Origin: Ascidiaceihabitans donghaensis
GTDB lineage: Bacteria > Pseudomonadota > Alphaproteobacteria > Rhodobacterales > Rhodobacteraceae
Reading direction: 5' to 3'
Assembly (NCBI RefSeq): GCF_900302465.1
Contig: NZ_OMOR01000001.1
Span: forward strand, 3,194,729 to 3,258,728
Length of the DNA: 64,000 bases
A program made the position numbers and the translations under genes. Shown here piece after piece: positions 1-64,000 of this stretch; the first letter of the stretch is position 1; every line of letters starts with the position of its first letter. Under the pieces are notes generated by a model. That model had not been told where the DNA came from, searched no databases, and saw only the letters and a list, made by a program, of their open reading frames with translations.

Positions 1-1091
1 AGGATATGTTTCGGGGGCAGTTTTGATCCGGTTTCCTTGGCTGCGCGTCGCGCACTTTTATACGCGACGTAGGTTGCGTTGGATTTGGGGGCCAGAGCCA
101 CATAAGTCACGGCCTGCGCCAGCGCCAATTCGCCTTCCGGGCTGCCAAGGCGTTCATACGTTTCCCACGACTGCAGGCACACGGCCTGCGCCTGTGGATC
201 CGCCAGTCCTATATCTTCAACAGCCATCCGCGTGATGCGCCGTGCCAGAAAACGCGGATCTTCGCCCCCTTCCAACATACGTGCAAACCAGTACAGCGCC
301 GCATCAGGGTCTGACCCGCGCACAGATTTATGCAACGCGCTGATCAAGTTGTAATGTGCATCGCCGCCTTTGTCGTATTGGGCCGCGCGGCGCATCAGGC
401 GATTGCCCAACGCCTGCGGATCAAGCTTGCCTTCAACGGTCCATGCCGCAACCTGTTCGACCAGATTTAGCAGCGCTCGCCCGTCGCCATCGGCCATTTC
501 AAGCAGGGCTTCACGCGCGTGCCCGTCCAATGGCAACGCGCGGCCTAGTTCTTGCTCTGCTCTTTGCGCCAAACGCTCAAGGTCCGCCAAGTCAAGGCGA
601 TCCAGCACCAAGACCTGCGCCCGCGACATGACGGCTGCGTTCAGTTCAAAAGACGGGTTTTCGGTGGTGGCTCCCACAAGCAGAATGGTCCCATCTTCCA
701 TATGCGGCAAAAATCCGTCTTGTTGCGCTTTGTTAAAGCGGTGGATCTCGTCGACAAACAACAACGTGCCTTGCCCGTTCTGTCGGCGTATCTTGGCCGC
801 TTCAAACACTTTTCGCAGGTCTGGAACCCCTGTGAAAATGGCCGATATCTGCACAAAATGCAGATCGGTTTCATGGGCCAACAACCGCGCAATCGTTGTT
901 TTACCAACGCCGGGTGGGCCCCAGAAAATCAACGATGTCAACGCCCCTGCCCCCAACATCACCGACAGCGGGCCTTCTGGCCCCAACACCTGTGACTGGC
1001 CAATGACCTCTTGCAAGGTTTTGGGCCGCAGACGGTCGGCCAAGGGGCGTGGCATGTCCGGCTTGGGTTGGTCGCCAAAAAGATCGGACAT
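1..1091 (-). CDS. rarA: Replication-associated recombination protein A (AAA+ ATPase), C-terminus cut by window edge
   Basis: RarA/MgsA is a clamp-loader-like AAA+ ATPase that acts at stalled replication forks. The reading frame starts MSDLFGDQPKPDMPRPLADR and shows a Walker A motif (WGPPGVGKTT), a Walker B-type stretch (LLFVDEIHRFNKAQQD) and a sensor region (VGATTENPSF). It then continues through the RarA tetramerisation-type C-terminus (ALAPKSNATYVA-like) and stays open to base 1, so about 363 residues of roughly 430 are present. The ATG overlaps the degP stop (TGATG), which suggests translational coupling to the protease gene upstream. Identification is secure; only the last residues lie outside the window. 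Confidence 0.95.
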   Translation of the reverse strand, partial: MSDLFGDQPKPDMPRPLADRLRPKTLQEVIGQSQVLGPEGPLSVMLGAGALTSLIFWGPPGVGKTTIARLLAHETDLHFVQISAIFTGVPDLRKVFEAAKIRRQNGQGTLLFVDEIHRFNKAQQDGFLPHMEDGTILLVGATTENPSFELNAAVMSRAQVLVLDRLDLADLERLAQRAEQELGRALPLDGHAREALLEMADGDGRALLNLVEQVAAWTVEGKLDPQALGNRLMRRAAQYDKGGDAHYNLISALHKSVRGSDPDAALYWFARMLEGGEDPRFLARRITRMAVEDIGLADPQAQAVCLQSWETYERLGSPEGELALAQAVTYVALAPKSNATYVAYKSARRAAKETGSKLPPKHI

Positions 1092-2470
1092 CAGATGCGA
1101 AACCGCAATTGCACCCGCGATGCACCTCGGATCACTTCCAAACGCACCCAACGGCCAGCGTCTTGCAAGGCGCGGGCCACATCTTGCGGCGAAGAAACAT
1201 CTGTGTCGTCGACCCGTGCGACCACATCACCGCGGCGCAAGCCGACGCGCACAGCGACAGGGCCCGGATCAACGACCACGACGCCTTTTGCATTCAATTG
1301 CAGGTTCAATTCATTGATCACCGCTGGATTGATCTGCGCCAAAGACAGCCCTTCCAACACATCGCGACGCCCCAAAACGGTGGCATTGCGCGGCGGCATA
1401 TCCGGGGCCGCAATCAGCGACACCGGAACCGTATCCTGCTGCCCTTCGCGCACCCGCGTGACTTGGGATGTGTTGCCGAGGCCCGCGACACTCATCCGGA
1501 ATACCATTTCGGACGGCGTGTTCACCGCCAACCCATCTACAGCCACAATCACATCGCCCACTTGAAAACCTGCAGATTGAAAGGGGCTGACGGGGTGCAT
1601 GCCGGAAATGACGATACCGCCGGGCAACTCAAGACCGAAGGTTTCGGCCATATCCGCGTCGACGGTTTGACCACTTAGCCCCGCCCAAGGCCGTGCAAAC
1701 ACATCGTTGCCCGCATCAGCTTGTTCGACAAACGCACGCACCAGATCCGCTGGAATCGCAAAGCCGATGCCGTTGGAACCACCAGAGCGGGACAGAATAC
1801 GCGTATTGATGCCAATCACGCGGCCCGACATGTCGATCAAAGCGCCACCGGAATTGCCCGGGTTAATAGGTGCATCTGTTTGGATAAAATACCCCCGCCC
1901 ATTGCCATTTGATGCGCCGGACCGCGCCAGACCGGACACGATCCCACTGCTGACAGTTTGACCTACGCCAAAGGGATTGCCTATGGCCAAGACCAATTCA
2001 CCGACCTGAACTTCGTCGCTGGGGCGCAAATCAAGGCTGGGCAAGTCCGACGCATCCTCAAGCTGCAAAATCGCCAAATCACTGTCTTCATCCCCCAATA
2101 GAACGCGCGCAGTGTATTCCCGGCGATCGTTCAGAACCACGCGAATATCGGTGGCCATGCCGACGACATGGTAGTTGGATACAACGATCCCATCTGAGGT
2201 CAAAATCACACCGGAACCGAGAGAGTTTTGAACACGTGGCTCTCGCGGGCCGCTTTGGAAAAAGCGTTCGAAAAAGGGATCTTCCATGAAGGTGTTACGC
2301 CGCGCTTGGGTGACGCGTTTGGTGTATATGTTGACAACGGCCGGGGTCGCCTTTTGGACCAATGGCACGAAACTGAGTTGAACTTCGGTCTGACTGGTCG
2401 GGACCCGCTGGTCTGCAAAAACAGGCAGCGTCAAAAGTGTAAGGGCAAGGCTGGCAAATATGTGTTTCAT
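1091..2470 (-). CDS. degP: Periplasmic Do/HtrA family serine protease
   Basis: DegP/DegQ-type trypsin-fold protease and chaperone that handles misfolded periplasmic proteins. The start chosen is the ATG at 2470, giving MKHIFASLALTLLTLPVFAD, a clear Sec signal peptide; the longer frame to 2581 would bury it and run into the upstream terminator. From this start the protein is 459 residues. The catalytic triad is visible as His101 (SNYHVV), Asp131 (DSDLAIL) and Ser207 (NPGNSGGAL). Two PDZ-like domains follow (about residues 245-345 and 360-455). It lies just after the terminator of the alpha operon, so it probably has its own promoter, and it is coupled to rarA by a 1-nt overlap. Whether it is DegP or the shorter DegQ cannot be settled by eye. 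Confidence 0.93.
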   Translation of the reverse strand: MKHIFASLALTLLTLPVFADQRVPTSQTEVQLSFVPLVQKATPAVVNIYTKRVTQARRNTFMEDPFFERFFQSGPREPRVQNSLGSGVILTSDGIVVSNYHVVGMATDIRVVLNDRREYTARVLLGDEDSDLAILQLEDASDLPSLDLRPSDEVQVGELVLAIGNPFGVGQTVSSGIVSGLARSGASNGNGRGYFIQTDAPINPGNSGGALIDMSGRVIGINTRILSRSGGSNGIGFAIPADLVRAFVEQADAGNDVFARPWAGLSGQTVDADMAETFGLELPGGIVISGMHPVSPFQSAGFQVGDVIVAVDGLAVNTPSEMVFRMSVAGLGNTSQVTRVREGQQDTVPVSLIAAPDMPPRNATVLGRRDVLEGLSLAQINPAVINELNLQLNAKGVVVVDPGPVAVRVGLRRGDVVARVDDTDVSSPQDVARALQDAGRWVRLEVIRGASRVQLRFRI

Positions 2471-2541
2471 GTCAAAAGATATGCGCAGAGGGGCGCCCGC
2501 TTGCAAGCCCTGCTTCGTATTCCCCGGATCTCCATAAACGG

Positions 2542-2569
2542 AAAAAGCCCCCGCCATGTGGCGAGGGCC
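2542..2569 (-). terminator. Rho-independent terminator after rplQ
   Basis: On the minus strand GCCCTCGCC, a 4-nt loop and GGCGGGGGC form a GC-rich stem followed by TTTTT. It lies about 28 bp after the rplQ stop and closes the ribosomal alpha operon. Confidence 0.88.
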
Positions 2570-2596
2570 TTCAAACTTCAAACGCAGTGATGCGTC

Positions 2597-3016
2597 TTAT
2601 TCGTCGGCAGCTTCGGCTGCGGCAATGCGGGCTTTGTCTGCGGCGCCTTTGGCGTCGCGGTCGCGGTCTACGAATTCAATGATGGCCATTGGCGCCATGT
2701 CACCGTAACGGAAACCGGCTTTCAAAACGCGCACATAACCACCTTGGCGGTCTTTGTAGCGTGGGCCCAGAATGTCGAACAATTTTGTGACGTACTGGTC
2801 TTCTTTCAGCTTGGATGCGGCTTGGCGACGGGCGTGCAAATCGCCACGTTTCGCCAGTGTGATCATTTTCTCGATGATCGGGCGCAGTTCTTTTGCTTTA
2901 GGCAATGTTGTTTTGATTTGCTCATGTTCGATGAGCGAGCCTGCCATGTTGCTGAACAACGCTTTGCGGTGCTCATGTGTACGATTCAGGCGGCGGTATC
3001 CACGTGCGTGACGCAT
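2597..3016 (-). CDS. rplQ: 50S ribosomal protein L17
   Basis: L17 of the large ribosomal subunit, located near the exit tunnel. The ATG at 3016 gives [20 protein letters not shown], the conserved L17 N-terminus; upstream in-frame codons reach into a palindromic spacer and are not used. The protein is 139 residues, with an alanine-rich tail ([15 protein letters not shown]) that is common in alphaproteobacterial L17. It is the last gene of the rpsM-rpsK-rpoA-rplQ alpha operon. A palindromic repeat lies between it and rpoA, and a strong terminator follows. Confidence 0.97.
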
Positions 3017-3120
3017 ATCTTGGTCTCCAATTTGGTGCCCTCTACGGGCGATTTTGCTTTGTCTGGCCCACAATGCGTGTTGCGGACTCTCCTTGGGGCA
3101 CATGCGGCCCAGTCGTTGTG

Positions 3121-3143
3121 GTAAGGTGGGCGTGTCGCCCACC
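3121..3143 (+). repeat. GTAAGG palindromic repeat, 3' of rpoA
   Basis: GTAA is followed by GGTGGGCG, a TGT loop and CGCCCACC. This is a member of the dispersed palindrome family described in the findings, placed 8 bp after the rpoA stop and before rplQ. Confidence 0.7.
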
Positions 3144-3151
3144 CCTTTGTC

Positions 3152-4168
3152 TTAAAAGTTATCTTCGAACTTTTTCGCAAGATCTTCGATGTTGTCCGGC
3201 GGCCAGTCTTCGACGTCCATGCCAAGGTGCAAGCCCATACCGGACAGCACTTCTTTGATTTCGTTCAAAGACTTGCGGCCGAAGTTTGGCGTGCGCAGCA
3301 TTTCGGCTTCGGTTTTCTGGATCAGATCGCCAATGTAAACGATGTTGTCGTTCTTCAGGCAGTTCGCAGAACGGACAGACAATTCGAGCTCGTCCACTTT
3401 CTTCAACAGAAGCGGGTTGAACTCGAGACCGTCGTCTTCATCGGCGCGGGATGCTGATTCAGGCTCGTCGAAGTTAACGAAGATGCCCAGCTGGTCCTGC
3501 AAGATACGTGCCGCAAAAGCGACCGCGTCGTCTGGCGTGATGGAACCGTCTGTTTCGACTTTCATCGTCAGTTTGTCATAGTCCAGAACTTGGCCTTCAC
3601 GTGTCGGCTGAACGTCATAAGAGACTTTCTTGACAGGTGAATAGATCGCATCGATCGGGATCAAACCGATTGGCGCGTCTTCTGGCTTGTTCTTGTCCGC
3701 TGACACATAGCCTTTGCCGGTATTTACCGTCAATTCCATGTAAACATCGGCGCCATCGTCGAGGTGGCAGATCACGTGATCGCGGTTCAGAACCTCGATA
3801 CCGGCGGACTCAGAAATGTCGCCAGCCGTCACAACTCCGGGGCCTTTCGCAGAAATGGACAGACGCTTTGGCCCTTCCACTTCCATACGAATGCTGACCT
3901 GCTTGAGGTTCAGGATAATGTCGGTGACGTCTTCACGCACACCAGCAACAGACGAGAATTCGTGCAAAACGTTGTCGATTTGTACAGATGTGATGGCAGC
4001 ACCTTGCAGTGAGCTCATCAAAACGCGACGCAGCGCGTTGCCCATTGTCAAACCAAAGCCACGTTCAAGCGGTTCTGCAACCACTGTGGCTTGGCGCGCA
4101 GGATCATTGCCCGGCTTTACGTCCAATTGTTGTGGCTTGATCAATTCAGCCCAATTCTTGTGGATCAT
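3152..4168 (-). CDS. rpoA: RNA polymerase alpha subunit
   Basis: The alpha subunit dimerises to nucleate RNA polymerase assembly; its C-terminal domain contacts UP elements and activators. The ATG at 4168 ([20 protein letters not shown]) has a GGAGGG ribosome binding site 6 nt upstream, while the longer frame to 4228 does not. The protein is 338 residues: N-terminal dimerisation domain (about 1-235), acidic linker (ADEDDG), and a C-terminal domain with the helix-hairpin-helix signature ([26 protein letters not shown]). It lies in the alpha operon after rpsK, with a terminator-like hairpin in the gap before it. Confidence 0.98.
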
Positions 4169-4239
4169 GCGTCCCTCCATTCTTGCTTCTGCTCCATGTC
4201 CGAAAGGCAAAAGCGCCCGAGGTTTCAAAAAAGCGGAGT

Positions 4240-4264
4240 GGGGCCGTGCAAAACACGCGGCCCC
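4240..4264 (-). terminator. Terminator-like hairpin between rpsK and rpoA
   Basis: On the minus strand GGGGCCGCGTG, a TTTTG loop and CACGGCCCC form a stem, followed after six bases by a run of T. As it is inside the operon it may give partial termination or protect the rpsK 3' end. The function is inferred. Confidence 0.4.
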
Positions 4265-4281
4265 AACCGAAAAAATAGTGC

Positions 4282-4671
4282 TTAAACGCGTCGGCGCTTT
4301 GGTGGGCGGCAGCCGTTGTGGGCCATTGGCGTCACGTCGCGGATGGACGTGATGTTGAAGCCAGCAGCCGCCAGGGCGCGCAATGCGCTTTCACGACCGG
4401 AACCGGGGCCCTGCACTTCAACTTCCAGCGTTTTCACGCCGTGTTCCTGTGCTTTGCGCCCTGCATCTTCTGCAGCCATCTGCGCCGCGTATGGCGTAGA
4501 TTTACGAGAGCCTTTGAAGCCCATCGTACCGGCAGAGGACCAGCTGATTGCGTTGCCCTGAACGTCAGAGATCAGGATCTTGGTGTTGTTGAAAGAAGAG
4601 TTCACATGCGCCACACCTGCGGCGATGTTCTTGCGCTCTTTTTTCTTAGTACGTGTCTTTTCGCGTGCCAT
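4282..4671 (-). CDS. rpsK: 30S ribosomal protein S11
   Basis: S11 sits on the platform of the small subunit near the mRNA exit. The 129-residue protein begins [20 protein letters not shown] and carries the conserved [19 protein letters not shown] segment and the [11 protein letters not shown]-terminus. The length is normal for the family. It follows rpsM by 15 bp (stop of rpsM to ATG) with a GGGAGG ribosome binding site, and precedes rpoA in the standard alpha-operon order. rpsD, found in this operon in enterics, is absent, as is usual in alphaproteobacteria. Confidence 0.98.
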
Positions 4672-4686
4672 CGAACAGAGCCTCCC

Positions 4687-5055
4687 TTATTTCTTCTTGC
4701 CGGCAATGGCCTTCGCGGGGCCTTTGCGTGTGCGTGCGTTTGTGTGTGTACGCTGACCGCGCACAGGAAGGTTACGACGGTGACGCAAGCCGCGGTAGCA
4801 GCCCAGATCCATCAAGCGTTTGATGTTCATCTGTGTGTCACGGCGCAGGTCGCCTTCAACGGTGTAGTTTTCGTCAATGTGCTCGCGCACTTTCAGAACT
4901 TCAGCGTCGGACAATTCGTTCACACGACGGGATGCGTCGATGCCAACTGCTTCGCAGATGGCTTGTGCAGATGTTGTACCGATACCGGTGATATATGTGA
5001 GGGCGATTGGAACCCGCTTTGCAGTCGGGATGTTTACGCCGGCAATACGTGCCAC
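4687..5055 (-). CDS. rpsM: 30S ribosomal protein S13
   Basis: S13 is in the head of the small subunit and contacts the P-site tRNA and the large subunit. The 122-residue protein begins [20 protein letters not shown] and shows the helix-hairpin-helix [19 protein letters not shown], the [18 protein letters not shown] core and the basic [12 protein letters not shown] tail. It is the first gene of the alpha operon. The unrelated secreted ORF at 5258-5632 lies between it and adk, so it needs a nearby start site; a promoter candidate is at 5208-5236. Confidence 0.98.
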
Positions 5056-5076
5056 GTGAGCTTTCCTTTTCGTTGC

Positions 5077-5102
5077 GGGCCCGTAATCCCGGGCCCTTTT
5101 TT
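5077..5102. repeat. GGGCCC inverted repeat in the rpsM leader
   Basis: GGGCCC, an 8-nt spacer and GGGCCC are followed by TTTTTT when read on the plus strand. This would be terminator-like only for plus-strand transcripts, yet none is evident here. In the minus-strand rpsM leader it can still form a hairpin just upstream of the ribosome binding site. Confidence 0.5.
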
Positions 5103-5207
5103 CACAACATAGGCCCGAAGCGAAAACGCCGTCGGGCCAAGCTGATCAGGTGATCTGTTTCAATGGAGCGACCATAGAAACTGTTTGATTCTCATTAGAG
5201 ATAGCGG

Positions 5208-5236
5208 TGCTTATGAGTATTCTGAATTAACGTCAA
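5208..5236 (-). promoter_or_regulatory. Candidate promoter for rpsM (alpha operon)
   Basis: -35 TTGACG (5231-5236), 17 bp spacer, -10 TAAGCA (5208-5213), reading toward rpsM. The -35 is good and the -10 is weak. It is placed after the hypothetical gene that interrupts the adk-rpsM order. Confidence 0.45.
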
Positions 5237-5257
5237 GACCAGAGCCAAACTTAGACG

Positions 5258-5632
5258 TCACACTGCACCCGGACATGCATAAAACAAGGTAGCGTTCATA
5301 TCTGTATTCGCAGGGCGCAATGACACAATTCCTTCCCCGGGAGACCCAACCAAATAGCTTTCTGTCCATACCATTAGGGTGTTTGAACAGGATGCAAGCA
5401 CAGTAATTTTTGCACCTGATACATACATCATTTCCCCGTTTGCCCACTCACATGCAAACTGGAGATTGCCAAATCCGGACGACGTTAGAACAAAAGGATT
5501 CAAAGTCTTTAGTGTGCCGATACGGGCATCACACAAATCAGGGTCAGGAAGAAAACGCTGAGCGTCGGAGATTGCGATATGCGGCGCTAACCAAACGGCA
5601 AGCACCGCGGCGCAAACCCAGACCGGCTTCAC
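5258..5632 (-). CDS. Hypothetical secreted protein, 124 aa
   Basis: I do not recognise this protein. It starts at a GTG (5632) whose bases overlap the adk stop (GTGA), so it is translationally coupled to adk. The N-terminus [20 protein letters not shown] is a signal peptide. The mature part contains four cysteines (in PDLCDAR, FACEWAN, LASCSNT and FYACPG), enough for two disulfides. It sits between adk and rpsM, where no gene is usually found, and its codons look less GC-rich at third positions than those of the ribosomal genes. The function is unknown; a small periplasmic protein is the most that can be said. Confidence 0.65.
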
Positions 5633-6276
5633 GCGTCGAGGATTTTTGCGATGTCGCCTTGCACCGTTTCAATGTCTCCTAGGCCATCAAGCTTATTCAA
5701 CATTTCCTTCGCATAGTAATAGCCGATCAAAGGCGACGTCTTTTTATAATATTCCATAAGACGGGTCTTTAGACTTTCTTCGTTGTCATCTGCCCGACGT
5801 TGGAATTTGCCCTCCGCACCACAATTGGAACATTTACCGTCAGCCGGTTCCGGCTTGGTATTGTCATTGTAGACCTCACCACAACCGCCGCAGGTGGAAC
5901 GCGCGGTGATCCGCGCTACCAACGCTTCGTCGTCGACTTCCATTTCGATCACCGCATCGAGGCTTTCGCCTTCGGTGGCCAGCAGTTCTGTCAAAGCATC
6001 GGCCTGCGCCAAAGTCCGTGGGAACCCATCAAAGATGAACCCATCCGCTTTGACTGTGTTCAACTGCTCGCGGATCAGGCCGATAACGATCTCGTCTGTC
6101 ACCAACGCACCACGCGCCATGACATCTGCCACGATCTTGCCCATCTCACTGCCACTGTCCTTGGCTGCGCGCAACATATCGCCTGTGCTCAGCTGCACCA
6201 TGTTACGCGTTTCAACCAAATGACGCGCTTGCGTCCCTTTCCCAGCCCCAGGAGGCCCAAGCAGAATAATGTTCAT
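5629..6276 (-). CDS. adk: Adenylate kinase
   Basis: Catalyses ATP + AMP to 2 ADP in the cytoplasm. The 215-residue long-form enzyme has the P-loop GPPGAGKGT (7-15), the AMP-binding [10 protein letters not shown] (79-88) and a LID domain with four cysteines (129, 132, 149, 152) in the C-x2-C...C-x2-C pattern of zinc-binding adenylate kinases. The ATG overlaps the secY stop (ATGA). The secY-adk order is classical for the end of the spc operon. The zinc-type LID is normal for many alphaproteobacteria, unlike the E. coli enzyme. Confidence 0.97.
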
Positions 6277-7634
6277 CGACGTACTGGGCTCCGTTTCTTG
6301 CGGGTTTTACTTTTGCCGCGCAGGTTCGACTTCTCAATCAGACCTTCGTACTGATGCGCCAGCAAATGGCTTTGAACCTGTTGGATGGTGTCCATGGTGA
6401 CAGACACCACGATCAAAACAGACGTCCCGCCAAAATAGAACGGAATAGCAAACTGACCGCGCAAAATTTCCGGCAACAAACACACGGCAGCAAGATACGC
6501 AGAGCCAAGGACCAGAATACGGTTCGTCACATACTCAAGATATTCCGCTGTCTTTTTGCCGGGGCGAATGCCTGGCACAAAGCCGTTTTGGTTCTTCAGG
6601 TTGTCTGCGACTTCCTCCGGCTTGAACGACACATTGAACGTGTAGAAATAGGCAAAAAACACGATCATCGCGACAAAGAACAGCAGGTAAAGCGGCTGGC
6701 CCGGACCAAAGTTGGCCAACAACCAGGACATGATAGGGTTGGTCGAGTTGCCCGAGAACGTGCTGATCGTGACAGGCAGTAGCAGCAATGACGATGCGAA
6801 GATCGCAGGGATAACTCCCGCTGGGTTCACTTTGATGGGCAAGTGGCTGGAACCGCCGTCATAAACCTTCATGCCGACTTGGCGTCGCGGGTACTGAATA
6901 TGCAGCTTGCGCAGCGCCCGTTCCATGAAGACCACAAACATGATGGTCACAATCACCATCAAGATCACGCCGATGATGATCGCGGGGCTGATAGCACCGG
7001 ACCGACCAGAGGCAAAGAACTGTGCCAATGCGGCAGGCACTTCGGCGATGATGCCGACGAAGATGATAAGGGAAATACCGTTGCCAATGCCGCGTGCTGT
7101 GATCTGCTCACCCAGCCACATCAAGAACATTGTGCCGCCGACAAGAGTGATCAGGCAAGCCACTCGGAAATACAGTCCGCCCTCAGTGACCAAACCGCCA
7201 GATTCAAGCGATACTGCCAGACCGTAGGCCTGCAATGTGGCCAAAGCAACCGTGCCGTAGCGCGTATATTGGTTGATCTTTTTGCGGCCCTGTTCGCCTT
7301 CTTTTTTCAGTTGCTCCAAAGAAGGAACCATAGAGGTCAGAAGCTGTACGATAATGGACGCCGAAATATATGGCATAATACCAAGGGCAAAGATGCCCAT
7401 CCGACCCAACGCGCCGCCCGTGAACATGGATACCATGCCGCCGATGCCTTGGCCTGCGTCCTCCATGAACTGCTGCAAAGCGGCACCATCAATACCCGGC
7501 ACCGGGATAAAGGTGCCCAGGCGGTAGACGATCAGCAAACCCAGCGTAAACAGGATGCGGTTGCGCAAATCCGTGGCTTTGCCCAATGCGGACCAGCTGG
7601 TGTTGGCGGCCATGTTCTCGACGGCAGATACCAT
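6273..7634 (-). CDS. secY: Preprotein translocase subunit SecY
   Basis: Channel-forming subunit of the Sec translocon in the inner membrane. At 453 residues it has the usual length and ten hydrophobic segments; the plug-region [24 protein letters not shown] and the cytoplasmic loop [19 protein letters not shown] are well conserved. The start at 7634 ([11 protein letters not shown]) has GAAAGAG upstream; the internal ATG of MAANTSW is an alternative. It follows rplO after a 124-bp gap that holds a palindrome and a terminator-like hairpin, and overlaps adk by 4 nt. Confidence 0.97.
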
Positions 7635-7667
7635 AAGGTGGCTCTTTCTTTGGCTTTTTTGGCAAAA

Positions 7668-7698
7668 CGCCGCCCTGACCGTTTTCCGGTGGGCGGCG
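7668..7698 (-). terminator. Terminator-like hairpin between rplO and secY
   Basis: Arms CGCCGCCC and GGGCGGCG enclose a second small stem, followed by TTTTGCC on the minus strand. A leaky terminator here would lower secY relative to ribosomal proteins; this is an inference. Confidence 0.5.
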
Positions 7699-7718
7699 AA
7701 TGGAAAACTCTAGCCAAT

Positions 7719-7739
7719 GTAGGCGGCCCTTGGGCCGCC
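7719..7739 (+). repeat. GTAAGG-family palindrome (variant) 3' of rplO
   Basis: GTA, GGCGGCCC, TT, GGGCCGCC: the same architecture as the other copies, but lacking one A of GTAAGG. It begins 19 bp past the rplO stop. Confidence 0.6.
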
Positions 7740-7758
7740 CACAAGGGCGTTCAAGGGC

Positions 7759-8226
7759 TTACTCAGCCGCCGCTGCAGCAACAGTCAAAGAACCGCCTGC
7801 TTTTTCAACGGCTTCAATGGCAGATTTGGAGGCGCCAGTGACAGTGATTGTCGCTTTGGCTGTCAATTCGCCTTTCGCCAGAACGCGGATACCGTCCAGC
7901 TTGCGACGGACCAAACCGGATTCGATCAGCGCGTCTTCGGTGACGGCTTTGGCGTCCAGTTTCTTGGCGTCGATGAATTTCTGGATCAGACCAAGGTTTA
8001 CAACGGCATAGGCCTTGCGGTTCGGCTTGTTAAAGCCACGCTTTGGCAGACGTTGGTACAAAGGCATCTGGCCGCCTTCATAACCGTTGATCGCTACACC
8101 CGAACGGGATTTTTGACCTTTGATACCACGGCCACCCATTTTACCGGTGCCGGAACCGGGACCACGACCAACGCGTTTGCGTGGCTTGGTTGCACCAGGA
8201 TTGTCACGGAGTTCATTCAGTTTCAT
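7759..8226 (-). CDS. rplO: 50S ribosomal protein L15
   Basis: Late-assembly large-subunit protein. The 155-residue sequence [22 protein letters not shown] followed by the glycine-rich [20 protein letters not shown] is diagnostic of L15, and an alanine-rich tail (LTVAAAAAE) ends it. Normally rpmD would directly precede it. Here an unrelated 254-codon gene and a terminator separate them, and a well-formed promoter lies at 8323-8351, so rplO-secY-adk is probably its own transcription unit. A GGAGAAGC ribosome binding site is present. Confidence 0.97.
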
Positions 8227-8322
8227 GTCGCTTCTCCTTTTGCCGGAAATGACCCCCAGCGACGGGAGCGGTCAGACGCGGCGTTTCATGATTCTTATCG
8301 CGGGCCTACGACCCACTGGGGG

Positions 8323-8351
8323 CGTATAGACGAGGTCTGGTTTGGGATCAA
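8323..8351 (-). promoter_or_regulatory. Promoter for rplO-secY-adk
   Basis: -35 TTGATC (8346-8351), 17 bp spacer, -10 TATACG (8323-8328) followed by CCCCC. The -10 and its context match the rpsJ and rpsL promoters in this window. It lies between the inserted gene and rplO. Confidence 0.7.
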
Positions 8352-8438
8352 GCGCAGGATGCAAGCGGTGCGCCAATCGCGTTATTTGAAGCTGCCTCAC
8401 TATCCAAACTTTCTGGCTGTTGTTCCGGTCTTTTTTTC

Positions 8439-9200
8439 TTACGGGTCGCTGCTAAGAATTAGCTGCATTTGTTGCGCCTGAGGCAGTTGAAGCCCCGCTT
8501 TCTCGGAAACCGCTGCGATCCATTCAGAGACAAATGAAAAAATATCCGATGCGTTTTCGCTCAATAGTTCTGCTATTTCATCTCCGACGCGCAATTGGTC
8601 TTGAGTTGGACTTGGCAATTCATTCAAAATGGTTTCGAGCCTTTCCCCGTTGTCCCAAAACTGGAGCGCCGTTCCGAGAGGCCCTGCACCTAAAGTCTCT
8701 AAAGGTCCGTACAAAAGGTACAGGATGGTGTCTGGGTCACGACCTGGGATCGCGTCTAAACACATCTTTGAGAGGCTTTGCCGCTGAGCTCCGAACCAAT
8801 CTTGTAAGTGAGACAGCTGTTTCATATCATTTTCATTCAGTTTGCTTGGGACCCAAGAATGCGCATGATCGTTGAGGGTCAAGGATAGACCTTGAAATGA
8901 GTATTCGCTTGGGTTTCGATGGTCCTCGCAATTGGCGAGAACCGTAGACGCGAAAACCTTATGTTCGATGTCATCCTTTGGCGCTATGTCCAAAATCCAA
9001 GGTAAGGCCGCATACGTCGCGGGGTAGAGGGTGTCTTGGTGGTGCAAGCTTTCCCAAAACAGGTCATCTGCCACGTCGGCATCCCAAGCCTCTCGCAATA
9101 TGCGAAGCACGTCCTGTATGTCTTCAAGACCATGCGCACTGTAAAGGCGGGACCAAATCGGATCTGAAAGAGGTATTTTCATTTTGGCATCAGACAGCAC
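8439..9200 (-). CDS. Hypothetical alpha-helical (HEAT-like) protein inserted in the spc operon
   Basis: 253 residues from a GTG at 9200 (GAAGAG seven nt upstream) or 247 from the ATG at 9182. It has no signal peptide or membrane segment, is acidic, and is predicted largely helical. The segment SLHHQDTLYPATYAALPWIL resembles the start of small HEAT-like proteins that carry an HQGT-x-Y-x-AT-x-x-x-x-P-[FY]-L motif, some found among immunity-type proteins; this resemblance is from memory. It sits between rpmD and rplO, which are normally adjacent, with a terminator-like palindrome before it and a new promoter after it. Its composition is visibly more AT-rich than that of its neighbours, consistent with acquisition. 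Confidence 0.72.
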   Translation of the reverse strand: MLSDAKMKIPLSDPIWSRLYSAHGLEDIQDVLRILREAWDADVADDLFWESLHHQDTLYPATYAALPWILDIAPKDDIEHKVFASTVLANCEDHRNPSEYSFQGLSLTLNDHAHSWVPSKLNENDMKQLSHLQDWFGAQRQSLSKMCLDAIPGRDPDTILYLLYGPLETLGAGPLGTALQFWDNGERLETILNELPSPTQDQLRVGDEIAELLSENASDIFSFVSEWIAAVSEKAGLQLPQAQQMQLILSSDP

Positions 9201-9241
9201 AACCTTACTCTTCGCAAGTTTGATCCCTCGTTACAAAATGC

Positions 9242-9273
9242 AGAAACGCCCCGTGTTTCCACGGGGCGTTTCT
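9242..9273. terminator. Bidirectional terminator-like hairpin after rpmD
   Basis: GAAACGCCCCGTG, a 4-nt loop and CACGGGGCGTTTC form a perfect long stem. T-rich sequence follows at some distance on the minus strand (CTGCATTTTG). It probably ends the rpsJ-to-rpmD-side transcript before the inserted gene. Confidence 0.6.
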
Positions 9274-9283
9274 ACAATCATGT

Positions 9284-9305
9284 GGTGCACCAAGGTGCAC
9301 CTTAC
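9284..9305 (-). repeat. GTAAGG palindromic repeat, reversed copy
   Basis: GGTGCACC, AA, GGTGCACC, TTAC on the plus strand. It is the exact reverse complement of the copy at 10343-10364; the two copies flank rpsE-rpmD as inverted repeats. Confidence 0.75.
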
Positions 9306-9355
9306 GGGTTGCGTCCAGAACTTCTGAAATACCGGGGCGTCGCCCGTGAAATCCT

Positions 9356-9396
9356 CAAACGCTCCACTGGAGCGTTTGCCGCACCCGAAGGTGCGG
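9356..9396. repeat. Two adjoining hairpins directly 3' of rpmD
   Basis: First stem CAAACGCTCC / GGAGCGTTTG (9356-9378), immediately followed by CCGCACC / GGTGCGG (9379-9396). Neither has a T-run, so mRNA protection or processing is as likely as termination. Confidence 0.6.
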
Positions 9397-9404
9397 ACCG
9401 GAAT

Positions 9405-9593
9405 TCACCCCTTTTCTTCGATGATTTCGACCATGTGAGAGATCGAGTTCACCATACCACGCACGGAAGGGGTGTCTTCCAGCTCGCGTGTTTTGTGCAT
9501 TTTGTTCAGGCCGAGACCGATCAATGTTGCACGCTGTTTTGCAGGGCGACGGATGGGCGAGCCCACCTGTTTGATGACGATTGTTTTAGCCAT
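9405..9593 (-). CDS. rpmD: 50S ribosomal protein L30
   Basis: Small large-subunit protein, 62 residues: [20 protein letters not shown], then the [24 protein letters not shown] core that defines L30. The ATG lies 4 bp after the rpsE stop with a ribosome binding site (GAGGCC) inside the rpsE end. Downstream there is no rplO; instead a cluster of hairpins, a palindromic repeat and a terminator-like stem lead into an unrelated gene. Confidence 0.96.
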
Positions 9594-9596
9594 GGT

Positions 9597-10175
9597 TTAG
9601 GCCTCCTCAGTCGCAGCAGCTTCAGCTGCTGGCGCGTCGTCGCGCTTGGGCAGGATGTCAGCCACCTTTTTGCCGCGGCGCTGAGCGACGGAGCGAGGGG
9701 AGGACTCTTTCTTGAGGCCGTCCATGGTGGCGCGGATCATGTTGTACGGGTTCTGCGAGCCGATGGACTTGGACACAACGTCCTTGATGCCCAACATTTC
9801 GAACACAGCACGCATTGGACCACCGGCGATGATACCAGTACCTTCAGGCGCTGTCCGCATCACAACTTTGCCGGCGCCGTGGCGGCCTTCCATGTCGTGG
9901 TGTAATGTGCGGCCTTCGCGCAGCTGAACGCGGATCATTTGGCGTTTGGCTTGCTCTGTGGCTTTGCGGATGGCTTCAGGTACTTCTTTTGCTTTACCTT
10001 TGCCAAAGCCAACGCGGCCTTTTTGGTCGCCAACAACCACGAGGGCTGCGAAGCCGAAGCGCTTACCACCTTTTACTGTTTTGGAGACGCGGTTGATCGC
10101 GACCAAGCGGTCTGCGAATTCCGGTGTTTCGTCACGATCACGGCGTGGGCCGCGACGGTTTTCACGTTCTGCCAT
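9597..10175 (-). CDS. rpsE: 30S ribosomal protein S5
   Basis: S5 is a small-subunit protein involved in decoding accuracy and helicase activity on mRNA. The ATG at 10175 ([20 protein letters not shown]) is preceded by AAAGGA at 8-nt spacing; the ATG at 10184 touches that site and is rejected. The protein is 192 residues with the dsRNA-binding-like [27 protein letters not shown] and the second-domain [16 protein letters not shown]. An alanine/glutamate-rich tail follows. It is separated from rplR by about 200 bp that contain two palindromic repeats. Confidence 0.97.
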
Positions 10176-10304
10176 TGAGAACATCCTTTGATTGGTGGCG
10201 CTGCTTTAAGGCGGGCGCTCGTTTGGTCAATCCAAGTGGGCCAGAAGCCCCCGGATCATCGAGGCGGAGGGGATCCCCGCCTGCGCTGTTGTTTTGGGGT
10301 GCGG

Positions 10305-10364
10305 GGCGTATCAAGATACGCCTTACGCTGGATCGTTTACGGGTAAGGTGCACCTTGGTGCACC
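10305..10364. repeat. Two GTAAGG palindromes in opposed orientation (composite element)
   Basis: 10305-10327 is GGCGTATC, AA, GATACGCC, TTACG; 10343-10364 is GTAA, GGTGCACC, TT, GGTGCACC. The two units face each other across about 15 bp, the same arrangement seen at 18876-18929 and 19664-19717. The composite ends 8 bp from the rplR stop. Confidence 0.75.
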
Positions 10365-10371
10365 CTGCCGT

Positions 10372-10731
10372 TTAGATTTTCAGGCCGCCTTCGCGTGCTG
10401 CATCTGCAACCGCTTTGACTTTGCCGTGAAACAAGAAACCACCGCGATCGAAGTACGCTTCTTCAACGCCAGCTTTCTTCGCACGCTCGGCAATCGCCGC
10501 GCCCACTTTTGTCGCTGCTTCGACGTTGTTTTTGCCAACCGAGCCCAAACCTTTTTCCAATGTGGAGGCGGACGCGAGCGTCTTGCCATTCACATCGTCG
10601 ATCAGCTGAACTGAGATGTTTTTGTTCGAACGGTGAACGGAAAGACGCATGCGTCCTGCGTTCACTTTGCGGAGTTTGTTCCGAACGCGCATACGGCGCT
10701 TCAGAAACAGAGTTCTTTTGCTGTTTGCCAT
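10372..10731 (-). CDS. rplR: 50S ribosomal protein L18
   Basis: L18 binds 5S rRNA with L5 and L25. The 119-residue protein starts [22 protein letters not shown] and has the typical [18 protein letters not shown] and [25 protein letters not shown] segments. It follows rplF by 11 bp. After its stop the operon is opened by a 190-bp spacer with two palindromic repeats before rpsE. No promoter was found in that spacer, so read-through is expected. Confidence 0.97.
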
Positions 10732-10742
10732 TGTGTGCGTCC

Positions 10743-11276
10743 TTACTTCTTCTTGCCTTCTTTGCGGAAGACGAATTCGCCCTTATAGCGGATACCTTTG
10801 CCTTTGTAGGGCTCTGGTTTACGCCATGCGCGAATGTTCGCAGCGACTTGACCCACAAGTTGGTCGTCGATGCCTTCCACAACGATTTCGGTCTGCTTTG
10901 GCGCCGTGACTGTCACGCCTTCAGGGGCGGTGTAGTCGACGTCATGGGACAGGCCGAGGTTCAGTTTCAACGTGTTGCCGTTCATTGTCGCACGATAACC
11001 AACACCTTGGATTTCAAGTTCTTTCTTGAAACCGTCGGTCACGCCGGTCACCAAGTTTGCAACCATCGTGCGGCTCATGCCCCACTGCTGGCGTGCGCGC
11101 TTGGATTTGCCGCGTGGTGTCACAGTGACAGCGCCGTCTTCGATCGCGATTGTCACATCGTCCGTTGCTTTGAACGTACGCGTGCCTTTCGGACCTTTGA
11201 CTTCGATCGTTTGGCCCGACATGGAGGCGGAAACGCCTGCAGGAAGAGCGACTGGTTTTTTACCAATACGAGACAT
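10743..11276 (-). CDS. rplF: 50S ribosomal protein L6
   Basis: L6 lies near the GTPase-associated centre of the large subunit. 177 residues: [15 protein letters not shown] at the start, two L6 repeats (about 10-80 and 90-165), and the signature [14 protein letters not shown] near the C-terminus. It is spaced 12 bp from rpsH with an AAGGAGAT ribosome binding site. Standard spc-operon position. Confidence 0.97.
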
Positions 11277-11288
11277 TGATGTATCTCC

Positions 11289-11681
11289 TTAGAATACGGT
11301 GCAGAGCACTTCGCCGCCAACATTGGCTGCACGTGCGCTTGCGTCCGACATCACACCCTTTGGGGTGGAGACAATCGACACACCAAGGCCCTGACGGACA
11401 ACAGGAATGTCATTGACGCCCATGTAAACGCGACGACCGGGTTTAGAGACCCGCTTCAACTCGCGAATTACAGGTTCGCCCTCGTAATACTTCAGGCTGA
11501 TTTCGATGGCCGGGTGGCCGTCTTTGCCTGTCGTTGCTTCGTAGCCGCGAATGTAGCCTTCGTCCGCCAGCACGTCCAGCACCCATGCACGCAGCTTTGA
11601 CGCTGGTGTTTCAACGGTGGACTTGCCGCGCAATTGGCTGTTCCGGATACGTGTGAGCATATCTGCGATAGGATCGTTCAT
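11289..11681 (-). CDS. rpsH: 30S ribosomal protein S8
   Basis: Primary 16S rRNA-binding protein; in E. coli it represses the spc operon by binding mRNA near rplE. The 130-residue protein begins [20 protein letters not shown] and has the C-terminal signature [21 protein letters not shown]. Spacing to rpsN is 12 bp with GGAGAG as ribosome binding site. Whether S8 autoregulation operates here cannot be judged from the sequence. Confidence 0.97.
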
Positions 11682-11693
11682 CTTATGCTCTCC

Positions 11694-11999
11694 TTACCAG
11701 CTTGACTTGACCATGCCGGGGATTTGACCGGCAGAGCCGAGATCCCGCAACGCGATCCGCGAAATTTTCAGTTTACGGTAGTACGCGTGCGGACGACCGG
11801 TGAGTTGGCAGCGGTTGTGCAAACGAACAGCAGAGCTGTTGCGCGGCAGTTTCGCCAAGGCCAAGGACGCGCGAAAACGCTCTTCCATCGGCTTTTCCTG
11901 GTCGCTGATGATTGCTTTCAGCTCGGCACGCTTTGCAGCATACTTTTTCACCAGCTTTTCGCGTTTTACTTCACGCGCGATCATTGATTTTTTAGCCAT
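11694..11999 (-). CDS. rpsN: 30S ribosomal protein S14 (zinc-independent form)
   Basis: S14 in the head of the small subunit. The 101-residue length and the absence of a C-x2-C...C-x2-C motif mark the long, zinc-free (C-minus) form. The sequence opens [20 protein letters not shown] and ends with the signature [19 protein letters not shown] and GMVKSSW. Spacing of 16 bp to rplE and 12 bp to rpsH fits the spc operon. Confidence 0.97.
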
Positions 12000-12015
12000 G
12001 TGCTATCCTTCCCGC

Positions 12016-12570
12016 TTACGAGTTGAAGGGCATGTTGAAAGCTTTCAACAGGCTCTTTGCTTCGTCGTCGGTCTTCGCCGTTGTGGCGATAACGATGTCC
12101 ATGCCCCAGGTCTCATCCACTTTATCAAAGTCGATTTCCGGGAACACGATGTGCTCTTTCATGCCCATGGCATAGTTGCCACGACCATCAAAAGATTTTC
12201 CAGATACGCCGCGGAAGTCGCGGATACGAGGCATTGCAATCGTGATCAGACGATCAAGGAATTCATACATACGTGCGCCGCGCAGGGTCACTTTCGTGCC
12301 CAAAGGCATGTCTTCACGTACGCGGAAGCCCGCGATGGATTTCTTGGCGATGGTTGTCATGGCTTTCTGGCCAGCAATCGCTGTCAGATCTTCCTGTGCA
12401 GACTTGGCTTTCTTGCTGTCGCGAACCGCTTCAGCGCCACACCCGATGTTCAGGACGATTTTGTCCAGACGCGGGATCTGCATGTCGTTTTTGTAGCCAA
12501 ATTCTTCTTTCATCGCCGGACGGATTGTATCCGTGTATACCGATTTCAGACGGGGTGTATAATCAGCCAT
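12016..12570 (-). CDS. rplE: 50S ribosomal protein L5
   Basis: L5 binds 5S rRNA and forms an inter-subunit bridge. The 184-residue protein begins [20 protein letters not shown] and contains [18 protein letters not shown], the [25 protein letters not shown] region and the C-terminal [20 protein letters not shown]. The ATG overlaps the rplX stop by one base (TAATG), so translation is coupled. Confidence 0.97.
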
Positions 12571-12875
12571 TAGATAACATCCCCTGTTGTCTTGGCGTAA
12601 CGCACTTTGTTGTCACCATCCATTTTAAAGCCAACGCGTGTGGCTTTGCCGTTTGCATCCAGCAACGCGAGGTTGCTGAGCGCGATTGGCATGGCTTTTG
12701 GAATACGGCCACCTTGGGATTCTTGAGACTGACGTGTCGCGCGGATGGCGATGTTCAGACCTTCAACAACGGCCTTGCCCGCTTTTGGATCAATGGAAGA
12801 GATTGTACCCTCTTTGCCTTTGTCCTTGCCGGTCAGCATGACGACCTTGTCGCCTTTTTTCAGCTTAGCAGCCAT
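12570..12875 (-). CDS. rplX: 50S ribosomal protein L24
   Basis: L24 is an early assembly protein. Start chosen at ATG 12875 ([20 protein letters not shown]), 7 nt after GGAGG; the GTG one codon upstream is only 4 nt away from it. The protein is 101 residues. The KOW motif is visible in [19 protein letters not shown]. The start overlaps the rplN stop (TGATG) and the stop overlaps rplE, giving three coupled genes in a row. Confidence 0.97.
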
Positions 12876-13243
12876 CACAGCACCTCCGGAGCGAGGGAAA
12901 TGATTTTCATGAAGTTTTTGGCGCGCAATTCGCGAACAACTGGCCCAAAGATACGTGTACCCATTGGTTCGTTGTTGTTGTTCAGAATAACTGCGGCGTT
13001 GCCGTCAAAGCGGATGGCTGTGCCATCATCGCGGCGAACTTCTTTTGCCGTGCGAACGACAACGGCCTTACGGACGTCACCTTTCTTAACACGACCACGA
13101 GGAATGGCTTCCTTAACCGAGACGACAATGATGTCGCCTACGGATGCGTACTTACGCTTGGAACCACCCAGAACCTTGATACACTGAACACGGCGTGCGC
13201 CGCTATTGTCAGCTACCTCAAGGTTTGTCTGCATCTGGATCAT
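12875..13243 (-). CDS. rplN: 50S ribosomal protein L14
   Basis: L14 lies at the subunit interface. The 122-residue protein [20 protein letters not shown] carries the L14 signature [22 protein letters not shown] and ends [16 protein letters not shown]. It is separated from rpsQ by 76 bp, in which a TATAAT hexamer occurs on the minus strand without a convincing -35, so it is not called as a promoter. Confidence 0.97.
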
Positions 13244-13319
13244 ATGGTTTCTCCCGACCTGTAGGGGGCGATGCGTGCCTGATCCCTAGGGTTTCGATTA
13301 TACTGTTAGATCACGCAGC

Positions 13320-13550
13320 TTACGCTGTGATCACTTCCCAGCGTTTTGTCTTCGACTTTGGCGCACATTCGATGATGCGTACGGAATCGCCAGTTTTGAA
13401 GGCATTGTTTTCATCGTGGGCCCGGTACTTTTTGGACTTACGGATGGTTTTCTTCAGAACAGGGTGCGTGAAGCGACGTTCAACGGACACTGTTACTGTT
13501 TGGGCGTTGGCATCAGACGTCACTGTGCCGGTCAAGATACGCTTAGGCAT
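13320..13550 (-). CDS. rpsQ: 30S ribosomal protein S17
   Basis: Primary 16S rRNA-binding OB-fold protein, 76 residues: [20 protein letters not shown], then [27 protein letters not shown], which is the S17 signature. It lies 11 bp after rpmC. The stop codon lies inside a small imperfect hairpin (arms GATCA / TGATC and CAGC / GCTG). Confidence 0.97.
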
Positions 13551-13561
13551 AGGTGCAGTCC

Positions 13562-13765
13562 TTATTCAGCGGCCGCAGCAGCGGCTTTTTCGTTCAGAAT
13601 TGTTTTGATGCGCGCAGCGTTACGACGTGCCGCACGAATTTGTGCTGGGTTTTCCAGTGCACCTGTGGCCGCTTGGAAGCGCAGGTTGAAGCTTGCTTTT
13701 TTCTCGTCCGCCAGCTTGTCACGCAGCTGGTCTGGCGTCATGTCACGCAGTTCTGAGGCATTCAT
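13562..13765 (-). CDS. rpmC: 50S ribosomal protein L29
   Basis: L29 borders the exit tunnel and binds SRP and trigger factor. Start at ATG 13765 ([20 protein letters not shown]), 8 nt after AAAAGGA; the ATG two codons upstream is too close to that site and the open frame further upstream is spacer. The 67-residue protein has the [30 protein letters not shown] core. In most bacteria rplP directly precedes rpmC; here about 2.3 kb with three foreign genes intervene, and a promoter lies at 13859-13887. Confidence 0.95.
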
Positions 13766-13858
13766 TGCCATTTTCCTTTTCAACATCACCAGATGGCCCC
13801 GCTTTCGATTATTCGTCCGGGTGACCATGATTCTGGTGGAGGTCATGATAGATGGCTG

Positions 13859-13887
13859 CGTATAGGAGGGTTTGCACGGTGTGGCAA
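13859..13887 (-). promoter_or_regulatory. Promoter for rpmC-rpsQ-rplN block
   Basis: -35 TTGCCA (13882-13887), 17 bp spacer, -10 TATACG (13859-13864). The -10 context CCTCCTATACGC resembles the rpsJ and rpsL promoters. It restarts transcription after the rplP-rpmC interruption. Confidence 0.65.
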
Positions 13888-14006
13888 CCCCTAGCCCGCA
13901 ACTGTTTTTGCTTATGTTTTATTGGCTTCGGGGGTGATCCGCCGGGCTGTCTATATATGGTGTTTTGCCCTCTCGCCACGGGCAATCCCCTGCGCTATCA
14001 AACCCT

Positions 14007-14621
14007 ATGTCCATTACATCCCTCTTCGTGACCCGCCTTTACCGTGCCCATCTGTCTCAACAGGGCGCGATTGATCCATCCGAGCTGGAAAATTCCTGCT
14101 GGGCCATCGCCAATGATGATGAGGCGGGCCAAGCGTGGTGTGAGGACAACGGCTTTCCCGGCTACACCTCTTATGCGTCTTTGACCGACCTGCCCTGGCG
14201 CTTTCCGATCTTTGCCGATCTGGTCAAGGTGCTGGACGCCCATGTGGCGGCTTTTGTGGCCGATCTGGAGTTTGATCTGGATGGCAAAGAGATCAAACTG
14301 GAAGACATCTGGATCAATATCCTGCCCGAAGGCGGCGTGCATACGTCCCACATCCACCCGCATTCCGTGATCTCCGGCACGACCTATGTGGCGATGCCTG
14401 ATGGGGCGAGTGCCATCAAGTTCGAGGATCCGCGTTTGCAGATGATGATGGCCGCCCCTGCCCGGTCCAAGGACGCGCGGGCTGAGCTGAAGGCGTTCAC
14501 TTATGTGGCGCCTGAGGTGGGTGAAGTGTTGCTATGGGAAAGCTGGCTACGGCACGAGGTGCCGGTGAATATGGCGGAGGATGAAAGAATTTCAGTGAGT
14601 TTCAACTACTCTTGGAATTAA
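14007..14621 (+). CDS. TIGR02466-type 2-oxoglutarate/Fe(II) oxygenase-like protein
   Basis: Begins MSITSLFVTRLYRAHLSQQG at ATG 14007; the in-frame codons from 13965 are less likely. The protein is 204 residues with the features of the 2OG-FeII_Oxy_5 family: WINILPEGGVHTSHIHPHSVISGTTYV supplies the candidate iron ligands, and LLWESWLRHEVPVN with RISVSFNYSW supplies the distal histidine and the arginine expected to bind 2-oxoglutarate. The substrate is unknown. It is on the opposite strand, between rplP and rpmC, and is the first of two plus-strand genes inserted there. Confidence 0.8.
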   Translation: MSITSLFVTRLYRAHLSQQGAIDPSELENSCWAIANDDEAGQAWCEDNGFPGYTSYASLTDLPWRFPIFADLVKVLDAHVAAFVADLEFDLDGKEIKLEDIWINILPEGGVHTSHIHPHSVISGTTYVAMPDGASAIKFEDPRLQMMMAAPARSKDARAELKAFTYVAPEVGEVLLWESWLRHEVPVNMAEDERISVSFNYSWN

Positions 14622-14632
14622 AACTTCGTGAA

Positions 14633-14690
14633 ATCGGTGCGCGGCGGCGTGTCAGAGACACGCCATAAGCGACACAAAGAAGTTTTGGGC
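14633..14690 (+). repeat. Intergenic hairpin element, copy 1
   Basis: ATCGGTGCGCGGC, then the stem GGCGTGTC / GACACGCC with an AGA loop, then AAGCGACACAAAG...GTTTTGGGC. The same order of parts recurs at 15386-15450 after the next gene. Confidence 0.5.
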
Positions 14691-14781
14691 ACTCCGCCAA
14701 CACTTCCCGCCCTGCTTGCAAACGATCGAAAACCAATGGTAGCCTTGGTCATTGTACTAGTGAGTTTGGCGGGTCATTTTT

Positions 14782-15357
14782 ATGGAAATACTTTTTCTCA
14801 TTCTCGTCCTTTGCGTGGCGACTTATATCTTCGCGCCCAATGATAAAAAGCCGCGCCAACAGCACAAGCCACCGCCTGAAACGCAAAGCCCGCCTGCCCC
14901 CAGTCCTTCCTCGGCTGAGCCTCATAGACCCAAAGCGCCGCCCCAAAGCCAACAGCGCAAAAAGGTAGATCACGCGCCCCCGCCCCCCATTCCATCGTCG
15001 ATGGAATTGAAAGGCAAGGCATGGGTCATTGATGGCGACACGATTGTGGTCAACAAGTGCAAAATCCGGCTGGCAGGCATTGATGCGCCTGAGCTGGATC
15101 AGCCGTGGGGGCAGAAATCGAAATGGGAAATGGTGAAGCTGTGTAAGGGGCAGGTTATTACCGTCGCTTTGACTGGAGAGACATCCTATGACCGCTTGGT
15201 CGGCACCTGCTATTTGCCCGATGGGCGTGATTTGGGGGCCGAGATTATTAGAGCCGGGTTGGCTTTGGACGGGGGCGTGTTTTCCAAAGGTAAGTACAAG
15301 GATTTGGAAGACCCCGAGATGCGGCGGAAGTTGCGGGGGTATGGGCGGTGGAGATGA
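14782..15357 (+). CDS. Membrane-anchored thermonuclease (SNase-like) protein
   Basis: 191 residues. Residues 1-18 (MEILFLILVLCVATYIFAPN) form an N-terminal membrane anchor or uncleaved signal. A long proline-rich linker follows (about 20-70), then an SNase domain: AWVIDGDTIVVNKCKIRLAGIDAPE, then TGETSYDRLVGTCYLPDGRDLG and IIRAGLALD. The conserved Asp, Arg and Glu/Arg positions expected for staphylococcal-nuclease-like phosphodiesterases are present, so activity on DNA or RNA outside the cytoplasm is plausible. The stop codon lies inside a perfect 16-bp-arm palindrome that starts a hairpin array. It lies between rplP and rpmC on the opposite strand. Confidence 0.82.
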   Translation: MEILFLILVLCVATYIFAPNDKKPRQQHKPPPETQSPPAPSPSSAEPHRPKAPPQSQQRKKVDHAPPPPIPSSMELKGKAWVIDGDTIVVNKCKIRLAGIDAPELDQPWGQKSKWEMVKLCKGQVITVALTGETSYDRLVGTCYLPDGRDLGAEIIRAGLALDGGVFSKGKYKDLEDPEMRRKLRGYGRWR

Positions 15358-15639
15358 CTTTCAATTCCCCTCGGAATTGAAAGTCATCGGTGCGCGGCAG
15401 GGTATTTGCAAAGCAAATGCACGAGAGCGGCACAGAGGGGTTATTTGGCAAAACGTCTGATCCAGAGAATAGGTCGACCCCGTTTGCCAAATGGCACACC
15501 GCGCCCGAGCCGAGGGGGGGGTGCGAAGCGCCCTCCCCATGGGGGAGGGTGAGACCCGTCTTGGAAACTGTCCTGTGGACAGTTTCAGGGTTGAACGGGC
15601 GAAGCCCTGTCTCGGGCGCTGCCCAATCTTTGATTGGGC
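15353..15639. repeat. Array of six palindromes in one spacer
   Basis: Stems at 15353-15388 (16-bp perfect arms around CCTC), 15402-15420 (ATTTGC/GCAAAT), 15443-15492 (ATTTGGCAAA/TTTGCCAAAT, long loop), 15531-15549 (CCCTCCCC/GGGGAGGG), 15564-15586 (GAAACTGTCC/GGACAGTTTC) and 15621-15639 (GCCCAATC/GATTGGGC). The stems are unrelated in sequence. No gene is seen in this 300-bp gap. Confidence 0.8.
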
Positions 15640-15658
15640 AATTCAGCAGCGTTGTATA

Positions 15659-15970
15659 TTAGCAAAAGCTGAAACGTATTCCTGCAATGGCTTCATTCGG
15701 AACGTCAGCTTTCTCTATATTTCCACCAACTGCATCCCACCTAGAAAACTCTGCCTGATTGCAGTCCAAATACAATATTCCATAAAAATCGCCAAGTTTG
15801 CCTTCGCCACGAACATAAATGTGAAAAGAGTTTTGACCTAAACTGTCTGCATGTCCCGCATACCAATTTTGCCCATATGGAACATCCATTTCTTGCTTAA
15901 AAATCAGTTCACTAGCGTCAGCAGCGCTAACACAGCTCAAAAGAAACCCCATCAAAACTAACTTCATCAT
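15659..15970 (-). CDS. Hypothetical secreted protein, about 103 aa
   Basis: I do not recognise the family. The start is at ATG 15970 (or the next ATG at 15967): MMKLVLMGFLLSCVSAADAS is a signal peptide with cleavage expected near ADA-SE. The mature part (ELIFKQEMDVPYGQNWYAGH...) is rich in aromatic residues and ends in FSFC, with a second cysteine in YLDCNQ, so one disulfide is possible. It is AT-richer than its neighbours. It lies downstream of the rplP terminator on the same strand and is the third gene of the rplP-rpmC interruption. Confidence 0.65.
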   Translation of the reverse strand: MMKLVLMGFLLSCVSAADASELIFKQEMDVPYGQNWYAGHADSLGQNSFHIYVRGEGKLGDFYGILYLDCNQAEFSRWDAVGGNIEKADVPNEAIAGIRFSFC

Positions 15971-16023
15971 TTTTAGATCCCATTTTCTTTGTAACCAAAG
16001 CAAACACTAGCCGGAAAGAAAAC

Positions 16024-16057
16024 AAAAGCCCCCGCCGATTTCTCAGGCGGGGGCTTC
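16024..16057 (-). terminator. Rho-independent terminator after rplP
   Basis: Minus strand: AAGCCCCCGCC, loop TGAGAAAT, CGGCGGGGGCTT, then TTG. It lies about 85 bp past the rplP stop and ends the rplB-rplP segment. Confidence 0.85.
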
Positions 16058-16141
16058 TTAAACTCTACCGCAGCCGCAACGGGCATTTCTGCGAAATACC
16101 CTGCCTCCGGCTGAACATAAAACGCTTTGCGTTTTCGTCCG

Positions 16142-16555
16142 TTACCAATCTTCTCTGACAACAACCCGTGTCTTGATCGGCAGTTTCATCGCCGCCAGAC
16201 GCAGGGCTTCGCGGGCGATGTCGTCGTTGACGCCATCGATCTCGAACATCACGCGGCCGGGTTTGACTTTGGCTGCCCAACGGTCAACGGAGCCTTTACC
16301 TTTACCCATACGCACTTCGATGGGTTTGGCTGTGACAGGCACGTCCGGGAAAATACGGATCCAGACACGGCCCTGACGTTTCATGTGACGTGTCATCGCG
16401 CGGCGGGCCGCTTCGATTTGACGGGCTGTCACACGCTCAGGCTCAGTCGCCTTGAGGCCGTAAGTGCCGAAGTTGAGGTCGGAACCGCCTTTTGCCAGAC
16501 CCTTGATAGAGCCCTTAAACTGCTTGCGGAATTTGGTACGCTTTGGCTGAAGCAT
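16142..16555 (-). CDS. rplP: 50S ribosomal protein L16
   Basis: L16 helps position tRNAs in the A site. The 137-residue protein [20 protein letters not shown] has the signatures [22 protein letters not shown] and [18 protein letters not shown]. It follows rpsC by 15 bp with a GGAGGGCATTT ribosome binding site. A terminator follows and rpmC is displaced 2.3 kb away, so rplP is the last gene of its transcript. Confidence 0.97.
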
Positions 16556-16570
16556 CTAAATGCCCTCCTA

Positions 16571-17278
16571 TCAGCGACGACCGCCAGCACCGCGAGGTGT
16601 TGGGCCGTCTTGGAGTTCTTGTGCTTTACGGTCACGTGCCTGTGGATCGTGTTCCATGATCTCGCCTTTGAAGATCCAGGTCTTGATGCCGATGATGCCA
16701 TAGGCAGTTTCAGCTTCAACGTGAGCGTAATCGATGTCGGCGCGCAGTGTGTGCAAAGGCACACGACCTTCGCGGTACCATTCGGTACGCGCGATTTCTG
16801 CACCACCCAAACGGCCAGCCACGTTCACACGGATGCCCAAGGCCCCCATGCGCATCGCGTTCTGAACGGCACGCTTCATGGCGCGACGGAAAGATACCCG
16901 ACGTTCCAATTGCTGTGCGATGGATTCGCCAACCAACGCGGCGTCCAGTTCCGGCTTGCGAACTTCAACAATGTTGAGGTGCAATTCGGAGTCTGTAAGG
17001 TTCGCCAGCTTCTTGCGCAAAACTTCGATGTCTGCGCCTTTTTTGCCGATGATAACGCCGGGACGTGCAGTGTGGATCGTGACGCGGCACTTCTTGTGTG
17101 GGCGCTCGATGATCACACGGGCGATGCCCGCTTGTTTGCACTCTTCTTTGATGAAGGCACGCATTTTCAGGTCTTCCAGCAACAGATCGCCGTAATCCTT
17201 GGTGTCCGCATACCAGCGGCTGTCCCAAGTACGGTTGACCTGAAGGCGCATACCGATTGGATTTACTTTGTTACCCAT
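16571..17278 (-). CDS. rpsC: 30S ribosomal protein S3
   Basis: S3 lines the mRNA entry channel. 235 residues: [20 protein letters not shown], a KH domain ([26 protein letters not shown]) and the C-terminal S3 domain with [37 protein letters not shown]. The ATG overlaps the rplV stop (TAATG). Normal length for alphaproteobacteria. Confidence 0.98.
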
Positions 17279-17670
17279 TAGGCTTGCTCCCCTGACACTT
17301 CTTCAACTTGACGCACTTTGATGGTGATCTCAGCAAAAGGCTTCATGATCTTGCCAAAGCGACCACGGGCACGAGGGCGACCGCGTTTCAGTGTCATGTT
17401 TTTGCCAACCCAAGCTTCGGCGACGATCAGCTCGTCAACGTCCAGATTGTGGTTGTTTTCTGCGTTCGCAATTGCCGACTGCAGGCATTTTTTCACGTCT
17501 TGCGCGATCCGCTTTTTAGAAAAAGTCAGGTCCGTCAGGGCCTTGTCGACTTTCTTGCCACGGATCATCTGCGCAACAAGGTTCAGCTTTTGAGGGCTGG
17601 TGCGCAGCATGCGTGTTTTTGCCATTGCTTCGTTATCAGCGACGCGGCGAGGGTTTTTATCCTTGCTCAT
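17278..17670 (-). CDS. rplV: 50S ribosomal protein L22
   Basis: L22 reaches into the exit tunnel. The 130-residue protein starts [20 protein letters not shown] and has the signatures [25 protein letters not shown] and ERG-type basic loop [19 protein letters not shown]. The N-terminal extension [15 protein letters not shown] is common in Rhodobacteraceae. It is coupled to rpsS by an ATGA overlap and to rpsC by TAATG. Confidence 0.97.
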
Positions 17671-17945
17671 TTGCGTTTCGCTTTCTTGTCAGCGGCGTGG
17701 CCGTAGTAGGTACGTGTTGGCGAATATTCACCAAACTTTTGACCGATCATTTCCTCGGAGACGTTCACCGGGATATGCTTCTGGCCGTTGTACACGCCAA
17801 ATGTGAGGCCCACAAACTGGGGCAGGATGGTTGAGCGACGCGACCAGATTTTGATCACTTCGTTGCGACCGCTTTCGCGGGACGCTTCGGCCTTTTTCAA
17901 CACGTAAGAGTCGACAAAAGGACCTTTCCAAACAGAACGACCCAT
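17667..17945 (-). CDS. rpsS: 30S ribosomal protein S19
   Basis: S19 in the head of the small subunit forms an inter-subunit bridge with S13 and L5. The 92-residue protein [20 protein letters not shown] carries the signature [23 protein letters not shown] and ends [11 protein letters not shown]. It lies 3 bp after rplB and overlaps rplV. Confidence 0.98.
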
Positions 17946-17948
17946 AAA

Positions 17949-18791
17949 TCAGCGTCCCTTTTTCTTGGCGTGACGCGAGCGGATGATCAGCTTTTGCGAC
18001 GCTTTGTTTTTGTTGCGTGTGCGCGCACCCTTGGTTGGTTTGCCCCATGGGGAAACCGGGTGACGACCACCAGAGGTCCGGCCTTCACCACCACCGTGCG
18101 GGTGGTCGATCGGGTTCATAACGACACCACGCACACTTGGGCGGATGCCCTTGTGACGCATGCGGCCCGCTTTACCGAAGTTCTGGTTCGAGTTGTCGGG
18201 GTTGGACACGGCACCAACGGTGGCCATGCATTCCTGACGCACCAGACGCAGCTCGCCTGAAGACAGGCGGATCTGAGCGTAACCGCCATCACGGCCCACG
18301 AACTGGGCGTATGTGCCGGCAGCACGGGCGATTTGACCGCCTTTGCCAGGCTTCAGCTCGATGTTATGAATGATTGTACCGATGGGCATGCCCGAAAATG
18401 GCATCGCGTTACCGGGTTTGATGTCTGCTTTGGCCGCAGAGATCACCTTGTCACCAACCGCAAGGCGCTGAGGCGCCAGGATGTAGGCCTGTTCGCCGTC
18501 TTCGTATTTTACGAGCGCGATAAAGGCTGTGCGGTTAGGGTCATATTCGATGCGTTCGACCGTGGCCGATACATCCATTTTGTTGCGCCGAAAATCTACG
18601 ATACGATAGAGGCGCTTTGCCCCACCGCCTTTGCGGCGCATCGTGATCCGTCCGGTGTTGTTCCGTCCGCCGTTTTTCGTCAAGCCTTCAGTGAGGGCTT
18701 TGACCGGGCGGCCTTTCCAGAGCTCCGAACGGTCGATCAGTACCAGCCCACGCTGGCCCGGCGTCGTCGGTTTATACGACTTGAGTGCCAT
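17949..18791 (-). CDS. rplB: 50S ribosomal protein L2
   Basis: L2 is essential for subunit association and peptidyl-transferase assembly. The 280-residue protein starts [20 protein letters not shown] and has the RNA-binding core and the signature [25 protein letters not shown]. Normally it follows rplW within a few bases. Here about 2 kb containing a terminator, two inserted genes and duplicated palindromic elements separate them, and a promoter is seen at 18982-19010. Confidence 0.98.
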
Positions 18792-18849
18792 GTTGTCTGT
18801 CTTCCGTTTTGCTATGTGACGGGTTGCCCCGCCGTGGTTATAGGCCCCC

Positions 18850-19012
18850 GTAGGTGCCAGAGTTTGGTGTGGTGTGGTGGATCGAGATCCACCTTACCGG
18901 GTGCTGCGTAAGGTGCATCTTGATGCGCCTTTGCAAACAACAACGAAGCCCCGAACGAATCCGGGGCCTTGTCGATGGGGTCTGATAGGGTGGTTGGCGT
19001 GTGGGGTCAAGC
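18850..19012. repeat. Composite palindromic element, left direct copy
   Basis: Contains two opposed GTAAGG-family hairpins (18876-18897 and 18908-18929), the tract TTTGCAAACAACAACGAAGCC, a GC-rich stem (GCCCCG/CGGGGC, 18948-18969) and a stretch ending GTGGGGTCAAGC. The same parts in the same order occur at 19640-19776, except the GC-rich stem. The two copies bracket the plus-strand gene at 19001-19609. Confidence 0.75.
18982..19010 (-). promoter_or_regulatory. Promoter for rplB-rpsS-rplV-rpsC-rplP
   Basis: -35 TTGACC (19005-19010), 17 bp spacer, -10 TATCAG (18982-18987) on the minus strand. The right copy of the repeat keeps TTGACC but has lost the -10 (CGACGA). Confidence 0.55.
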
Positions 19013-19609
19013 AACAATGCCGCTCTTTTGCCTTTGACCGGGCCTGCATGCGCCCGTATCGTTTTTCCCAAGCGACACTGGGACATTACGCATGGCACGG
19101 ACACTCTGGCAGACCTTTGCGGCGACCCTTTGCCTGACGCTTACTCGGTCTCTTACGCCTCTGCCAATCCTGCCCTGCCCCCCGCCAAGCCAAAGCCCCG
19201 CGACATCCCGAAAACCAACCACCTGGGCGAAGACCTCCGTGGCCTCGCCCTGCCCGCAGCCATGGCTTTGAAATTGCCAGGCGGCGAGGTCATCGCCCTA
19301 TATGGTTACATCGTGGGCAAGCGGGACGGATCCTCCAACTACATTTATTGGAACAAAGCCGTCGGCGCCGAGTGCCGCGGCAAGACCGCGTTGTCGGACG
19401 GGGGCTATGGTTCTGGCGAGTTCTTCTGCACCCGCCAAGGCCGCGACATAATGCGCGGCCCCTTCGTGGTGGTGCCCCAGAAGTATCGAAAGCTAAGGGG
19501 CGAGGTGAAGGCGACGTTTGATTTCGCGGGTGGCTCCCAAGTGCAGGTCAATCTGGCGTGGCGCGCGGCTGGATTTCCGAAGTTACGGGATGTGTTGGAA
19601 GGGTTTTAG
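19001..19609 (+). CDS. Hypothetical protein inserted between rplW and rplB
   Basis: An open frame of 202 codons, first candidate start GTG 19001. That GTG lies inside the minus-strand promoter region and has no clear ribosome binding site, so the real start may be further in. The central part reads as coding: LPAAMALKLPGGEVIALYGYIVGKRDGSSNYIYWNKAVGAECRGKT, and the end KATFDFAGGSQVQVNLAWRAAGFPKL looks like a beta-rich domain with paired cysteines (AECRGK, FFCTRQ). I do not recognise a family. It is flanked by direct copies of a composite palindromic element, which suggests arrival by, or duplication along with, that element. Confidence 0.55.
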   Translation: MGSSNNAALLPLTGPACARIVFPKRHWDITHGTDTLADLCGDPLPDAYSVSYASANPALPPAKPKPRDIPKTNHLGEDLRGLALPAAMALKLPGGEVIALYGYIVGKRDGSSNYIYWNKAVGAECRGKTALSDGGYGSGEFFCTRQGRDIMRGPFVVVPQKYRKLRGEVKATFDFAGGSQVQVNLAWRAAGFPKLRDVLEGF

Positions 19610-19639
19610 GCGGGTGTTCCGGGGCTAGGTTTGCGACAT

Positions 19640-19776
19640 CAGTGCCCGTGTCTGGCGTTGTTGGGCGGGGTGAACCCCGCCTTACCGGGTGGGGTGTAAG
19701 GTGCGTCTTGACGCGCCTTTGCACACAACAACGAAGCCTTGCCGATTGGGGTCGTCGGGATGGATGGAGTATGGGG
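19640..19776. repeat. Composite palindromic element, right direct copy
   Basis: Hairpins at 19664-19685 (GGCGGGGT/ACCCCGCC) and 19696-19717 (GGTGCGTC/GACGCGCC) are joined by TTACCGGGTG...GTAA, followed by TTTGCACACAACAACGAAGCC and a stretch ending ATGGGGTCAAGC. It aligns along its length with 18850-19012. The arm sequences differ but pairing is kept, a compensatory pattern. Confidence 0.75.
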
Positions 19777-19938
19777 TCAAGCTGGTTGGGCTTGTTTTGT
19801 TGGGTTTGGTGGTTTGATTGGGGAACCGAGGGTGCGCGATGGGCCGGGAACTGGCGCTGTGACACATGTTGGGGTCACTTTATGGCTGCTGCTGTTATGT
19901 GTGTTCTCTAGGGAGTGCCCCCCCATCCAAGCGCTAGG

Positions 19939-19990
19939 CCGCGGGACGGCCCATCGCTCGCCCGGCGCCTGCGGCTTGATTCCGGGCTGG
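19939..19990. repeat. GC-rich spacer repeat, copy 1
   Basis: GCGGGACGGCCC...CGCCCGGCGC followed by GGCTTGATTCCGGGCTGG. The second copy is at 23063-23116. Both end within 10 bp of the stop codon of an inserted minus-strand gene. Confidence 0.55.
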
Positions 19991-19998
19991 TGGGTGCG

Positions 19999-20652
19999 TC
20001 ATGTATTGGTCGATACTTCATCCCAGCCAAAGTCATCCAGAACATGCGTTGTTAACCAATTCAACGCATAGTGCCGTTCCATAACAACACCTGCGTCCAG
20101 ATTCGATGGCATAGGTTTTTGCCTTAACCCAGCTTCCCTTACCGCCCAATGAATGCGGTAGATGAAGTCCGCTTCATCGAGCAGCTCCGCTTGAGGTCTC
20201 AATTCCAAACTCTTCAAGAAAGTTTCTCTGTTCCCAACATGAAACAATTCCCAAAGCGCATTCCAATCGCAGGGCGTTGTTGGGAACGATAGTGATGCCT
20301 CTAACCCAACCGACCACAGCAGCACATGTGCGGCCTCTGTGCGCCAAGACGCTTGAAGCTTCTCGTGATCAGTCGCGTTAGCGTCAAAAAGAAACCTTCT
20401 CTCAAGAGGCGACAAAGCATCTCCAACATCATAGTGCTCAATACCCGCATGCACAAACTGGTCAGCCGCTCCAGCCCCTTTCATCGAAACCAGAGCTAAA
20501 CAGATGATCCTCAGGCCTACTTCTTCTTTTGAACGACGAAGTGAATCCTCTTCTGAATTGGTCTCAGGGAGGTGGTCGATATAGGGAACAGAATGATCTT
20601 GAAGCCTAGAAATTGAGTTCTCTTTGCGCGTCGCCGCTCCGTTCTCACTCAT
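19999..20652 (-). CDS. DUF4272-like protein
   Basis: Start at ATG 20652 (MSENGAATRKENSISRLQDH): GAGGT lies six nt upstream, whereas it abuts the ATG at 20658. The protein is 217 residues, cytoplasmic and helical. The pattern R-x-x-CLALVSMKGAG, LSPLERRFLFDANATD, WRTEAAHVLLWSVGLEASLSFPTTPCDW, LLDEADFIYRIHWAVREAG and VVMERHYALNWLT fits the DUF4272 family as I remember it. The function is unknown; some members accompany toxin systems, but no toxin gene is visible here. It sits downstream of the rplW terminator and is AT-richer than the ribosomal genes. Confidence 0.75.
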   Translation of the reverse strand: MSENGAATRKENSISRLQDHSVPYIDHLPETNSEEDSLRRSKEEVGLRIICLALVSMKGAGAADQFVHAGIEHYDVGDALSPLERRFLFDANATDHEKLQASWRTEAAHVLLWSVGLEASLSFPTTPCDWNALWELFHVGNRETFLKSLELRPQAELLDEADFIYRIHWAVREAGLRQKPMPSNLDAGVVMERHYALNWLTTHVLDDFGWDEVSTNT

Positions 20653-20722
20653 AGTCATACCTCGACTTGCACTGCACGGAGGCTATTCCTTAGAAACCGA
20701 GTGTCAAGGAACGCCAGCCAAC

Positions 20723-20756
20723 AAAAAAACCCCAGCCTGTTTCCAGACTGGGGTTT
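20723..20756 (-). terminator. Rho-independent terminator after rplW
   Basis: Minus strand: AACCCCAGTCTG, GAAA loop, CAGGCTGGGGTT, then TTTTTG. A textbook structure, about 50 bp past rplW, which cuts the S10 operon after its fourth gene. Confidence 0.9.
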
Positions 20757-20768
20757 CTCAATTTCACC

Positions 20769-20792
20769 GTAAGGTGTCGCCTTCGGCGCACC
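20769..20792 (+). repeat. GTAAGG palindromic repeat 3' of rplW
   Basis: GTAA, then GGTG-T-CGCC, TTC loop, GGCGCACC: same family with one bulged base. It lies 12 bp from the rplW stop. Confidence 0.65.
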
Positions 20793-20804
20793 ACATCGCG
20801 CTGA

Positions 20805-21101
20805 TTACAGCCCGGTGCTCACGTCGATTGTGTTGCCCTCTTCGAGCGTCACATATGCTTTTTTGACGTCTTTGCGTTTACCCAACGCACCACGGAAGCG
20901 CTTTACTTTGCCCTTTGTGATGGTTGTGTTCACAGCCTTAACCTTCACACCAAAGAGCGCCTCAACAGCGTCTTTGATCTGCGGTTTATTGCTGTCGATC
21001 GCCACTTCAAACACGACCGCACCATTTTCGGATGCCATTGTCGCTTTTTCGGTGATGATCGGCTTACGGATCACGTCGTAATGTTCTGCCTTGGCACTCA
21101 T
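20805..21101 (-). CDS. rplW: 50S ribosomal protein L23
   Basis: L23 at the tunnel exit docks SRP and trigger factor. The 98-residue protein [20 protein letters not shown] has the [26 protein letters not shown] core typical of L23. The ATG overlaps the rplD stop (ATGA). A palindromic repeat and a strong terminator follow directly, so the canonical rplW-rplB junction is broken. Confidence 0.97.
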
Positions 21102-21715
21102 TTCAAGCGAGCCTCCAGTGCTTCGACGCCCGCCTTCGTGAGCACAAGTGTGTCACGCTTGAGGATGTCATATACGTTTGCGCCCATTGTTGGCAGGATG
21201 TCCAAGCCTTCAATGTTGCGGGATGCTGTGAGGAAGTCCTCGTTGACGGTGGCCCCATCGATAACCAAAGCGCGTTTCCAACCGAGGTTTTTCACTTGCT
21301 TGGCCAAGGCCGCTGTTTTGCCGTCAGACGCTGCATCTTCGATGATCACCAACTCACCAGCTGCCATTTTGGCAGACAGCGCGTGGCGCAGACCGAGTTT
21401 GCGGAACTTCTTTGTCAGGTCGTGGCCGTGCGAACGCACAACGGGACCTTTGTAAACGCCACCGCCACGGAAGATCGGGGCCGAACGTGCGCCGTGGCGT
21501 GCGCCACCGGTGCCTTTTTGGCGATAGATCTTCTTTGTGGAATAGCTGACTTCACGACGGGTTTTCACCTTGTGCGTGCCAGCCTGGGCGTTGTTGCGCT
21601 GCCAGCGCACGACGCGGTGCAAGATGTCTGCGCGTGGCTCAAGACCAAACAGGGCCTCGTCCAGGTCAACAGAACCGGCTTTGCCGCCGTCCATTTTGAT
21701 CACATCAAGTTTCAT
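21098..21715 (-). CDS. rplD: 50S ribosomal protein L4
   Basis: L4 lines the exit tunnel and in E. coli regulates the S10 operon. The 205-residue protein [20 protein letters not shown] contains the tunnel loop region [30 protein letters not shown] and a globular domain. It overlaps rplC upstream and rplW downstream by 4 nt each. L4-mediated attenuation is not evident in the rpsJ leader. Confidence 0.97.
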
Positions 21716-22437
21716 GCTTCACCACCTTCCGCAGGGGCCTCTTCAGCCGGAGCCGCTGCCGCTGCCGATTTCAGAGCGGCCGGGAACGGCACGCCTTCTG
21801 GCAATTTCTTTTTCACAGCGTCTTTGACCGTGACCCAGCCGCCTTTGGAGCCTGGGACCGCGCCTTTGATCATGATCAGGCCGCGGTCTGCGTCTGTTTT
21901 CACAACCTCAAGGTTTTGCGTGGTCACGCGGGCTGCGCCCATGTGGCCGGCCATTTTCTTGCCTTTGAAAACTTTGCCCGGGTCCTGACATTGGCCAGTG
22001 GAGCCGTGCGAACGGTGAGAGATGGACACACCGTGTGTCGCACGCAAACCGCCAAAGTTGTGACGCTTCATCGCACCGGCAAAACCTTTACCAATGGATG
22101 TGCCTGACACGTCAACCTTTTGACCATCCAGGAAGTGCTCAGCTGAGAGCTCTTCGCCAACGGCGATCAGATTGTCTTCAGAGACGCGGAACTCGACCAG
22201 TTTGCTTTTGGGCTCAACCTTTGCGGCGGCGAAGTGCCCACGCATCGCTTGGCTGACGCGCTTTACTTTCGCGGTGCCAGCCCCCAACTGCACGGCTGTG
22301 TAGCCGTCACGGTCGTTTGTTTTCTGTGTCACGACCTGCAGGCCGTCCATTTGCAAAACGGTCACAGGGATCTGCTTGCCGTCTTCCATGAACAACCGGG
22401 TCATGCCGATTTTCTTTGCGAGAATTCCAGAGCGCAT
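21712..22437 (-). CDS. rplC: 50S ribosomal protein L3
   Basis: L3 initiates large-subunit assembly. Start at ATG 22437 ([20 protein letters not shown]), 8 nt after GGAGGG; the frame opens two codons earlier at a TTG that is not needed. The protein is 241 residues with [31 protein letters not shown], which includes the methylated-glutamine region. The C-terminal alanine-rich extension ([17 protein letters not shown]) is common in this lineage. Confidence 0.97.
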
Positions 22438-22452
22438 AATCAATACCCTCCT

Positions 22453-22770
22453 TTAAGACTGCAATTTGATCTCGACGTCCACACCAGCCGCAAGATCAAG
22501 CTTCATCAGCGCGTCTACGGTTTGTGGGGTCGGATCTACGATGTCGAGCAGACGCTTGTGCGTGCGGATCTCGAACTGATCGCGGGATTTCTTGTCGACG
22601 TGGGGGCCACGCAGAACTGTGAATTTTTCGATCTTGTTCGGCAGCGGAATGGGGCCGCGAACAGATGCGCCGGTACGCTTGGCAGTGTTGACGATCTCTT
22701 GTGTGGATGTGTCCAGCACGCGGTAGTCAAACGCCTTCAACCGGATGCGGATATTTTGGCTTTGTGCCAT
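22453..22770 (-). CDS. rpsJ: 30S ribosomal protein S10
   Basis: S10 (NusE) acts in the ribosome head and in NusB-linked antitermination. The 105-residue protein [20 protein letters not shown] carries [37 protein letters not shown], the S10 signature. First gene of the S10 operon. The leader of about 120 nt has a stem near its 5' end (22862-22884, AAGGG...CCCTT) and a second small GGCTC/GAGCC stem. The promoter is at 22899-22927. Confidence 0.98.
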
Positions 22771-22898
22771 ATGTCGTCATCCCTTGAGTTGGGATTGAGA
22801 ACGGAGAGGAGGACCATGGCTCATCCAGAGCCCTCATCGCGTCTTTTGGCGAAACATAAAGAAGGGCACGCATGGCGCACCCTTGTTCCGTGAGTGGG

Positions 22899-22927
22899 CG
22901 TATAGGGGGAGTCGGTTAAGTCATCAA
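22899..22927 (-). promoter_or_regulatory. Promoter of the S10 operon
   Basis: -35 TTGATG (22922-22927), 17 bp spacer, -10 TATACG (22899-22904). The block ACTCCCCCTATACGCCC is identical to that in the rpsL promoter. The 348-bp gap 22771-23118 holds this promoter, the rpsJ leader and a GC-rich repeat. Confidence 0.75.
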
Positions 22928-23062
22928 CCCTTAATTTGACCTACCTGACATAGGGCAGCGCAGGACCGTGGGGTGGTGCGGCGAACCTTTGTGGATGGCA
23001 CTTTATCGCGCCGCACCTGCTGACCCTCGAAAAGGCAGCGCATCCCTGTCCAAAAGCACCAG

Positions 23063-23116
23063 CCCGCCGGACGGTCCGGTGCTGCCCGGCGCGCTGTGCG
23101 CTTGATTCCGGGCTGG
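23063..23116. repeat. GC-rich spacer repeat, copy 2
   Basis: GCCGGACGGTCC...TGCCCGGCGC followed by GCTTGATTCCGGGCTGG, matching 19939-19990. It ends two bases from the stop of the next gene. Confidence 0.55.
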
Positions 23117-23118
23117 CG

Positions 23119-23526
23119 CTATTCCTCGTCGTTCACATCATAGCAAGAGACAGAAATTCCCATCCCAAGTTCTGATAGTTTCTCCATCTCAGCGACCGCA
23201 AATTCCAAATTGCACTGACCTTCGTGGTAATAGGCCACATCGCATTGGCGATACTCATCCCCGACGGACGCCAGCATGTTTCGATGCGACCACAGCGTCG
23301 ATACAAAAATTGGAAACGTCATTTCTCCGAAGTTAAATGAAATGTAGGAGTCTGGTCGCGGACTGTCCTTATAGAGTCCCCGTGGCTCAAAAGAGCCTTT
23401 CATACCCTCACGAAGCACATAAATGTCCGGCAGCGTTTTAATGATCTCAATATTGAGATCAGATCCACTCAAGTCGCACGAAAACTGTAGCGTTTTGAAC
23501 GTGAGTTTAGTTTTGCTCGCCGACAT
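23119..23526 (-). CDS. Hypothetical cytoplasmic protein, 135 aa
   Basis: I do not recognise this protein. It starts MSASKTKLTFKTLQFSCDLS at ATG 23526 with GGGG five nt upstream, has no signal peptide or membrane segment, and is acidic at the C-terminus (YDVNDEE). It reads as a mixed alpha/beta protein; FEPRGLYKDSPRPDSYISFNFGEMTFPIFVS is the most distinctive stretch. It lies 8 bp after the secreted-protein gene 23535-24074 on the same strand, so the two are probably co-transcribed. A GC-rich repeat abuts its stop. Low GC suggests acquired DNA. Confidence 0.65.
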   Translation of the reverse strand: MSASKTKLTFKTLQFSCDLSGSDLNIEIIKTLPDIYVLREGMKGSFEPRGLYKDSPRPDSYISFNFGEMTFPIFVSTLWSHRNMLASVGDEYRQCDVAYYHEGQCNLEFAVAEMEKLSELGMGISVSCYDVNDEE

Positions 23527-23534
23527 GTCAGCCC

Positions 23535-24074
23535 CTACTCCCGCGCCAAGAACGCCGTGATCTCGCGTTGTGGCACGCCGTTCTTCACGCTCCGGAACAG
23601 CAAATCCAGACCGCCGTCCGCCAGCGTCCGGTGGTACTCTTGCAGTTCGTATTCCCCACCTTCGGTAATCGCCAGAGAAAACACCGAAAAGGTTTCTTCT
23701 TCAAAGCGGGCCCAGACAAATGGCTGTCCTTTCAACGGATCAAGCGGCACCTGTTTGCCGAAGATGTTGGTCTTCATCGCGGAGCCGTAGATATTGTCGC
23801 GTGCGCTGGGAACAAAATCGATTTCATTGGTGCTTTCGCGGATGTCGCCGTCGTCGCGGTAGGACGTAGAGGTCCATGTCAGTTGGAACCCGTCGTCCTT
23901 TGGAACCATGTCCACGCGAATTGTCCGCCCCTTGGTTTCACCATCCAAAACAACATCTGCCTGACCAAGATAGCTGCCGACAAATTGGTTAATTGAACCC
24001 GCCAACGCAGGGATAGGCGTCAGCATGGCAAGGGTAAGAATTACAGCGCGCAGCGGGGACAAAATATGTTTCAT
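23535..24074 (-). CDS. Hypothetical periplasmic protein, 179 aa
   Basis: The ATG at 24074 begins MKHILSPLRAVILTLAMLTP, a clear signal peptide cleaved after PALA; the longer open frame to 24284 crosses the tuf terminator and is rejected. The mature protein reads GSINQFVGSYLGQADVVLDGETKGRTIRVDMVPKDDGFQLTWTSTSYR..., a beta-rich, lipocalin-like pattern (GSYLG, FQLTWT, YELQEYHRTL). I cannot name the family. It lies directly downstream of the tuf terminator on the same strand and is probably co-transcribed with 23119-23526. Confidence 0.75.
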   Translation of the reverse strand: MKHILSPLRAVILTLAMLTPIPALAGSINQFVGSYLGQADVVLDGETKGRTIRVDMVPKDDGFQLTWTSTSYRDDGDIRESTNEIDFVPSARDNIYGSAMKTNIFGKQVPLDPLKGQPFVWARFEEETFSVFSLAITEGGEYELQEYHRTLADGGLDLLFRSVKNGVPQREITAFLARE

Positions 24075-24123
24075 ACGCTTAAGATAATGCGTCTTTGATG
24101 AATTGTCAGTGAAAGATAAAAAG

Positions 24124-24157
24124 AAAAAGGCCGCCCCGGTGTATGGGGCGGCCTTTT
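24124..24157 (-). terminator. Rho-independent terminator of the str operon
   Basis: AAAAGGCCGCCCC, GGTGTAT loop, GGGGCGGCCTTTT. The sequence is the same as at 57950-57984 next to the second tuf copy. It lies about 105 bp past the tuf stop, after two further small hairpins. Confidence 0.88.
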
Positions 24158-24261
24158 GACGTATTTCGACTGAGTGCTCCGCCTCTGCTCTCATTGCTCT
24201 TGCAGAGCAATTACCGCAGGTGACGGCCACCCGGTGTGCGCCCCGAAGGGCGCAAAGCGAT

Positions 24262-25437
24262 TTACTCAGTGATTTTGGACACAACGCCGGCGCCGACTGT
24301 GCGGCCGCCTTCGCGGATCGCGAAGCGCAGGCCTTGCTCCATCGCGATTGGCGCGATCAGCTCAACGTCGAACTTCAGGTTGTCGCCCGGCATAACCATT
24401 TCCGTGCCTTCTGGCAGCGCAACTGTGCCCGTCACATCCGTTGTACGGAAGTAGAACTGTGGGCGGTAGTTGGCGAAGAATGGCGTGTGACGGCCACCTT
24501 CTTCTTTGGTCAGGATGTAGGCTTCGGCCTCGAACTTGGTGTGTGGCTTCACGGAACCCGGCTTGCAAAGAACCTGGCCGCGCTCAACACCTTCACGGTC
24601 AACGCCGCGCAACAATGCGCCGATGTTGTCGCCCGCTTCACCACGATCAAGCAGCTTGCGGAACATTTCAACGCCTGTGCAGGTTGTCTTCGTTGTGTCA
24701 CGAATGCCAACGATTTCAATCTCTTCGCCCACGTTGATCACGCCGCGCTCAACACGACCTGTCACAACTGTACCACGACCGGAGATCGAGAACACGTCTT
24801 CAACAGGCATCAGGAACGGCTGGTCAACCGCACGCTCAGGCGTTGGGATGTATTCGTCAACCGCAGCCATCAGGGCTTTGATCGCGTTTTCGCCGATTGC
24901 TTCGTCACGGCCTTCCATGGCTGCCAGAGCGGAACCAGGGATCACTGGAATGTCGTCGCCTGGGTACTCGTAAGAGGACAACAGCTCACGGATTTCCATT
25001 TCAACCAGCTCAAGCAGCTCGTCATCGTCGACCTGATCCACTTTGTTCATGAAAACAACCATGTGCGGGATGCCAACCTGGCGGCCCAACAAGATGTGCT
25101 CACGTGTTTGTGGCATCGGGCCGTCAGCCGCGTTCACAACCAAGATCGCGCCGTCCATTTGCGCGGCACCGGTGATCATGTTTTTGACGTAGTCGGCGTG
25201 GCCGGGGCAGTCGACGTGCGCGTAGTGGCGTGTCTCTGTCTCGTATTCAACGTGCGCGGTCGAGATCGTGATCCCACGCGCTTTTTCTTCGGGCGCGCCG
25301 TCAATCTGGTCATACGCCTGGAAGTCACCAAAGTACTTGGTGATCGCCGCTGTCAGCGTCGTTTTGCCGTGGTCAACGTGGCCGATTGTGCCGATGTTGA
25401 CGTGCGGCTTATTGCGTTCAAACTTTTCCTTAGCCAT
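24262..25437 (-). CDS. tuf: Elongation factor Tu, copy 1
   Basis: EF-Tu delivers aminoacyl-tRNA to the ribosome. Start at ATG 25437 ([20 protein letters not shown]); upstream codons to 25479 are spacer. The protein is 391 residues with G1 GHVDHGKT (19-26), G3 DCPGH, G4 NKVD (NKVDQVDD) and domains 2 and 3 complete. It is the last gene of the rpsL-rpsG-fusA-tuf operon. The amino acid sequence is the same as copy 2 at 58075-59250, and the DNA matches wherever compared. Confidence 0.98.
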
Positions 25438-25491
25438 GGGATGGCTCCTTTGATTTTTCAGTGCGTGCAACGCACGCAACTTGGCGTTTGG

Positions 25492-25520
25492 GTAAGGTGC
25501 GCATAGGAACGCGCACCTAC
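25492..25520 (+). repeat. GTAAGG palindromic repeat between fusA and tuf
   Basis: GTAA-GGTGCGC, 8-nt loop, GCGCACC-TAC. It lies 8 bp from the fusA stop and is the rightmost copy of the family seen in the window. Confidence 0.65.
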
Positions 25521-25527
25521 TTTTGAT

Positions 25528-27648
25528 TTAAGCGAATTTCGCTTGGATCTCTTCGGAGATGTTGCTTGGAACAGCTTCGTAGTGGCCGAACTGCATGGTA
25601 AAGTTCGCACGACCCGATGACATCGACCGCAAGGTGTTGATGTAACCGAACATGTTGGCCAAAGGCACTTGCGCGTCGATAGCAATTGCATTGCCGCGCG
25701 TGTCTTGACCTTGAACCTGACCACGACGAGACGTCAGGTCACCAATGATACCACCTGTGTATTCTTCAGGCGTAATCACTTCGACTTTCATGATTGGCTC
25801 AAGCAGTTTCGCGCCAGCTTTACGCATGCCTTCACGCATACACATACGGGCAGCGATTTCGAACGCGAGAACCGAAGAGTCAACATCGTGGAACTTACCG
25901 TCCAGCAATTCAACTTTGAAGTCGATCACAGGGAAGCCCGCCAAAGGACCGGAGTCCATGACCGAGTTGATACCCTTTTCAACACCCGGAATGTATTCTT
26001 TCGGAACAGAACCACCAACGATGCGGGATTCGAAAGAATAGCCTTCGCCCGGCTCTGTTGGAGAGATCAGCAATTTGACCTCGCCAAACTGACCAGAACC
26101 ACCGGACTGTTTCTTGTGCGTGTAGCTGTGCTCAACTTCGTGGCCGATGGTCTCACGGTATGCCACTTGTGGCGCACCAATGTTCGCTTCAACTTTGAAT
26201 TCACGCTTCAGACGGTCGATCAGAATGTCGAGGTGCAATTCGCCCATGCCGCGCATGATTGTTTGACCACTTTCGACGTCTGTTTCCACGCGGAAGGATG
26301 GATCTTCTGCTGCAAGACGCTGCAGACCCAATGACATTTTCTCTTGGTCGGCCTTGGTTTTAGGCTCAACCGCGATCTCGATCACCGGATCAGGGAAGGT
26401 CATCGTTTCCAGAACAACCTGAGCCTTGTCATCAGACAAAGTGTCACCTGTTGTTGTGTTTTTCAGACCGGCAAGCGCAATGATGTCACCCGCGTAAGCT
26501 TCAGTGATTTCGTCTTGCTTGTTGGAGTGCATCATAACCATACGGCCGATGCGTTCCTTGTTGCCCTTCGTTGTGTTCATCAGCGTGTCGCCTTTGGCAA
26601 GCGTGCCAGAGTAGATACGTGTGAACGTCAACGTGCCCATGAACGGGTCGTTCATGATTTTGAACGCGAGGCCGGAGAAGGGCATTTCGTCATCCGCACG
26701 ACGTGCGATGTTACGCGTTTCTTCTTCGTCGCCCGGTGCAAAGCCCATGTAATCAACAACGTCCAATGGGGACGGCAGATAGTCGATCACAGCGTTGAGC
26801 AATGGCTGAACGCCTTTGTTTTTGAACGCGGAACCGCCCAAAACAGGAACGAATTTCAGCTCAAGGCAGCCTTTGCGCAGCAAAGCGCGCAATTCAGGAA
26901 CTTCAGGCTCTGTGCCTTCCATCAGATAGGCTTCCATGGCGTCGTCGTCCATTTCAACAGCCGCTTCAACCATCTTCGCACGCCATTCGTCAGCTTGCGC
27001 TTTCAAACCGTCACGGATGGGGGCTTTGATCCAGGACGCACCAAGGTCTTCGCCCTGCCACAACCATTCTTCCATGGTCACCAGATCGATCAGGCCTTCA
27101 AGCTCGGTTTCGGCACCAATTGGAATACCAACCGGAATAGCCGTAGCACCTGTGCGGTCTTCGATCATGTGAACACAGTTGAAGAAGTCCGCGCCGATTT
27201 TGTCCATTTTGTTGACAAAAACGATACGTGGAACTTTATAACGGTCGGCCTGGCGCCAAACCGTTTCAGTCTGTGGCTCAACACCGGCGTTCCCGTCCAA
27301 AACAGTCACGGCCCCATCGAGAACAGCCAAAGAACGTTCAACTTCAATAGTGAAGTCAACGTGGCCCGGTGTGTCGATGATGTTCATGCGGTGCTTCAGG
27401 GAATCGGCGTCTGTGCCGTTCTCTGTGCGTTCCCAGAATGTCGTCGTCGCAGCGGAAGTAATGGTAATACCCCGTTCCTGCTCTTGCTCCATCCAGTCCA
27501 TTGTTGCTGCGCCGTCGTGGACTTCGCCAATGTTGTGGGACTTGCCTGTATAGAACAGGATGCGTTCGGAACATGTGGTCTTACCCGCATCAATATGCGC
27601 AATAATTCCGAAGTTCCGGTAGCGGTCGAGTGGATAATCGCGTGCCAT
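25528..27648 (-). CDS. fusA: Elongation factor G
   Basis: EF-G catalyses ribosomal translocation and, with RRF, recycling. 706 residues: P-loop AHIDAGKTT (17-25), [18 protein letters not shown], then domains II-V ending at EEIQAKFA. Start [20 protein letters not shown] has AAGAGGAACGCAAAG upstream. It lies 15 bp after rpsG, followed by a palindromic repeat and tuf. The length and motifs are those of the canonical single-copy EF-G1. Confidence 0.98.
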
Positions 27649-27663
27649 AGCTTTGCGTTCCTC

Positions 27664-28134
27664 TTACCAGCGATAGTGGCTGAAGGCTTTGTTTGCCTCG
27701 GCCATTTTATGGGTGTCTTCGCGCTTTTTCACAGCTGTGCCGCGGGACTGTACGGCGTCCATCAGCTCACCTGCGAGGCGCTCTTCCATTGTGTTTTCGT
27801 TGCGCGAACGGGACGCTTTGATCAACCAACGGATGGCCAATGCTTCGCGGCGTTCTGGACGCACTTCAACGGGAACCTGATACGTCGCACCACCGACGCG
27901 GCGCGAACGCACTTCGACGGATGGTTTGATGTTGTCCAGTGCTTCGTGGAAAACTTCCAGAGGCACCCGTTTGATTTTTGCTTCTACACGATCCATCGCG
28001 TTATAAACGATGCGCTCGGCAGTGGATTTTTTGCCATCGATCATGAGGTTGTTCATGAACTTGGACAATACGCGGTCGCCAAACTTTGCGTCTGGCAGGA
28101 TCTCGCGTTTTTCAGCGGCGTGACGACGTGACAT
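27664..28134 (-). CDS. rpsG: 30S ribosomal protein S7
   Basis: Primary 16S 3'-domain binding protein, at the exit site. The 156-residue protein [20 protein letters not shown] has the signature [25 protein letters not shown] and ends [14 protein letters not shown]. It lies 12 bp after rpsL. In E. coli S7 represses the str operon through the rpsL-rpsG spacer; here that spacer is too short to carry the same structure. Confidence 0.98.
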
Positions 28135-28146
28135 CTGCGGATCTCC

Positions 28147-28518
28147 TTATTTAGGCTTCTTGGCGCCGTATTTCGAACGACGTTGTTTACGGTCTTTAAC
28201 GCCCTGAGTATCCAGAACACCGCGCAGGATGTGGTAACGCACACCGGGAAGGTCTTTTACACGACCACCACGGATCAGAACCACAGAGTGCTCCTGAAGG
28301 TTGTGGCTTTCACCGGGAATGTAGGAGATGACCTCGAAGCCGTTTGTCAGGCGCACTTTGGCGACCTTACGCATAGCAGAGTTCGGTTTCTTTGGTGTCG
28401 TTGTATAAACGCGCGTGCATACGCCACGTTTTTGAGGACACTGCTCCAAGTGCTGCGACTTGGAAGTCTTACGCTTTGGCTGACGCGGCTTGCGGATCAG
28501 CTGCTGGATCGTTGGCAT
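28147..28518 (-). CDS. rpsL: 30S ribosomal protein S12
   Basis: S12 controls decoding accuracy and is the classic streptomycin target. Start at ATG 28518 ([20 protein letters not shown]); the open frame to 28644 is leader. 123 residues with [17 protein letters not shown] (Lys43) and [14 protein letters not shown]; both lysine positions linked to resistance are wild type. First gene of the str operon, with a leader of about 240 nt that carries a terminator-like hairpin. Confidence 0.98.
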
Positions 28519-28631
28519 AGGCGGTTTTTCCCCGTTTTTGCGCTCATCGGAACCCCTGGTTGCCCAAGGGCGGTTCAATCGTGTCGGCCAGTCTGATGTT
28601 CGCGCGGTGCCACATGTTCGTGTGACAAAGC

Positions 28632-28674
28632 AAAAACACCGCAATGTTCCCGTACCGAGGTGAACAAGGCGGTG
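28632..28674 (-). terminator. Terminator-like hairpin in the rpsL leader (possible attenuator)
   Basis: Minus strand: CACCGC-CT-TGTTC, a 12-nt loop, GAACA-TT-GCGGTG, then TTTTTG. It is downstream of the rpsL promoter and about 115 nt before the ATG, with no upstream minus-strand gene that it could serve. Attenuation is therefore inferred. Confidence 0.55.
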
Positions 28675-28768
28675 GGTTCTCAGAGGATGCGCCCAGCATT
28701 AGGACGGATCTTGACCACTCCAGTTTTGATGTCGGATTTCGGGCGTGTGCCGTGATCCGGATAGCGGG

Positions 28769-28797
28769 CGTATAGGGGGAGTCGTAGAGGGTGTCAA
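28769..28797 (-). promoter_or_regulatory. Promoter of the str operon (rpsL)
   Basis: -35 TTGACA (28792-28797, perfect consensus), 17 bp spacer, -10 TATACG (28769-28774). It shares the ACTCCCCCTATACGCCC block with the rpsJ promoter. The 411-bp gap 28519-28929 otherwise holds only the leader hairpin and the start region of a small plus-strand gene. Confidence 0.8.
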
Positions 28798-28929
28798 CGG
28801 GGGTGGGGATCCGTGCGAAATCCAGTGTAGTTCATTTGGCCCAATGCCAACGCAATTGGACAACATATGAAGTTTTATCTATGATAAAAATGGAACTGCA
28901 AGCGCGATCTTGGAGGAACAGTAGACGGT

Positions 28930-29115
28930 ATGAATTTGGCAATTGTCTTTGGCGTCATAATGACACTCTATTTCGGGTTCTTACTGACCTATGGTGTTCG
29001 GTTCCTGTTGAAGCTTCGCAAAGGCGACTATGACACGCCCCCAAAACCCGCCACGCAACACCATTCGGATCATACATCTATAGACCCGGTCACCGCGTAT
29101 TTGTCCTCTGATTAA
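28930..29115 (+). CDS. Small single-span membrane protein, 61 aa
   Basis: MNLAIVFGVIMTLYFGFLLT is a hydrophobic segment (residues 1-25) followed by RFLLKLRKGDYDTPPKP, which by the positive-inside rule would place the C-terminus in the cytoplasm. A GGAGG sequence lies about 13 nt upstream, a little far. The family is not recognised. It is divergent from rpsL and precedes the glycosyltransferase gene by about 90 bp. Confidence 0.55.
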   Translation: MNLAIVFGVIMTLYFGFLLTYGVRFLLKLRKGDYDTPPKPATQHHSDHTSIDPVTAYLSSD

Positions 29116-29203
29116 CGAGACAGTCTGGCCCAGAACGATCCTATAAATTGGGTGTCGCCGGCACCGACAAGATGGTGGCAACCCAACGTAGAAAGTCTCT
29201 TTC

Positions 29204-30016
29204 ATGATCCAAGCCATCGGCCTTTGCCGCTTTTCCTACCCCGCCCTTGGCGGGTTTCAGGTCGAGCATGAAAAGATAGAGGATCGCATTGCCTATCTCT
29301 ATGCGGAGAAACGCTTGCAAGAACGCTTTGCCCTGTTTGAACACGTTGCGCTGCCTTGCCTACGCGCCCAGACCGATCCGAATTTCGAGATCATCATCGT
29401 CGTTGGTGACAGCTTGCCAGACATGCATTTGACCCGCCTCATGGACCTGATCGAAGATATGCCCCAACTACGTGTTCAGGTGCATCCCCCCCTGCCCCAC
29501 CGCCAAGGCATGCGCGACATTCTGAACGACGCGCGGCACGACAGGTCAAAGCCATGCCTGCAATTCCGCTTTGACGATGATGATGCCATCGGTGTGGATT
29601 TCATCACCCGCCTACGTGAGGCCGCAACAGATGCCAAACCGCTGACCGCGAAACATAAGATGGTGGCGTTCGATTTTCACCACGGGTGGACGGCTGAATT
29701 CACGGGCCAAGGGATCAGCGCGACACAGACCTACCGCCCGATGTTCACCGCTGCCTTGGCCGTTCAGGTCGCGGGTGGCAACGGGCAAAGCATCATGAAC
29801 TTCGGACACGAGAAGATGGGGCGCTTTATGCCGGTGGTCAGCTACGGGGACACGCCTATGTGGATACGGTCACACAACGACTTCAACGACTCTCGTCAAA
29901 AAGCCAACGCCAAACCCGTGCGTGTCAAACCTTTGAATGACGCGCAACGTGCACTGTTCAAAGACCGCTTTGCCATCGACGAAGACGCCATCAAAACAGC
30001 CTTTTCAGCCCTTTAA
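29204..30016 (+). CDS. Putative glycosyltransferase (PF11316 rhamnosyltransferase-like)
   Basis: 270 residues, cytoplasmic. The order RFSYPALGGFQV, RLQERFALFEHVALPCLRAQTDPNFEIIIVVGD, and the metal-binding acidic motif QFRFDDDDAIG (residues 120-130) is typical of the GT-A-like family annotated as putative rhamnosyl transferase. The donor and acceptor cannot be deduced. A clear relative is encoded at 30872-31687 (RFSYPAQGGF, FRLDDDDAM). Its 3' end overlaps that of the convergent DMT gene by 12 bp. It is likely involved in surface polysaccharide or glycolipid synthesis. Confidence 0.8.
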   Translation: MIQAIGLCRFSYPALGGFQVEHEKIEDRIAYLYAEKRLQERFALFEHVALPCLRAQTDPNFEIIIVVGDSLPDMHLTRLMDLIEDMPQLRVQVHPPLPHRQGMRDILNDARHDRSKPCLQFRFDDDDAIGVDFITRLREAATDAKPLTAKHKMVAFDFHHGWTAEFTGQGISATQTYRPMFTAALAVQVAGGNGQSIMNFGHEKMGRFMPVVSYGDTPMWIRSHNDFNDSRQKANAKPVRVKPLNDAQRALFKDRFAIDEDAIKTAFSAL

Positions 30017-30871
30017 CAAAGCCCGTTCGCGGTACAGCGTGAACAGCCCCATAGCGACCACAATCCCCGCCCCCAGCATCGTCAGACCATCGGGCCAATC
30101 GCCAAAGATCAGCCATCCCAGCAACAGCGACCAGATCAACCCAGTGTAGCGAAAGGGGGCTATGAACGACACATCGCCGGTGCGCATGGTCGCCACGCTA
30201 AAGTAATACCCGCCCAGAATGAACAAGGCCGCCAAGGCAATAAGGCCCGCAAACTGTGGCGTGACAGGGACCCAAGGCGTGGCCAAAGACGCAAAGCCTG
30301 AAAAGATCATCACCGACAAAATGGCACATAGGGTCACTGTCATGGACGGTACGTCTTTGGACAATTTCTTGGTGGCCAGATCGCGCACTGTCACACACAT
30401 CACTGCGGCCAACCCATACAAGGCGTAGACGTTGAAGCCGTCTGTGCCGGGACGCACAATCAATAAAACGCCGCTAAATCCCACCACGATCGCAAGCATT
30501 CGGCGCCAGCCTACTTTTTCGCCAAAAAACAATGCAGTGCCCAAAGTCACAGTCAAAGGAAGCGCTTGCAAGATCGCGGTCAGGTTCGCAAGCTGCATGT
30601 TAAACAGCGCATTAAGGAAGAAATACGCCGTCACAACTTCGGCCACACAGCGCAGTGCAATCAGCAGCCAATCGTCCCGACGTATCCGGAAATGCACGGT
30701 GCCAAGTGTTCGTGCAAGGAACAAGATCAGGATCGTTGACAACACCCCACGCAAAAACAGCATTTGAAACAGGGGCATCTGCGTGCCGATGGATTTGGTT
30801 GCGGCATCGTTGAAGGTGAAGCAGGCCATGGATGCCATCATCAACAAGGCACCGGCAAGATTTGGCGACAT
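30005..30871 (-). CDS. EamA/DMT-family membrane transporter
   Basis: 288 residues with about ten hydrophobic segments forming two EamA repeats (residues 5-135 and 150-282); FLRGVLSTILILFLA and RYTGLIWSLLLGWLIFGDWP are typical. The substrate is not predictable; relatives export amino acids or other small metabolites. The ATG directly abuts the stop of the upstream glycosyltransferase gene (TAG-ATG), so the two are co-translated. It converges on 29204-30016. Confidence 0.88.
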   Translation of the reverse strand: MSPNLAGALLMMASMACFTFNDAATKSIGTQMPLFQMLFLRGVLSTILILFLARTLGTVHFRIRRDDWLLIALRCVAEVVTAYFFLNALFNMQLANLTAILQALPLTVTLGTALFFGEKVGWRRMLAIVVGFSGVLLIVRPGTDGFNVYALYGLAAVMCVTVRDLATKKLSKDVPSMTVTLCAILSVMIFSGFASLATPWVPVTPQFAGLIALAALFILGGYYFSVATMRTGDVSFIAPFRYTGLIWSLLLGWLIFGDWPDGLTMLGAGIVVAMGLFTLYRERALLKG

Positions 30872-31687
30872 CTAAAGCGCCCTGACCGTATCGTAATCAA
30901 GTCCGAATTCGTTTCGCAGATAATGTCGCAAACGCTTTTCTTTCCAGTCACGGGCACGACCAGTTGGGGCGGCACCTGAGTCGTTGTCTTCATGCACCGA
31001 CCGGATGAACATCGGCCGGTTCACTTCGGTGAATGTATCATAGAATTGTGAAATGGCGCGGTGGTTACGGCTGAACACATTCTGTCCGGTATCAAGGCCC
31101 GTCACCAACGCCATGCCAACACCCAAAGGGGCGCGTTCGTAACATTCGCGCAGCGGCTGTTCCCGGTCGGATGTGTCCAGATAAAAACCCCGGTTGAAGG
31201 CAATGCAAAAGGGATCATCATGTAAGCGCAGCGGCAAAATCCCTGTCGCCAAAGCGCGCACACGGCCCACTGTGCCTTTGTGCATGGCATCATCATCATC
31301 CAACCGAAAGGTGGCAACGTGCGTTGCATCCGCGGCCTGCGGCAACGCATCGAAAGACGCTTTGACGGCCTGAATGTGGTTCATGCTGGGCAGTTTAATG
31401 ACGTGCAGCGATGGATGATCCGCCACAAGCGCATCCAGGCGGGCGCGGGCCGCATCGGGGAACGTGTCACCAACCAGTATCCCCGTTTGAAAATCTTGAT
31501 CATCCTGCAAAAGCAAACTGGGCAATGCCAAGGTTTCAAAATAGGCAAACCGTCGTTCCAGACGGTCGGTATCGTACAGTGTGGCTTCCACCACATCCAA
31601 CCCTTTGTCAGACAGGGCAAAACCACCTTGCGCCGGATAGGAGAAGCGCACCAAACCTTTGACGGCAATATTTATCTGATCTGACAT
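30872..31687 (-). CDS. Putative glycosyltransferase (PF11316-like), second copy
   Basis: 271 residues from ATG 31687 (MSDQINIAVKGLVRFSYPAQ; AGG five nt upstream). It is homologous to the protein at 29204-30016: FSYPAQGGFALSDKGLDVVEATLYDTDRLERRFAYFETLALPSLLLQDDQDFQTGILVGD and the acidic motif FRLDDDDAMHKG. Later parts (PLGVGMALVTG, NRPMFIRSVHEDNDSG) correspond as well. It is coupled to the DMT gene. Two related transferases in opposite orientation around a transporter suggest an old duplication with an inversion. Confidence 0.8.
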   Translation of the reverse strand: MSDQINIAVKGLVRFSYPAQGGFALSDKGLDVVEATLYDTDRLERRFAYFETLALPSLLLQDDQDFQTGILVGDTFPDAARARLDALVADHPSLHVIKLPSMNHIQAVKASFDALPQAADATHVATFRLDDDDAMHKGTVGRVRALATGILPLRLHDDPFCIAFNRGFYLDTSDREQPLRECYERAPLGVGMALVTGLDTGQNVFSRNHRAISQFYDTFTEVNRPMFIRSVHEDNDSGAAPTGRARDWKEKRLRHYLRNEFGLDYDTVRAL

Positions 31688-31793
31688 CGGCACCTGCATG
31701 TTTTCGTCTGCACGCTAGCGCCTTATGTCGAGGCACAAAACCCCTGTTTGCCTGTTGATGGCCCCCGCACCTCAAGATGGGGGGCCTGATAGC

Positions 31794-32102
31794 TTAGAGG
31801 GTTGTGGCGCAGCCAAAGTTGCGCGATGGCTGGTTGATATGGTGCGGATTGACGATCAACACCCACATGGCCGGATATCCAGGCGCTTGGGTGCGCGAGT
31901 AGGAACAGCCCGTGGATGTTGTGAACCATTGACCTTGGAAGGATTCTGGTGGGCGGTTCAGCAAGTGGTCAGACCCACTGGCCGATGCCGTGCTGATTGA
32001 TGCCATATACCCCTGAGAGCGATCCCCAAAGTTGATGCCGACGTCTGCTGTCGCTGCTGTCCCTGTAAGCAGCAAAACCGCTGCCAATGCCTTACCCAAC
32101 AT
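31794..32102 (-). CDS. Small secreted hypothetical protein, 102 aa
   Basis: MLGKALAAVLLLTGTAATAD is a signal peptide; AGGAGA lies five nt before the ATG, a strong ribosome binding site. The mature part GINFGDRSQGYMASISTASASGSDHLLNRPPESFQGQ... has two cysteines (STGCSYS, FGCATTL) and no recognisable domain. It stands alone between the glycosyltransferase and nucleotidyltransferase genes. Confidence 0.65.
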   Translation of the reverse strand: MLGKALAAVLLLTGTAATADVGINFGDRSQGYMASISTASASGSDHLLNRPPESFQGQWFTTSTGCSYSRTQAPGYPAMWVLIVNPHHINQPSRNFGCATTL

Positions 32103-32250
32103 GTTTGTCTCCTGTGATCTGTGATGGCTTTATGTGTGCCTTGATATGATCGTGTAGACAGGGGGCGCGTGACAAAATCCGGTAAGGAGTGTGGCGAAAA
32201 TGTGCAGATTTATTCCGAACTAATTGAAATTAATGTAAAATTTTTTAAAC

Positions 32251-33066
32251 TTAGGCGTTCTCCGGATCATATGGCCGCTTGATCCCCAGCGTTTTCTCCA
32301 ATCTGTCCCAGGTCACTGTCTCAAACCGCTCTGGCCACTCTACCCCTGACGTCTTGGCCTGTTCGCGCGCCCGCGGCAGATAAGCCGCCGCATACGCCAG
32401 ATGTGCCTCGATCATGCCAGCGCGTGATACCAAAGGTGCAGGCAGGCCTGTCAGCAATGCTTTTTGCGACGCACTCAGCAAACGGTTCAAATGCAACATA
32501 CCTCCACGATGCGGTGCGTTGGTTTGTGTGATCAACAGCTCTACCAACATATTGCGCAAGTGGAACACGCCCAGCACACCGTTGATGTATTCCTCGCGCC
32601 CCGCTGCCAGATGCAACAGCCCGAGGATGCGAATGAATTCTTCATACTGGTATCTCAGCCGTTTTGGATTTGGCGCGACAGGCGGCACACTTTCTTTGAG
32701 AGTGTCGAACAATCCGGCATGGTCAAACAACGGTTTCAAGGTGTTCTGCGCATAGCCCCCAAGTTGTTCAGGCTTCAGGATCAGCACATCGGTGCGCGTC
32801 CAATCAGCTGTGATGGCATTGATCAAAACCGGCACGGTGGTGCGATCCCACCACAGCACAATTTCTCCGGTCTGTGCGATGGCTTTGCGCCAAAGCTGTG
32901 CAATCTCGTCTGTTGCACCCGTATCGCTGACAAGGATGAAATCAATATCGCTGTAGGCGTCTGCCAACCCGTTGCCATAGCTGCCACCTAAAAACAGCCC
33001 GCTGATCTCAGGCTCATCCCTGAGCGATGTGGTGATCGTTTCGATAACACTTTGATGGTTCATCAT
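32251..33066 (-). CDS. Nucleotidyltransferase-domain protein
   Basis: The ATG at 33066 (AGG six nt upstream) gives MMNHQSVIETITTSLRDEPE. The pol-beta-type nucleotidyltransferase motif is clear: LFLGGSYGNGLADAYSDIDFILV (G-S...D-x-D), with a likely third carboxylate in EIVLWWDRTTVP. The C-terminal half is helical. It resembles aminoglycoside-adenylyltransferase-like or stand-alone nucleotidyltransferases of unknown substrate. It lies just downstream of the rpoC terminator on the same strand. Confidence 0.8.
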   Translation of the reverse strand: MMNHQSVIETITTSLRDEPEISGLFLGGSYGNGLADAYSDIDFILVSDTGATDEIAQLWRKAIAQTGEIVLWWDRTTVPVLINAITADWTRTDVLILKPEQLGGYAQNTLKPLFDHAGLFDTLKESVPPVAPNPKRLRYQYEEFIRILGLLHLAAGREEYINGVLGVFHLRNMLVELLITQTNAPHRGGMLHLNRLLSASQKALLTGLPAPLVSRAGMIEAHLAYAAAYLPRAREQAKTSGVEWPERFETVTWDRLEKTLGIKRPYDPENA

Positions 33067-33114
33067 CTGCATCCTGTGTTGCTGCGCCATAAGCATATCA
33101 ACAGGGTACATTAC

Positions 33115-33152
33115 AAAAAAGGCCCCCGCGCATCGCTGCATGGGGGCCCTTT
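33115..33152 (-). terminator. Rho-independent terminator after rpoC
   Basis: Minus strand: AGGGCCCCCATGC, loop AGC, GATGCGCGGGGGCC then TTTTTTG. It lies 22 bp past the rpoC stop and ends rpoBC. Confidence 0.88.
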
Positions 33153-33174
33153 GAAAATGTTTTGAAACGAACGC

Positions 33175-36100
33175 TTAGTCGCGGCTTTCCTCGGATGTGT
33201 CGATCACGGTGTCAAAGACATCGCCGCCCACCACATCTTCGCCCGGAACCGGAGCGGCCAAACGTGCGGCTTCTTCGGCTTCTTCACGGCGTGCTTCGAT
33301 GACCACGTTGTCACGGTCGGTTGCAATGTTGCGCACTTTTTGTGTCGCACCACCTGTACCGGCCGGGATCAAGCGACCCACGATAACGTTCTCTTTGAGG
33401 CCAACCAGTTTGTCGCGTTTGCCCTGCACAGAGGCTTCTGTGAGAACGCGCGTCGTTTCCTGGAAGGAGGCCGCAGAGATGAACGAACGTGTCTGCAAGG
33501 ACGCCTTTGTGATCCCCAGAAGGATCGGCTCGCCTTTGGCCATGCGGCCTTTCTTGGACACGGCCTTGGCGTTGGCTGCGTCGAATTCCTGCTTGTCCAC
33601 ATGTTCGCCTTTGAGCAACGTGGTGTCCCCAGATTCCGAGATTTCCCACTTTTGCAGCATTTGGCGCACGATGACTTCGATGTGTTTGTCGTTAATTTTC
33701 ACACCCTGCAGGCGGTAAACGTCCTGCACTTCGTCGATCATGTAGTTGGCAAGCGCTTCGACGCCCATGACCGCAAGAATATCGTGCGGGGCCGGGTTGC
33801 CGTCCATGATGTAGTCGCCCTTCTTGATGAAATCACCTTCCGCAACCGGAATGTGTTTCCCTTTGGGCACCATGTACTCGACCTTGTGATCCGGATCTTC
33901 GGAGGACTCAATCGCGATGCGACGCTTGTTTTTGTAGTCTTTGCCAAAGCGCACATAGCCGTCGATTTCCGCGATGATTGCGTGGTCTTTGGGGCGACGT
34001 GCCTCAAAGAGTTCCGCAACCCGTGGCAAACCACCGGTGATGTCCTTGGTTTTGGAACCCTCACGCGGGATACGCGCGACGATTTCACCAGCGACAATTT
34101 CCTGCCCGTCTTCGATGGACAGAACAGCGTCCACAGACATCGGGTAGGTGACGGGGTTGCCTGCGTCATTGCGCACGGGCTCACCATCTTTGTCGACCAA
34201 GATGATCTCTGGTTTCAGTTCGTTGCCTTTGGCAGCCGAACGCCAGTCGATCACGATCTTTTGGGTCATGCCTGTCGCATCGTCGGTTTCGTCCTTCACA
34301 GCAATCCCGCTGACAAGGTCAACAAATTTGGCTGTACCGGATTTCTCCGCGATCATGGGCAATGTGTACGGATCCCATTCGAACATCTTGTCGCCGGCCG
34401 CGATGGCCTGACCGTCTGTGATGAACAATTTGGAACCGTAGCCCAGCTTGTGGCTGGCCACTTCAACGCCGTTTTCGTCGTTGATCGCCATCTTCATGTT
34501 CCGGCCCATCACCATCACATCGCCTTGGGCGTTGGTCAGGGTTTGTGGGTTTTCGAACACGACTGTACCGGCGTGGGAGCTTTCCAAGAAGGACTGCTGA
34601 CCACCCTGCGCAACACCGCCGATGTGGAAGGTCCGCATCGTCAGCTGTGTGCCGGGTTCACCAATGGACTGCGCCGCGATGATGCCAACAGCCTCACCGG
34701 TGTTGACGCGTGTACCACGGGCAAGGTCACGACCGTAGCATGTGGCGCAAACGCCTTCTTCGGCCTCACAGGTCAAAGGTGAGCGAATACGCGCAGAGGC
34801 CACTTTGAAGTCTTCCAAAGAGTCCGCCATGCGTTCGTCGACCAGTGTCCCTGCTGCAATCAGCACTTCGTCTGTGCCGGGCTTCAGGATGTCTTCGGCC
34901 ACAACACGGCCCAAGAGACGCTCGGACAAGGACGACACAACTTCACCGTCGTTGATCGCCGGAACCGCAAAGATAGAGTTTTCGGTGCCACAATCGATCA
35001 TGCGCACGATGCAGTCCTGTGCCACGTCAACCAAACGACGTGTCAGATAACCCGAGTTCGCCGTTTTCAGAGCCGTGTCAGACAGACCTTTCCGCGCACC
35101 GTGTGTCGAGTTGAAGTACTCAAGAACGGTCAGACCTTCTTTAAAGTTCGAGATGATCGGCGTTTCGATGATGTCGCCGTTCGGCTTGGCCATCAGACCA
35201 CGCATCCCGCCTAGCTGTTTCATCTGCGTGACAGAGCCACGCGCACCGGAGTGGGCCATCATGTAAACCGAGTTCGGTTCCATTTCAGCGCCCGCCTCAT
35301 CCGTGCGTTCCGCAGAGATCGAGCCCATCATCGCGTCGGTGACCTTGTCGTTACATTTCGACCAAGCATCGACCACTTTGTTGTACTTTTCGCCCTGTGT
35401 GATCAGACCGTCCATGTACTGCTGTTCAAAGTCCTTCACCTGATCGCGGGTTTCTTCAACCAGCGGCCATTTGGTGTCGGGGATCAACATGTCGTCTTTA
35501 CCAAACGAGATGCCTGCCTTGAACGCTTCACGGAAACCCATGGTCATGATGTGGTCACAGAAGATAACCGACTCTTTTTGCCCACAGTAACGGTAGACCG
35601 TATCGATGACCTGCTGCACTTCCTTCTTACGCAGAAGGCGGTTCACCAGTTCAAACGGCGCTTTGGCGTTCAGCGGCAAAAGTGCGCCAAGACGTACACG
35701 CCCCGGTGTCGTTTCAAAGCGTTGCATCACTTCGTTGCCATGTTCGTCAATTTGCGGAATCCGCGCAGTGACTTTGGCGTGAAGGTGAACGGCACCTGAA
35801 TCAAGCGCGTGTTGCACTTCTTCGATAGAACCAAAGACCATGCCTTCGCCCTGCATGCCTGCGCGTTCAAGGGTCGTGTAATACAGACCCAAGATCATAT
35901 CCTGCGATGGCACGATGATCGGCGCGCCGTTGGCAGGCGACAGAACGTTGTTCGTGGACATCATCAAAACGCGTGCTTCAAGCTGCGCTTCCAAAGACAG
36001 CGGCACGTGGACCGCCATTTGGTCACCGTCAAAGTCCGCGTTAAAGGCGGAACAAACAAGCGGGTGCAACTGAATGGCTTTGCCTTCGATCAGAACGGGT

Positions 36101-37422
36101 TCAAACGCCTGAATGCCCAAACGGTGCAAGGTCGGCGCACGGTTCAACATGACAGGGTGTTCGCGGATCACCTCATCGAGGATATCCCAGACCTCTGGAC
36201 GCTCTTTTTCCACCAGTTTCTTGGCTTGCTTCACGGTGGAAGACAGCCCTTTGGCTTCAAGGCGCGAATAGATGAACGGCTTGAACAGTTCGAGCGCCAT
36301 CTTTTTGGGCAACCCACATTGGTGCAGCTTCAGTTCCGGACCGGTCACAATGACGGAACGACCAGAGAAGTCGACGCGCTTGCCCAAAAGGTTTTGACGG
36401 AAGCGACCTTGCTTACCTTTCAGCATGTCGGACAGCGATTTCAGCGGACGCTTGTTGGCACCCGTGATCACACGACCACGACGGCCGTTGTCGAACAAGG
36501 CATCGACAGATTCCTGCAACATACGCTTTTCGTTACGCACGATGATGTCGGGCGCGCGGAGTTCGATCAGACGCTTCAGACGGTTGTTCCGGTTGATCAC
36601 ACGACGGTAAAGGTCGTTGAGGTCAGACGTCGCAAAACGACCACCATCCAGCGGGACCAAGGGGCGCAGTTCTGGCGGGATCACGGGGATCACGGTCAGA
36701 ACCATCCATTCCGGGCGGTTGCCGGATTCGAGGAAGGATTCCACGACTTTCAGACGTTTGATGATCTTCTTAGGCTTCAATTCGCCTGTGGCTTCGGCCA
36801 AGTCGGCGCGCAGCTGGTCGGCTTCGGCTTCCAGATCAATCGCGGCCAGCATTTCGCGGATCGCTTCGGCGCCGATGTTGGCGGTGAAAGCGTCCATGCC
36901 GTAGGCGTCTTGGGCGTCCATATACTCTTCTTCGGACATCATCTGACCGTAGGAAAGCTCTGTCAGACCGGGCTCGATCACAACGTAGTTTTCAAAGTAC
37001 AAAACACGTTCCAGATCGCGCAACGTCATGTCCAGCATCAGGCCGATACGGGATGGCAACGATTTCAGGAACCAAATGTGTGCGACGGGGGCTGCCAATT
37101 CGATGTGGCCCATACGCTCGCGACGCACTTTTTGCAGCGTAACTTCCACACCGCATTTCTCGCAGACAACGCCGCGGTATTTCATGCGCTTATATTTGCC
37201 GCACAGGCATTCGTAGTCTTTGATCGGGCCAAAGATACGTGCGCAGAACAGGCCATCACGCTCGGGCTTGAACGTCCGGTAGTTAATGGTTTCCGGCTTT
37301 TTGATTTCACCGAAAGACCACGAGAGAATGCGCTCTGGCGAGGCCAGCGACACTTTGATCTCGTCAAACACCTTTGGGGGTGTGAGCGGGTTAAACGGGT
37401 TGTTTGTCAGTTCCTGGTTCAT
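33175..37422 (-). CDS. rpoC: RNA polymerase beta' subunit
   Basis: Catalytic subunit of RNA polymerase. Start at ATG 37422 ([20 protein letters not shown]), AAGGAA six nt upstream; a TTG two codons earlier opens the frame. 1415 residues: N-terminal zinc ribbon (Cys72, 74, 87, 90), the Mg-binding [12 protein letters not shown], the bridge-helix region ([19 protein letters not shown]) and the second zinc site [19 protein letters not shown]. It is separated from rpoB by 96 bp containing two tandem perfect palindromes. Confidence 0.98.
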
Positions 37423-37463
37423 TTTCAATTCCTTGAATTGGGAGCGTAGGGGTTTGAGGAGCG

Positions 37464-37510
37464 CCGTTTTCTTTGAAAGAAAACGGACCGGAAACTTTAT
37501 AAGTTTCCGG
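37464..37510. repeat. Two tandem perfect palindromes between rpoB and rpoC
   Basis: CCGTTTTCTTT-G-AAAGAAAACGG (37464-37486), then one base, then CCGGAAACTT-TAT-AAGTTTCCGG (37488-37510). Neither has a T-run on the minus strand, so RNA processing or stability is a more natural reading than termination. Confidence 0.75.
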
Positions 37511-37518
37511 CTGTTGCG

Positions 37519-40500
37519 TTACTCATCTTCCTCCGCATCCAGGAGTTCCATGTTCAGGCCGAGGCCACGGACTTCTTTGACCAGAACGTTGAAGCTTTCT
37601 GGTACGCCAGCTTCAAAGTTGTCCTCGCCTTTGACGATGCTTTCGTAGACTTTCGTCCGTCCAGCCACGTCATCCGATTTCACGGTCAGCATTTCCTGCA
37701 GGGTGTAGGCAGCCCCATAGGCTTCAAGCGCCCAGACTTCCATTTCCCCAAAGCGCTGACCACCAAATTGCGCTTTACCGCCCAATGGTTGCTGGGTGAC
37801 CAGCGAGTACGGACCGGTGGAGCGCGCGTGGATTTTGTCGTCCACAAGGTGGTGCAGTTTCAGCAGGTATTTGACGCCCACGGTGACCTTACGGCTGAAT
37901 TGCTCACCCGTACGACCATCGAACAGCACCGATTGACCGGATGTGTCAAAGCCCGCACGAGACAGGGCATTATTCACGTCCGCCTCTTTCGCACCGTCAA
38001 AGACGGGTGTCGCGATTGGCACACCTGTGGTCACGTTGCTGGCTGCATCGACAAGAGCTTCCTCATCCATACCAGCGAGGCCTTCAGCGTAAACATCATC
38101 GCCATAAGCAATCTGCATCGCTTCACGTACAGGCGTCAAATCGCCGGAGCGTTTGTATTCCTGCAGCGCCTCGTCGACGTTCAGACCCAGACCGCGTGCG
38201 GCCCAACCCATGTGCGTCTCAAGGATCTGACCAACGTTCATACGTGACGGAACACCAAGCGGGTTCAGACAGAAATCGACCGGAGTACCATCAGCCAAGA
38301 ACGGCATGTCTTCCATGGGAACAACCTTGGAAATAACACCTTTGTTGCCGTGACGGCCCGCCATTTTGTCGCCCGGTTGCAGCTTGCGCTTCACCGCCAC
38401 GAACACTTTGACCATTTTCATCACGCCCGGGGGCAGGTCGTCGCCGCGGCGCACTTTTTCGACCTTGTCTTCAAAGCGGGCATCCAAAGTGCGTTTCTGC
38501 ACTTCATACTGCTCGTTCAAAGCTTCAACGATTTGCGCTGCATCTTCGTCTTTCAACGCAATCTGCCACCATGCGGAACGTGGGAAGGTTTCCAACAGCT
38601 CTTCATCGACAACAGCCCCTGCGCGGACGCCTTTTGGCCCTTTCGCAATCTCGTTGCCCATCATCAGATCACGCAGGCGCGCGTAGATGTTGCGGTCCAG
38701 AATGGCCAATTCGTCGTCGCGGTCCCGCGCCAGGCGCTCGACCTCTTCCCGTTCGATCTGCAAGGCGCGTTCGTCTTTTTCCACACCGTGGCGGTTGAAC
38801 ACGCGCACTTCGACAACTGTGCCGAAATCACCCGGTTTCACCCGCAAGGATGTATCCCTCACGTCAGACGCTTTCTCACCAAAGATGGCGCGCAGAAGCT
38901 TTTCTTCCGGTGTCATCGGGCTTTCGCCTTTTGGTGTGATCTTGCCGACCAAAATGTCGCCCGGTTCCACGTCCGCGCCGATGTACACGATGCCTGCCTC
39001 GTCGAGGTTGCGCAGCGCTTCTTCACCGACGTTTGGAATGTCGCGCGTGATTTCCTCTGGTCCAAGTTTCGTGTCGCGTGCCGCCACTTCGAATTCTTCG
39101 ATGTGGATCGAGGTGAACACGTCGTCACGCGATACGCGCTCAGAGATCAGGATGGAGTCTTCGTAGTTGTAGCCGTTCCACGGCATAAACGCGACGACCA
39201 CGTTTTTACCCAGGGCCAATTCACCCATGTCCGTGGATGGACCATCCGCAATCACCTGACCTTTGGTCACGCGTTCGCCGACTTTCACCAGCGGACGCTG
39301 GTTGATGCAGGTGTTTTGGTTGGAGCGTTGGAATTTACGCATACGGTAGATGTCTACGCCTGCGTCGCCCAACTCCAAATCTTCGGTAGCCCGTACAACG
39401 ATCCGTGTTGCGTCGACTTGGTCGATGATGCCACCACGTTTCGCCATGTAAGCCGCACCGGAATCCCGTGCCACAACCTCTTCGATGCCCGTGCCGACCA
39501 GAGGTGCCGTTGCTTGCAGCAATGGAACCGCCTGACGTTGCATGTTCGAGCCCATCAAGGCCCTGTTCGCATCGTCGTTTTCAAGGAACGGGATCAAGGA
39601 TGCCGCAACAGATACCAACTGCTTGGGCGACACGTCGATCAGGTCAACGGCTTCCGAAGACGCCAGCGTATATTCACCGGCTTGGCGCGTGTTCACGAAT
39701 TCATTGGTGAACTTGCCGTTGTCGTCGATGGACGCGTTGGCCTGCGCCACTGTGTGACGCTGTTCTTCGGTGGCGGACATATATTGCACATCATCCGTCA
39801 CAACTCCGCCTTCAACGCGGCGATATGGCGTTTCGATGAAACCGTATTTGTTCACGCGCGCGTAAGTGGCCAGCGAGTTGATCAGACCAATGTTTGGCCC
39901 TTCCGGCGTTTCAATCGGACACATGCGACCGTAGTGGGTCGCGTGCACGTCGCGCACTTCAAAACCGGCGCGTTCACGTGTCAGACCACCTGGCCCAAGC
40001 GCAGACAAGCGGCGTTTGTGTGTGACTTCGGACAGCGGGTTGGTTTGGTCCATGAACTGCGACAGCTGGCTAGAGCCGAAGAATTCACGCACAGCCGCAG
40101 CTGCTGGCTTCGCGTTGATCAAATCTTGTGGCATGACCGTGTCGATTTCGACAGAAGACATACGTTCTTTGATCGCGCGCTCCATGCGCAGCAAGCCAAC
40201 GCGGTACTGGTTTTCCATCAACTCACCGACAGAGCGCACCCGACGGTTGCCCAAGTGGTCAATGTCATCCACGTCGCCTTTGCCGTCGCGCAGTTCAACA
40301 AGTGCTTTGATGCACTTGACGATGTCTTCGCGGTCCAGCGTGCGCTGCGTGTCTTCTTTTTCCAACGCCAAACGCATGTTCATTTTCACACGGCCAACCG
40401 CGGAAAGGTCATAGCGCTCACCGTCGAAGAACAATGTGTCGAACAGGTTGGACGCGGCGTCCACGGTGGGCGGCTCGCCCGGGCGCATGACGCGGTAGAT

Positions 40501-41655
40501 GTCCATGAGCGCGGTTTCGCGGTTCATGTTCTTATCTTGCGCCAGCGTGTTGCGCATGTACGGACCGACATTGACGTTGTCGATGTCCAGAACCGGAATG
40601 TCGTTGATGCCTGCGTCGATCAGCTCTTTCGCTGTGCCGCCGATCAGATCGCCGTCTTTGTCATATTCCAGCGTCAGCTCGTCACCGGCTTCGACATAAA
40701 TCGCACCGGTTTCTTCGTTGATGATGTCCTTGGCGACAAACTTGCCTTGGATGTGGTCAAACGGAACCAGAAGTTCGGTGACTTTGCCTTCGTCGATCAG
40801 TTTCTTGACCGCGCGTGGCGTGACCTTTTTGCCAGCTTCGGCGATGATTTCGCCTGTTGCGGCGTCAACCAAATCATAGGTCGGGCGCGTGCCGCGTACA
40901 CGGTCCGGGAAGAACGGGGCGACCCAGCCTTTTGCCTTCTGGTACGTGTATTGAACGGTGTTGTAATAGGCGTCCATCATCGCTTCTTGGTCGAGACCAA
41001 GGGCGTAAAGCAACGTCGTTACCGGCAGCTTGCGGCGACGGTCGATGCGGCAGAACACGATGTCTTTGGCGTCAAATTCAAAATCCAACCAAGAACCGCG
41101 GTATGGGATGATGCGGCAGGCAAACAGCAGTTTGCCGGAAGAGTGGGTTTTGCCTTTGTCATGGTCAAAGAACACGCCCGGAGAGCGGTGCATTTGCGAG
41201 ACGATCACGCGCTCGGTGCCGTTCACGATGAATGTGCCGTTTGGCGTCATCAAAGGCATGTCGCCCATGAACACGTCTTGTTCTTTGATGTCCTTGACGG
41301 ATTTCGCGCCCGTGTCTTCATCGACATCAAACACGATCAAACGCAGCGTGACCTTCAAAGGTGCGCTGTACGTCATGTCGCGTTGCTGACATTCTTCAAC
41401 GTCGTACTTTGGCTTTTCCAGCTCGTATTTCACGTATTCCAGAACGGATGTTTCGTTGAAGTCTTTGATCGGAAATACCGACTGAAAGACGCCATTGATG
41501 CCTTCGCCTTCCGTGGGCACATCGGCCTCACCGGATCTTAGGAAGAGATCATAGGATGATTTCTGCACCTCAATGAGGTTTGGCATTTCCAGAACTTCAC
41601 GGATTTTGCCATAATATTTACGAAGACGTTTCTGACCAAGGAACGATTGTGCCAT
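37519..41655 (-). CDS. rpoB: RNA polymerase beta subunit
   Basis: Beta subunit, target of rifampicin. 1378 residues, [20 protein letters not shown] to [12 protein letters not shown]. The rifampicin region [33 protein letters not shown] is wild type at the usual resistance positions. In most proteobacteria it follows rplL directly. Here a plus-strand gene at 42137-43219 and the rplL terminator intervene, so it must use its own promoter (41950-41978) and a leader of nearly 300 nt. Confidence 0.98.
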
Positions 41656-41949
41656 AAGACGAGGTCACCTTTCAGTTTTTCTCACGTGAGACAGTCACCG
41701 TCGGGCCACGGTGGCTATCCCTGAGACAGCGATGGAACCGGCCTATTCTTGCCACACGTCCCAATGCGTGGCTCCCGACCGATCCCTGCCTTGGAAATTG
41801 CCTGCTTTCAGGCCCTTACCAAGACAGGTGTTGCACAACGCTTTGCCGTTCCCTTCGTGACATTTTGGGTCAAAAAGAGGTAATTACGGCTCCTACGATG
41901 CACGACAGAAAAAACGGGTCTCGAATCAATCGAACCCGCGTGAATGGTT

Positions 41950-41978
41950 CAAATAGGAGGTTAATGCTGCGAACGCAA
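41950..41978 (-). promoter_or_regulatory. Candidate promoter for rpoBC
   Basis: -35 TTGCGT (41973-41978), 17 bp spacer, -10 TATTTG (41950-41955), with AACCTCC before the -10 as in the rpmC promoter. In the 481-bp gap 41656-42136 nothing else was recognised beyond small GC-rich stems in the rpoB leader. Confidence 0.5.
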
Positions 41979-42136
41979 GGGGTGTGGGTCATGTTAGGGC
42001 TGTAGCCTTACCGTTGGCTGGCGCTCTAACACTTGCGCATTTGGCATAAAATGGTTCAGGCAAAAAAGATCAGAGCATTGCAGATTTACATCTTCTGTGC
42101 TGGACTATTAGGATCGCGGTAGCGGAGGTTCTAAAG

Positions 42137-43219
42137 TTGTTAACCCATGAGTATGGAGATTCATTATTTGAATTCCTTGACGACAAGAAGAACCCCCAAA
42201 ATTTAATCAAGACGCATTTATCTGTATTGTTCAAAAATGCGGTCAAGAATCCCCAAACTTCCTTATGGAAAATTCTGCTAGACGATCTTCTTTCAGCAGT
42301 ACGGCGCCAGACAAAGGCCAAATTAGTTGACGGACGCAACAGCGTAGGAATTGCCCTTGGGCGCGAAAACCTTGCGCACGTTTCTACAGTCGAACGCAAA
42401 CTGGGTTTGCTTGTCGACACCGTTGCAAAGGAAACCCAGTTTGACTTTTCAGAAGCGCAAGTCGCCCATGTTTGTGCGGCAGACAGTATGGCTGCGCTCG
42501 CTTTTTCAACCTCGCGCTGCGGCTATGCCAGAGCCCGTGGACTATCATGCCTAGATGGATTGGGCCCAACAATTGGGCTAGCAATCGCAGTGGTCCGCCT
42601 GAACGATTGGGTTCCTGAGGTACGCTTCGAAGCCATTAGGTGTATCTTGCGCTTGATACAAAACAATGGTGGTCCCAATGGCGGTTTAGCAAACGACATT
42701 GCAGGCATCATGAACCTCCTTTTAGAAAACAGGCGTTTCAGTCGTATCTCACGGCCTGAATTAAGTGCTATTCAGTCTCTTATTGAATACCCCGGCGTCA
42801 AAGAGGCATTGCTTAGAAGTTTTATATACGGTGAGTCGGATATTTCAAAAAATGAGTGCCTTAAGGCCGTGATCAAGACCGGAACTTTCGTAGAAATACT
42901 CCCAGACGTTGCAACAAAATCCACATGCGCCTACCGACGACTGCTTGCGTGTCGTGCAATATTTTCAAGCGCTCCACCATCGTTAGATGAATATGGGGTG
43001 GAAGCGCCGCCGTTTGACCTGACCCCGCAGCGTTCCAAAATCATCAAAAGCGCTCTTTTAGACAAATCTGCCAATGTTGTCTTAGCTGCGCTTGATTACG
43101 TTCTTAGTTCGAAAGACTACCAAAAACTGGATAAGTACACGATCAGTCATTTGTCCAAGCGGCATGAACCTTCTCTTCAAATAAGAATTGGCTCATTGAT
43201 CGATATTCTTGGTAATTAG
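42137..43219 (+). CDS. Hypothetical HEAT-repeat-like protein between rplL and rpoB
   Basis: 360 residues from TTG 42137, which has GGAGG eight nt upstream; the next methionine codons lack such a site. It is entirely helical in appearance, with HEAT-like units (LNDWVPEVRFEAIRCILRLIQ, DKSANVVLAALDYVLSSKDYQ). It has no signal or membrane segments. The base composition is clearly AT-richer than in rpoB or rplL. It is on the opposite strand to the flanking genes, splitting the rplJL-rpoBC operon. No function can be assigned. Confidence 0.75.
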   Translation: MLTHEYGDSLFEFLDDKKNPQNLIKTHLSVLFKNAVKNPQTSLWKILLDDLLSAVRRQTKAKLVDGRNSVGIALGRENLAHVSTVERKLGLLVDTVAKETQFDFSEAQVAHVCAADSMAALAFSTSRCGYARARGLSCLDGLGPTIGLAIAVVRLNDWVPEVRFEAIRCILRLIQNNGGPNGGLANDIAGIMNLLLENRRFSRISRPELSAIQSLIEYPGVKEALLRSFIYGESDISKNECLKAVIKTGTFVEILPDVATKSTCAYRRLLACRAIFSSAPPSLDEYGVEAPPFDLTPQRSKIIKSALLDKSANVVLAALDYVLSSKDYQKLDKYTISHLSKRHEPSLQIRIGSLIDILGN

Positions 43220-43286
43220 CGCACCTCGATAACTTTTGGGATTGATACTTCAGAAATCAAACAAGTCTCTTCCGAATACCAAACAC

Positions 43287-43315
43287 AAAAACGGCGGCCC
43301 CATTAGGACCGCCGC
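43287..43315 (-). terminator. Rho-independent terminator after rplL
   Basis: Minus strand: GCGGCGGTCC, TAAT loop, GGGGCCGCCG, then TTTTTG. It lies about 27 bp past the rplL stop and uncouples rplJL from rpoBC. Confidence 0.85.
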
Positions 43316-43341
43316 TTCCGTAGAACAAAATTCGAAAAGGC

Positions 43342-43713
43342 TTAGGCCAGTTCGACTTCCGCGCCAGCTGCTTCCAGCTTGGCTTTGACGTCTTCGGCTT
43401 CCGCTTTGTCGACGCCTTCTTTGATTTTGCCGCCAGCTTCAACCAAGTCTTTGGCTTCTTTCAGGCCAAGACCTGTGATGCCGCGGACTTCTTTGATGAC
43501 GTTGATTTTGGATGCGCCGGCGTTTTTCAGAACGACGTCGAATTCAGTTTTTTCCTCTTCAGCGGCACCGCCGTCTGCTGGGCCCGCCATCATGACTGCG
43601 CCACCGGCTGCAGGCTCGATGCCGTACTCGTCTTTGAGGATTGTTTTCAGTTCTTGTGCTTCAAGCAGTGTCAGACCAACGATGTCTTCTGCAAGTTTCT
43701 TCAGATCAGCCAT
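43342..43713 (-). CDS. rplL: 50S ribosomal protein L7/L12
   Basis: Stalk protein that recruits translation factors. The 123-residue acidic protein [20 protein letters not shown] has an N-terminal dimerisation domain, an Ala/Gly hinge ([20 protein letters not shown]) and the C-terminal domain [36 protein letters not shown]. It lies 71 bp after rplJ. Followed by a terminator rather than by rpoB. Confidence 0.98.
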
Positions 43714-43784
43714 GTTAAGCTCTTTCCGTTACGATATGTGTGTTCCAACGTGTTGTATTCACAACACGCCGATATGACGTTTGC

Positions 43785-44300
43785 TTACGCAGCCGCCTTG
43801 TCCTCAACAGTGGACAAGATGGATGCAATGTTGCTTGCAGGTGCGCCAATGGCCCCAGCGATGTTGCTTGCAGGTGCGCCCAGCATGCCAGCGATAGTCG
43901 CGATAAGTTCGTCGCGGCTTGGCATTTTGGAAACAGCTGTAACACCGGCCCGGTCCAACGCGTTCTCGCCCATAGCACCGCCGAGGATCACGAACTTGTC
44001 GTGCTCTTTGGCGAAGTCCTCGGCAACCTTGGCCGCAGCCACAGGATCCTCGGAATAGGTCAGAACGGTCATGCCCGTCAGGTATTCGGAAATGCTTTCG
44101 CATGACTTACCGTCCAGGGCGATCTTGGCGAGCCTGTTTTTGGCAACACGAACAGCAGAACCGGCTTCGGCGGCACGCGCCCGCAGATCCTGCATGTTAG
44201 CAACTGTCAGACCGGCGTAATGTGCTACCACAACAACGCCAGAGCTTTCAAAGATTTGGCCGAGTTCGTCGACCAACTGTTCTTTTTGTGCTCTATCCAC
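43785..44300 (-). CDS. rplJ: 50S ribosomal protein L10
   Basis: L10 anchors L7/L12 to the ribosome and commonly represses its own operon. Start is GTG 44300 ([20 protein letters not shown]), with GGAG seven nt upstream. 171 residues including [39 protein letters not shown], and an unusual direct repeat near the C-terminus ([21 protein letters not shown]) that is encoded by near-identical DNA. A leader of about 230 nt precedes it. Confidence 0.97.
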
Positions 44301-44531
44301 AGTTTTACTCCAAATTTGGGGAAATTCCCCGGCTCAGTTCAGCCAGAGTATCTGGTAAGACACCCTGACAGTCGGGTCCTTACGGGGTCCGCCCAAAATC
44401 GCCACGCGCCTCTAAAAGGCGGAAGTAATCTGGTCTTTCCCGTCTCAGGCAGGAATTATGAAGCTAGGCTCCACCCACCGTCTCGGACGAATGTGCACAC
44501 AGCGACTCGGAAGCCGCATTGTGCAGCTTTG
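44301..44531 (-). promoter_or_regulatory. rplJ leader, possible L10 autoregulatory RNA
   Basis: The transcribed leader contains several potential stems and the tract GGTGGGTGGAGCC...CCTGCCTGAGACGG, which resembles L10 leaders known in other bacteria as the binding site for the L10(L12) complex. Assignment rests on position and general appearance; no covariance model could be run. Confidence 0.4.
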
Positions 44532-44560
44532 CGTTTAGGGGGTTTTAAGGTAGATGTGAA
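44532..44560 (-). promoter_or_regulatory. Promoter for rplJ-rplL
   Basis: -35 TTCACA (44555-44560), 17 bp spacer, -10 TAAACG (44532-44537) preceded by ACCCCC, one base off the TATACG found at other ribosomal promoters here. The 321-bp gap 44301-44621 holds only this and the leader. Confidence 0.6.
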
Positions 44561-44621
44561 GTGTTTTTTACACCTCCGTTGCGAGACGGAGATATCTGCT
44601 TTCGAATGCCCACTGGTCTAA

Positions 44622-45050
44622 CTATTGACCGTTCTGTCTGACGGCAAAATTATCAAAAATCCACTGATCCCTACAATAGCGGTCTTGGTTGCGTTCTTCT
44701 AAACTCAAGACATTGCAGTCTCCGAATGTTCTTACAAAGTATTTGCCAATCTCGTTTGGATCTCCATTCGGTGTTACAAGCACATCGTCGACACGAAACA
44801 GTGCTTCATACGTGGTTTTGACGGTCGTTTTATCGCCCTTCCCCCTAGTTACTATCCTCGTGAACGAAACAAGCTCACCCCTTGCTCCAGACGGTACGTG
44901 AATAGCATGAAAAACCAACTGATTTCTGAACTGCACTTTCGACATGGTTGAATATTCACACAATTTTTCGATATTCGGAAGACCACTAAAACGATTGCGG
45001 ATAGTCGCCGGACTTTTTTGAAAATTACGTTTTGGGTTCAACGCAGACAT
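44622..45050 (-). CDS. Hypothetical protein between rplA and rplJ
   Basis: 142 residues from ATG 45050 (MSALNPKRNFQKSPATIRNR); the longer open frame to 45098 overlaps the rplA terminator. It has no signal peptide. The C-terminal half reads VFHAIHVPSGARGELVSFTRIVTRGKGDKTTVKTTYEALFRVDDVLVTPNGDPNEIGKYFVRTFGDCNVLSLEERN, a likely beta-rich domain. No family is recognised. It is AT-richer than rplA or rplJ and sits where these two normally adjoin. Confidence 0.6.
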   Translation of the reverse strand: MSALNPKRNFQKSPATIRNRFSGLPNIEKLCEYSTMSKVQFRNQLVFHAIHVPSGARGELVSFTRIVTRGKGDKTTVKTTYEALFRVDDVLVTPNGDPNEIGKYFVRTFGDCNVLSLEERNQDRYCRDQWIFDNFAVRQNGQ

Positions 45051-45098
45051 CGACGGCACTACGAAACCCGCCGCATTTTGTAGCGATCCACAGCACAC

Positions 45099-45129
45099 AA
45101 AAAAGGCGCCCCAATCAGGAGCGCCTTTT
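45099..45129 (-). terminator. Rho-independent terminator after rplA
   Basis: Minus strand: AAAAGGCGCTCC, TGATT loop, GGGGCGCCTTTTTTG. It lies 22 bp after the rplA stop. Confidence 0.85.
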
Positions 45130-45150
45130 CCAAATCTATTCTACAAACGC

Positions 45151-45852
45151 TCAGTCTTTGGCGATCGCGCTGTCGATTTCGATTGTCACACCTGGACCCA
45201 TGGTAGAGCTCAGTGCGATTTTCTTCATGTAGGCACCCTTGGAGCCTGCTGGCTTGGCTTTGGCCACCGCATCGCAGAACGCACGGACGTTTTCGACAAG
45301 CTTGGCTTCGTCGAAGGACGCTTTGCCAACGCCTGCGTGTACAACGCCTGCTTTTTCCACTTTGAACTGCACTTCGCCGCCTTTAGCCGCTTTCACGGCG
45401 TCAGCCACATCCATAGTCACCGTACCGACTTTTGGGTTTGGCATCAGGTTACGTGGACCCAAAACTTTACCCAAACGGCCCACAACGGGCATCATGTCTG
45501 GTGTCGCGATGCAGCGATCGAATTCGATCTTGCCGCCTTGTACGATTTCCATCAGGTCCTCGGCGCCAACGATGTCGGCCCCTGCGGCTTTCGCTTCGTC
45601 GGCTTTCGGGCCGCGGGCGAAGACAGCGACGCGCATTGTTTTACCGGTGCCGTTTGGCAGGCCAACTACACCACGAACCATTTGGTCGGCGTGACGTGGG
45701 TCCACTCCCAAGTTCACAGCGATTTCAACGGTCTCGTCGAATTTGGCTTTTGCGTTGCCTTTGACCAAGGCCACCGCGTCTTCAACAGACAACAAGGCTT
45801 TGCCGGCGAATGCTGCGCGCGCTTCTGTTGCGCGTTTTCCGTATTTTGCCAT
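45151..45852 (-). CDS. rplA: 50S ribosomal protein L1
   Basis: L1 forms the mobile L1 stalk and in many bacteria represses the L11 operon. The 233-residue protein [20 protein letters not shown] carries the signatures [17 protein letters not shown] and [21 protein letters not shown]. It follows rplK with one base between stop and start. A terminator follows, so rplKA is a separate unit from rplJL. Confidence 0.98.
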
Positions 45853-45853
45853 C

Positions 45854-46279
45854 TTACTTCACCTCAATGCCCATAGAGCGGGCGGAGCCCAGAATGATCT
45901 GCATCGCCGCATCGATATCGTTGGCGTTCAGGTCTTTCATTTTCGCTTCGGCGATTTCTTTCACCTGAGCAACGGTCACAGTGCCAACTGTCTCGCGGGA
46001 CGGGTTGGTCGCGCCGGATTTTACTTTGGCCGCTTTCTTCAGGAAGTAGGACGCTGGTGGCGTCTTGATGTCCATTGTGAAGGACTTGTCCTGATAGTAG
46101 CTGATGACGGTCGGGCAAGGTGCACCTGGTTCAAGGTCCGCTGTTTTGGCGTTGAACGCTTTACAGAATTCCATGATGTTGATGCCGCGTTGACCCAATG
46201 CTGGACCTACGGGTGGGGATGGGTTTGCTTGCCCGGCTGGGACTTGCAATTTCATCGTCCCTGCGAGTTTCTTGGCCAT
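45854..46279 (-). CDS. rplK: 50S ribosomal protein L11
   Basis: L11 is part of the GTPase-associated centre and is needed for stringent signalling. Start at ATG 46279 ([20 protein letters not shown]), AAGGAG six nt upstream; the frame to 46318 is leader. 141 residues with [24 protein letters not shown] and [18 protein letters not shown]. The leader carries a stem CCTTGGAA/TTCCAAGG (46300-46320). nusG, its usual neighbour, is about 1.1 kb away behind a decayed foreign gene. Confidence 0.97.
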
Positions 46280-46399
46280 GGGCCTTCTCCTTTTAAGCGC
46301 CTTGGAACGCGTTTCCAAGGTCAGGTTGCTATGTGGTATCGGTGCCCGCTCGCGTGCGTGCCGCCTCCCACATCGAATGCTGCATGTGCAACACGGCGC

Positions 46400-46428
46400 T
46401 CAGTAGCCCCAAAACCGCACATTTGCAA
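46400..46428 (-). promoter_or_regulatory. Weak promoter candidate for rplK-rplA
   Basis: -35 TTGCAA (46423-46428), 17 bp spacer, -10 TACTGA (46400-46405). It is called mainly because nusG ends in a terminator and rplKA needs a start in this interval. Confidence 0.3.
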
Positions 46429-46542
46429 GGGCCTGAATCCCACAATTGCACTGTATTATTACGGTTTATCACGACTTGTGCCGCTTGGCCCAAAAAGGGT
46501 TTTCTGCGTTCATACACCCACAGTTTAACAATTTGCAGGCGA

Positions 46543-47310
46543 GAGATGTTTGATCTCAAGGGAGTTGCAATTGGGGCCCTGACCGCCGTGCCCCCCCCTT
46601 ACCCTTGCAGCTCAGGGCGCAACTTGATCTGGTTACCTCGGGACAAGTTGATGCCGCTTATGTGTTCAATGGCTACTTGCGCGATTCACATCCTTTACTG
46701 CAACTTCCGATGTTCCCGTTGATGGCGGGATCGGCGCAACAAACTACAGTACCCATTGGCACCTGCATGAAAACTACTTGTCGAAGCCTGACTATTTTGA
46801 CGATGCACATGTGCTGGGGTTCATTGCGACGCCGACGGCCTATATCCGGCGTCGGACACAGGATCTCGTGAAAGCAGGTGAAGATATCCTGACCCAAAAC
46901 AGCTATGCGGTGCCGTATTTTGAAGGTTTGGACAGTATCGGTCCAAAGCGTGTGCAAGAACGCAATGCAGCCATCTACGGCAACCATGACGAAGACAAAA
47001 GCAGGGCGTTGAACTTTATGACGGCGCGGGGCACGCATTTGGCAAGGCACCCGTGGGGTCACAGCGGTCGAAAACGGCATCTACACACCGACGTTTTCTG
47101 TGCTGATCTCTAAGGCGGCGTGGGCGCGTATTTCCCCTGAAGACCAGAACATCATCAACTTTATGTCTGGCATGATCCTGCCCCAAAGGTCTGCCGCATG
47201 GGATGAATTTGACAACGGGCACCGTCAGATCGTGCCCGATACGGGGTTGGACGTGTCCTATCCCGACGGCCCACTGCTGCGCTATTTGCTGGTGTTCCGC
47301 CAGGGTCAGG
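46543..47310 (+). pseudogene. Decayed TRAP-type substrate-binding protein gene (dctP-like)
   Basis: Three overlapping frames carry pieces of one protein. Around 46605-46720: QLDLVTSGQVDAAYVFNGYLRDSHPLLQLPMFP. From about 46722 in another frame: GGIGATNYSTHWHLHENYL, SKPDYFDDAHVLGFIATPTAY, DLVKAGEDILTQNSYAVPYFEGLDSIGP. From about 47060 in the first frame again: VENGIYTPTFSVLISKAAWARISPEDQNIINFMSG. The order and phrases fit the periplasmic DctP component of TRAP transporters. There is no intact start or signal peptide, a homopolymer of C lies near 46592, and the final frame runs into the nusG terminator. No dctQ or dctM partner is present. Confidence 0.72.
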
Positions 47311-47326
47311 ACCCCCAGCACAAACG

Positions 47327-47357
47327 CAAAACGCCGCCCCAAACCGGAGCGGCGTTT
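47327..47357 (-). terminator. Rho-independent terminator after nusG
   Basis: Minus strand: AACGCCGCTCCG, GTTT loop, GGGGCGGCGTT, then TTG. It lies 35 bp past the nusG stop and separates secE-nusG from rplKA. Confidence 0.8.
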
Positions 47358-47391
47358 CTAAAAATACTGCCTGCATATACCGCGTGCGCGA

Positions 47392-47925
47392 TCAGACCTG
47401 TTTGGTGACTTGAAGGAATTCCAGTTCGACCGGTGTTTCGCGACCAAAAATAGACACAGACACTTTGAGGCGCTGGTTCTCGTCGTCCACTTCTTCGATC
47501 ATCCCGTCGAAATCTTCGAACGGGCCGTCGTTGACTTTGACTTTTTCGCCCACTTCGTAGTGGATCAAAGTGCGTGGGCTTTCTTCGCCCTCTTGCACGC
47601 GGCCCAAGATACCTTGAACTTCGGCGTCACGCATTGGCATCGGGCGACCTTGCGGCCCCAAAAAGCCTGTGACGCGGTTGATAGAATTGATCAGGTGATA
47701 GCCACGGTCGGACATTTCCATATGGACCAAAACGTAACCGGGCATAAAGCGACGCTCGGTGGTCACTTTCTTGCCGCGACGGACCTCGATCACTTCTTCT
47801 GTCGGGACCAGAACTTCGTCAATTTCGTGCTCAAGCGCATTTTCAGCGACAGATGTGCGGATTGTTTCTGCAATCTTCTTTTCAAAGTTGGAAAGAACAC
47901 TGACCGAATACCACCGTTTCGCCAT
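47392..47925 (-). CDS. nusG: Transcription termination/antitermination factor NusG
   Basis: NusG binds RNA polymerase and couples it to Rho or to the ribosome via S10. 177 residues: NGN domain [20 protein letters not shown]...[22 protein letters not shown], linker, and KOW domain [24 protein letters not shown]. The length is normal. It lies about 190 bp after secE, a wider gap than usual, and is followed by its own terminator. Confidence 0.98.
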
Positions 47926-48114
47926 CTGACTGCTCGCCCTTTTGCCGTGGCGCTGCTGCGCCGTAATTCATTGATTTCGCGCCTGTTTCCACAACCGCTT
48001 CCGAATAAAAATCGGCGCGAGGCTCGAATCGCCGCACGCCTGTCTATCGGTTAGATGTGCCGTTTACTCTGCAAACCCTCACACTTCAAGGGCTTACACC
48101 ATCCCCAAGCCGTC

Positions 48115-48312
48115 TTAGCCAAACATGCCCAGCACGGACTGAAGGCCCCAGCGGATCGTGATATCGACCAGCGCAAAGAACACCGCGGTCAGTGCCGCCA
48201 TGATAAATACCATAACAGTTGTCAGCATCACTTCGCGGCGCGTGGGCCACACAACTTTAGAGACCTCCGAGCGAACCTGCTGAATGAACTGAAGTGGATT
48301 TACCGTAGCCAT
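48115..48312 (-). CDS. secE: Preprotein translocase subunit SecE
   Basis: Stabilises SecY in the inner membrane. Start at ATG 48312 (MATVNPLQFIQQVRSEVSKV); upstream codons of the longer frame are not conserved in type. 65 residues, the short single-span form: amphipathic helix with the signature VRSEVSKVVWPTRREV, then one transmembrane helix VMVFIMAALTAVFFALVDITI. It is followed by nusG as expected. tRNA-Trp, its usual upstream neighbour, is 3 kb away. Confidence 0.95.
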   Translation of the reverse strand: MATVNPLQFIQQVRSEVSKVVWPTRREVMLTTVMVFIMAALTAVFFALVDITIRWGLQSVLGMFG

Positions 48313-48444
48313 GTGAAGCGTCCCTATGTGCCCGTCTGTGTGCGCAACCCGAAAATCATGTGCAATCTGCGCAATGAGCCGTGCGATTTGGCCCATGTAA
48401 CCGTGGCAGACGTCAAATTCAAGACAACAATGTGTCGTATGGGG

Positions 48445-49113
48445 TCAGGCTTCGCTGCGCATTTGTGCCAACCGCGCGTCCATCGCTTCGGCATGGGCGT
48501 CGTCGCGTGTGCTAAGGGCCTGAAAGTCCGGCAAATACAGCCCGTCCACAGAGCCTTCCGGGAACCGATCAAGCAAAGCATCCCATCGCAACGCGAAAGC
48601 ATCCATTTTCGAACCAAGGCGGGCTGCCTGTTCGGGGCGCCGCTGTGAAAAGCGTTGAAATGCGATCATAAGCATTCCCCACACACGATCTGCGCCGAAA
48701 CACACAAAAGCGCCAATTGTCAGAAACAGCGTCAAAGCAAGCGACAACAGAACCCAATGCGGACGGAACACCAGCACCAGCGCAAAGACTGCCAAGACAA
48801 CATGCTTTGGCGTCGGCCGATAGGCGCCCAGCGCAGATTTGATCGTATCCAGATTCAAACGTCGCGCTGTATCTTTGACCATGGGCGCATCCATTGCACA
48901 GCCTTCAGGGGTGTTCGCCCCAGCGTCTGAATGGTTGTGATCTGGACCGCGCACCGCACCCGCCATGACCGTTTGGCGCACGACAGCCCGTTCCACAGGA
49001 ACACTGGCGGAACCATCGGAGGTTTCCATCAACATCGAGCGGATCGCGTGGAGGGTCACGTCCGTCTCGATGTGAGGTGTGTCGTCAGATGTATCAGCGG
49101 TTGCGTGGCGCAT
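48445..49113 (-). CDS. Hypothetical inner-membrane protein, 222 aa
   Basis: The N-terminal 90 residues are hydrophilic (MRHATADTSDDTPHIETDVT...). Two close hydrophobic helices follow (HVVLAVFALVLVF and WVLLSLALTLFLTIGAFVCFGADRVWGMLM), then a charged C-terminal helix (QRRPEQAARLGSKMDAFALRWDALLDRFPEGSVDGLYLPDF). No domain is recognised by name. It precedes secE on the same strand by about 130 bp and may share its transcript. Confidence 0.75.
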   Translation of the reverse strand: MRHATADTSDDTPHIETDVTLHAIRSMLMETSDGSASVPVERAVVRQTVMAGAVRGPDHNHSDAGANTPEGCAMDAPMVKDTARRLNLDTIKSALGAYRPTPKHVVLAVFALVLVFRPHWVLLSLALTLFLTIGAFVCFGADRVWGMLMIAFQRFSQRRPEQAARLGSKMDAFALRWDALLDRFPEGSVDGLYLPDFQALSTRDDAHAEAMDARLAQMRSEA

Positions 49114-49387
49114 GGTGAACTCGTGTCAAATTACAGTCATTTGGAAAGAATGGGGCAGATCAGCCTTTCTGCGAACACATTCACAAAGAAATGCGGCCAT
49201 CTCATGCCATGACTGCGGCAAAAACGGGGCATCCGTATTCTTGCGTTCGGTAACCATGCCGTGTGGCGGTGCCTTCACAATGCCCGGCGGGTGGTTTAAC
49301 TGTTTGTAAACCCTGATGCGGTCAAGACCAAGGCTGCAATGGCAAGACGTCCCGATTGACCGGACCAAGACTGCAAGGAACGCCCCC

Positions 49388-50428
49388 ATGCCAAATCCGT
49401 ACTCTGGCCGACCCGCCCACACCTTTTGGAAGCGCGCCGTTTCGGACCGTCATTTTTCAGACTTGGACAATATCATTCCACGCATCGAAGGTCTGGATAC
49501 CGCCAAGATTGCGACGGCCGGCAGCTGCTTTGCACAGCACATCGGACACAACCTGAAAATCCGCGGGCTGAACTATATGGATATGGAAGCGCCGTCCAAA
49601 CTGCTCAGCGACGCTGCCGCTGCAAAGCTGGGATACGGCATCTATTCGTGCCGTTACGGTAATATCTACACCTCGCGGCAGTTGCTGCAGCTGGTGCGTG
49701 AAGCCTTTGGTGACGCAAAACCACTGGACACGATCTGGGAAAAAGGCGGCCGTTTTTACGACGCCTTACGTCCCAGCATAGAAGAAGGCGGTTTCGGCTC
49801 TGTTGCGGAAGTGCGCGTGCTGCGCGAACGGCATTTGCGGCGGGTGCGGCGCATGTTTGAAACCATGGATGTGTTTGTCTTCACCTTGGGGCTGACAGAA
49901 ACATGGGCGTCCACGCAAGACGGCACTGTCTACCCCACCGCCCCTGGTGTGGTGGCTGGCAATTATGACCCCGCCTTGTATGAATTTGTGAACCTCCGCT
50001 TTTCCGAAGTAATGGCCGATATGGAAGCCGCCCGTGCCCGCATCCATCAATCCAATCCATCCGCGCGCTTTTTGCTTACGGTATCACCGGTAGGATTGGC
50101 GGCCACAGCCACGGAAAATCATGTACTGACAGCCACCACACACTCAAAATCTGTATTGCGGGCCGTGGCTGGCGAACTTAGCGCCACACATGATGATGTG
50201 ACGTATTTCCCCAGCTATGAGATCATCGTAGGGCAACCCAGCCGTCATTCGCTGTATGAACCCGACTTGCGTGAAGTCTCTGCCTTCGGGGTGCGTGAAG
50301 TCATGCGACAGTTCTTTGAAGTCAACAAAATCGGGCAAGCCGCAGGACCCGCGTCGGAAGAGATCGACAGCGATTTCGGGTACGAACAATGTGACGATGC
50401 GCTTTTGACAAAGGAGTTCGCGGAATGA
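49388..50428 (+). CDS. GSCFA-family protein, copy 1
   Basis: Start at ATG 49388 (MPNPYSGRPAHTFWKRAVSD), AAGGA eight nt upstream. 346 residues. The family-defining motif AGSCFAQHIG lies at 44-53, followed by GYGIYSCRYGNIYTSRQLLQL, VFVFTLGLTETW, LLTVSPVGLAATA, HSKSVLRAVAGEL and YFPSYEII. GSCFA proteins (PF08885) belong to the SGNH/GDSL-like superfamily and are thought to act as esterases or acyltransferases, with the Ser of GSCFA as the likely nucleophile. There is no signal peptide. It overlaps the next gene (ATGA). A homologous pair lies convergently across tRNA-Trp. Confidence 0.88.
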   Translation: MPNPYSGRPAHTFWKRAVSDRHFSDLDNIIPRIEGLDTAKIATAGSCFAQHIGHNLKIRGLNYMDMEAPSKLLSDAAAAKLGYGIYSCRYGNIYTSRQLLQLVREAFGDAKPLDTIWEKGGRFYDALRPSIEEGGFGSVAEVRVLRERHLRRVRRMFETMDVFVFTLGLTETWASTQDGTVYPTAPGVVAGNYDPALYEFVNLRFSEVMADMEAARARIHQSNPSARFLLTVSPVGLAATATENHVLTATTHSKSVLRAVAGELSATHDDVTYFPSYEIIVGQPSRHSLYEPDLREVSAFGVREVMRQFFEVNKIGQAAGPASEEIDSDFGYEQCDDALLTKEFAE

Positions 50429-51195
50429 AACTTATCTTTGGCGATTCTCATGTTTCTGCTTTGAAAGCCGCCGTCGGCCCGAAGGCATCCCCCTATACGT
50501 TGATCGCAAATCACGGCAAGAACCTGATCGATATGAAATTGGACGTTGTTGGTGACACTTTGCGCGTTTTTGCAGACAACACCTCTGTCAGCGTACCATT
50601 GGATGTGACCCTGACCAAAGGCGACCGCATTGTGCTGTCGGGGCCGCTTCACAGCAGCCTTGTATCCCGGCACCGCTTTTGGAAAAGCACAGCGCCCTGG
50701 ACGATGCATGAACACTTTCCAAAGCGGCAACTGGCATCCGGCAACTTTATCAAAACGCTGGCGCAAGATCGCACAGCATCCATGATCCAGCTTTTAAAAG
50801 CTGCCATATCCGCAAACATCAGTGTGGCCGTTCTGGAGCCACCGCGTCTGTCACGGCGGGCATTGACGGAAAGCGGCATTGACGAACGCGTCTTGGTGCA
50901 TGTGGATGAAACCTATCGCGCCGAAGTACGCGCGTTGGTCGAGGCGACAGGGACAGCGGTGATCGACACCCCCAAAGACACACATGATGGCGATTTCTTG
51001 CTGGCGCCGTATCAGGCCCTTTCCGATACCGATGTGCATCACGGTAACAAAGACTATGGTATTCTGGCCTTGGCCAAAGCAGCGGCGTTTCTGGATGATG
51101 AAACAAACGGTGCGTCGGATGCGAAAACCACAACAGACACATCGCAAACAGACAAGGGTCGCAAAAGCATTTTGCAAAAGCTGTTGAAAGCCTGA
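50425..51195 (+). CDS. SGNH-hydrolase-like partner protein, copy 1
   Basis: 256 residues. The N-terminus MKLIFGDSHVSALKAAVGPK has the GDS[HQ] nucleophile block (Ser8), and near the C-terminus ALSDTDVHHGNKDYG offers an Asp-x-x-His pair (Asp203, His206). This is the layout of SGNH hydrolases, although the overall similarity to named families is not clear to me. It is translationally coupled to the GSCFA gene (ATGA overlap). The C-terminal tail is hydrophilic and low-complexity. A weak hairpin with CTTTT (51206-51238) may end the transcript. Confidence 0.75.
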   Translation: MKLIFGDSHVSALKAAVGPKASPYTLIANHGKNLIDMKLDVVGDTLRVFADNTSVSVPLDVTLTKGDRIVLSGPLHSSLVSRHRFWKSTAPWTMHEHFPKRQLASGNFIKTLAQDRTASMIQLLKAAISANISVAVLEPPRLSRRALTESGIDERVLVHVDETYRAEVRALVEATGTAVIDTPKDTHDGDFLLAPYQALSDTDVHHGNKDYGILALAKAAAFLDDETNGASDAKTTTDTSQTDKGRKSILQKLLKA

Positions 51196-51253
51196 CACCT
51201 GCCTAAAGCCGAAGATCACCGACGGATTCGGTTTCTTTTGGAATGTTTGAAAA

Positions 51254-51329
51254 TGGCAGGGGCACAAGGACTCGAACCCTGGACCTACGGATTTGGAATC
51301 CGCCGCTCTACCAACTGAGCTACGCCCCT
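51254..51329 (-). tRNA. trnW: tRNA-Trp (anticodon CCA)
   Basis: A 76-nt cloverleaf on the minus strand: acceptor AGGGGCG pairs with TGCCCCT, D-arm GCTCAGTTGGTAGAGC, anticodon stem GCGGATTCCAAATCC with CCA, T-arm AGGGTTCGAGTCCTT and an encoded 3' CCA. tRNA-Trp between tuf and secE is a conserved bacterial arrangement. Here both spacers have been filled by other genes, with GSCFA/SGNH pairs immediately on both sides. Confidence 0.97.
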
Positions 51330-51377
51330 ACTGGCCGCAGTAAATATGCGGGGTGTTTTTCTTTTGCAAGTCCGTTC

Positions 51378-52145
51378 TCAGGCTGCTTTGACTTTTTGTT
51401 CCAGATGCGGCCAGACCTCTTGCATCCAGCGTGCGGCAAAGGCGGGTGACTTGTGCCCTGTATCTTCTGTTTCCTGAGCGTTTGCGCAGGCATATTCGTT
51501 TTTCGTCAACATCCCTTTGGTGATCGTGTCTTCGGGTTGGCGGATCAATTCTATTCCAGCCGATGCGCTGACGTCTTCCAAAGCCGACCATAATCGGTCA
51601 CGCCATTGAACTGTTCCGTGAATTGCGCCGGGATAGTGATGCAACACACGCTGCTTTTTGCGCAAATCAACCACGCCTTCCGTTGTCAGGGGGCCCGGCA
51701 CAAAAAGAACGCGGTCCCCTTCCCGCGCAAAGGCTTGCGCCATGCGGAACGCCCGTGTCTCCACCACGAATTCCTCGGCAGACGTCTGCAACACGCGGCG
51801 GCTTGGCAGATCTCCGTGGGTGTGGGCCCAATCCAAAAGCGGACCAAAGAAGTCGGTCATGCGCAAACGTGCGCCATAAAACACCAACGTATCAAAATCA
51901 CCCGGCGCAATACGGTCGCGGCCTTTGGCATTGATGGTTGTCGCCATGTCTTTGGCAGTGCCCGTCGCACACATAGCGCCATCTGACAAATAGATGTCAC
52001 GAAACGCAGGCCCAGTGGCGCCCCAAAATTCTACATCCATACCGTTCGGGACGTTTGTCAGACCTTCCTTCAATGCGCTTTGCAGACACCCCAACTGGCT
52101 GTCGCCAATAAAACAAAGGCGTGTGACGTCAGGCTGCAAAGGCAT
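51378..52145 (-). CDS. SGNH-hydrolase-like partner protein, copy 2
   Basis: 255 residues: MPLQPDVTRLCFIGDSQLGC has the nucleophile block IGDSQ (Ser16), and ETEDTGHKSPAFAARWM near the C-terminus is a candidate Asp-x-x-His site. FDTLVFYGARLR and GDRVLFVPGPLTTEG are typical beta-strand/Gly blocks of the fold. It overlaps the upstream GSCFA gene by 17 nt. Sequence similarity to copy 1 (50425-51195) is slight and mostly architectural, so the two partners may act on different substrates. Confidence 0.75.
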   Translation of the reverse strand: MPLQPDVTRLCFIGDSQLGCLQSALKEGLTNVPNGMDVEFWGATGPAFRDIYLSDGAMCATGTAKDMATTINAKGRDRIAPGDFDTLVFYGARLRMTDFFGPLLDWAHTHGDLPSRRVLQTSAEEFVVETRAFRMAQAFAREGDRVLFVPGPLTTEGVVDLRKKQRVLHHYPGAIHGTVQWRDRLWSALEDVSASAGIELIRQPEDTITKGMLTKNEYACANAQETEDTGHKSPAFAARWMQEVWPHLEQKVKAA

Positions 52146-53184
52146 TCAAAAGCTCCTCTTCGCATTTGATGTCATCCGTGGATGCCGCAACAGGCACCGC
52201 GCGGGCCATAGGGGTGGCATGGGCAGCACCAAACACACGCGCCTGATCTGCAAAAAAGTGTTTCATCACCGTCGCCACGCCTTCGGGTTCCACCGACCGC
52301 ATGTTGGGCGCAAAGAACATACCGCGGAAAATAGGATGCGTGATAATTTCATAAGACGGGAAATAGTCCACGTGCTGCATGTCATCCGCCACCATTCCTG
52401 CCACGCCGCGCAATACAGATTTGGAATATTGGGTGGCTGTCAGAACGTGTTTACCAGACGCCGTGGCCGTCAAAGGCACGGGCGAGACCGTCAACAACAC
52501 CTTTAAACGCTTGTTCTTGCGCCGCAGCAGTTTCATGGCATCCGATAAGGCCGAAAACGCCATACGCGTATTGGTGTTTACGAACTTATGGCGGGTGTCA
52601 TCAAAGGTGCCTGCCACGGTGCCGGGGCAAATGGCATATTCGATGCCGGTTTCGATGTTTTGCCATTTTTCGGTCAGGCCAAGAGTGAACACAAATACGT
52701 CGGCCTCTTCGACGGCGCGGCGCAAAGCCGCAAAAGTAATGCTGCGCGATGCAAGGGCTTCGTCAATGCTTTCAAAGCCCTCTGGTTCGATGGCAGGACG
52801 CAAAGGGTCAAAAAACCGCCCGTTGCGTTCCCATATTTCCGTCGGATTTTCGCGCATCCCATACGCCAGTTGCAACCACTGCAACAGCATTGCGGGGGTG
52901 TAGATGTTGCCGGTGCGAAAACTGAACACACCGTAGCCGGCATCGCGCCCTTTTTGACCATGCATATAGGGCGGCGCCGGTTCACAGTCGTGCCAGCTGT
53001 ATCCCCGATCTGCCAAGGCACGCCCGATGTGCTGCGCAAAGCACGAGCCAGCCGTCACGATTTTGTGCTTGGGCTTGATCGCAAACTTTGGCGTCCACAA
53101 ACCGGTCAACCCATGGGCGCCCGGTTCTGCAACTGCGGTTTTCCAATAGGCTTCGCTGCCCAAATTCTCATAGGGATTTGTCAC
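52129..53184 (-). CDS. GSCFA-family protein, copy 2
   Basis: The start is set at GTG 53184 (MTNPYENLGSEAYWKTAVAE) by analogy with copy 1 (MPNPYSG...) and GGCAGG six nt upstream; a TTG at 53205 is the alternative. 351 residues with AGSCFAQHIG (45-54), GYGVFSFRTGNIYTPAMLLQW, VFVFTLGLTEKW, LLTVSPVPLTATASGKHVLTATQYSKSVLRGVAG and YFPSYEII, all aligned with copy 1. The similarity is strong enough to call the two paralogs. Cytoplasmic by sequence. Convergent with copy 1 across tRNA-Trp. Confidence 0.88.
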   Translation of the reverse strand: MTNPYENLGSEAYWKTAVAEPGAHGLTGLWTPKFAIKPKHKIVTAGSCFAQHIGRALADRGYSWHDCEPAPPYMHGQKGRDAGYGVFSFRTGNIYTPAMLLQWLQLAYGMRENPTEIWERNGRFFDPLRPAIEPEGFESIDEALASRSITFAALRRAVEEADVFVFTLGLTEKWQNIETGIEYAICPGTVAGTFDDTRHKFVNTNTRMAFSALSDAMKLLRRKNKRLKVLLTVSPVPLTATASGKHVLTATQYSKSVLRGVAGMVADDMQHVDYFPSYEIITHPIFRGMFFAPNMRSVEPEGVATVMKHFFADQARVFGAAHATPMARAVPVAASTDDIKCEEELLNAFAA

Positions 53185-53330
53185 GTATCGCCTGCCTTTG
53201 CTCAATCTTTGGCGACTTTTGGCGTCACCTTAAGACGAAGTTAACGGCAGCGGAGCAATCCACGCAAGACTTACCAGATTGTTCACGCAACAACGCAACA
53301 ACGGTGTGGCGAAACTGCCCGACCTTGTTA

Positions 53331-54572
53331 TCAGGCGGCGGGACGCACCGCAGAAAATGCAGGGCTTTCAACAACCCCCAAGTCAAACAACTTGGATATT
53401 TCACGATCCGGCAACCCCACAATATCGCCAAGAATTTCTTCGGTGTGCATCCCCAACGCCGGAGCAGGTTGCGCAGCTTGACGCCGCATTTGTGAATACT
53501 GCACCGGACTTTGCGGGACAGGAAACGTGCCAAGTCCGGGTTGTTGAAGCATGTCGAACATCGGGTTTTCGGTGCTAAGATCGGGATCATATGCCAAAGC
53601 CTGCCGCGTTGTGCGGAACTCTGACCACGTCAACCCTGCTGCGTTGAAATCTTCGGCGAACTCCGCAACCCTGCGGGCGGCGAACCAAGGCTTCAAGATC
53701 GCTGTGATGTCATCGCGCAGCGACCAGCGTGTTCCTTCATCCATCAGATTGGCCCCGTGCCGTGTTGACAGATCTTGCATCTGGGCTTGCGTTCCCGTGG
53801 CCTTCACGATCCCGCGCCACTGACGGTCAGTCAGTCCGATAATCATCACCCGCTTGCCATCCGCGCAGACAAAATCCTGTCCATACGCCCCGTAAAGCGC
53901 ATTGCCTGCTTTGCCCCGTTCATCGGCGTTCACCACAGCGTCACCGATCATACCGAGATGCCCAAGCGTCGCCGCTGCAACGTCTTTCAATGCCAGTTCC
54001 ACGTCTTGGCCAACACCATGCCGCAGGCGGTGCCGTTCAGCCGCCAACAATGAAGACACACACAAGTTGCCAGCGATCAAATCCCACGCAGGCAAAGCAT
54101 TGGCCACCGGATCGGCGCTGCCTTGTGGCCCTGTGATGTGCGGGATGCCCAACGCAGGGTTCACAGTGTAGTCCACTTGCGGTCGGCCATGGCGATCGCC
54201 GGTCAGCGTCACCATGATCAGGTCTTTGCGATACTGACTTAGCGTTTCATGATCCATCCAACCGCGCACACGAAGATTGGTCAGAAACAACCCCGCGTCT
54301 TCGCCGGGGGCGGTGATGATCTGGGTAATCAACTCGCGTCCGCGTTCTGACCTCATATCGACAGCAATGGATTTTTTGCCCTTGTTCATTCCCGCCCAGA
54401 ACAGGCTTTGGCCCGAAGGGGCGACAGGCAACCGTCCCGCATCCAACCCACCGCCAATACGATCGAACCGGATCACTTCAGCCCCCATTTGCGCCAGTGT
54501 CATTCCCGCCAAAGGCACAGCCACAAAGGCGGACCCTTCGACAACGCGCATACCGTTCAAAATGCCGCTCAT
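53331..54572 (-). CDS. mct: CaiB/BaiF-family CoA isomerase, 2-methylfumaryl-CoA isomerase-like
   Basis: Family III CoA-transferase fold. Start at ATG 54572 (MSGILNGMRVVEGSAFVAVP), which overlaps the stop of the hydratase gene (ATGA). 413 residues. The opening block GMRVVEGSAFVAVPLAGMTLAQMGAEVIRFDRIGGGLDAG and FWAGMNKGKKSIAVDM strongly recall mesaconyl-C1-CoA/C4-CoA isomerase (Mct) of Chloroflexus as I remember it. The catalytic Asp is probably in ALPAWDLIAGNL. It would move CoA within mesaconyl-CoA. An itaconate- or other dicarboxylate-CoA transferase is the alternative. The symbol is a family-based proposal. Confidence 0.72.
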   Translation of the reverse strand: MSGILNGMRVVEGSAFVAVPLAGMTLAQMGAEVIRFDRIGGGLDAGRLPVAPSGQSLFWAGMNKGKKSIAVDMRSERGRELITQIITAPGEDAGLFLTNLRVRGWMDHETLSQYRKDLIMVTLTGDRHGRPQVDYTVNPALGIPHITGPQGSADPVANALPAWDLIAGNLCVSSLLAAERHRLRHGVGQDVELALKDVAAATLGHLGMIGDAVVNADERGKAGNALYGAYGQDFVCADGKRVMIIGLTDRQWRGIVKATGTQAQMQDLSTRHGANLMDEGTRWSLRDDITAILKPWFAARRVAEFAEDFNAAGLTWSEFRTTRQALAYDPDLSTENPMFDMLQQPGLGTFPVPQSPVQYSQMRRQAAQPAPALGMHTEEILGDIVGLPDREISKLFDLGVVESPAFSAVRPAA

Positions 54573-55417
54573 ACCGTGCCCTCCCAGATTGCTGTTGCTT
54601 GCATGCACTGATGCCCGCCAGTGCCTGTCACCATGGACAGCGTTTCGGGATCATCTTGGGTTGCCATGATCTCTAGCGTTTCTCCTGCGAACATCGGATG
54701 CACGCCGCGAAAGTCGAAGTGGTGCGGCATACGTCCTTTGTGCGCGGTGGCCGTTTGCATGAGCAACGTCGCTTGCAACGGCCCATGCACAACCAGCCCG
54801 GGGTAATGTTCGACGTTCAGCGTATAAGGCAGATCGTAATGGATGCGGTGCGCGTTGAAGGTCACGGCGGAATATCGCATCAACAACGTCTCGGATGTGC
54901 TGCGCGTGGTGTGCACATCGGAACTGGACGGCATGGCCCGCTTCTTTGGCGGTGTGTAGCTGTCCGGAATAGCCAGATAGACAATGTCTTGTCGTTCACT
55001 GATCGCCAAACCGCTTTCACCGTAAATGGCGTGATCAACAGTGACAAAAACCATCGGTCCGGCCGCGCCGGCTTTTTCCAAAACCGACCGGATTGAGGAT
55101 CGCTTTTCCAAGCGCTCACCCACCCGCAGCGGTGCGCCAAATTGCAAAGCACCACCAGCCCACATCCGGCGATCCAGACGCACAGGCGGTAAAAACCCAC
55201 CTAAGTACGGATGCCCGTCGGCCCCCAATTCGGACATCGGGGTTGCGGGCGGAAAGGCGCACCAGTGCCACAACGCTGGCAAAACATCGCCTTGTACGGG
55301 GGCTGCATCGCGTGGATTGCCGAGGGTGGCATGAAGTTGTGCGGCAAGCTGTTCCGAAACACCCCCTCTTTGGGTATCTGTGCGGCCTTCCCATGCGGTC
55401 AAATTCACCTGATCCAT
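54569..55417 (-). CDS. meh: MaoC/FAS1-like dehydratase, mesaconyl-C4-CoA hydratase-like
   Basis: 282 residues. The N-terminal FAS1-like hot-dog half ends around residue 140 (LWHWCAFPPATPMSELGADGHPYLGGFLPPV). The C-terminal half has the hydratase motif RYSAVTFNAHRIHYDLPYTLNVEHYPGLVVHGPLQATLL, where Asp194-type and His residues would be catalytic. Proteins of this kind include 3-methylfumaryl-CoA hydratase (Meh) and itaconyl-CoA hydratase. Translational coupling to the mct-like gene supports the first: isomerise mesaconyl-C1-CoA to the C4 form, then hydrate it to citramalyl-CoA. The final lyase gene is not in the window. Confidence 0.7.
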   Translation of the reverse strand: MDQVNLTAWEGRTDTQRGGVSEQLAAQLHATLGNPRDAAPVQGDVLPALWHWCAFPPATPMSELGADGHPYLGGFLPPVRLDRRMWAGGALQFGAPLRVGERLEKRSSIRSVLEKAGAAGPMVFVTVDHAIYGESGLAISERQDIVYLAIPDSYTPPKKRAMPSSSDVHTTRSTSETLLMRYSAVTFNAHRIHYDLPYTLNVEHYPGLVVHGPLQATLLMQTATAHKGRMPHHFDFRGVHPMFAGETLEIMATQDDPETLSMVTGTGGHQCMQATAIWEGTV

Positions 55418-55522
55418 ACTTTGCCTCCTTCTGGGTACCCCTTCTGATGGACCAAGTTGTGCAAATTAATCAAGCAATATTAATGACTTAACTGAATACC
55501 ACAGTATACCGGACTGCATTTA

Positions 55523-55589
55523 TGCATGTGCAGCAATCGCGCGACAGACTGATACAAAAAGGATATTTCGTCTTGTTTTTGCACATGCA
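55523..55589. repeat. Pair of related palindromes upstream of the hydratase gene's 5' spacer
   Basis: TGCATGTGCAGCAATC (from 55523) and TGCACATGCAGCATTC (from 55580) are near-direct repeats that each contain a CATGTG/CACATG-type palindromic core, 57 bp apart in the 243-bp gap 55418-55660. They could be operator sites for the mct-meh promoter; no regulator gene is adjacent. Confidence 0.4.
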
Positions 55590-55660
55590 GCATTCCCGCA
55601 AATGGCGAAAGAATCTGGGCATACAACCGCATACGACGATAATTTGAGCTGAAAAGACCC

Positions 55661-56308
55661 CTAAAGCGCCAATAACGCCGGAATGTCAGCCCCTGCAATG
55701 GCCTCGTGATGCGCGTTGATTTTGTCCAGTGGCCAGTCCCACCACGCCAGCGTCAGCAGGCGTTCCACAACATCCGCTTCGAAGCGCAGCTTTATCACTT
55801 GGCCGGGGTTTCCAACCACAACGGCATAGTCGGGAACATCACCGCCAACCACAGCCCCAGCTCCCACAATGACACCGTTGCCCAAGTGTGCCCCTGGCAA
55901 CAGGGTGCATCCGTCCCCCAACCAGCAATCATGGCCCACGACAGTATCGCGTTTCTGCACAAAACCGTCGCGGTAGCGACCGATGGTGTCGGCGTTGAAA
56001 ATCGGAAATGGAAAAGTGGACGCACCATCCATCGCATGGTTCGCTCCATGTGTGATGAAACGCGTGCCATGGGCGATCTGACAAAACTTGCCGATGCGCA
56101 AACGGTCTTTGGCGCCTTCGAACAGATAGGGGGCCAATCGTGCCGCATATCCACTTGGGTCCGGCAGTGGATCGAAGGTGCTGAAATACGTATAGTCACC
56201 AACGTCGATGTTGGAATGGGTCAATGCATTGCGCAAAAATACCGTGCCCGGCCAAGGTGTGCCATCAGGTAGCGTGACAGGATAAAGCGTGTCTGAATCA
56301 GGTAGCAT
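55661..56308 (-). CDS. CatB-type hexapeptide acetyltransferase
   Basis: 215 residues of the left-handed beta-helix (LbetaH) xenobiotic acetyltransferase family. Visible are RIGKFCQIAHGTRFITHGANHAMDGASTFPF, with the catalytic-type His, and repeated hexapeptides TVVGHDCWLGDGCTLLPGAHLGNGVIVGAGAVVGGDVPDYAVVVGNPGQVIKLRF. WWDWP near the C-terminus is also typical. The acceptor could be an antibiotic or a sugar; a housekeeping role is as likely as resistance. It stands between the mct-meh pair and a DUF1772 gene on the same strand. Confidence 0.85.
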   Translation of the reverse strand: MLPDSDTLYPVTLPDGTPWPGTVFLRNALTHSNIDVGDYTYFSTFDPLPDPSGYAARLAPYLFEGAKDRLRIGKFCQIAHGTRFITHGANHAMDGASTFPFPIFNADTIGRYRDGFVQKRDTVVGHDCWLGDGCTLLPGAHLGNGVIVGAGAVVGGDVPDYAVVVGNPGQVIKLRFEADVVERLLTLAWWDWPLDKINAHHEAIAGADIPALLAL

Positions 56309-56326
56309 GTTGGCTCCGGTGTTAGG

Positions 56327-56830
56327 TCATGCCTGTTTAGCATCCGCCCCCAGACGCAACAGCCCCCATCCCGCCAAGACCAAACAACCCGCACAAATAA
56401 CGGTACGAATTTGGTTAAAGACCTGCCATCTTAGCGAATAATCGGTCCATATCTGCGCTGCGGCCTCAATATCGACGGTATGAGGCACCAAAGCCAGCGC
56501 TTCGTTCATCGGCACATTCTGGCTCATGGTCAAAATCATTCCCCCTGCGACGTAGAGCCCCCCTGCCCCCGCAAATATCCACGCCACGTCGCGGTACCCT
56601 GCCCGCCATGCCAAAAACGCTGTGAGCGCAGCATAGAAAGGTGTTCCAAAGAAGGTCACAGCAAAAACTTCGTTGCGCACAGACGCATTCATACCCTGCA
56701 TTGCAGTGATGGCGACGTTTGGGTCAATTTGATCCAGCCCCCACATGGTTGAACACACCCAAGCGTAGAAGAACCCGAAAACTGCGCCAAAGGACAAAAG
56801 GGAAAGAAGTGCGGAAAACCGAAGAAGCAT
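56327..56830 (-). CDS. DUF1772-like membrane protein
   Basis: 167 residues with four hydrophobic helices: LLSFGAVFGFFYAWVCSTMWG, FGTPFYAALTAFLAW, WIFAGAGGLYVAGGMIL and TVICAGCLVLAGWGLL. VPMNEALALVP and a W-x-x-F-N-x-[IV]RT motif (WQVFNQIRT) fit the DUF1772 (anthrone-oxygenase-like) family. The role is unknown. It lies 18 bp upstream of the acetyltransferase gene and is probably co-transcribed. Confidence 0.78.
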   Translation of the reverse strand: MLLRFSALLSLLSFGAVFGFFYAWVCSTMWGLDQIDPNVAITAMQGMNASVRNEVFAVTFFGTPFYAALTAFLAWRAGYRDVAWIFAGAGGLYVAGGMILTMSQNVPMNEALALVPHTVDIEAAAQIWTDYSLRWQVFNQIRTVICAGCLVLAGWGLLRLGADAKQA

Positions 56831-56975
56831 ATTGTGAACCTTTTTGAAGCCTTACATGTGATACGCAAGCAATGGCGTGTTCCGTCGTTGAAAAATGTTG
56901 CCAAACTTCACGTGGTGCCGGACGCAATGCCTATGCTACCTTTAAACCACGTCAACGCTTGTATTGGATAAACCC

Positions 56976-57950
56976 ATGCCACGGCCCGAATTGTCGCCCA
57001 ACACCTTTGGTGCTATTCTTGGTTTGCTGGCCTTTGCAGTCTTTTCCACACATGACCTGATCATCAAACAATTGGGTGGAGTCTATTCGGTCTTTCAGAT
57101 CGTCTTTTTCACCGCCCTGTTCAGCTTTCCCATCATCACACTGGTATTGATGCGGGATCATAAGGCCAGCACCTTGCAACCGCGGCACCCCTACTGGATG
57201 GGGCTGCGGTGCATCAGCGGGGCGGCATCTGGGTTATGTGCGTTTTACGCCATCACGCAATTGCCCTTGTCACAGGTCTATGCGTTCATCTTTGCGGCAC
57301 CCCTGATTATCACCTTGCTGGCGATCCCGATATTGGGTGAAGTTGTAAGACTGCGGCGGGGGTTGGCGATTGGCGTCGGCATGATTGGCGTTTTGATCGT
57401 ATTGCAGCCCGGTGCCAGCCCGCTTGAGGCCGGACACATCGCAGCGCTGGTTGCAGCCTTTGCAGGGGCCATGGTGTCCATCATCACCCGCAAGATTGGC
57501 AAGGACGAACGCGGTGTCGTCATGATCTTGTACCCTATGATGACCAACTTGATACTGACGGCAATGGTTCTGCCTTTTGTCTATGTACAAGTGCCGTTGC
57601 ACGACATGGGGTTACTGGCTTTGGATTCGTTTCTGGTGCTGATCGCAATGGCGCTGCTGGTGGCGGCTTACACCCGTGCAGATGCGATGGTCGTGGCCCC
57701 TATGCAATATTCGCAAATGATTTGGGCAACCTTGTTCGGGATCTTTCTGTTTCAGGAATATCCCACGTGGTCGACCTATCTGGGGACAGTAGTGATTGCG
57801 CTTTCGGGCTTTTACATCCTGCGCCGCGAAGCCACCAGCGATGTGTCCAGCACGACGCCTGTGTCCAAGACCCGCACCCGCATCGGGCATGTGGCATCTC
57901 TGCGCGTCGGACATGTTCTGCGGCGCAACAGAACCAAAGGCATGGACTGA
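56976..57950 (+). CDS. EamA/DMT-family transporter
   Basis: Start at ATG 56976 (MPRPELSPNTFGAILGLLAF); a TTG at 56964 is possible. About 324 residues, ten hydrophobic segments in two EamA repeats (14-140, 160-290): FSTHDLIIKQLGGVYSVFQI, LPLSQVYAFIFAAPLIITLLAIPILGEVVRLRR, PMQYSQMIWATLFGIFLFQEYPTWSTYLG. The hydrophilic C-terminal tail (VSSTTPVSKTRTRIGHVASL...) is longer than usual. Convergent with tuf copy 2; they share a bidirectional terminator whose first base is the last base of the stop codon. Substrate unknown. Confidence 0.88.
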   Translation: MPRPELSPNTFGAILGLLAFAVFSTHDLIIKQLGGVYSVFQIVFFTALFSFPIITLVLMRDHKASTLQPRHPYWMGLRCISGAASGLCAFYAITQLPLSQVYAFIFAAPLIITLLAIPILGEVVRLRRGLAIGVGMIGVLIVLQPGASPLEAGHIAALVAAFAGAMVSIITRKIGKDERGVVMILYPMMTNLILTAMVLPFVYVQVPLHDMGLLALDSFLVLIAMALLVAAYTRADAMVVAPMQYSQMIWATLFGIFLFQEYPTWSTYLGTVVIALSGFYILRREATSDVSSTTPVSKTRTRIGHVASLRVGHVLRRNRTKGMD

Positions 57951-57984
57951 AAAAGGCCGCCCCGGTGTATGGGGCGGCCTTTTG
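57950..57984. terminator. Bidirectional terminator between DMT gene and tuf copy 2
   Basis: AAAAAGGCCGCCCC, GGTGTAT, GGGGCGGCCTTTTG, with T-runs on both strands. Same sequence as at 24124-24157 near tuf copy 1. Confidence 0.88.
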
Positions 57985-58074
57985 TGTTTGGTGCCTCAGT
58001 GAGAGGGAGTGGGTTCTCGCGCATCTGATGATACGCTGCCACCCACCAATTGTCCGGGCTGACGCCCGCACAAT

Positions 58075-59250
58075 TTACTCAGTGATTTTGGACACAACGC
58101 CGGCGCCGACTGTGCGGCCGCCTTCGCGGATCGCGAAGCGCAGGCCTTGCTCCATCGCGATTGGCGCGATCAGCTCAACGTCGAACTTCAGGTTGTCGCC
58201 CGGCATAACCATTTCCGTGCCTTCTGGCAGCGCAACTGTGCCCGTCACATCCGTTGTACGGAAGTAGAACTGTGGGCGGTAGTTGGCGAAGAATGGCGTG
58301 TGACGGCCACCTTCTTCTTTGGTCAGGATGTAGGCTTCGGCCTCGAACTTGGTGTGTGGCTTCACGGAACCCGGCTTGCAAAGAACCTGGCCGCGCTCAA
58401 CACCTTCACGGTCAACGCCGCGCAACAATGCGCCGATGTTGTCGCCCGCTTCACCACGATCAAGCAGCTTGCGGAACATTTCAACGCCTGTGCAGGTTGT
58501 CTTCGTTGTGTCACGAATGCCAACGATTTCAATCTCTTCGCCCACGTTGATCACGCCGCGCTCAACACGACCTGTCACAACTGTACCACGACCGGAGATC
58601 GAGAACACGTCTTCAACAGGCATCAGGAACGGCTGGTCAACCGCACGCTCAGGCGTTGGGATGTATTCGTCAACCGCAGCCATCAGGGCTTTGATCGCGT
58701 TTTCGCCGATTGCTTCGTCACGGCCTTCCATGGCTGCCAGAGCGGAACCAGGGATCACTGGAATGTCGTCGCCTGGGTACTCGTAAGAGGACAACAGCTC
58801 ACGGATTTCCATTTCAACCAGCTCAAGCAGCTCGTCATCGTCGACCTGATCCACTTTGTTCATGAAAACAACCATGTGCGGGATGCCAACCTGGCGGCCC
58901 AACAAGATGTGCTCACGTGTTTGTGGCATCGGGCCGTCAGCCGCGTTCACAACCAAGATCGCGCCGTCCATTTGCGCGGCACCGGTGATCATGTTTTTGA
59001 CGTAGTCGGCGTGGCCGGGGCAGTCGACGTGCGCGTAGTGGCGTGTCTCTGTCTCGTATTCAACGTGCGCGGTCGAGATCGTGATCCCACGCGCTTTTTC
59101 TTCGGGCGCGCCGTCAATCTGGTCATACGCCTGGAAGTCACCAAAGTACTTGGTGATCGCCGCTGTCAGCGTCGTTTTGCCGTGGTCAACGTGGCCGATT
59201 GTGCCGATGTTGACGTGCGGCTTATTGCGTTCAAACTTTTCCTTAGCCAT
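58075..59250 (-). CDS. tuf: Elongation factor Tu, copy 2
   Basis: 391 residues, the same protein as at 24262-25437, [20 protein letters not shown] to VVSKITE. DNA identity with copy 1 begins at the stop codon and extends just beyond the start (TTAGCCATGGGA on the plus strand), after which the flanks diverge. That sharp boundary is the mark of gene conversion. It lies alone between a terminator and its own promoter, upstream of the accessory block that separates it from tRNA-Trp and secE. Confidence 0.98.
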
Positions 59251-59308
59251 GGGAGGCGCCCTTTTCTTTCATGGGGCCGCAGATCGACCCGGTGTTCATC
59301 TCGGGCGC

Positions 59309-59337
59309 GATTTATTGGCTTTGGTTAGAAAAATCAA
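59309..59337 (-). promoter_or_regulatory. Promoter for tuf copy 2
   Basis: -35 TTGATT (59332-59337), 17 bp spacer, -10 TAAATC (59309-59314). It is in the 126-bp gap upstream of the gene. Confidence 0.55.
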
Positions 59338-59376
59338 GCACCAGTTCGCTTGACGCCTCACAAAGAAGCGATTTGA

Positions 59377-59919
59377 TCAAACGTCGTCTTTGAACCAGCC
59401 TTGTTCGTCGCGTTGTTGCACCAGATACCGTTCAATCGACTTTGCGGCGTTTTGGCTTAGGTTTTTCAGCTGCTCTTGCGCGGATAATGTGTATCCTGAC
59501 CCAACAAGTGTGCCACTGCCAAAGCTTTCCAGAACCGTAATCTGTTTTGGTTCATCGTTCAGTTTTTTGCCGGCGGCATCATCCCAAACCGTGACATTGA
59601 TGATCAGAATCGATTTGGGCGACAATACCAATGGCACACCGGGTTGGGCCAACACATACCCTTCGACGCTGACGCCGAAGTGGTAGCGCTTGGAGCCTTC
59701 ATAGCGGTCAAAGCGTTCGGCAATTGCAGCTTGTAGTGTCGTGGTCAGCTGCTCTTCCGATGCTTTGCGGCTCAGAGGCCCTTTGTAGGCTTTCGGCGCG
59801 ACAACAATGTTGTGCACAAGGTTGAAATTGCCCAAAGGCACAGGCGCATCTTTCAAGTCAGAGGCCCCGTTGCAAGCCGCCAAAGATACGGCCATCACGA
59901 CCATGAGCATCCAACGCAT
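59377..59919 (-). CDS. Hypothetical lipoprotein, 180 aa
   Basis: MRWMLMVVMAVSLAACNGAS is a lipoprotein signal peptide with lipobox LAAC (Cys16). The mature part NFNLVHNIVVAPKAYKGPLSRKASEEQLTTTLQAAIAERFDRYEGSKRYHFGVSVEGYVLAQPGVPLV... alternates helix and strand. It probably faces the periplasm. The family is not named with certainty. It precedes the M48 gene's 3' end by about 125 bp on the same strand and is followed by the tuf copy 2 promoter. Confidence 0.8.
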   Translation of the reverse strand: MRWMLMVVMAVSLAACNGASDLKDAPVPLGNFNLVHNIVVAPKAYKGPLSRKASEEQLTTTLQAAIAERFDRYEGSKRYHFGVSVEGYVLAQPGVPLVLSPKSILIINVTVWDDAAGKKLNDEPKQITVLESFGSGTLVGSGYTLSAQEQLKNLSQNAAKSIERYLVQQRDEQGWFKDDV

Positions 59920-60044
59920 GTCACTTCTCCTAATGTGTCTTGGATAGGGTTATCCGACCCCCGTCGGTGGTGCAATCAAACCGTCGCAGATGGCCGCTGA
60001 CCTGCGGCACATTTGCCCTTTTGCGTCATCGTCGTGCGTTAATT

Positions 60045-61223
60045 TCAGGTTTTGGACCCTTTTGTGGCCTTGCCTGTCTTGGAATGGCCGTCGCAAATGC
60101 TGCGCAATGCTTTCCAATCGTCTTCGTTGATCACAGAGGTGGTATTGCTCTGCATTTCCGCAAAAGACGCCGCCAGATCGCTGCGCGACCCCGAACTGGG
60201 ATGGCTGGACAAATAGGTAGGCAAATCCGGGCCACCCTTGGTCGATTCTTCCAGTGTCCGGAAGAATGTGGCCATGCCGGCGGTGCTGACACCCGCGCGT
60301 CCCAGCATTTCACGCGCATAGACATCGGCCTGTGTTTCGGCTTCGCGGGTATAGGACGCGTCCAGCACCCATTGCGTCATCGCCAAGGCAATGCCACCCC
60401 CGGTGAAATCACCAACAACCATCGACAAAAGCCCGGCTGATCCTGCCGCACGCAACGCACCGCGTGTGGGGTCCCGGCTTTCGACATGCGCGATTTCGTG
60501 GCCCAGCACCGCTGCCACCTCATCCGCGCTTTTGGCTTTGTCGATCAACCCTTTCATGATGACGATTTGTCCGCCGGGGGCAGCAAAAGCGTTGACCATG
60601 TCATTGTTCATAACAGCTATGTTCAGATCGTAATCTGTGGGTGTATTTTCGGTCAGCCGCGCCACCATTTGCGCCAAAGCTGCATCCCCTTTGGGTGAGC
60701 TACACATAAGCTGCCCGGCCTCGCGCCCGCCGAACACACGTTCCATGTTGCGCACGATCGTCTTGCCATAGGCCACTTCACGTTCAATCGGGATCAAATT
60801 GGCAAAAGTGTTCGCCATGGCCGGCAAAATTACAAATATCATCAAAACAAAGGCCGCGACCGCCATGCCAAGGCGCGTCACAACCTTAAAACCGGTGCCT
60901 CGGGCGACATCACGTTTGTCCAAAAGCGGGCAAACAGCCCGGACGTCATGGATCAAGGCAGCCCCCACCAAGGTGAGGCGCACGTTGTCTATCAGACTAC
61001 TGTCATCTGAGTGATCCGCGACGAGCGTCACAATAAGCTGGTCATCTCGGGCTTGGTCCGGCAAGGCCCGCAGCTGATCAAACGGCCAGTCCAGTTGCCC
61101 CGGCACTGGCCCGTTTTGCAATTCAGGATGAGACAGACGCAAAACGCCTGTCTCAACCAATGTCACCTCAACGGTCAGGCGTTGGCCAGTTTCACCATCG
61201 TAGTACCGGCCAACTTCTGCCAT
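60045..61223 (-). CDS. M48-family membrane metallopeptidase
   Basis: 392 residues. A soluble N-terminal region (1-110) is followed by one transmembrane helix (LGMAVAAFVLMIFVILPAMA, about 118-137) and the peptidase domain. The zinc site HEIAH is at 242-246 (VLGHEIAHVESRD), the third ligand Glu lies in REAETQADVYAREML, and NAFAAPGGQIVIMKGL is typical of the HtpX/LoiP-like M48 branch. It is probably periplasm-facing and involved in envelope protein quality control. The start overlaps the stop of the DUF898 gene (TAATG), so the two membrane proteins are produced together. Confidence 0.88.
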   Translation of the reverse strand: MAEVGRYYDGETGQRLTVEVTLVETGVLRLSHPELQNGPVPGQLDWPFDQLRALPDQARDDQLIVTLVADHSDDSSLIDNVRLTLVGAALIHDVRAVCPLLDKRDVARGTGFKVVTRLGMAVAAFVLMIFVILPAMANTFANLIPIEREVAYGKTIVRNMERVFGGREAGQLMCSSPKGDAALAQMVARLTENTPTDYDLNIAVMNNDMVNAFAAPGGQIVIMKGLIDKAKSADEVAAVLGHEIAHVESRDPTRGALRAAGSAGLLSMVVGDFTGGGIALAMTQWVLDASYTREAETQADVYAREMLGRAGVSTAGMATFFRTLEESTKGGPDLPTYLSSHPSSGSRSDLAASFAEMQSNTTSVINEDDWKALRSICDGHSKTGKATKGSKT

Positions 61224-62437
61224 TAGATTGCACCACCAATATCAAGCGCATCCGCAAAGCCCTCGGCGTCTGCACCAAGATCTGCACTGCGCTGTTGAAT
61301 TGCATCCAGATGTTCGGCGCCATGCACCTGAATACCGTCTACAAGGTGCGCAATGATGGGCTGTGTGATCAGCACCAAAGACAGACCGCCAATCCCTAAC
61401 AAAAAGCCGATATATGCCACCGCGACCAAAATGCTGGTCACGACGATACCAATCATATCCGGCTCGCCTCCAAAGCCTGCGCCTGATGTCGCAACGGCGA
61501 ATGCACCTGCACCGACCGCACCAACCACGAACAAAACGATGGCGGACAACGCCCCGATGATCAGCGATCCCACAACGACAGTGGTTACAACGGTGCCTGT
61601 TTTCGCCTCGGAAAAGAAACCGATCTTGTCGTCCAGAACCTTGTGACCTGTCAGGTAGTTGAAAGCGTAAACACGGTAGTAGACGGCACCAATAATCAGC
61701 CAGACATACCCCACGATTCCACAGATCATAGCCAATGCAATGGACTGCAAAACAACACCAATCACGCCGCCCAAAATCAGAATGGCAAGTCCGATGAAGA
61801 CGTGCTTCATACCGGCGTAAAGGTCAGTCCATTTGCCATCTTGTTCCAGACGCGCGTCCCCGTACCAAGACCGGTCCGCCATGAATTTCTCAAGGTAGAA
61901 CGTCTGGCGCGGCAACATAATGCCAAGGGTGATAATGGTCAGAAGATAATGACCGATGGCCCGCCACACATAGCCCCAAGCCGCACTTTCCATGCCAAAG
62001 CGGATTCCACGCCACCGTGTACGTGCCATCTTGTAGCGTCGTGCACGGTATTGCGCGAACAGCAACAGAGGGAAAACAGCGAACAAGGTGATGTAAACAG
62101 CCGCAATCTGGCGCAAAACCTCGGTTGAGGACGCCCGTTCAGGGTCTACAAAGATGTTCAATCCTGCAAAAAACAGAACCATCTGCACGATGCCCAAATA
62201 GATCGCCAAAATGACGATCGCGACCAAAAAGCCCAAGAATTTTTCAAGGCCCGTGCCGGTGTATTCAAAGCTGTCTTCATTGGCACTGGTCGCGGACCAG
62301 ATGTATTTGCGGATGCGGGTTTTGGCCCAGAACCGGTAAATGCCCAGCGTGACCATCGTCAGCAATGCCGTTTTGATATACAGCCAGAACAATGGCTGAC
62401 CTTGGCCGTGATACCGGCCATGAATTTGCGCACTCAT
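61223..62437 (-). CDS. DUF898 (YjgN-type) multi-span membrane protein
   Basis: Start at ATG 62437 (MSAQIHGRYHGQGQPLFWLY), GAGGG seven nt upstream; the open frame further upstream to 62695 overlaps the parC end. 404 residues. The repeated pattern of the family is visible: TLGIYRFWAKTRIRKYIWSATSANEDSFEYTGTG, then YRARRYKMARTRWRGIRFG, TLGIMLPRQTFYLEKFMADRSWYGD. Six or more hydrophobic segments follow. The function is not established; adjacency to M48 peptidases recurs in bacteria and suggests a working pair. Confidence 0.88.
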   Translation of the reverse strand: MSAQIHGRYHGQGQPLFWLYIKTALLTMVTLGIYRFWAKTRIRKYIWSATSANEDSFEYTGTGLEKFLGFLVAIVILAIYLGIVQMVLFFAGLNIFVDPERASSTEVLRQIAAVYITLFAVFPLLLFAQYRARRYKMARTRWRGIRFGMESAAWGYVWRAIGHYLLTIITLGIMLPRQTFYLEKFMADRSWYGDARLEQDGKWTDLYAGMKHVFIGLAILILGGVIGVVLQSIALAMICGIVGYVWLIIGAVYYRVYAFNYLTGHKVLDDKIGFFSEAKTGTVVTTVVVGSLIIGALSAIVLFVVGAVGAGAFAVATSGAGFGGEPDMIGIVVTSILVAVAYIGFLLGIGGLSLVLITQPIIAHLVDGIQVHGAEHLDAIQQRSADLGADAEGFADALDIGGAI

Positions 62438-62615
62438 ACGTTTTCCCTCGATCTGCCCGATGCTTATGCACGGGTCGTTAGTATTTCTAAACTGCCACGC
62501 GTTTTGATAGAATTCAAATACATGATGCCAAAAGATCAAGGAACGCGGGGTCCGGTTTACCTGACTTGCAAGACTGGATTTCACGATTTCGCAAGCGTGC
62601 TTTCCAGGGTTCGTG

Positions 62616-64000
62616 TCAGTTGAAGCGGTTGTCGCGCGGGAAACCGCGTGGCGCCATACGGCCTGCCGATGCCCGTTTGCCAGTCCATTCGCCAAGATCG
62701 GTTTCGGTCCGCGTGCGCCCGGCCGGATCCAGCCAGCTTAACCCTTCTGCACGGTTGAACGTCGTTGCATCCGACAGCCCCCCGTCTTTGTATTTTTGCA
62801 AGCGTACACCTTTGCCGCGCCCCATTTCGGGAAGCTCGTCCAAACCGAACACCAACACTTTGCGGTTTTCGCCAACCACAGCCACGCTATCGCCCGATAT
62901 GGGTTTGCAAATCAGTGCCCGAGACGGGCTGCGCACATTCAGTACCTGTTTGCCAGAGCGGGTTTGCGCCACCACGTCGTCTTCCGGCACCACAAAACCG
63001 TCGCCCGCGCTGGACGCCACCAAAAGCTTGCGCCCCGGTTTGTGGATCATGATGTCGAGAATTTCCGCCTCGTTGGGTAAATCCACCATCAGGCGCAACG
63101 GCTCGCCCATGCCCCGCCCGCCCGGTAAGTTGGCTGCAGACAAGGTGTAGAACCGCCCGTTCGCCCCAAACACCAGCAAACGGTCAGTCGTTTCGGCATG
63201 GAAGATAAAGCGCGGACCGTCGCCGTCTTTGAACTTTAGTTCGCGTTCCAGATCAATGTGGCCCGTCATGGCCCGCACCCATCCCATTTGTGAACAGACA
63301 ACCGTAATCGGCTCGCGGTCTATCATGGCTTCCAACGGAACTTCGGCCACTTCGCCCGCTTCGGCAAAGCTGGTGCGACGCAAGCCGATGTTCTTGCCGT
63401 CAATTTCGAAACCCTTGCCAAATTGCTTTTTGGTTTCTTTCAACTGGTCGGCGATCGACGACCATTGCAAGCCTTCATCGCCAAGCAAATCCTCAAGGCC
63501 GGCGCGTTCTTCCATCAAAGCGGCCTGTTCACGCAGCAATTCAAGCTCTTCAAGGCGACGCAAGCTGCGCAAGCGCATGTTCAAAATCGCGTCGGCTTGC
63601 ACGTCGCTTAATTCGCCGTCGCTTGGGCCGGGCGACACATAGTCTGCCTCGTCCATCGCGCGCACATGCGTTTTGCCCCAGTCCTCGCGCATCAAAGCCG
63701 CTTTGGGTTCATTGTCATAGCGAATGATATCGATCACACGGTCAAGATTCAAAAAGGCAACGATAAAGCCTTCCAAAACCTCCAAACGGTGGTCGATTTT
63801 TTCCATCCGATGTGTCGACCGACGCTGCAATACTTCGCGGCGATGGTCCAGAAAGGCGCGCAGCACTTCCTTCATGGAACAGACCTTTGGGGTCAGCCCG
63901 TCAATCAACACGTTCATGTTGAGCGAAAAGCGCACCTCAAGATCGGAACTGCGGTACATCATCCCCATCAAAACATCGGGATCGACATTTTTGGACCGCG
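62616..64000 (-). CDS. parC: DNA topoisomerase IV subunit A, N-terminus beyond window
   Basis: Decatenating type II topoisomerase subunit. The frame is open to base 64000 and reads RSKNVDPDVLMGMMYRSSDLEVRFSLNMNVLIDG, then VLRAFLDHRREVLQRRSTHRM, the coiled-coil/C-gate region RLRSLRRLEELELLREQAAL, and a C-terminal beta-pinwheel with repeated GxxxR-type blades (GANGRFYTLSAANLPGGRGMGEPL, GKGVRLQKYKDGG). The N-terminal winged-helix and active-site tyrosine lie outside the window. ParC rather than GyrA is supported by the short C-terminal domain and the GRGMGEP blade without a GyrA-box sequence. Confidence 0.9.
   Translation of the reverse strand, partial: RSKNVDPDVLMGMMYRSSDLEVRFSLNMNVLIDGLTPKVCSMKEVLRAFLDHRREVLQRRSTHRMEKIDHRLEVLEGFIVAFLNLDRVIDIIRYDNEPKAALMREDWGKTHVRAMDEADYVSPGPSDGELSDVQADAILNMRLRSLRRLEELELLREQAALMEERAGLEDLLGDEGLQWSSIADQLKETKKQFGKGFEIDGKNIGLRRTSFAEAGEVAEVPLEAMIDREPITVVCSQMGWVRAMTGHIDLERELKFKDGDGPRFIFHAETTDRLLVFGANGRFYTLSAANLPGGRGMGEPLRLMVDLPNEAEILDIMIHKPGRKLLVASSAGDGFVVPEDDVVAQTRSGKQVLNVRSPSRALICKPISGDSVAVVGENRKVLVFGLDELPEMGRGKGVRLQKYKDGGLSDATTFNRAEGLSWLDPAGRTRTETDLGEWTGKRASAGRMAPRGFPRDNRFN

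Follow-up and report, generated by a model that had tools for sequence, protein, structure and literature searches.

The window, by which we mean the entire 64-kb stretch of the Ascidiaceihabitans donghaensis genome analysed here, carries on its minus strand nine promoter-like sequences that a first-pass annotation had placed upstream of ribosomal and associated genes, and all nine were found where it had put them (all window features below lie on this strand). Four have a TATACG -10 box exactly 17 bp from a TTG-starting -35, as originally described: those of rplO (TTGATC-N17-TATACG, 8323..8351), rpmC (TTGCCA-N17-TATACG, 13859..13887), rpsJ (TTGATG-N17-TATACG, 22899..22927) and rpsL (TTGACA-N17-TATACG, 28769..28797), each supported by sequence, a genome-wide pattern and relatives. 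At spacings from 9 to 26 bp, TTG-TATACG pairs occur on the minus strand of the window four times at 17 bp, once at 24 bp and at no other spacing, and on the plus strand once at 10 bp and once at 16 bp.

The other five sites have weaker -10 boxes: rpsM (TTGACG-N17-TAAGCA, 5208..5236) and rplB (TTGACC-N17-TATCAG, 18982..19010), both supported by sequence and relatives; a promoter-like site upstream of rpoB (TTGCGT-N17-TATTTG, 41950..41978), supported by sequence; a weak promoter-like site upstream of rplJ (TTCACA-N17-TAAACG, 44532..44560); and a doubtful one upstream of tuf2 (TTGATT-N17-TAAATC, 59309..59337). The 17-bp spacing attributed to them holds in each, and hence in all nine, and a TTG -35 in eight, rplJ having TTC instead; T at -7 is absent from all nine -10 boxes. 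A search with TAAACG as alternative -10 gave 21 sites genome-wide, and the one followed further is an additional candidate in the window, upstream of nusG (TTGAAG-N17-TAAACG, 48061..48089). Two RNA elements lie 3' of these sites, the L2-Alphaproteobacteria ribosomal protein leader (RF03142, 18794..18859) after the rplB promoter and the Rhodo-rpoB RNA (RF03074, 41691..41781) after the rpoB site. The protein start of rpsL is most likely at 28518 (MPTIQQL), the S12 model matching the long ORF from residue 43 onwards. The C-rich flanks noted earlier around the -10 boxes are real, and in the rpsL alignment positions +6..+11 are C/G-rich. Ribosomal promoters of the E. coli stringent and growth-rate type serve the same target genes, and the G+C-rich stretch after the -10 may be a further resemblance; the growth-rate or stringent control that the first-pass annotation proposed is hypothetical here.

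A GANTC site accompanies the promoters

The block of identical bases that rpsJ and rpsL share around the -10 comprises 19 bases, rather than the 17 first counted, and contains GACTC, which matches the target (GANTC) of the cell-cycle DNA methylase CcrM. This most informative part of the block had been missed by the first-pass annotation. In both promoters it lies in the spacer, at offset -9 from the first -10 base (rpsJ, 22909..22913; rpsL, 28779..28783). Exactly one GANTC is found near eight of the nine window sites, either in the spacer or 22-34 bp past the first -10 base; the downstream copies are GAATC at rpsM (+22, 5187..5191), rplO (+34, 8290..8294) and rpmC (+31, 13829..13833, inside the longest listed ORF and 5' of the L29 domain), GATTC at rplB (+26, 18957..18961, at a hairpin loop in the 5' leader) and rpoB (+28, 41923..41927, within a terminator-like hairpin), and GAGTC at rplJ (+29, 44504..44508). 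The nusG candidate has GATTC at +36 from its -10 (48026..48030). The tuf2 site, which has no GANTC nearby and for which no conservation was found in the relatives scanned, was dropped from the set.

Placement across the genome

The first-pass annotation had held that TATACG boxes occurring at chance frequency across coding sequence would speak against a shared design. In number they show no excess, TTG-N20-TATACG (i.e. 17-bp spacing) matching 14 times in the 4.08-Mb genome and a backward-read control pattern 31 times; in placement they are not, since eight of the 14 stand 5' of ribosomal-protein genes: rplO, rpmC, rpsJ and rpsL in the window, and rpsO, rpsB, rpsA and tRNA-Val/rpmJ outside it. 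The spacer form, TTG-N11-GANTC-N4-TA, occurs at six sites genome-wide, five of them before translation genes (rpsJ, rpsL, rpmB, tRNA-Val/rpmJ and tRNA-Lys) and one before a GntR-type gene. The identities of rpsB, rpsO and rpmB are backed by HMM, and rpsA, rpmJ and the GntR-type gene were named from translation.

Within this genome, GANTC is present at 12 of 15 translation promoters vs two of 26 promoter-like sites from a 400-kb sample; as rpmB and nusG had been found via GANTC, we also compared the sets with both left out (10/13 vs 2/26, Fisher 2e-5). One of the two GANTC-bearing background sites directly precedes the SRP RNA. The nearest GANTC of rpsA is as far off as +59. Ahead of one 16S rRNA gene, no GANTC was found at a promoter-like site.

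Promoters track operon breaks in relatives

Breaks in ribosomal operons are common among relatives and not confined to A. donghaensis. The proposal that promoters of one type stand at these breaks is supported, their presence tracking interruption: a promoter was found at 24/26 broken vs 3/14 intact rplO junctions, 53/69 vs 1/6 for rpmC, 47/64 vs 2/12 for rplB and 22/23 vs 4/20 for rpsJ. A GANTC within 200 nt follows the same division at rpsJ (23/23 broken vs 2/20 intact), and shows no clear link to the break at rpmC (39/69 vs 1/6 within 200 nt upstream, p 0.09). Independent pairs drawn from the tree mostly agree or show no difference and hardly ever oppose (rplB being left out of the promoter summary), and rpsJ alone has enough pairs to near significance (median p 0.06 for promoter, 0.03 for GANTC), so that tree-corrected support is modest. 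The change counts do not tell gain from loss, and hence give no order of promoter and break.

The promoters themselves recur. Of 27 genera, 26 share an alignable TTGAC-N17-TA at rpsL; at rpsM, a TTGAC promoter with 17-bp spacing was callable in 20 of 24 sequences; and of the 42 sequences scanned for rplO (three duplicate genomes included), 26 have exact TTG-N20-TATACG before the gene, vs 0-2 at the other spacings tried. The weaker window sites fared unevenly: counterparts of the rpsM and rplB sites turn up in many relatives, and the rpoB site is kept in one of four examined (G010, of the same genus, and not G014, G015 or G027). At rplJ, G010 keeps a downstream GAGTC at a like place and nothing else of the site. 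The regions upstream of rpsE, rplN and rplA, where no promoter was expected, showed no fixed site by eye.

Position-specific conservation of GANTC

Among 208 called promoters of five operons in relatives, which share descent, and in search regions (spacer and +12..+45) picked after the data had been seen, a downstream GANTC is present in 171 (8.3 expected) and a spacer GANTC in 34 (3.2 expected). The set comprises 297 upstream regions minus 89 without a callable promoter, duplicate genomes (L066, L116, L120) and a few too-short stretches having been dropped beforehand. Downstream, GANTC is enriched 20.7-fold; among the 24 pentamers of the same shape that were compared, the runner-up reaches 3.1-fold. 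Individual operons differ in their preferred position: the rpsL spacer holds GANTC in 23 of 27 genera (0.42 expected), with C as central base in 17 of the 23 and GATTC (3), GAATC (2) or GAGTC (1) in others; all but one of the 20 called rpsM promoters have it at +12..+45; and at rpsJ it lies in the spacer only (14), the leader only (25), both (1) or neither (5). The close relative G010 lacks GANTC at rplO.

Placement is less regular in rpmB and rpsO than in the other promoters, GANTC standing within 200 nt in 22/28 readable rpmB loci (mainly at about -30, -9 or +15..+39) and in 18/30 readable rpsO loci, a count in which at least three starts are misassigned. We also considered GANTC as the mark of all conserved ribosomal-protein promoters, and dropped this because of rpsB, where a promoter of the same kind is present in all 29 readable loci, 27 of them without GANTC between -32 and +45 (2/29 with). 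GANTC is thus not obligatory.

Discussion

Our best reading is that these are predicted housekeeping sigma70 promoters of alphaproteobacterial kind, with a TTG -35, 17-bp spacing and a TATA-type -10 without T at -7, and that most carry one CcrM target site, in the spacer or the first tens of transcript bases. The genome encodes both putative partners: a CcrM gene that matches NF050803 almost end to end with 639 bits, below the NCBIfam equivalog cut-off of 830 bits, and a GcrA gene matching PF07750. We consider it probable that sigma70 promoters of CcrM/GcrA architecture here drive ribosomal operons where these are split. We infer that the GANTC sites are methylated and bound by GcrA, and likewise in which direction this acts: lacking T at -7, the -10 would open poorly, and GcrA, held by sigma70, would bind methylated GANTC and promote open-complex formation. 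Passage of the replication fork would leave GANTC hemimethylated until CcrM acts, so that ribosomal-protein transcription could respond to replication and growth.

The arrangement recalls the GcrA/CcrM promoters of Caulobacter (ftsZ, mipZ, ctrA P1) in the position of GANTC, in the spacer or close to the start, in the conservation of the site among relatives, and in the presence of both genes. In ftsZ and mipZ, according to the available text, CcrM activation requires a CGACTC that is conserved and lies either between the -35 and -10 boxes or close to the start (PMC3708114). Whereas the Caulobacter targets are division and cell-cycle genes, the candidate targets in this genome comprise ribosomal-protein operons, two tRNA genes and the SRP RNA, and the host belongs to another order of Alphaproteobacteria. 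Our literature search found no report of CcrM/GcrA-type promoters on ribosomal operons.

Could these promoters be ordinary CarD-dependent sigma70 promoters with no methylation input, GANTC being kept for some other reason? They resemble the CarD/CdnL class in their TTG -35, in having A, C or G at -7 and in standing upstream of translation genes. For four Alphaproteobacteria, R. sphaeroides among them, earlier work has shown translation promoters to lack T at -7 (PMC8407463, available text). This is the ordinary class, and all nine window -10s conform to it; the mostly GANTC-less conservation of rpsB also fits. A GANTC element is present here, unlike in that account, whose available text mentions none. 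Because CarD dependence alone does not account for the roughly 20-fold, position-specific GANTC excess or for the 23/27 rpsL spacers, we regard it as unlikely.

GANTC in the leaders might instead belong to an RNA element, such as a 5' hairpin, attenuator or terminator. At the hairpin loop of rplB, GATTC is partly paired in each of the 55 leaders folded; T occupies the central position in 53 of 54, and an RNA role could thus maintain the site. In the rpsJ leader class GANTC is partly or fully paired in 27/27, and the rpoB and nusG leaders show a hairpin and T-run around GATTC. Yet spacer copies are not transcribed from these promoters, the central base varies freely in rplO (A16 C6 G3 T2 among called promoters) and rpmC, and the rplO site is fully unpaired in nine of 25 folded leaders, which makes this explanation quite improbable. 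That GANTC is the core of a sequence recognised by an unknown specific activator, and not a methylation site, seems to us more improbable still: this would suit rpsL, where the preceding C and following CCCC are also conserved and the central base is so often C, but not the other central bases found in that same spacer, nor the occurrence of GANTC on either side of the start, nor its identity as the palindromic target of CcrM in a genome with a ccrM gene.

The CcrM/GcrA reading, if true, runs counter to a suggestion that Tomasch et al. made from ctrA, namely that methylation may not be a major factor in how Rhodobacterales regulate their genes (PMC8116508, available text). More tentatively, and at somewhat less than even chances, ribosome synthesis as a whole could be gated in this family by replication-coupled methylation, with CcrM/GcrA acting as a global growth regulator of ribosomal-protein operons, some tRNA genes and the SRP RNA, and with the promoter of each new fragment after a break usually having come with a CcrM site.

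To conclude, broken ribosomal operons are a recurrent feature of A. donghaensis and its relatives, and transcription seems to resume at the breaks from promoters of a common design. Most of these have a CcrM target site, which suggests a possible coupling of ribosome production to DNA replication. If so, an epigenetic cell-cycle mark would regulate the largest biosynthetic investment of the cell, and replication and growth would be directly linked.

Nine promoter sites and their motif in the genome

The first-pass annotation had placed nine promoters upstream of rpsM (5208-5236), rplO (8323-8351), rpmC (13859-13887), rplB (18982-19010), rpsJ (22899-22927), rpsL (28769-28797), rpoB (41950-41978), rplJ (44532-44560) and tuf2 (59309-59337), on the minus strand that also carries the ribosomal and rpoBC genes of the window. 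By its rpsC protein, whose best named matches are an uncultured Rhodobacteraceae MAG, Pseudosulfitobacter and Tateyamaria, the chromosome segment is of Rhodobacteraceae type. All nine sites are present when the sequence is read back, with two amendments: the identical block shared by rpsJ and rpsL is real but spans 19 bases rather than 17, and the rplJ site, correctly located, has a -35 beginning TTC and not TTG. The rplB and rpoB sites are each followed by a known leader RNA (RF03142 and RF03074, respectively), which fits promoters at these two places.

Across the genome, the combination of a TTG-starting -35, 17-bp spacing and a TATACG -10 (TTG-N20-TATACG) shows no excess in number, with 14 matches against 31 for a backward-read control. 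To the question of whether such boxes occur at chance frequency the answer is divided: their count is not above the control, but their placement is non-random, because 8 of the 14 precede r-protein genes. On contig C1, TTG-N17-TATACG promoters stand before rpsA (C1:2735217), rpsB (C1:2179612), rpsO (C1:442440) and tRNA-Val/rpmJ (C1:491352); another occurrence, at C1:3420417, precedes a tandem glycine riboswitch, without a GANTC nearby.

Among relatives, the exact pair lies upstream of rplO in 26/42, rpmC in 14/78 and rpsJ in 11/76 sequences (counts that take in a few duplicate genomes), with the other spacings tried giving 0-2 each. It is absent upstream of rpsM (0/24) and rplB (0/91), whose -10s differ. 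The architecture extends to rpsB, outside the window, where TTG-N17-TA occurs at about -140 to -200 in all 29 readable loci of 30 (the -10 being TATACG in 7), and to rpsL, with TTGAC-N17-TA in 26 of 27 genera.

GANTC sites at the promoters

The rpsJ/rpsL block contains CGACTC-CCCC-TATACG, in which GACTC is a GANTC, the target site of the DNA methylase CcrM. A search that began 5 bp ahead of the -35 and ended 90 bp beyond the -10 gives exactly one GANTC at eight of the nine sites and none at tuf2. In rpsJ and rpsL it sits inside the spacer, at offset -9 counted from the -10's first base; elsewhere it lies downstream (rpsM +22, rplO +34, rpmC +31, rplB +26, rpoB +28, rplJ +29). With 66 sites in its 64 kb, the window has a density at which 8/9 would arise by chance, for 47 positions, with a probability of ~2e-10; this span was chosen after the data were seen.

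The pattern is conserved. Five operons were compared across 297 upstream regions of relatives, which yielded 208 called promoters. Of these, 171 have GANTC at +12..+45 against 8.3 expected (rplO 25/31, rpmC 47/53, rpsJ 26/45, rplB 54/59, rpsM 19/20), and 34 have it in the spacer against 3.2 expected; over 24 same-shape pentamers, GANTC reaches 20.7-fold over expectation and the next best 3.1-fold. For rpsL, a spacer GANTC is found in 23 of 27 genera, our own included, against 0.42 expected, at exactly -9 in 20 of the 23 and with C as central base in 17 (T 3, A 2, G 1).

Within the genome itself, GANTC occurs at 12/15 translation promoters and at 2/26 promoter-like background sites from upstream regions of a 400-kb sample; excluding rpmB and nusG, which entered the set by way of GANTC, leaves 10/13 (Fisher 2e-5). 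One of the two background cases, near C1:623870, is a CGACTC directly before the SRP RNA with a TTG -35 and TATATG, and the other precedes a gene reading as a thiolase. The combined pattern TTG-N11-GANTC-N4-TA has 6 matches (17 for the backward control): rpsJ, rpsL, rpmB (L28; GATTC at -9, C1:1033932), tRNA-Val with rpmJ (L36), tRNA-Lys (GACTC at -9, C1:287882) and a GntR-type regulator. At rpmB loci of many genera a GAATTC-like motif follows the promoter.

Exceptions exist: rpsB has GANTC between -32 and +45 in just 2/29 loci, the rplO promoter of the congeneric G010 has none, and three relatives with intact operons (G012, G015, G027) have none in the 260 nt before rplO, rpmC, rplB or rpsJ, all three having one before rpsM. 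At rpsJ the site is found in the spacer only (14), the leader only (25), both (1) or neither (5); the spacer and leader states changed 7 and 4 times on the tree, and five independent pairs gave about two opposing, none agreeing and three without difference, which is suggestive only of positions that are largely mutually exclusive.

Promoters at operon breaks

The main inference of the first-pass annotation, that promoters stand where ribosomal operons are interrupted, is supported by sequence comparison. Junctions were scored by the gap to the upstream gene (intact being <600 nt for rplO and <300 for rpmC, rplB and rpsJ), and promoters were commoner at broken than at intact junctions of rplO (24/26 vs 3/14), rpmC (53/69 vs 1/6), rplB (47/64 vs 2/12) and rpsJ (22/23 vs 4/20), as was a GANTC within 200 nt upstream (24/26 vs 5/14; 39/69 vs 1/6, p 0.09; 58/64 vs 6/12; and 23/23 vs 2/20, respectively), in relatives that share descent and are not independent. 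A quick tree built from nine concatenated proteins (89 rows) gave independent pairs beside these counts. On it the rpsJ junction shows 11 changes; among its 7 independent pairs, ~5 are concordant for the promoter and none discordant (median p 0.06), and for GANTC ~6 are concordant, again with none discordant (median p 0.03). The remaining pairs, too few for significance, averaged 3.2 same and 0 opposite for the rplO promoter and 2.8 and 0 for its GANTC (5 pairs), 1.6 and 0.1, and 1.0 and 0.5, for rpmC (3 pairs), and 2.3 and 0.1 for the rplB GANTC (5 pairs).

The rplP-rpmC break holds a TIGR02466-family gene and an SNase-like gene (13965-15357, plus strand); as the former has a like position in G010, G016, G017 and G018, it is not a fresh insertion. 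Elsewhere, an EamA transporter gene flanked by two rhamnosyltransferase-like genes, one on each strand, occupies 29204-31699 of the rpsL-rpoC interval, and similar stretches (CCAGCCCGGAATCAAGC...) occur at 19978 and 23104, in the rplW-rplB and tuf1-rpsJ segments respectively.

Discussion

Beyond their link to operon breaks, most of the promoters studied here carry a conserved CcrM site, which would put a known promoter architecture to a new use. Activation by CcrM in Caulobacter requires a conserved CGACTC, located between -35 and -10 at ftsZ and near the start at mipZ (PMC3708114), a placement resembling the spacer and downstream sites of the window; a separate cell-cycle class comprises promoters whose GANTC lies between the -10 and the -35 (PMC4287350). 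GcrA interacts with sigma2 and enhances open-complex formation where the promoter is methylated (PMC7403470), and a weak -10 without T at -7 marks a published class of alphaproteobacterial translation promoters (PMC8407463). Our genome encodes GcrA and a CcrM (L279) of 366 aa, which scores 639 bits over profile positions 2-350 of 350, below the 830-bit cut-off. We consider it rather probable, judging from motif placement and conservation, that r-protein operons bear sigma70 promoters of the CcrM/GcrA architecture; these would use GcrA on methylated GANTC, possibly with CarD.

Leader-located sites may have an additional role in RNA structure: in folding predictions the rplB leader GATTC is partly paired in 55/55 leaders, in 53 of which three of the motif's five positions stay unpaired. 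Upstream of the L2 leader RNA, a 5' hairpin encloses a conserved GATTCGT both in the window (18935-18970) and in relatives, among which its stems vary.

Among the matches listed from open-licence PMC, no paper addresses GANTC at r-protein promoters by title or abstract. A term search finds 'ribosom' absent from the main text of four GcrA/CcrM papers (PMC7987155, PMC3973325, PMC3667746, PMC3708114) and once in PMC11514494, for the removal of rRNA reads. Tomasch et al. suggested from ctrA that methylation is perhaps no major gene regulator in Rhodobacterales (PMC8116508); the conserved GANTC pattern at these promoters argues to the contrary.
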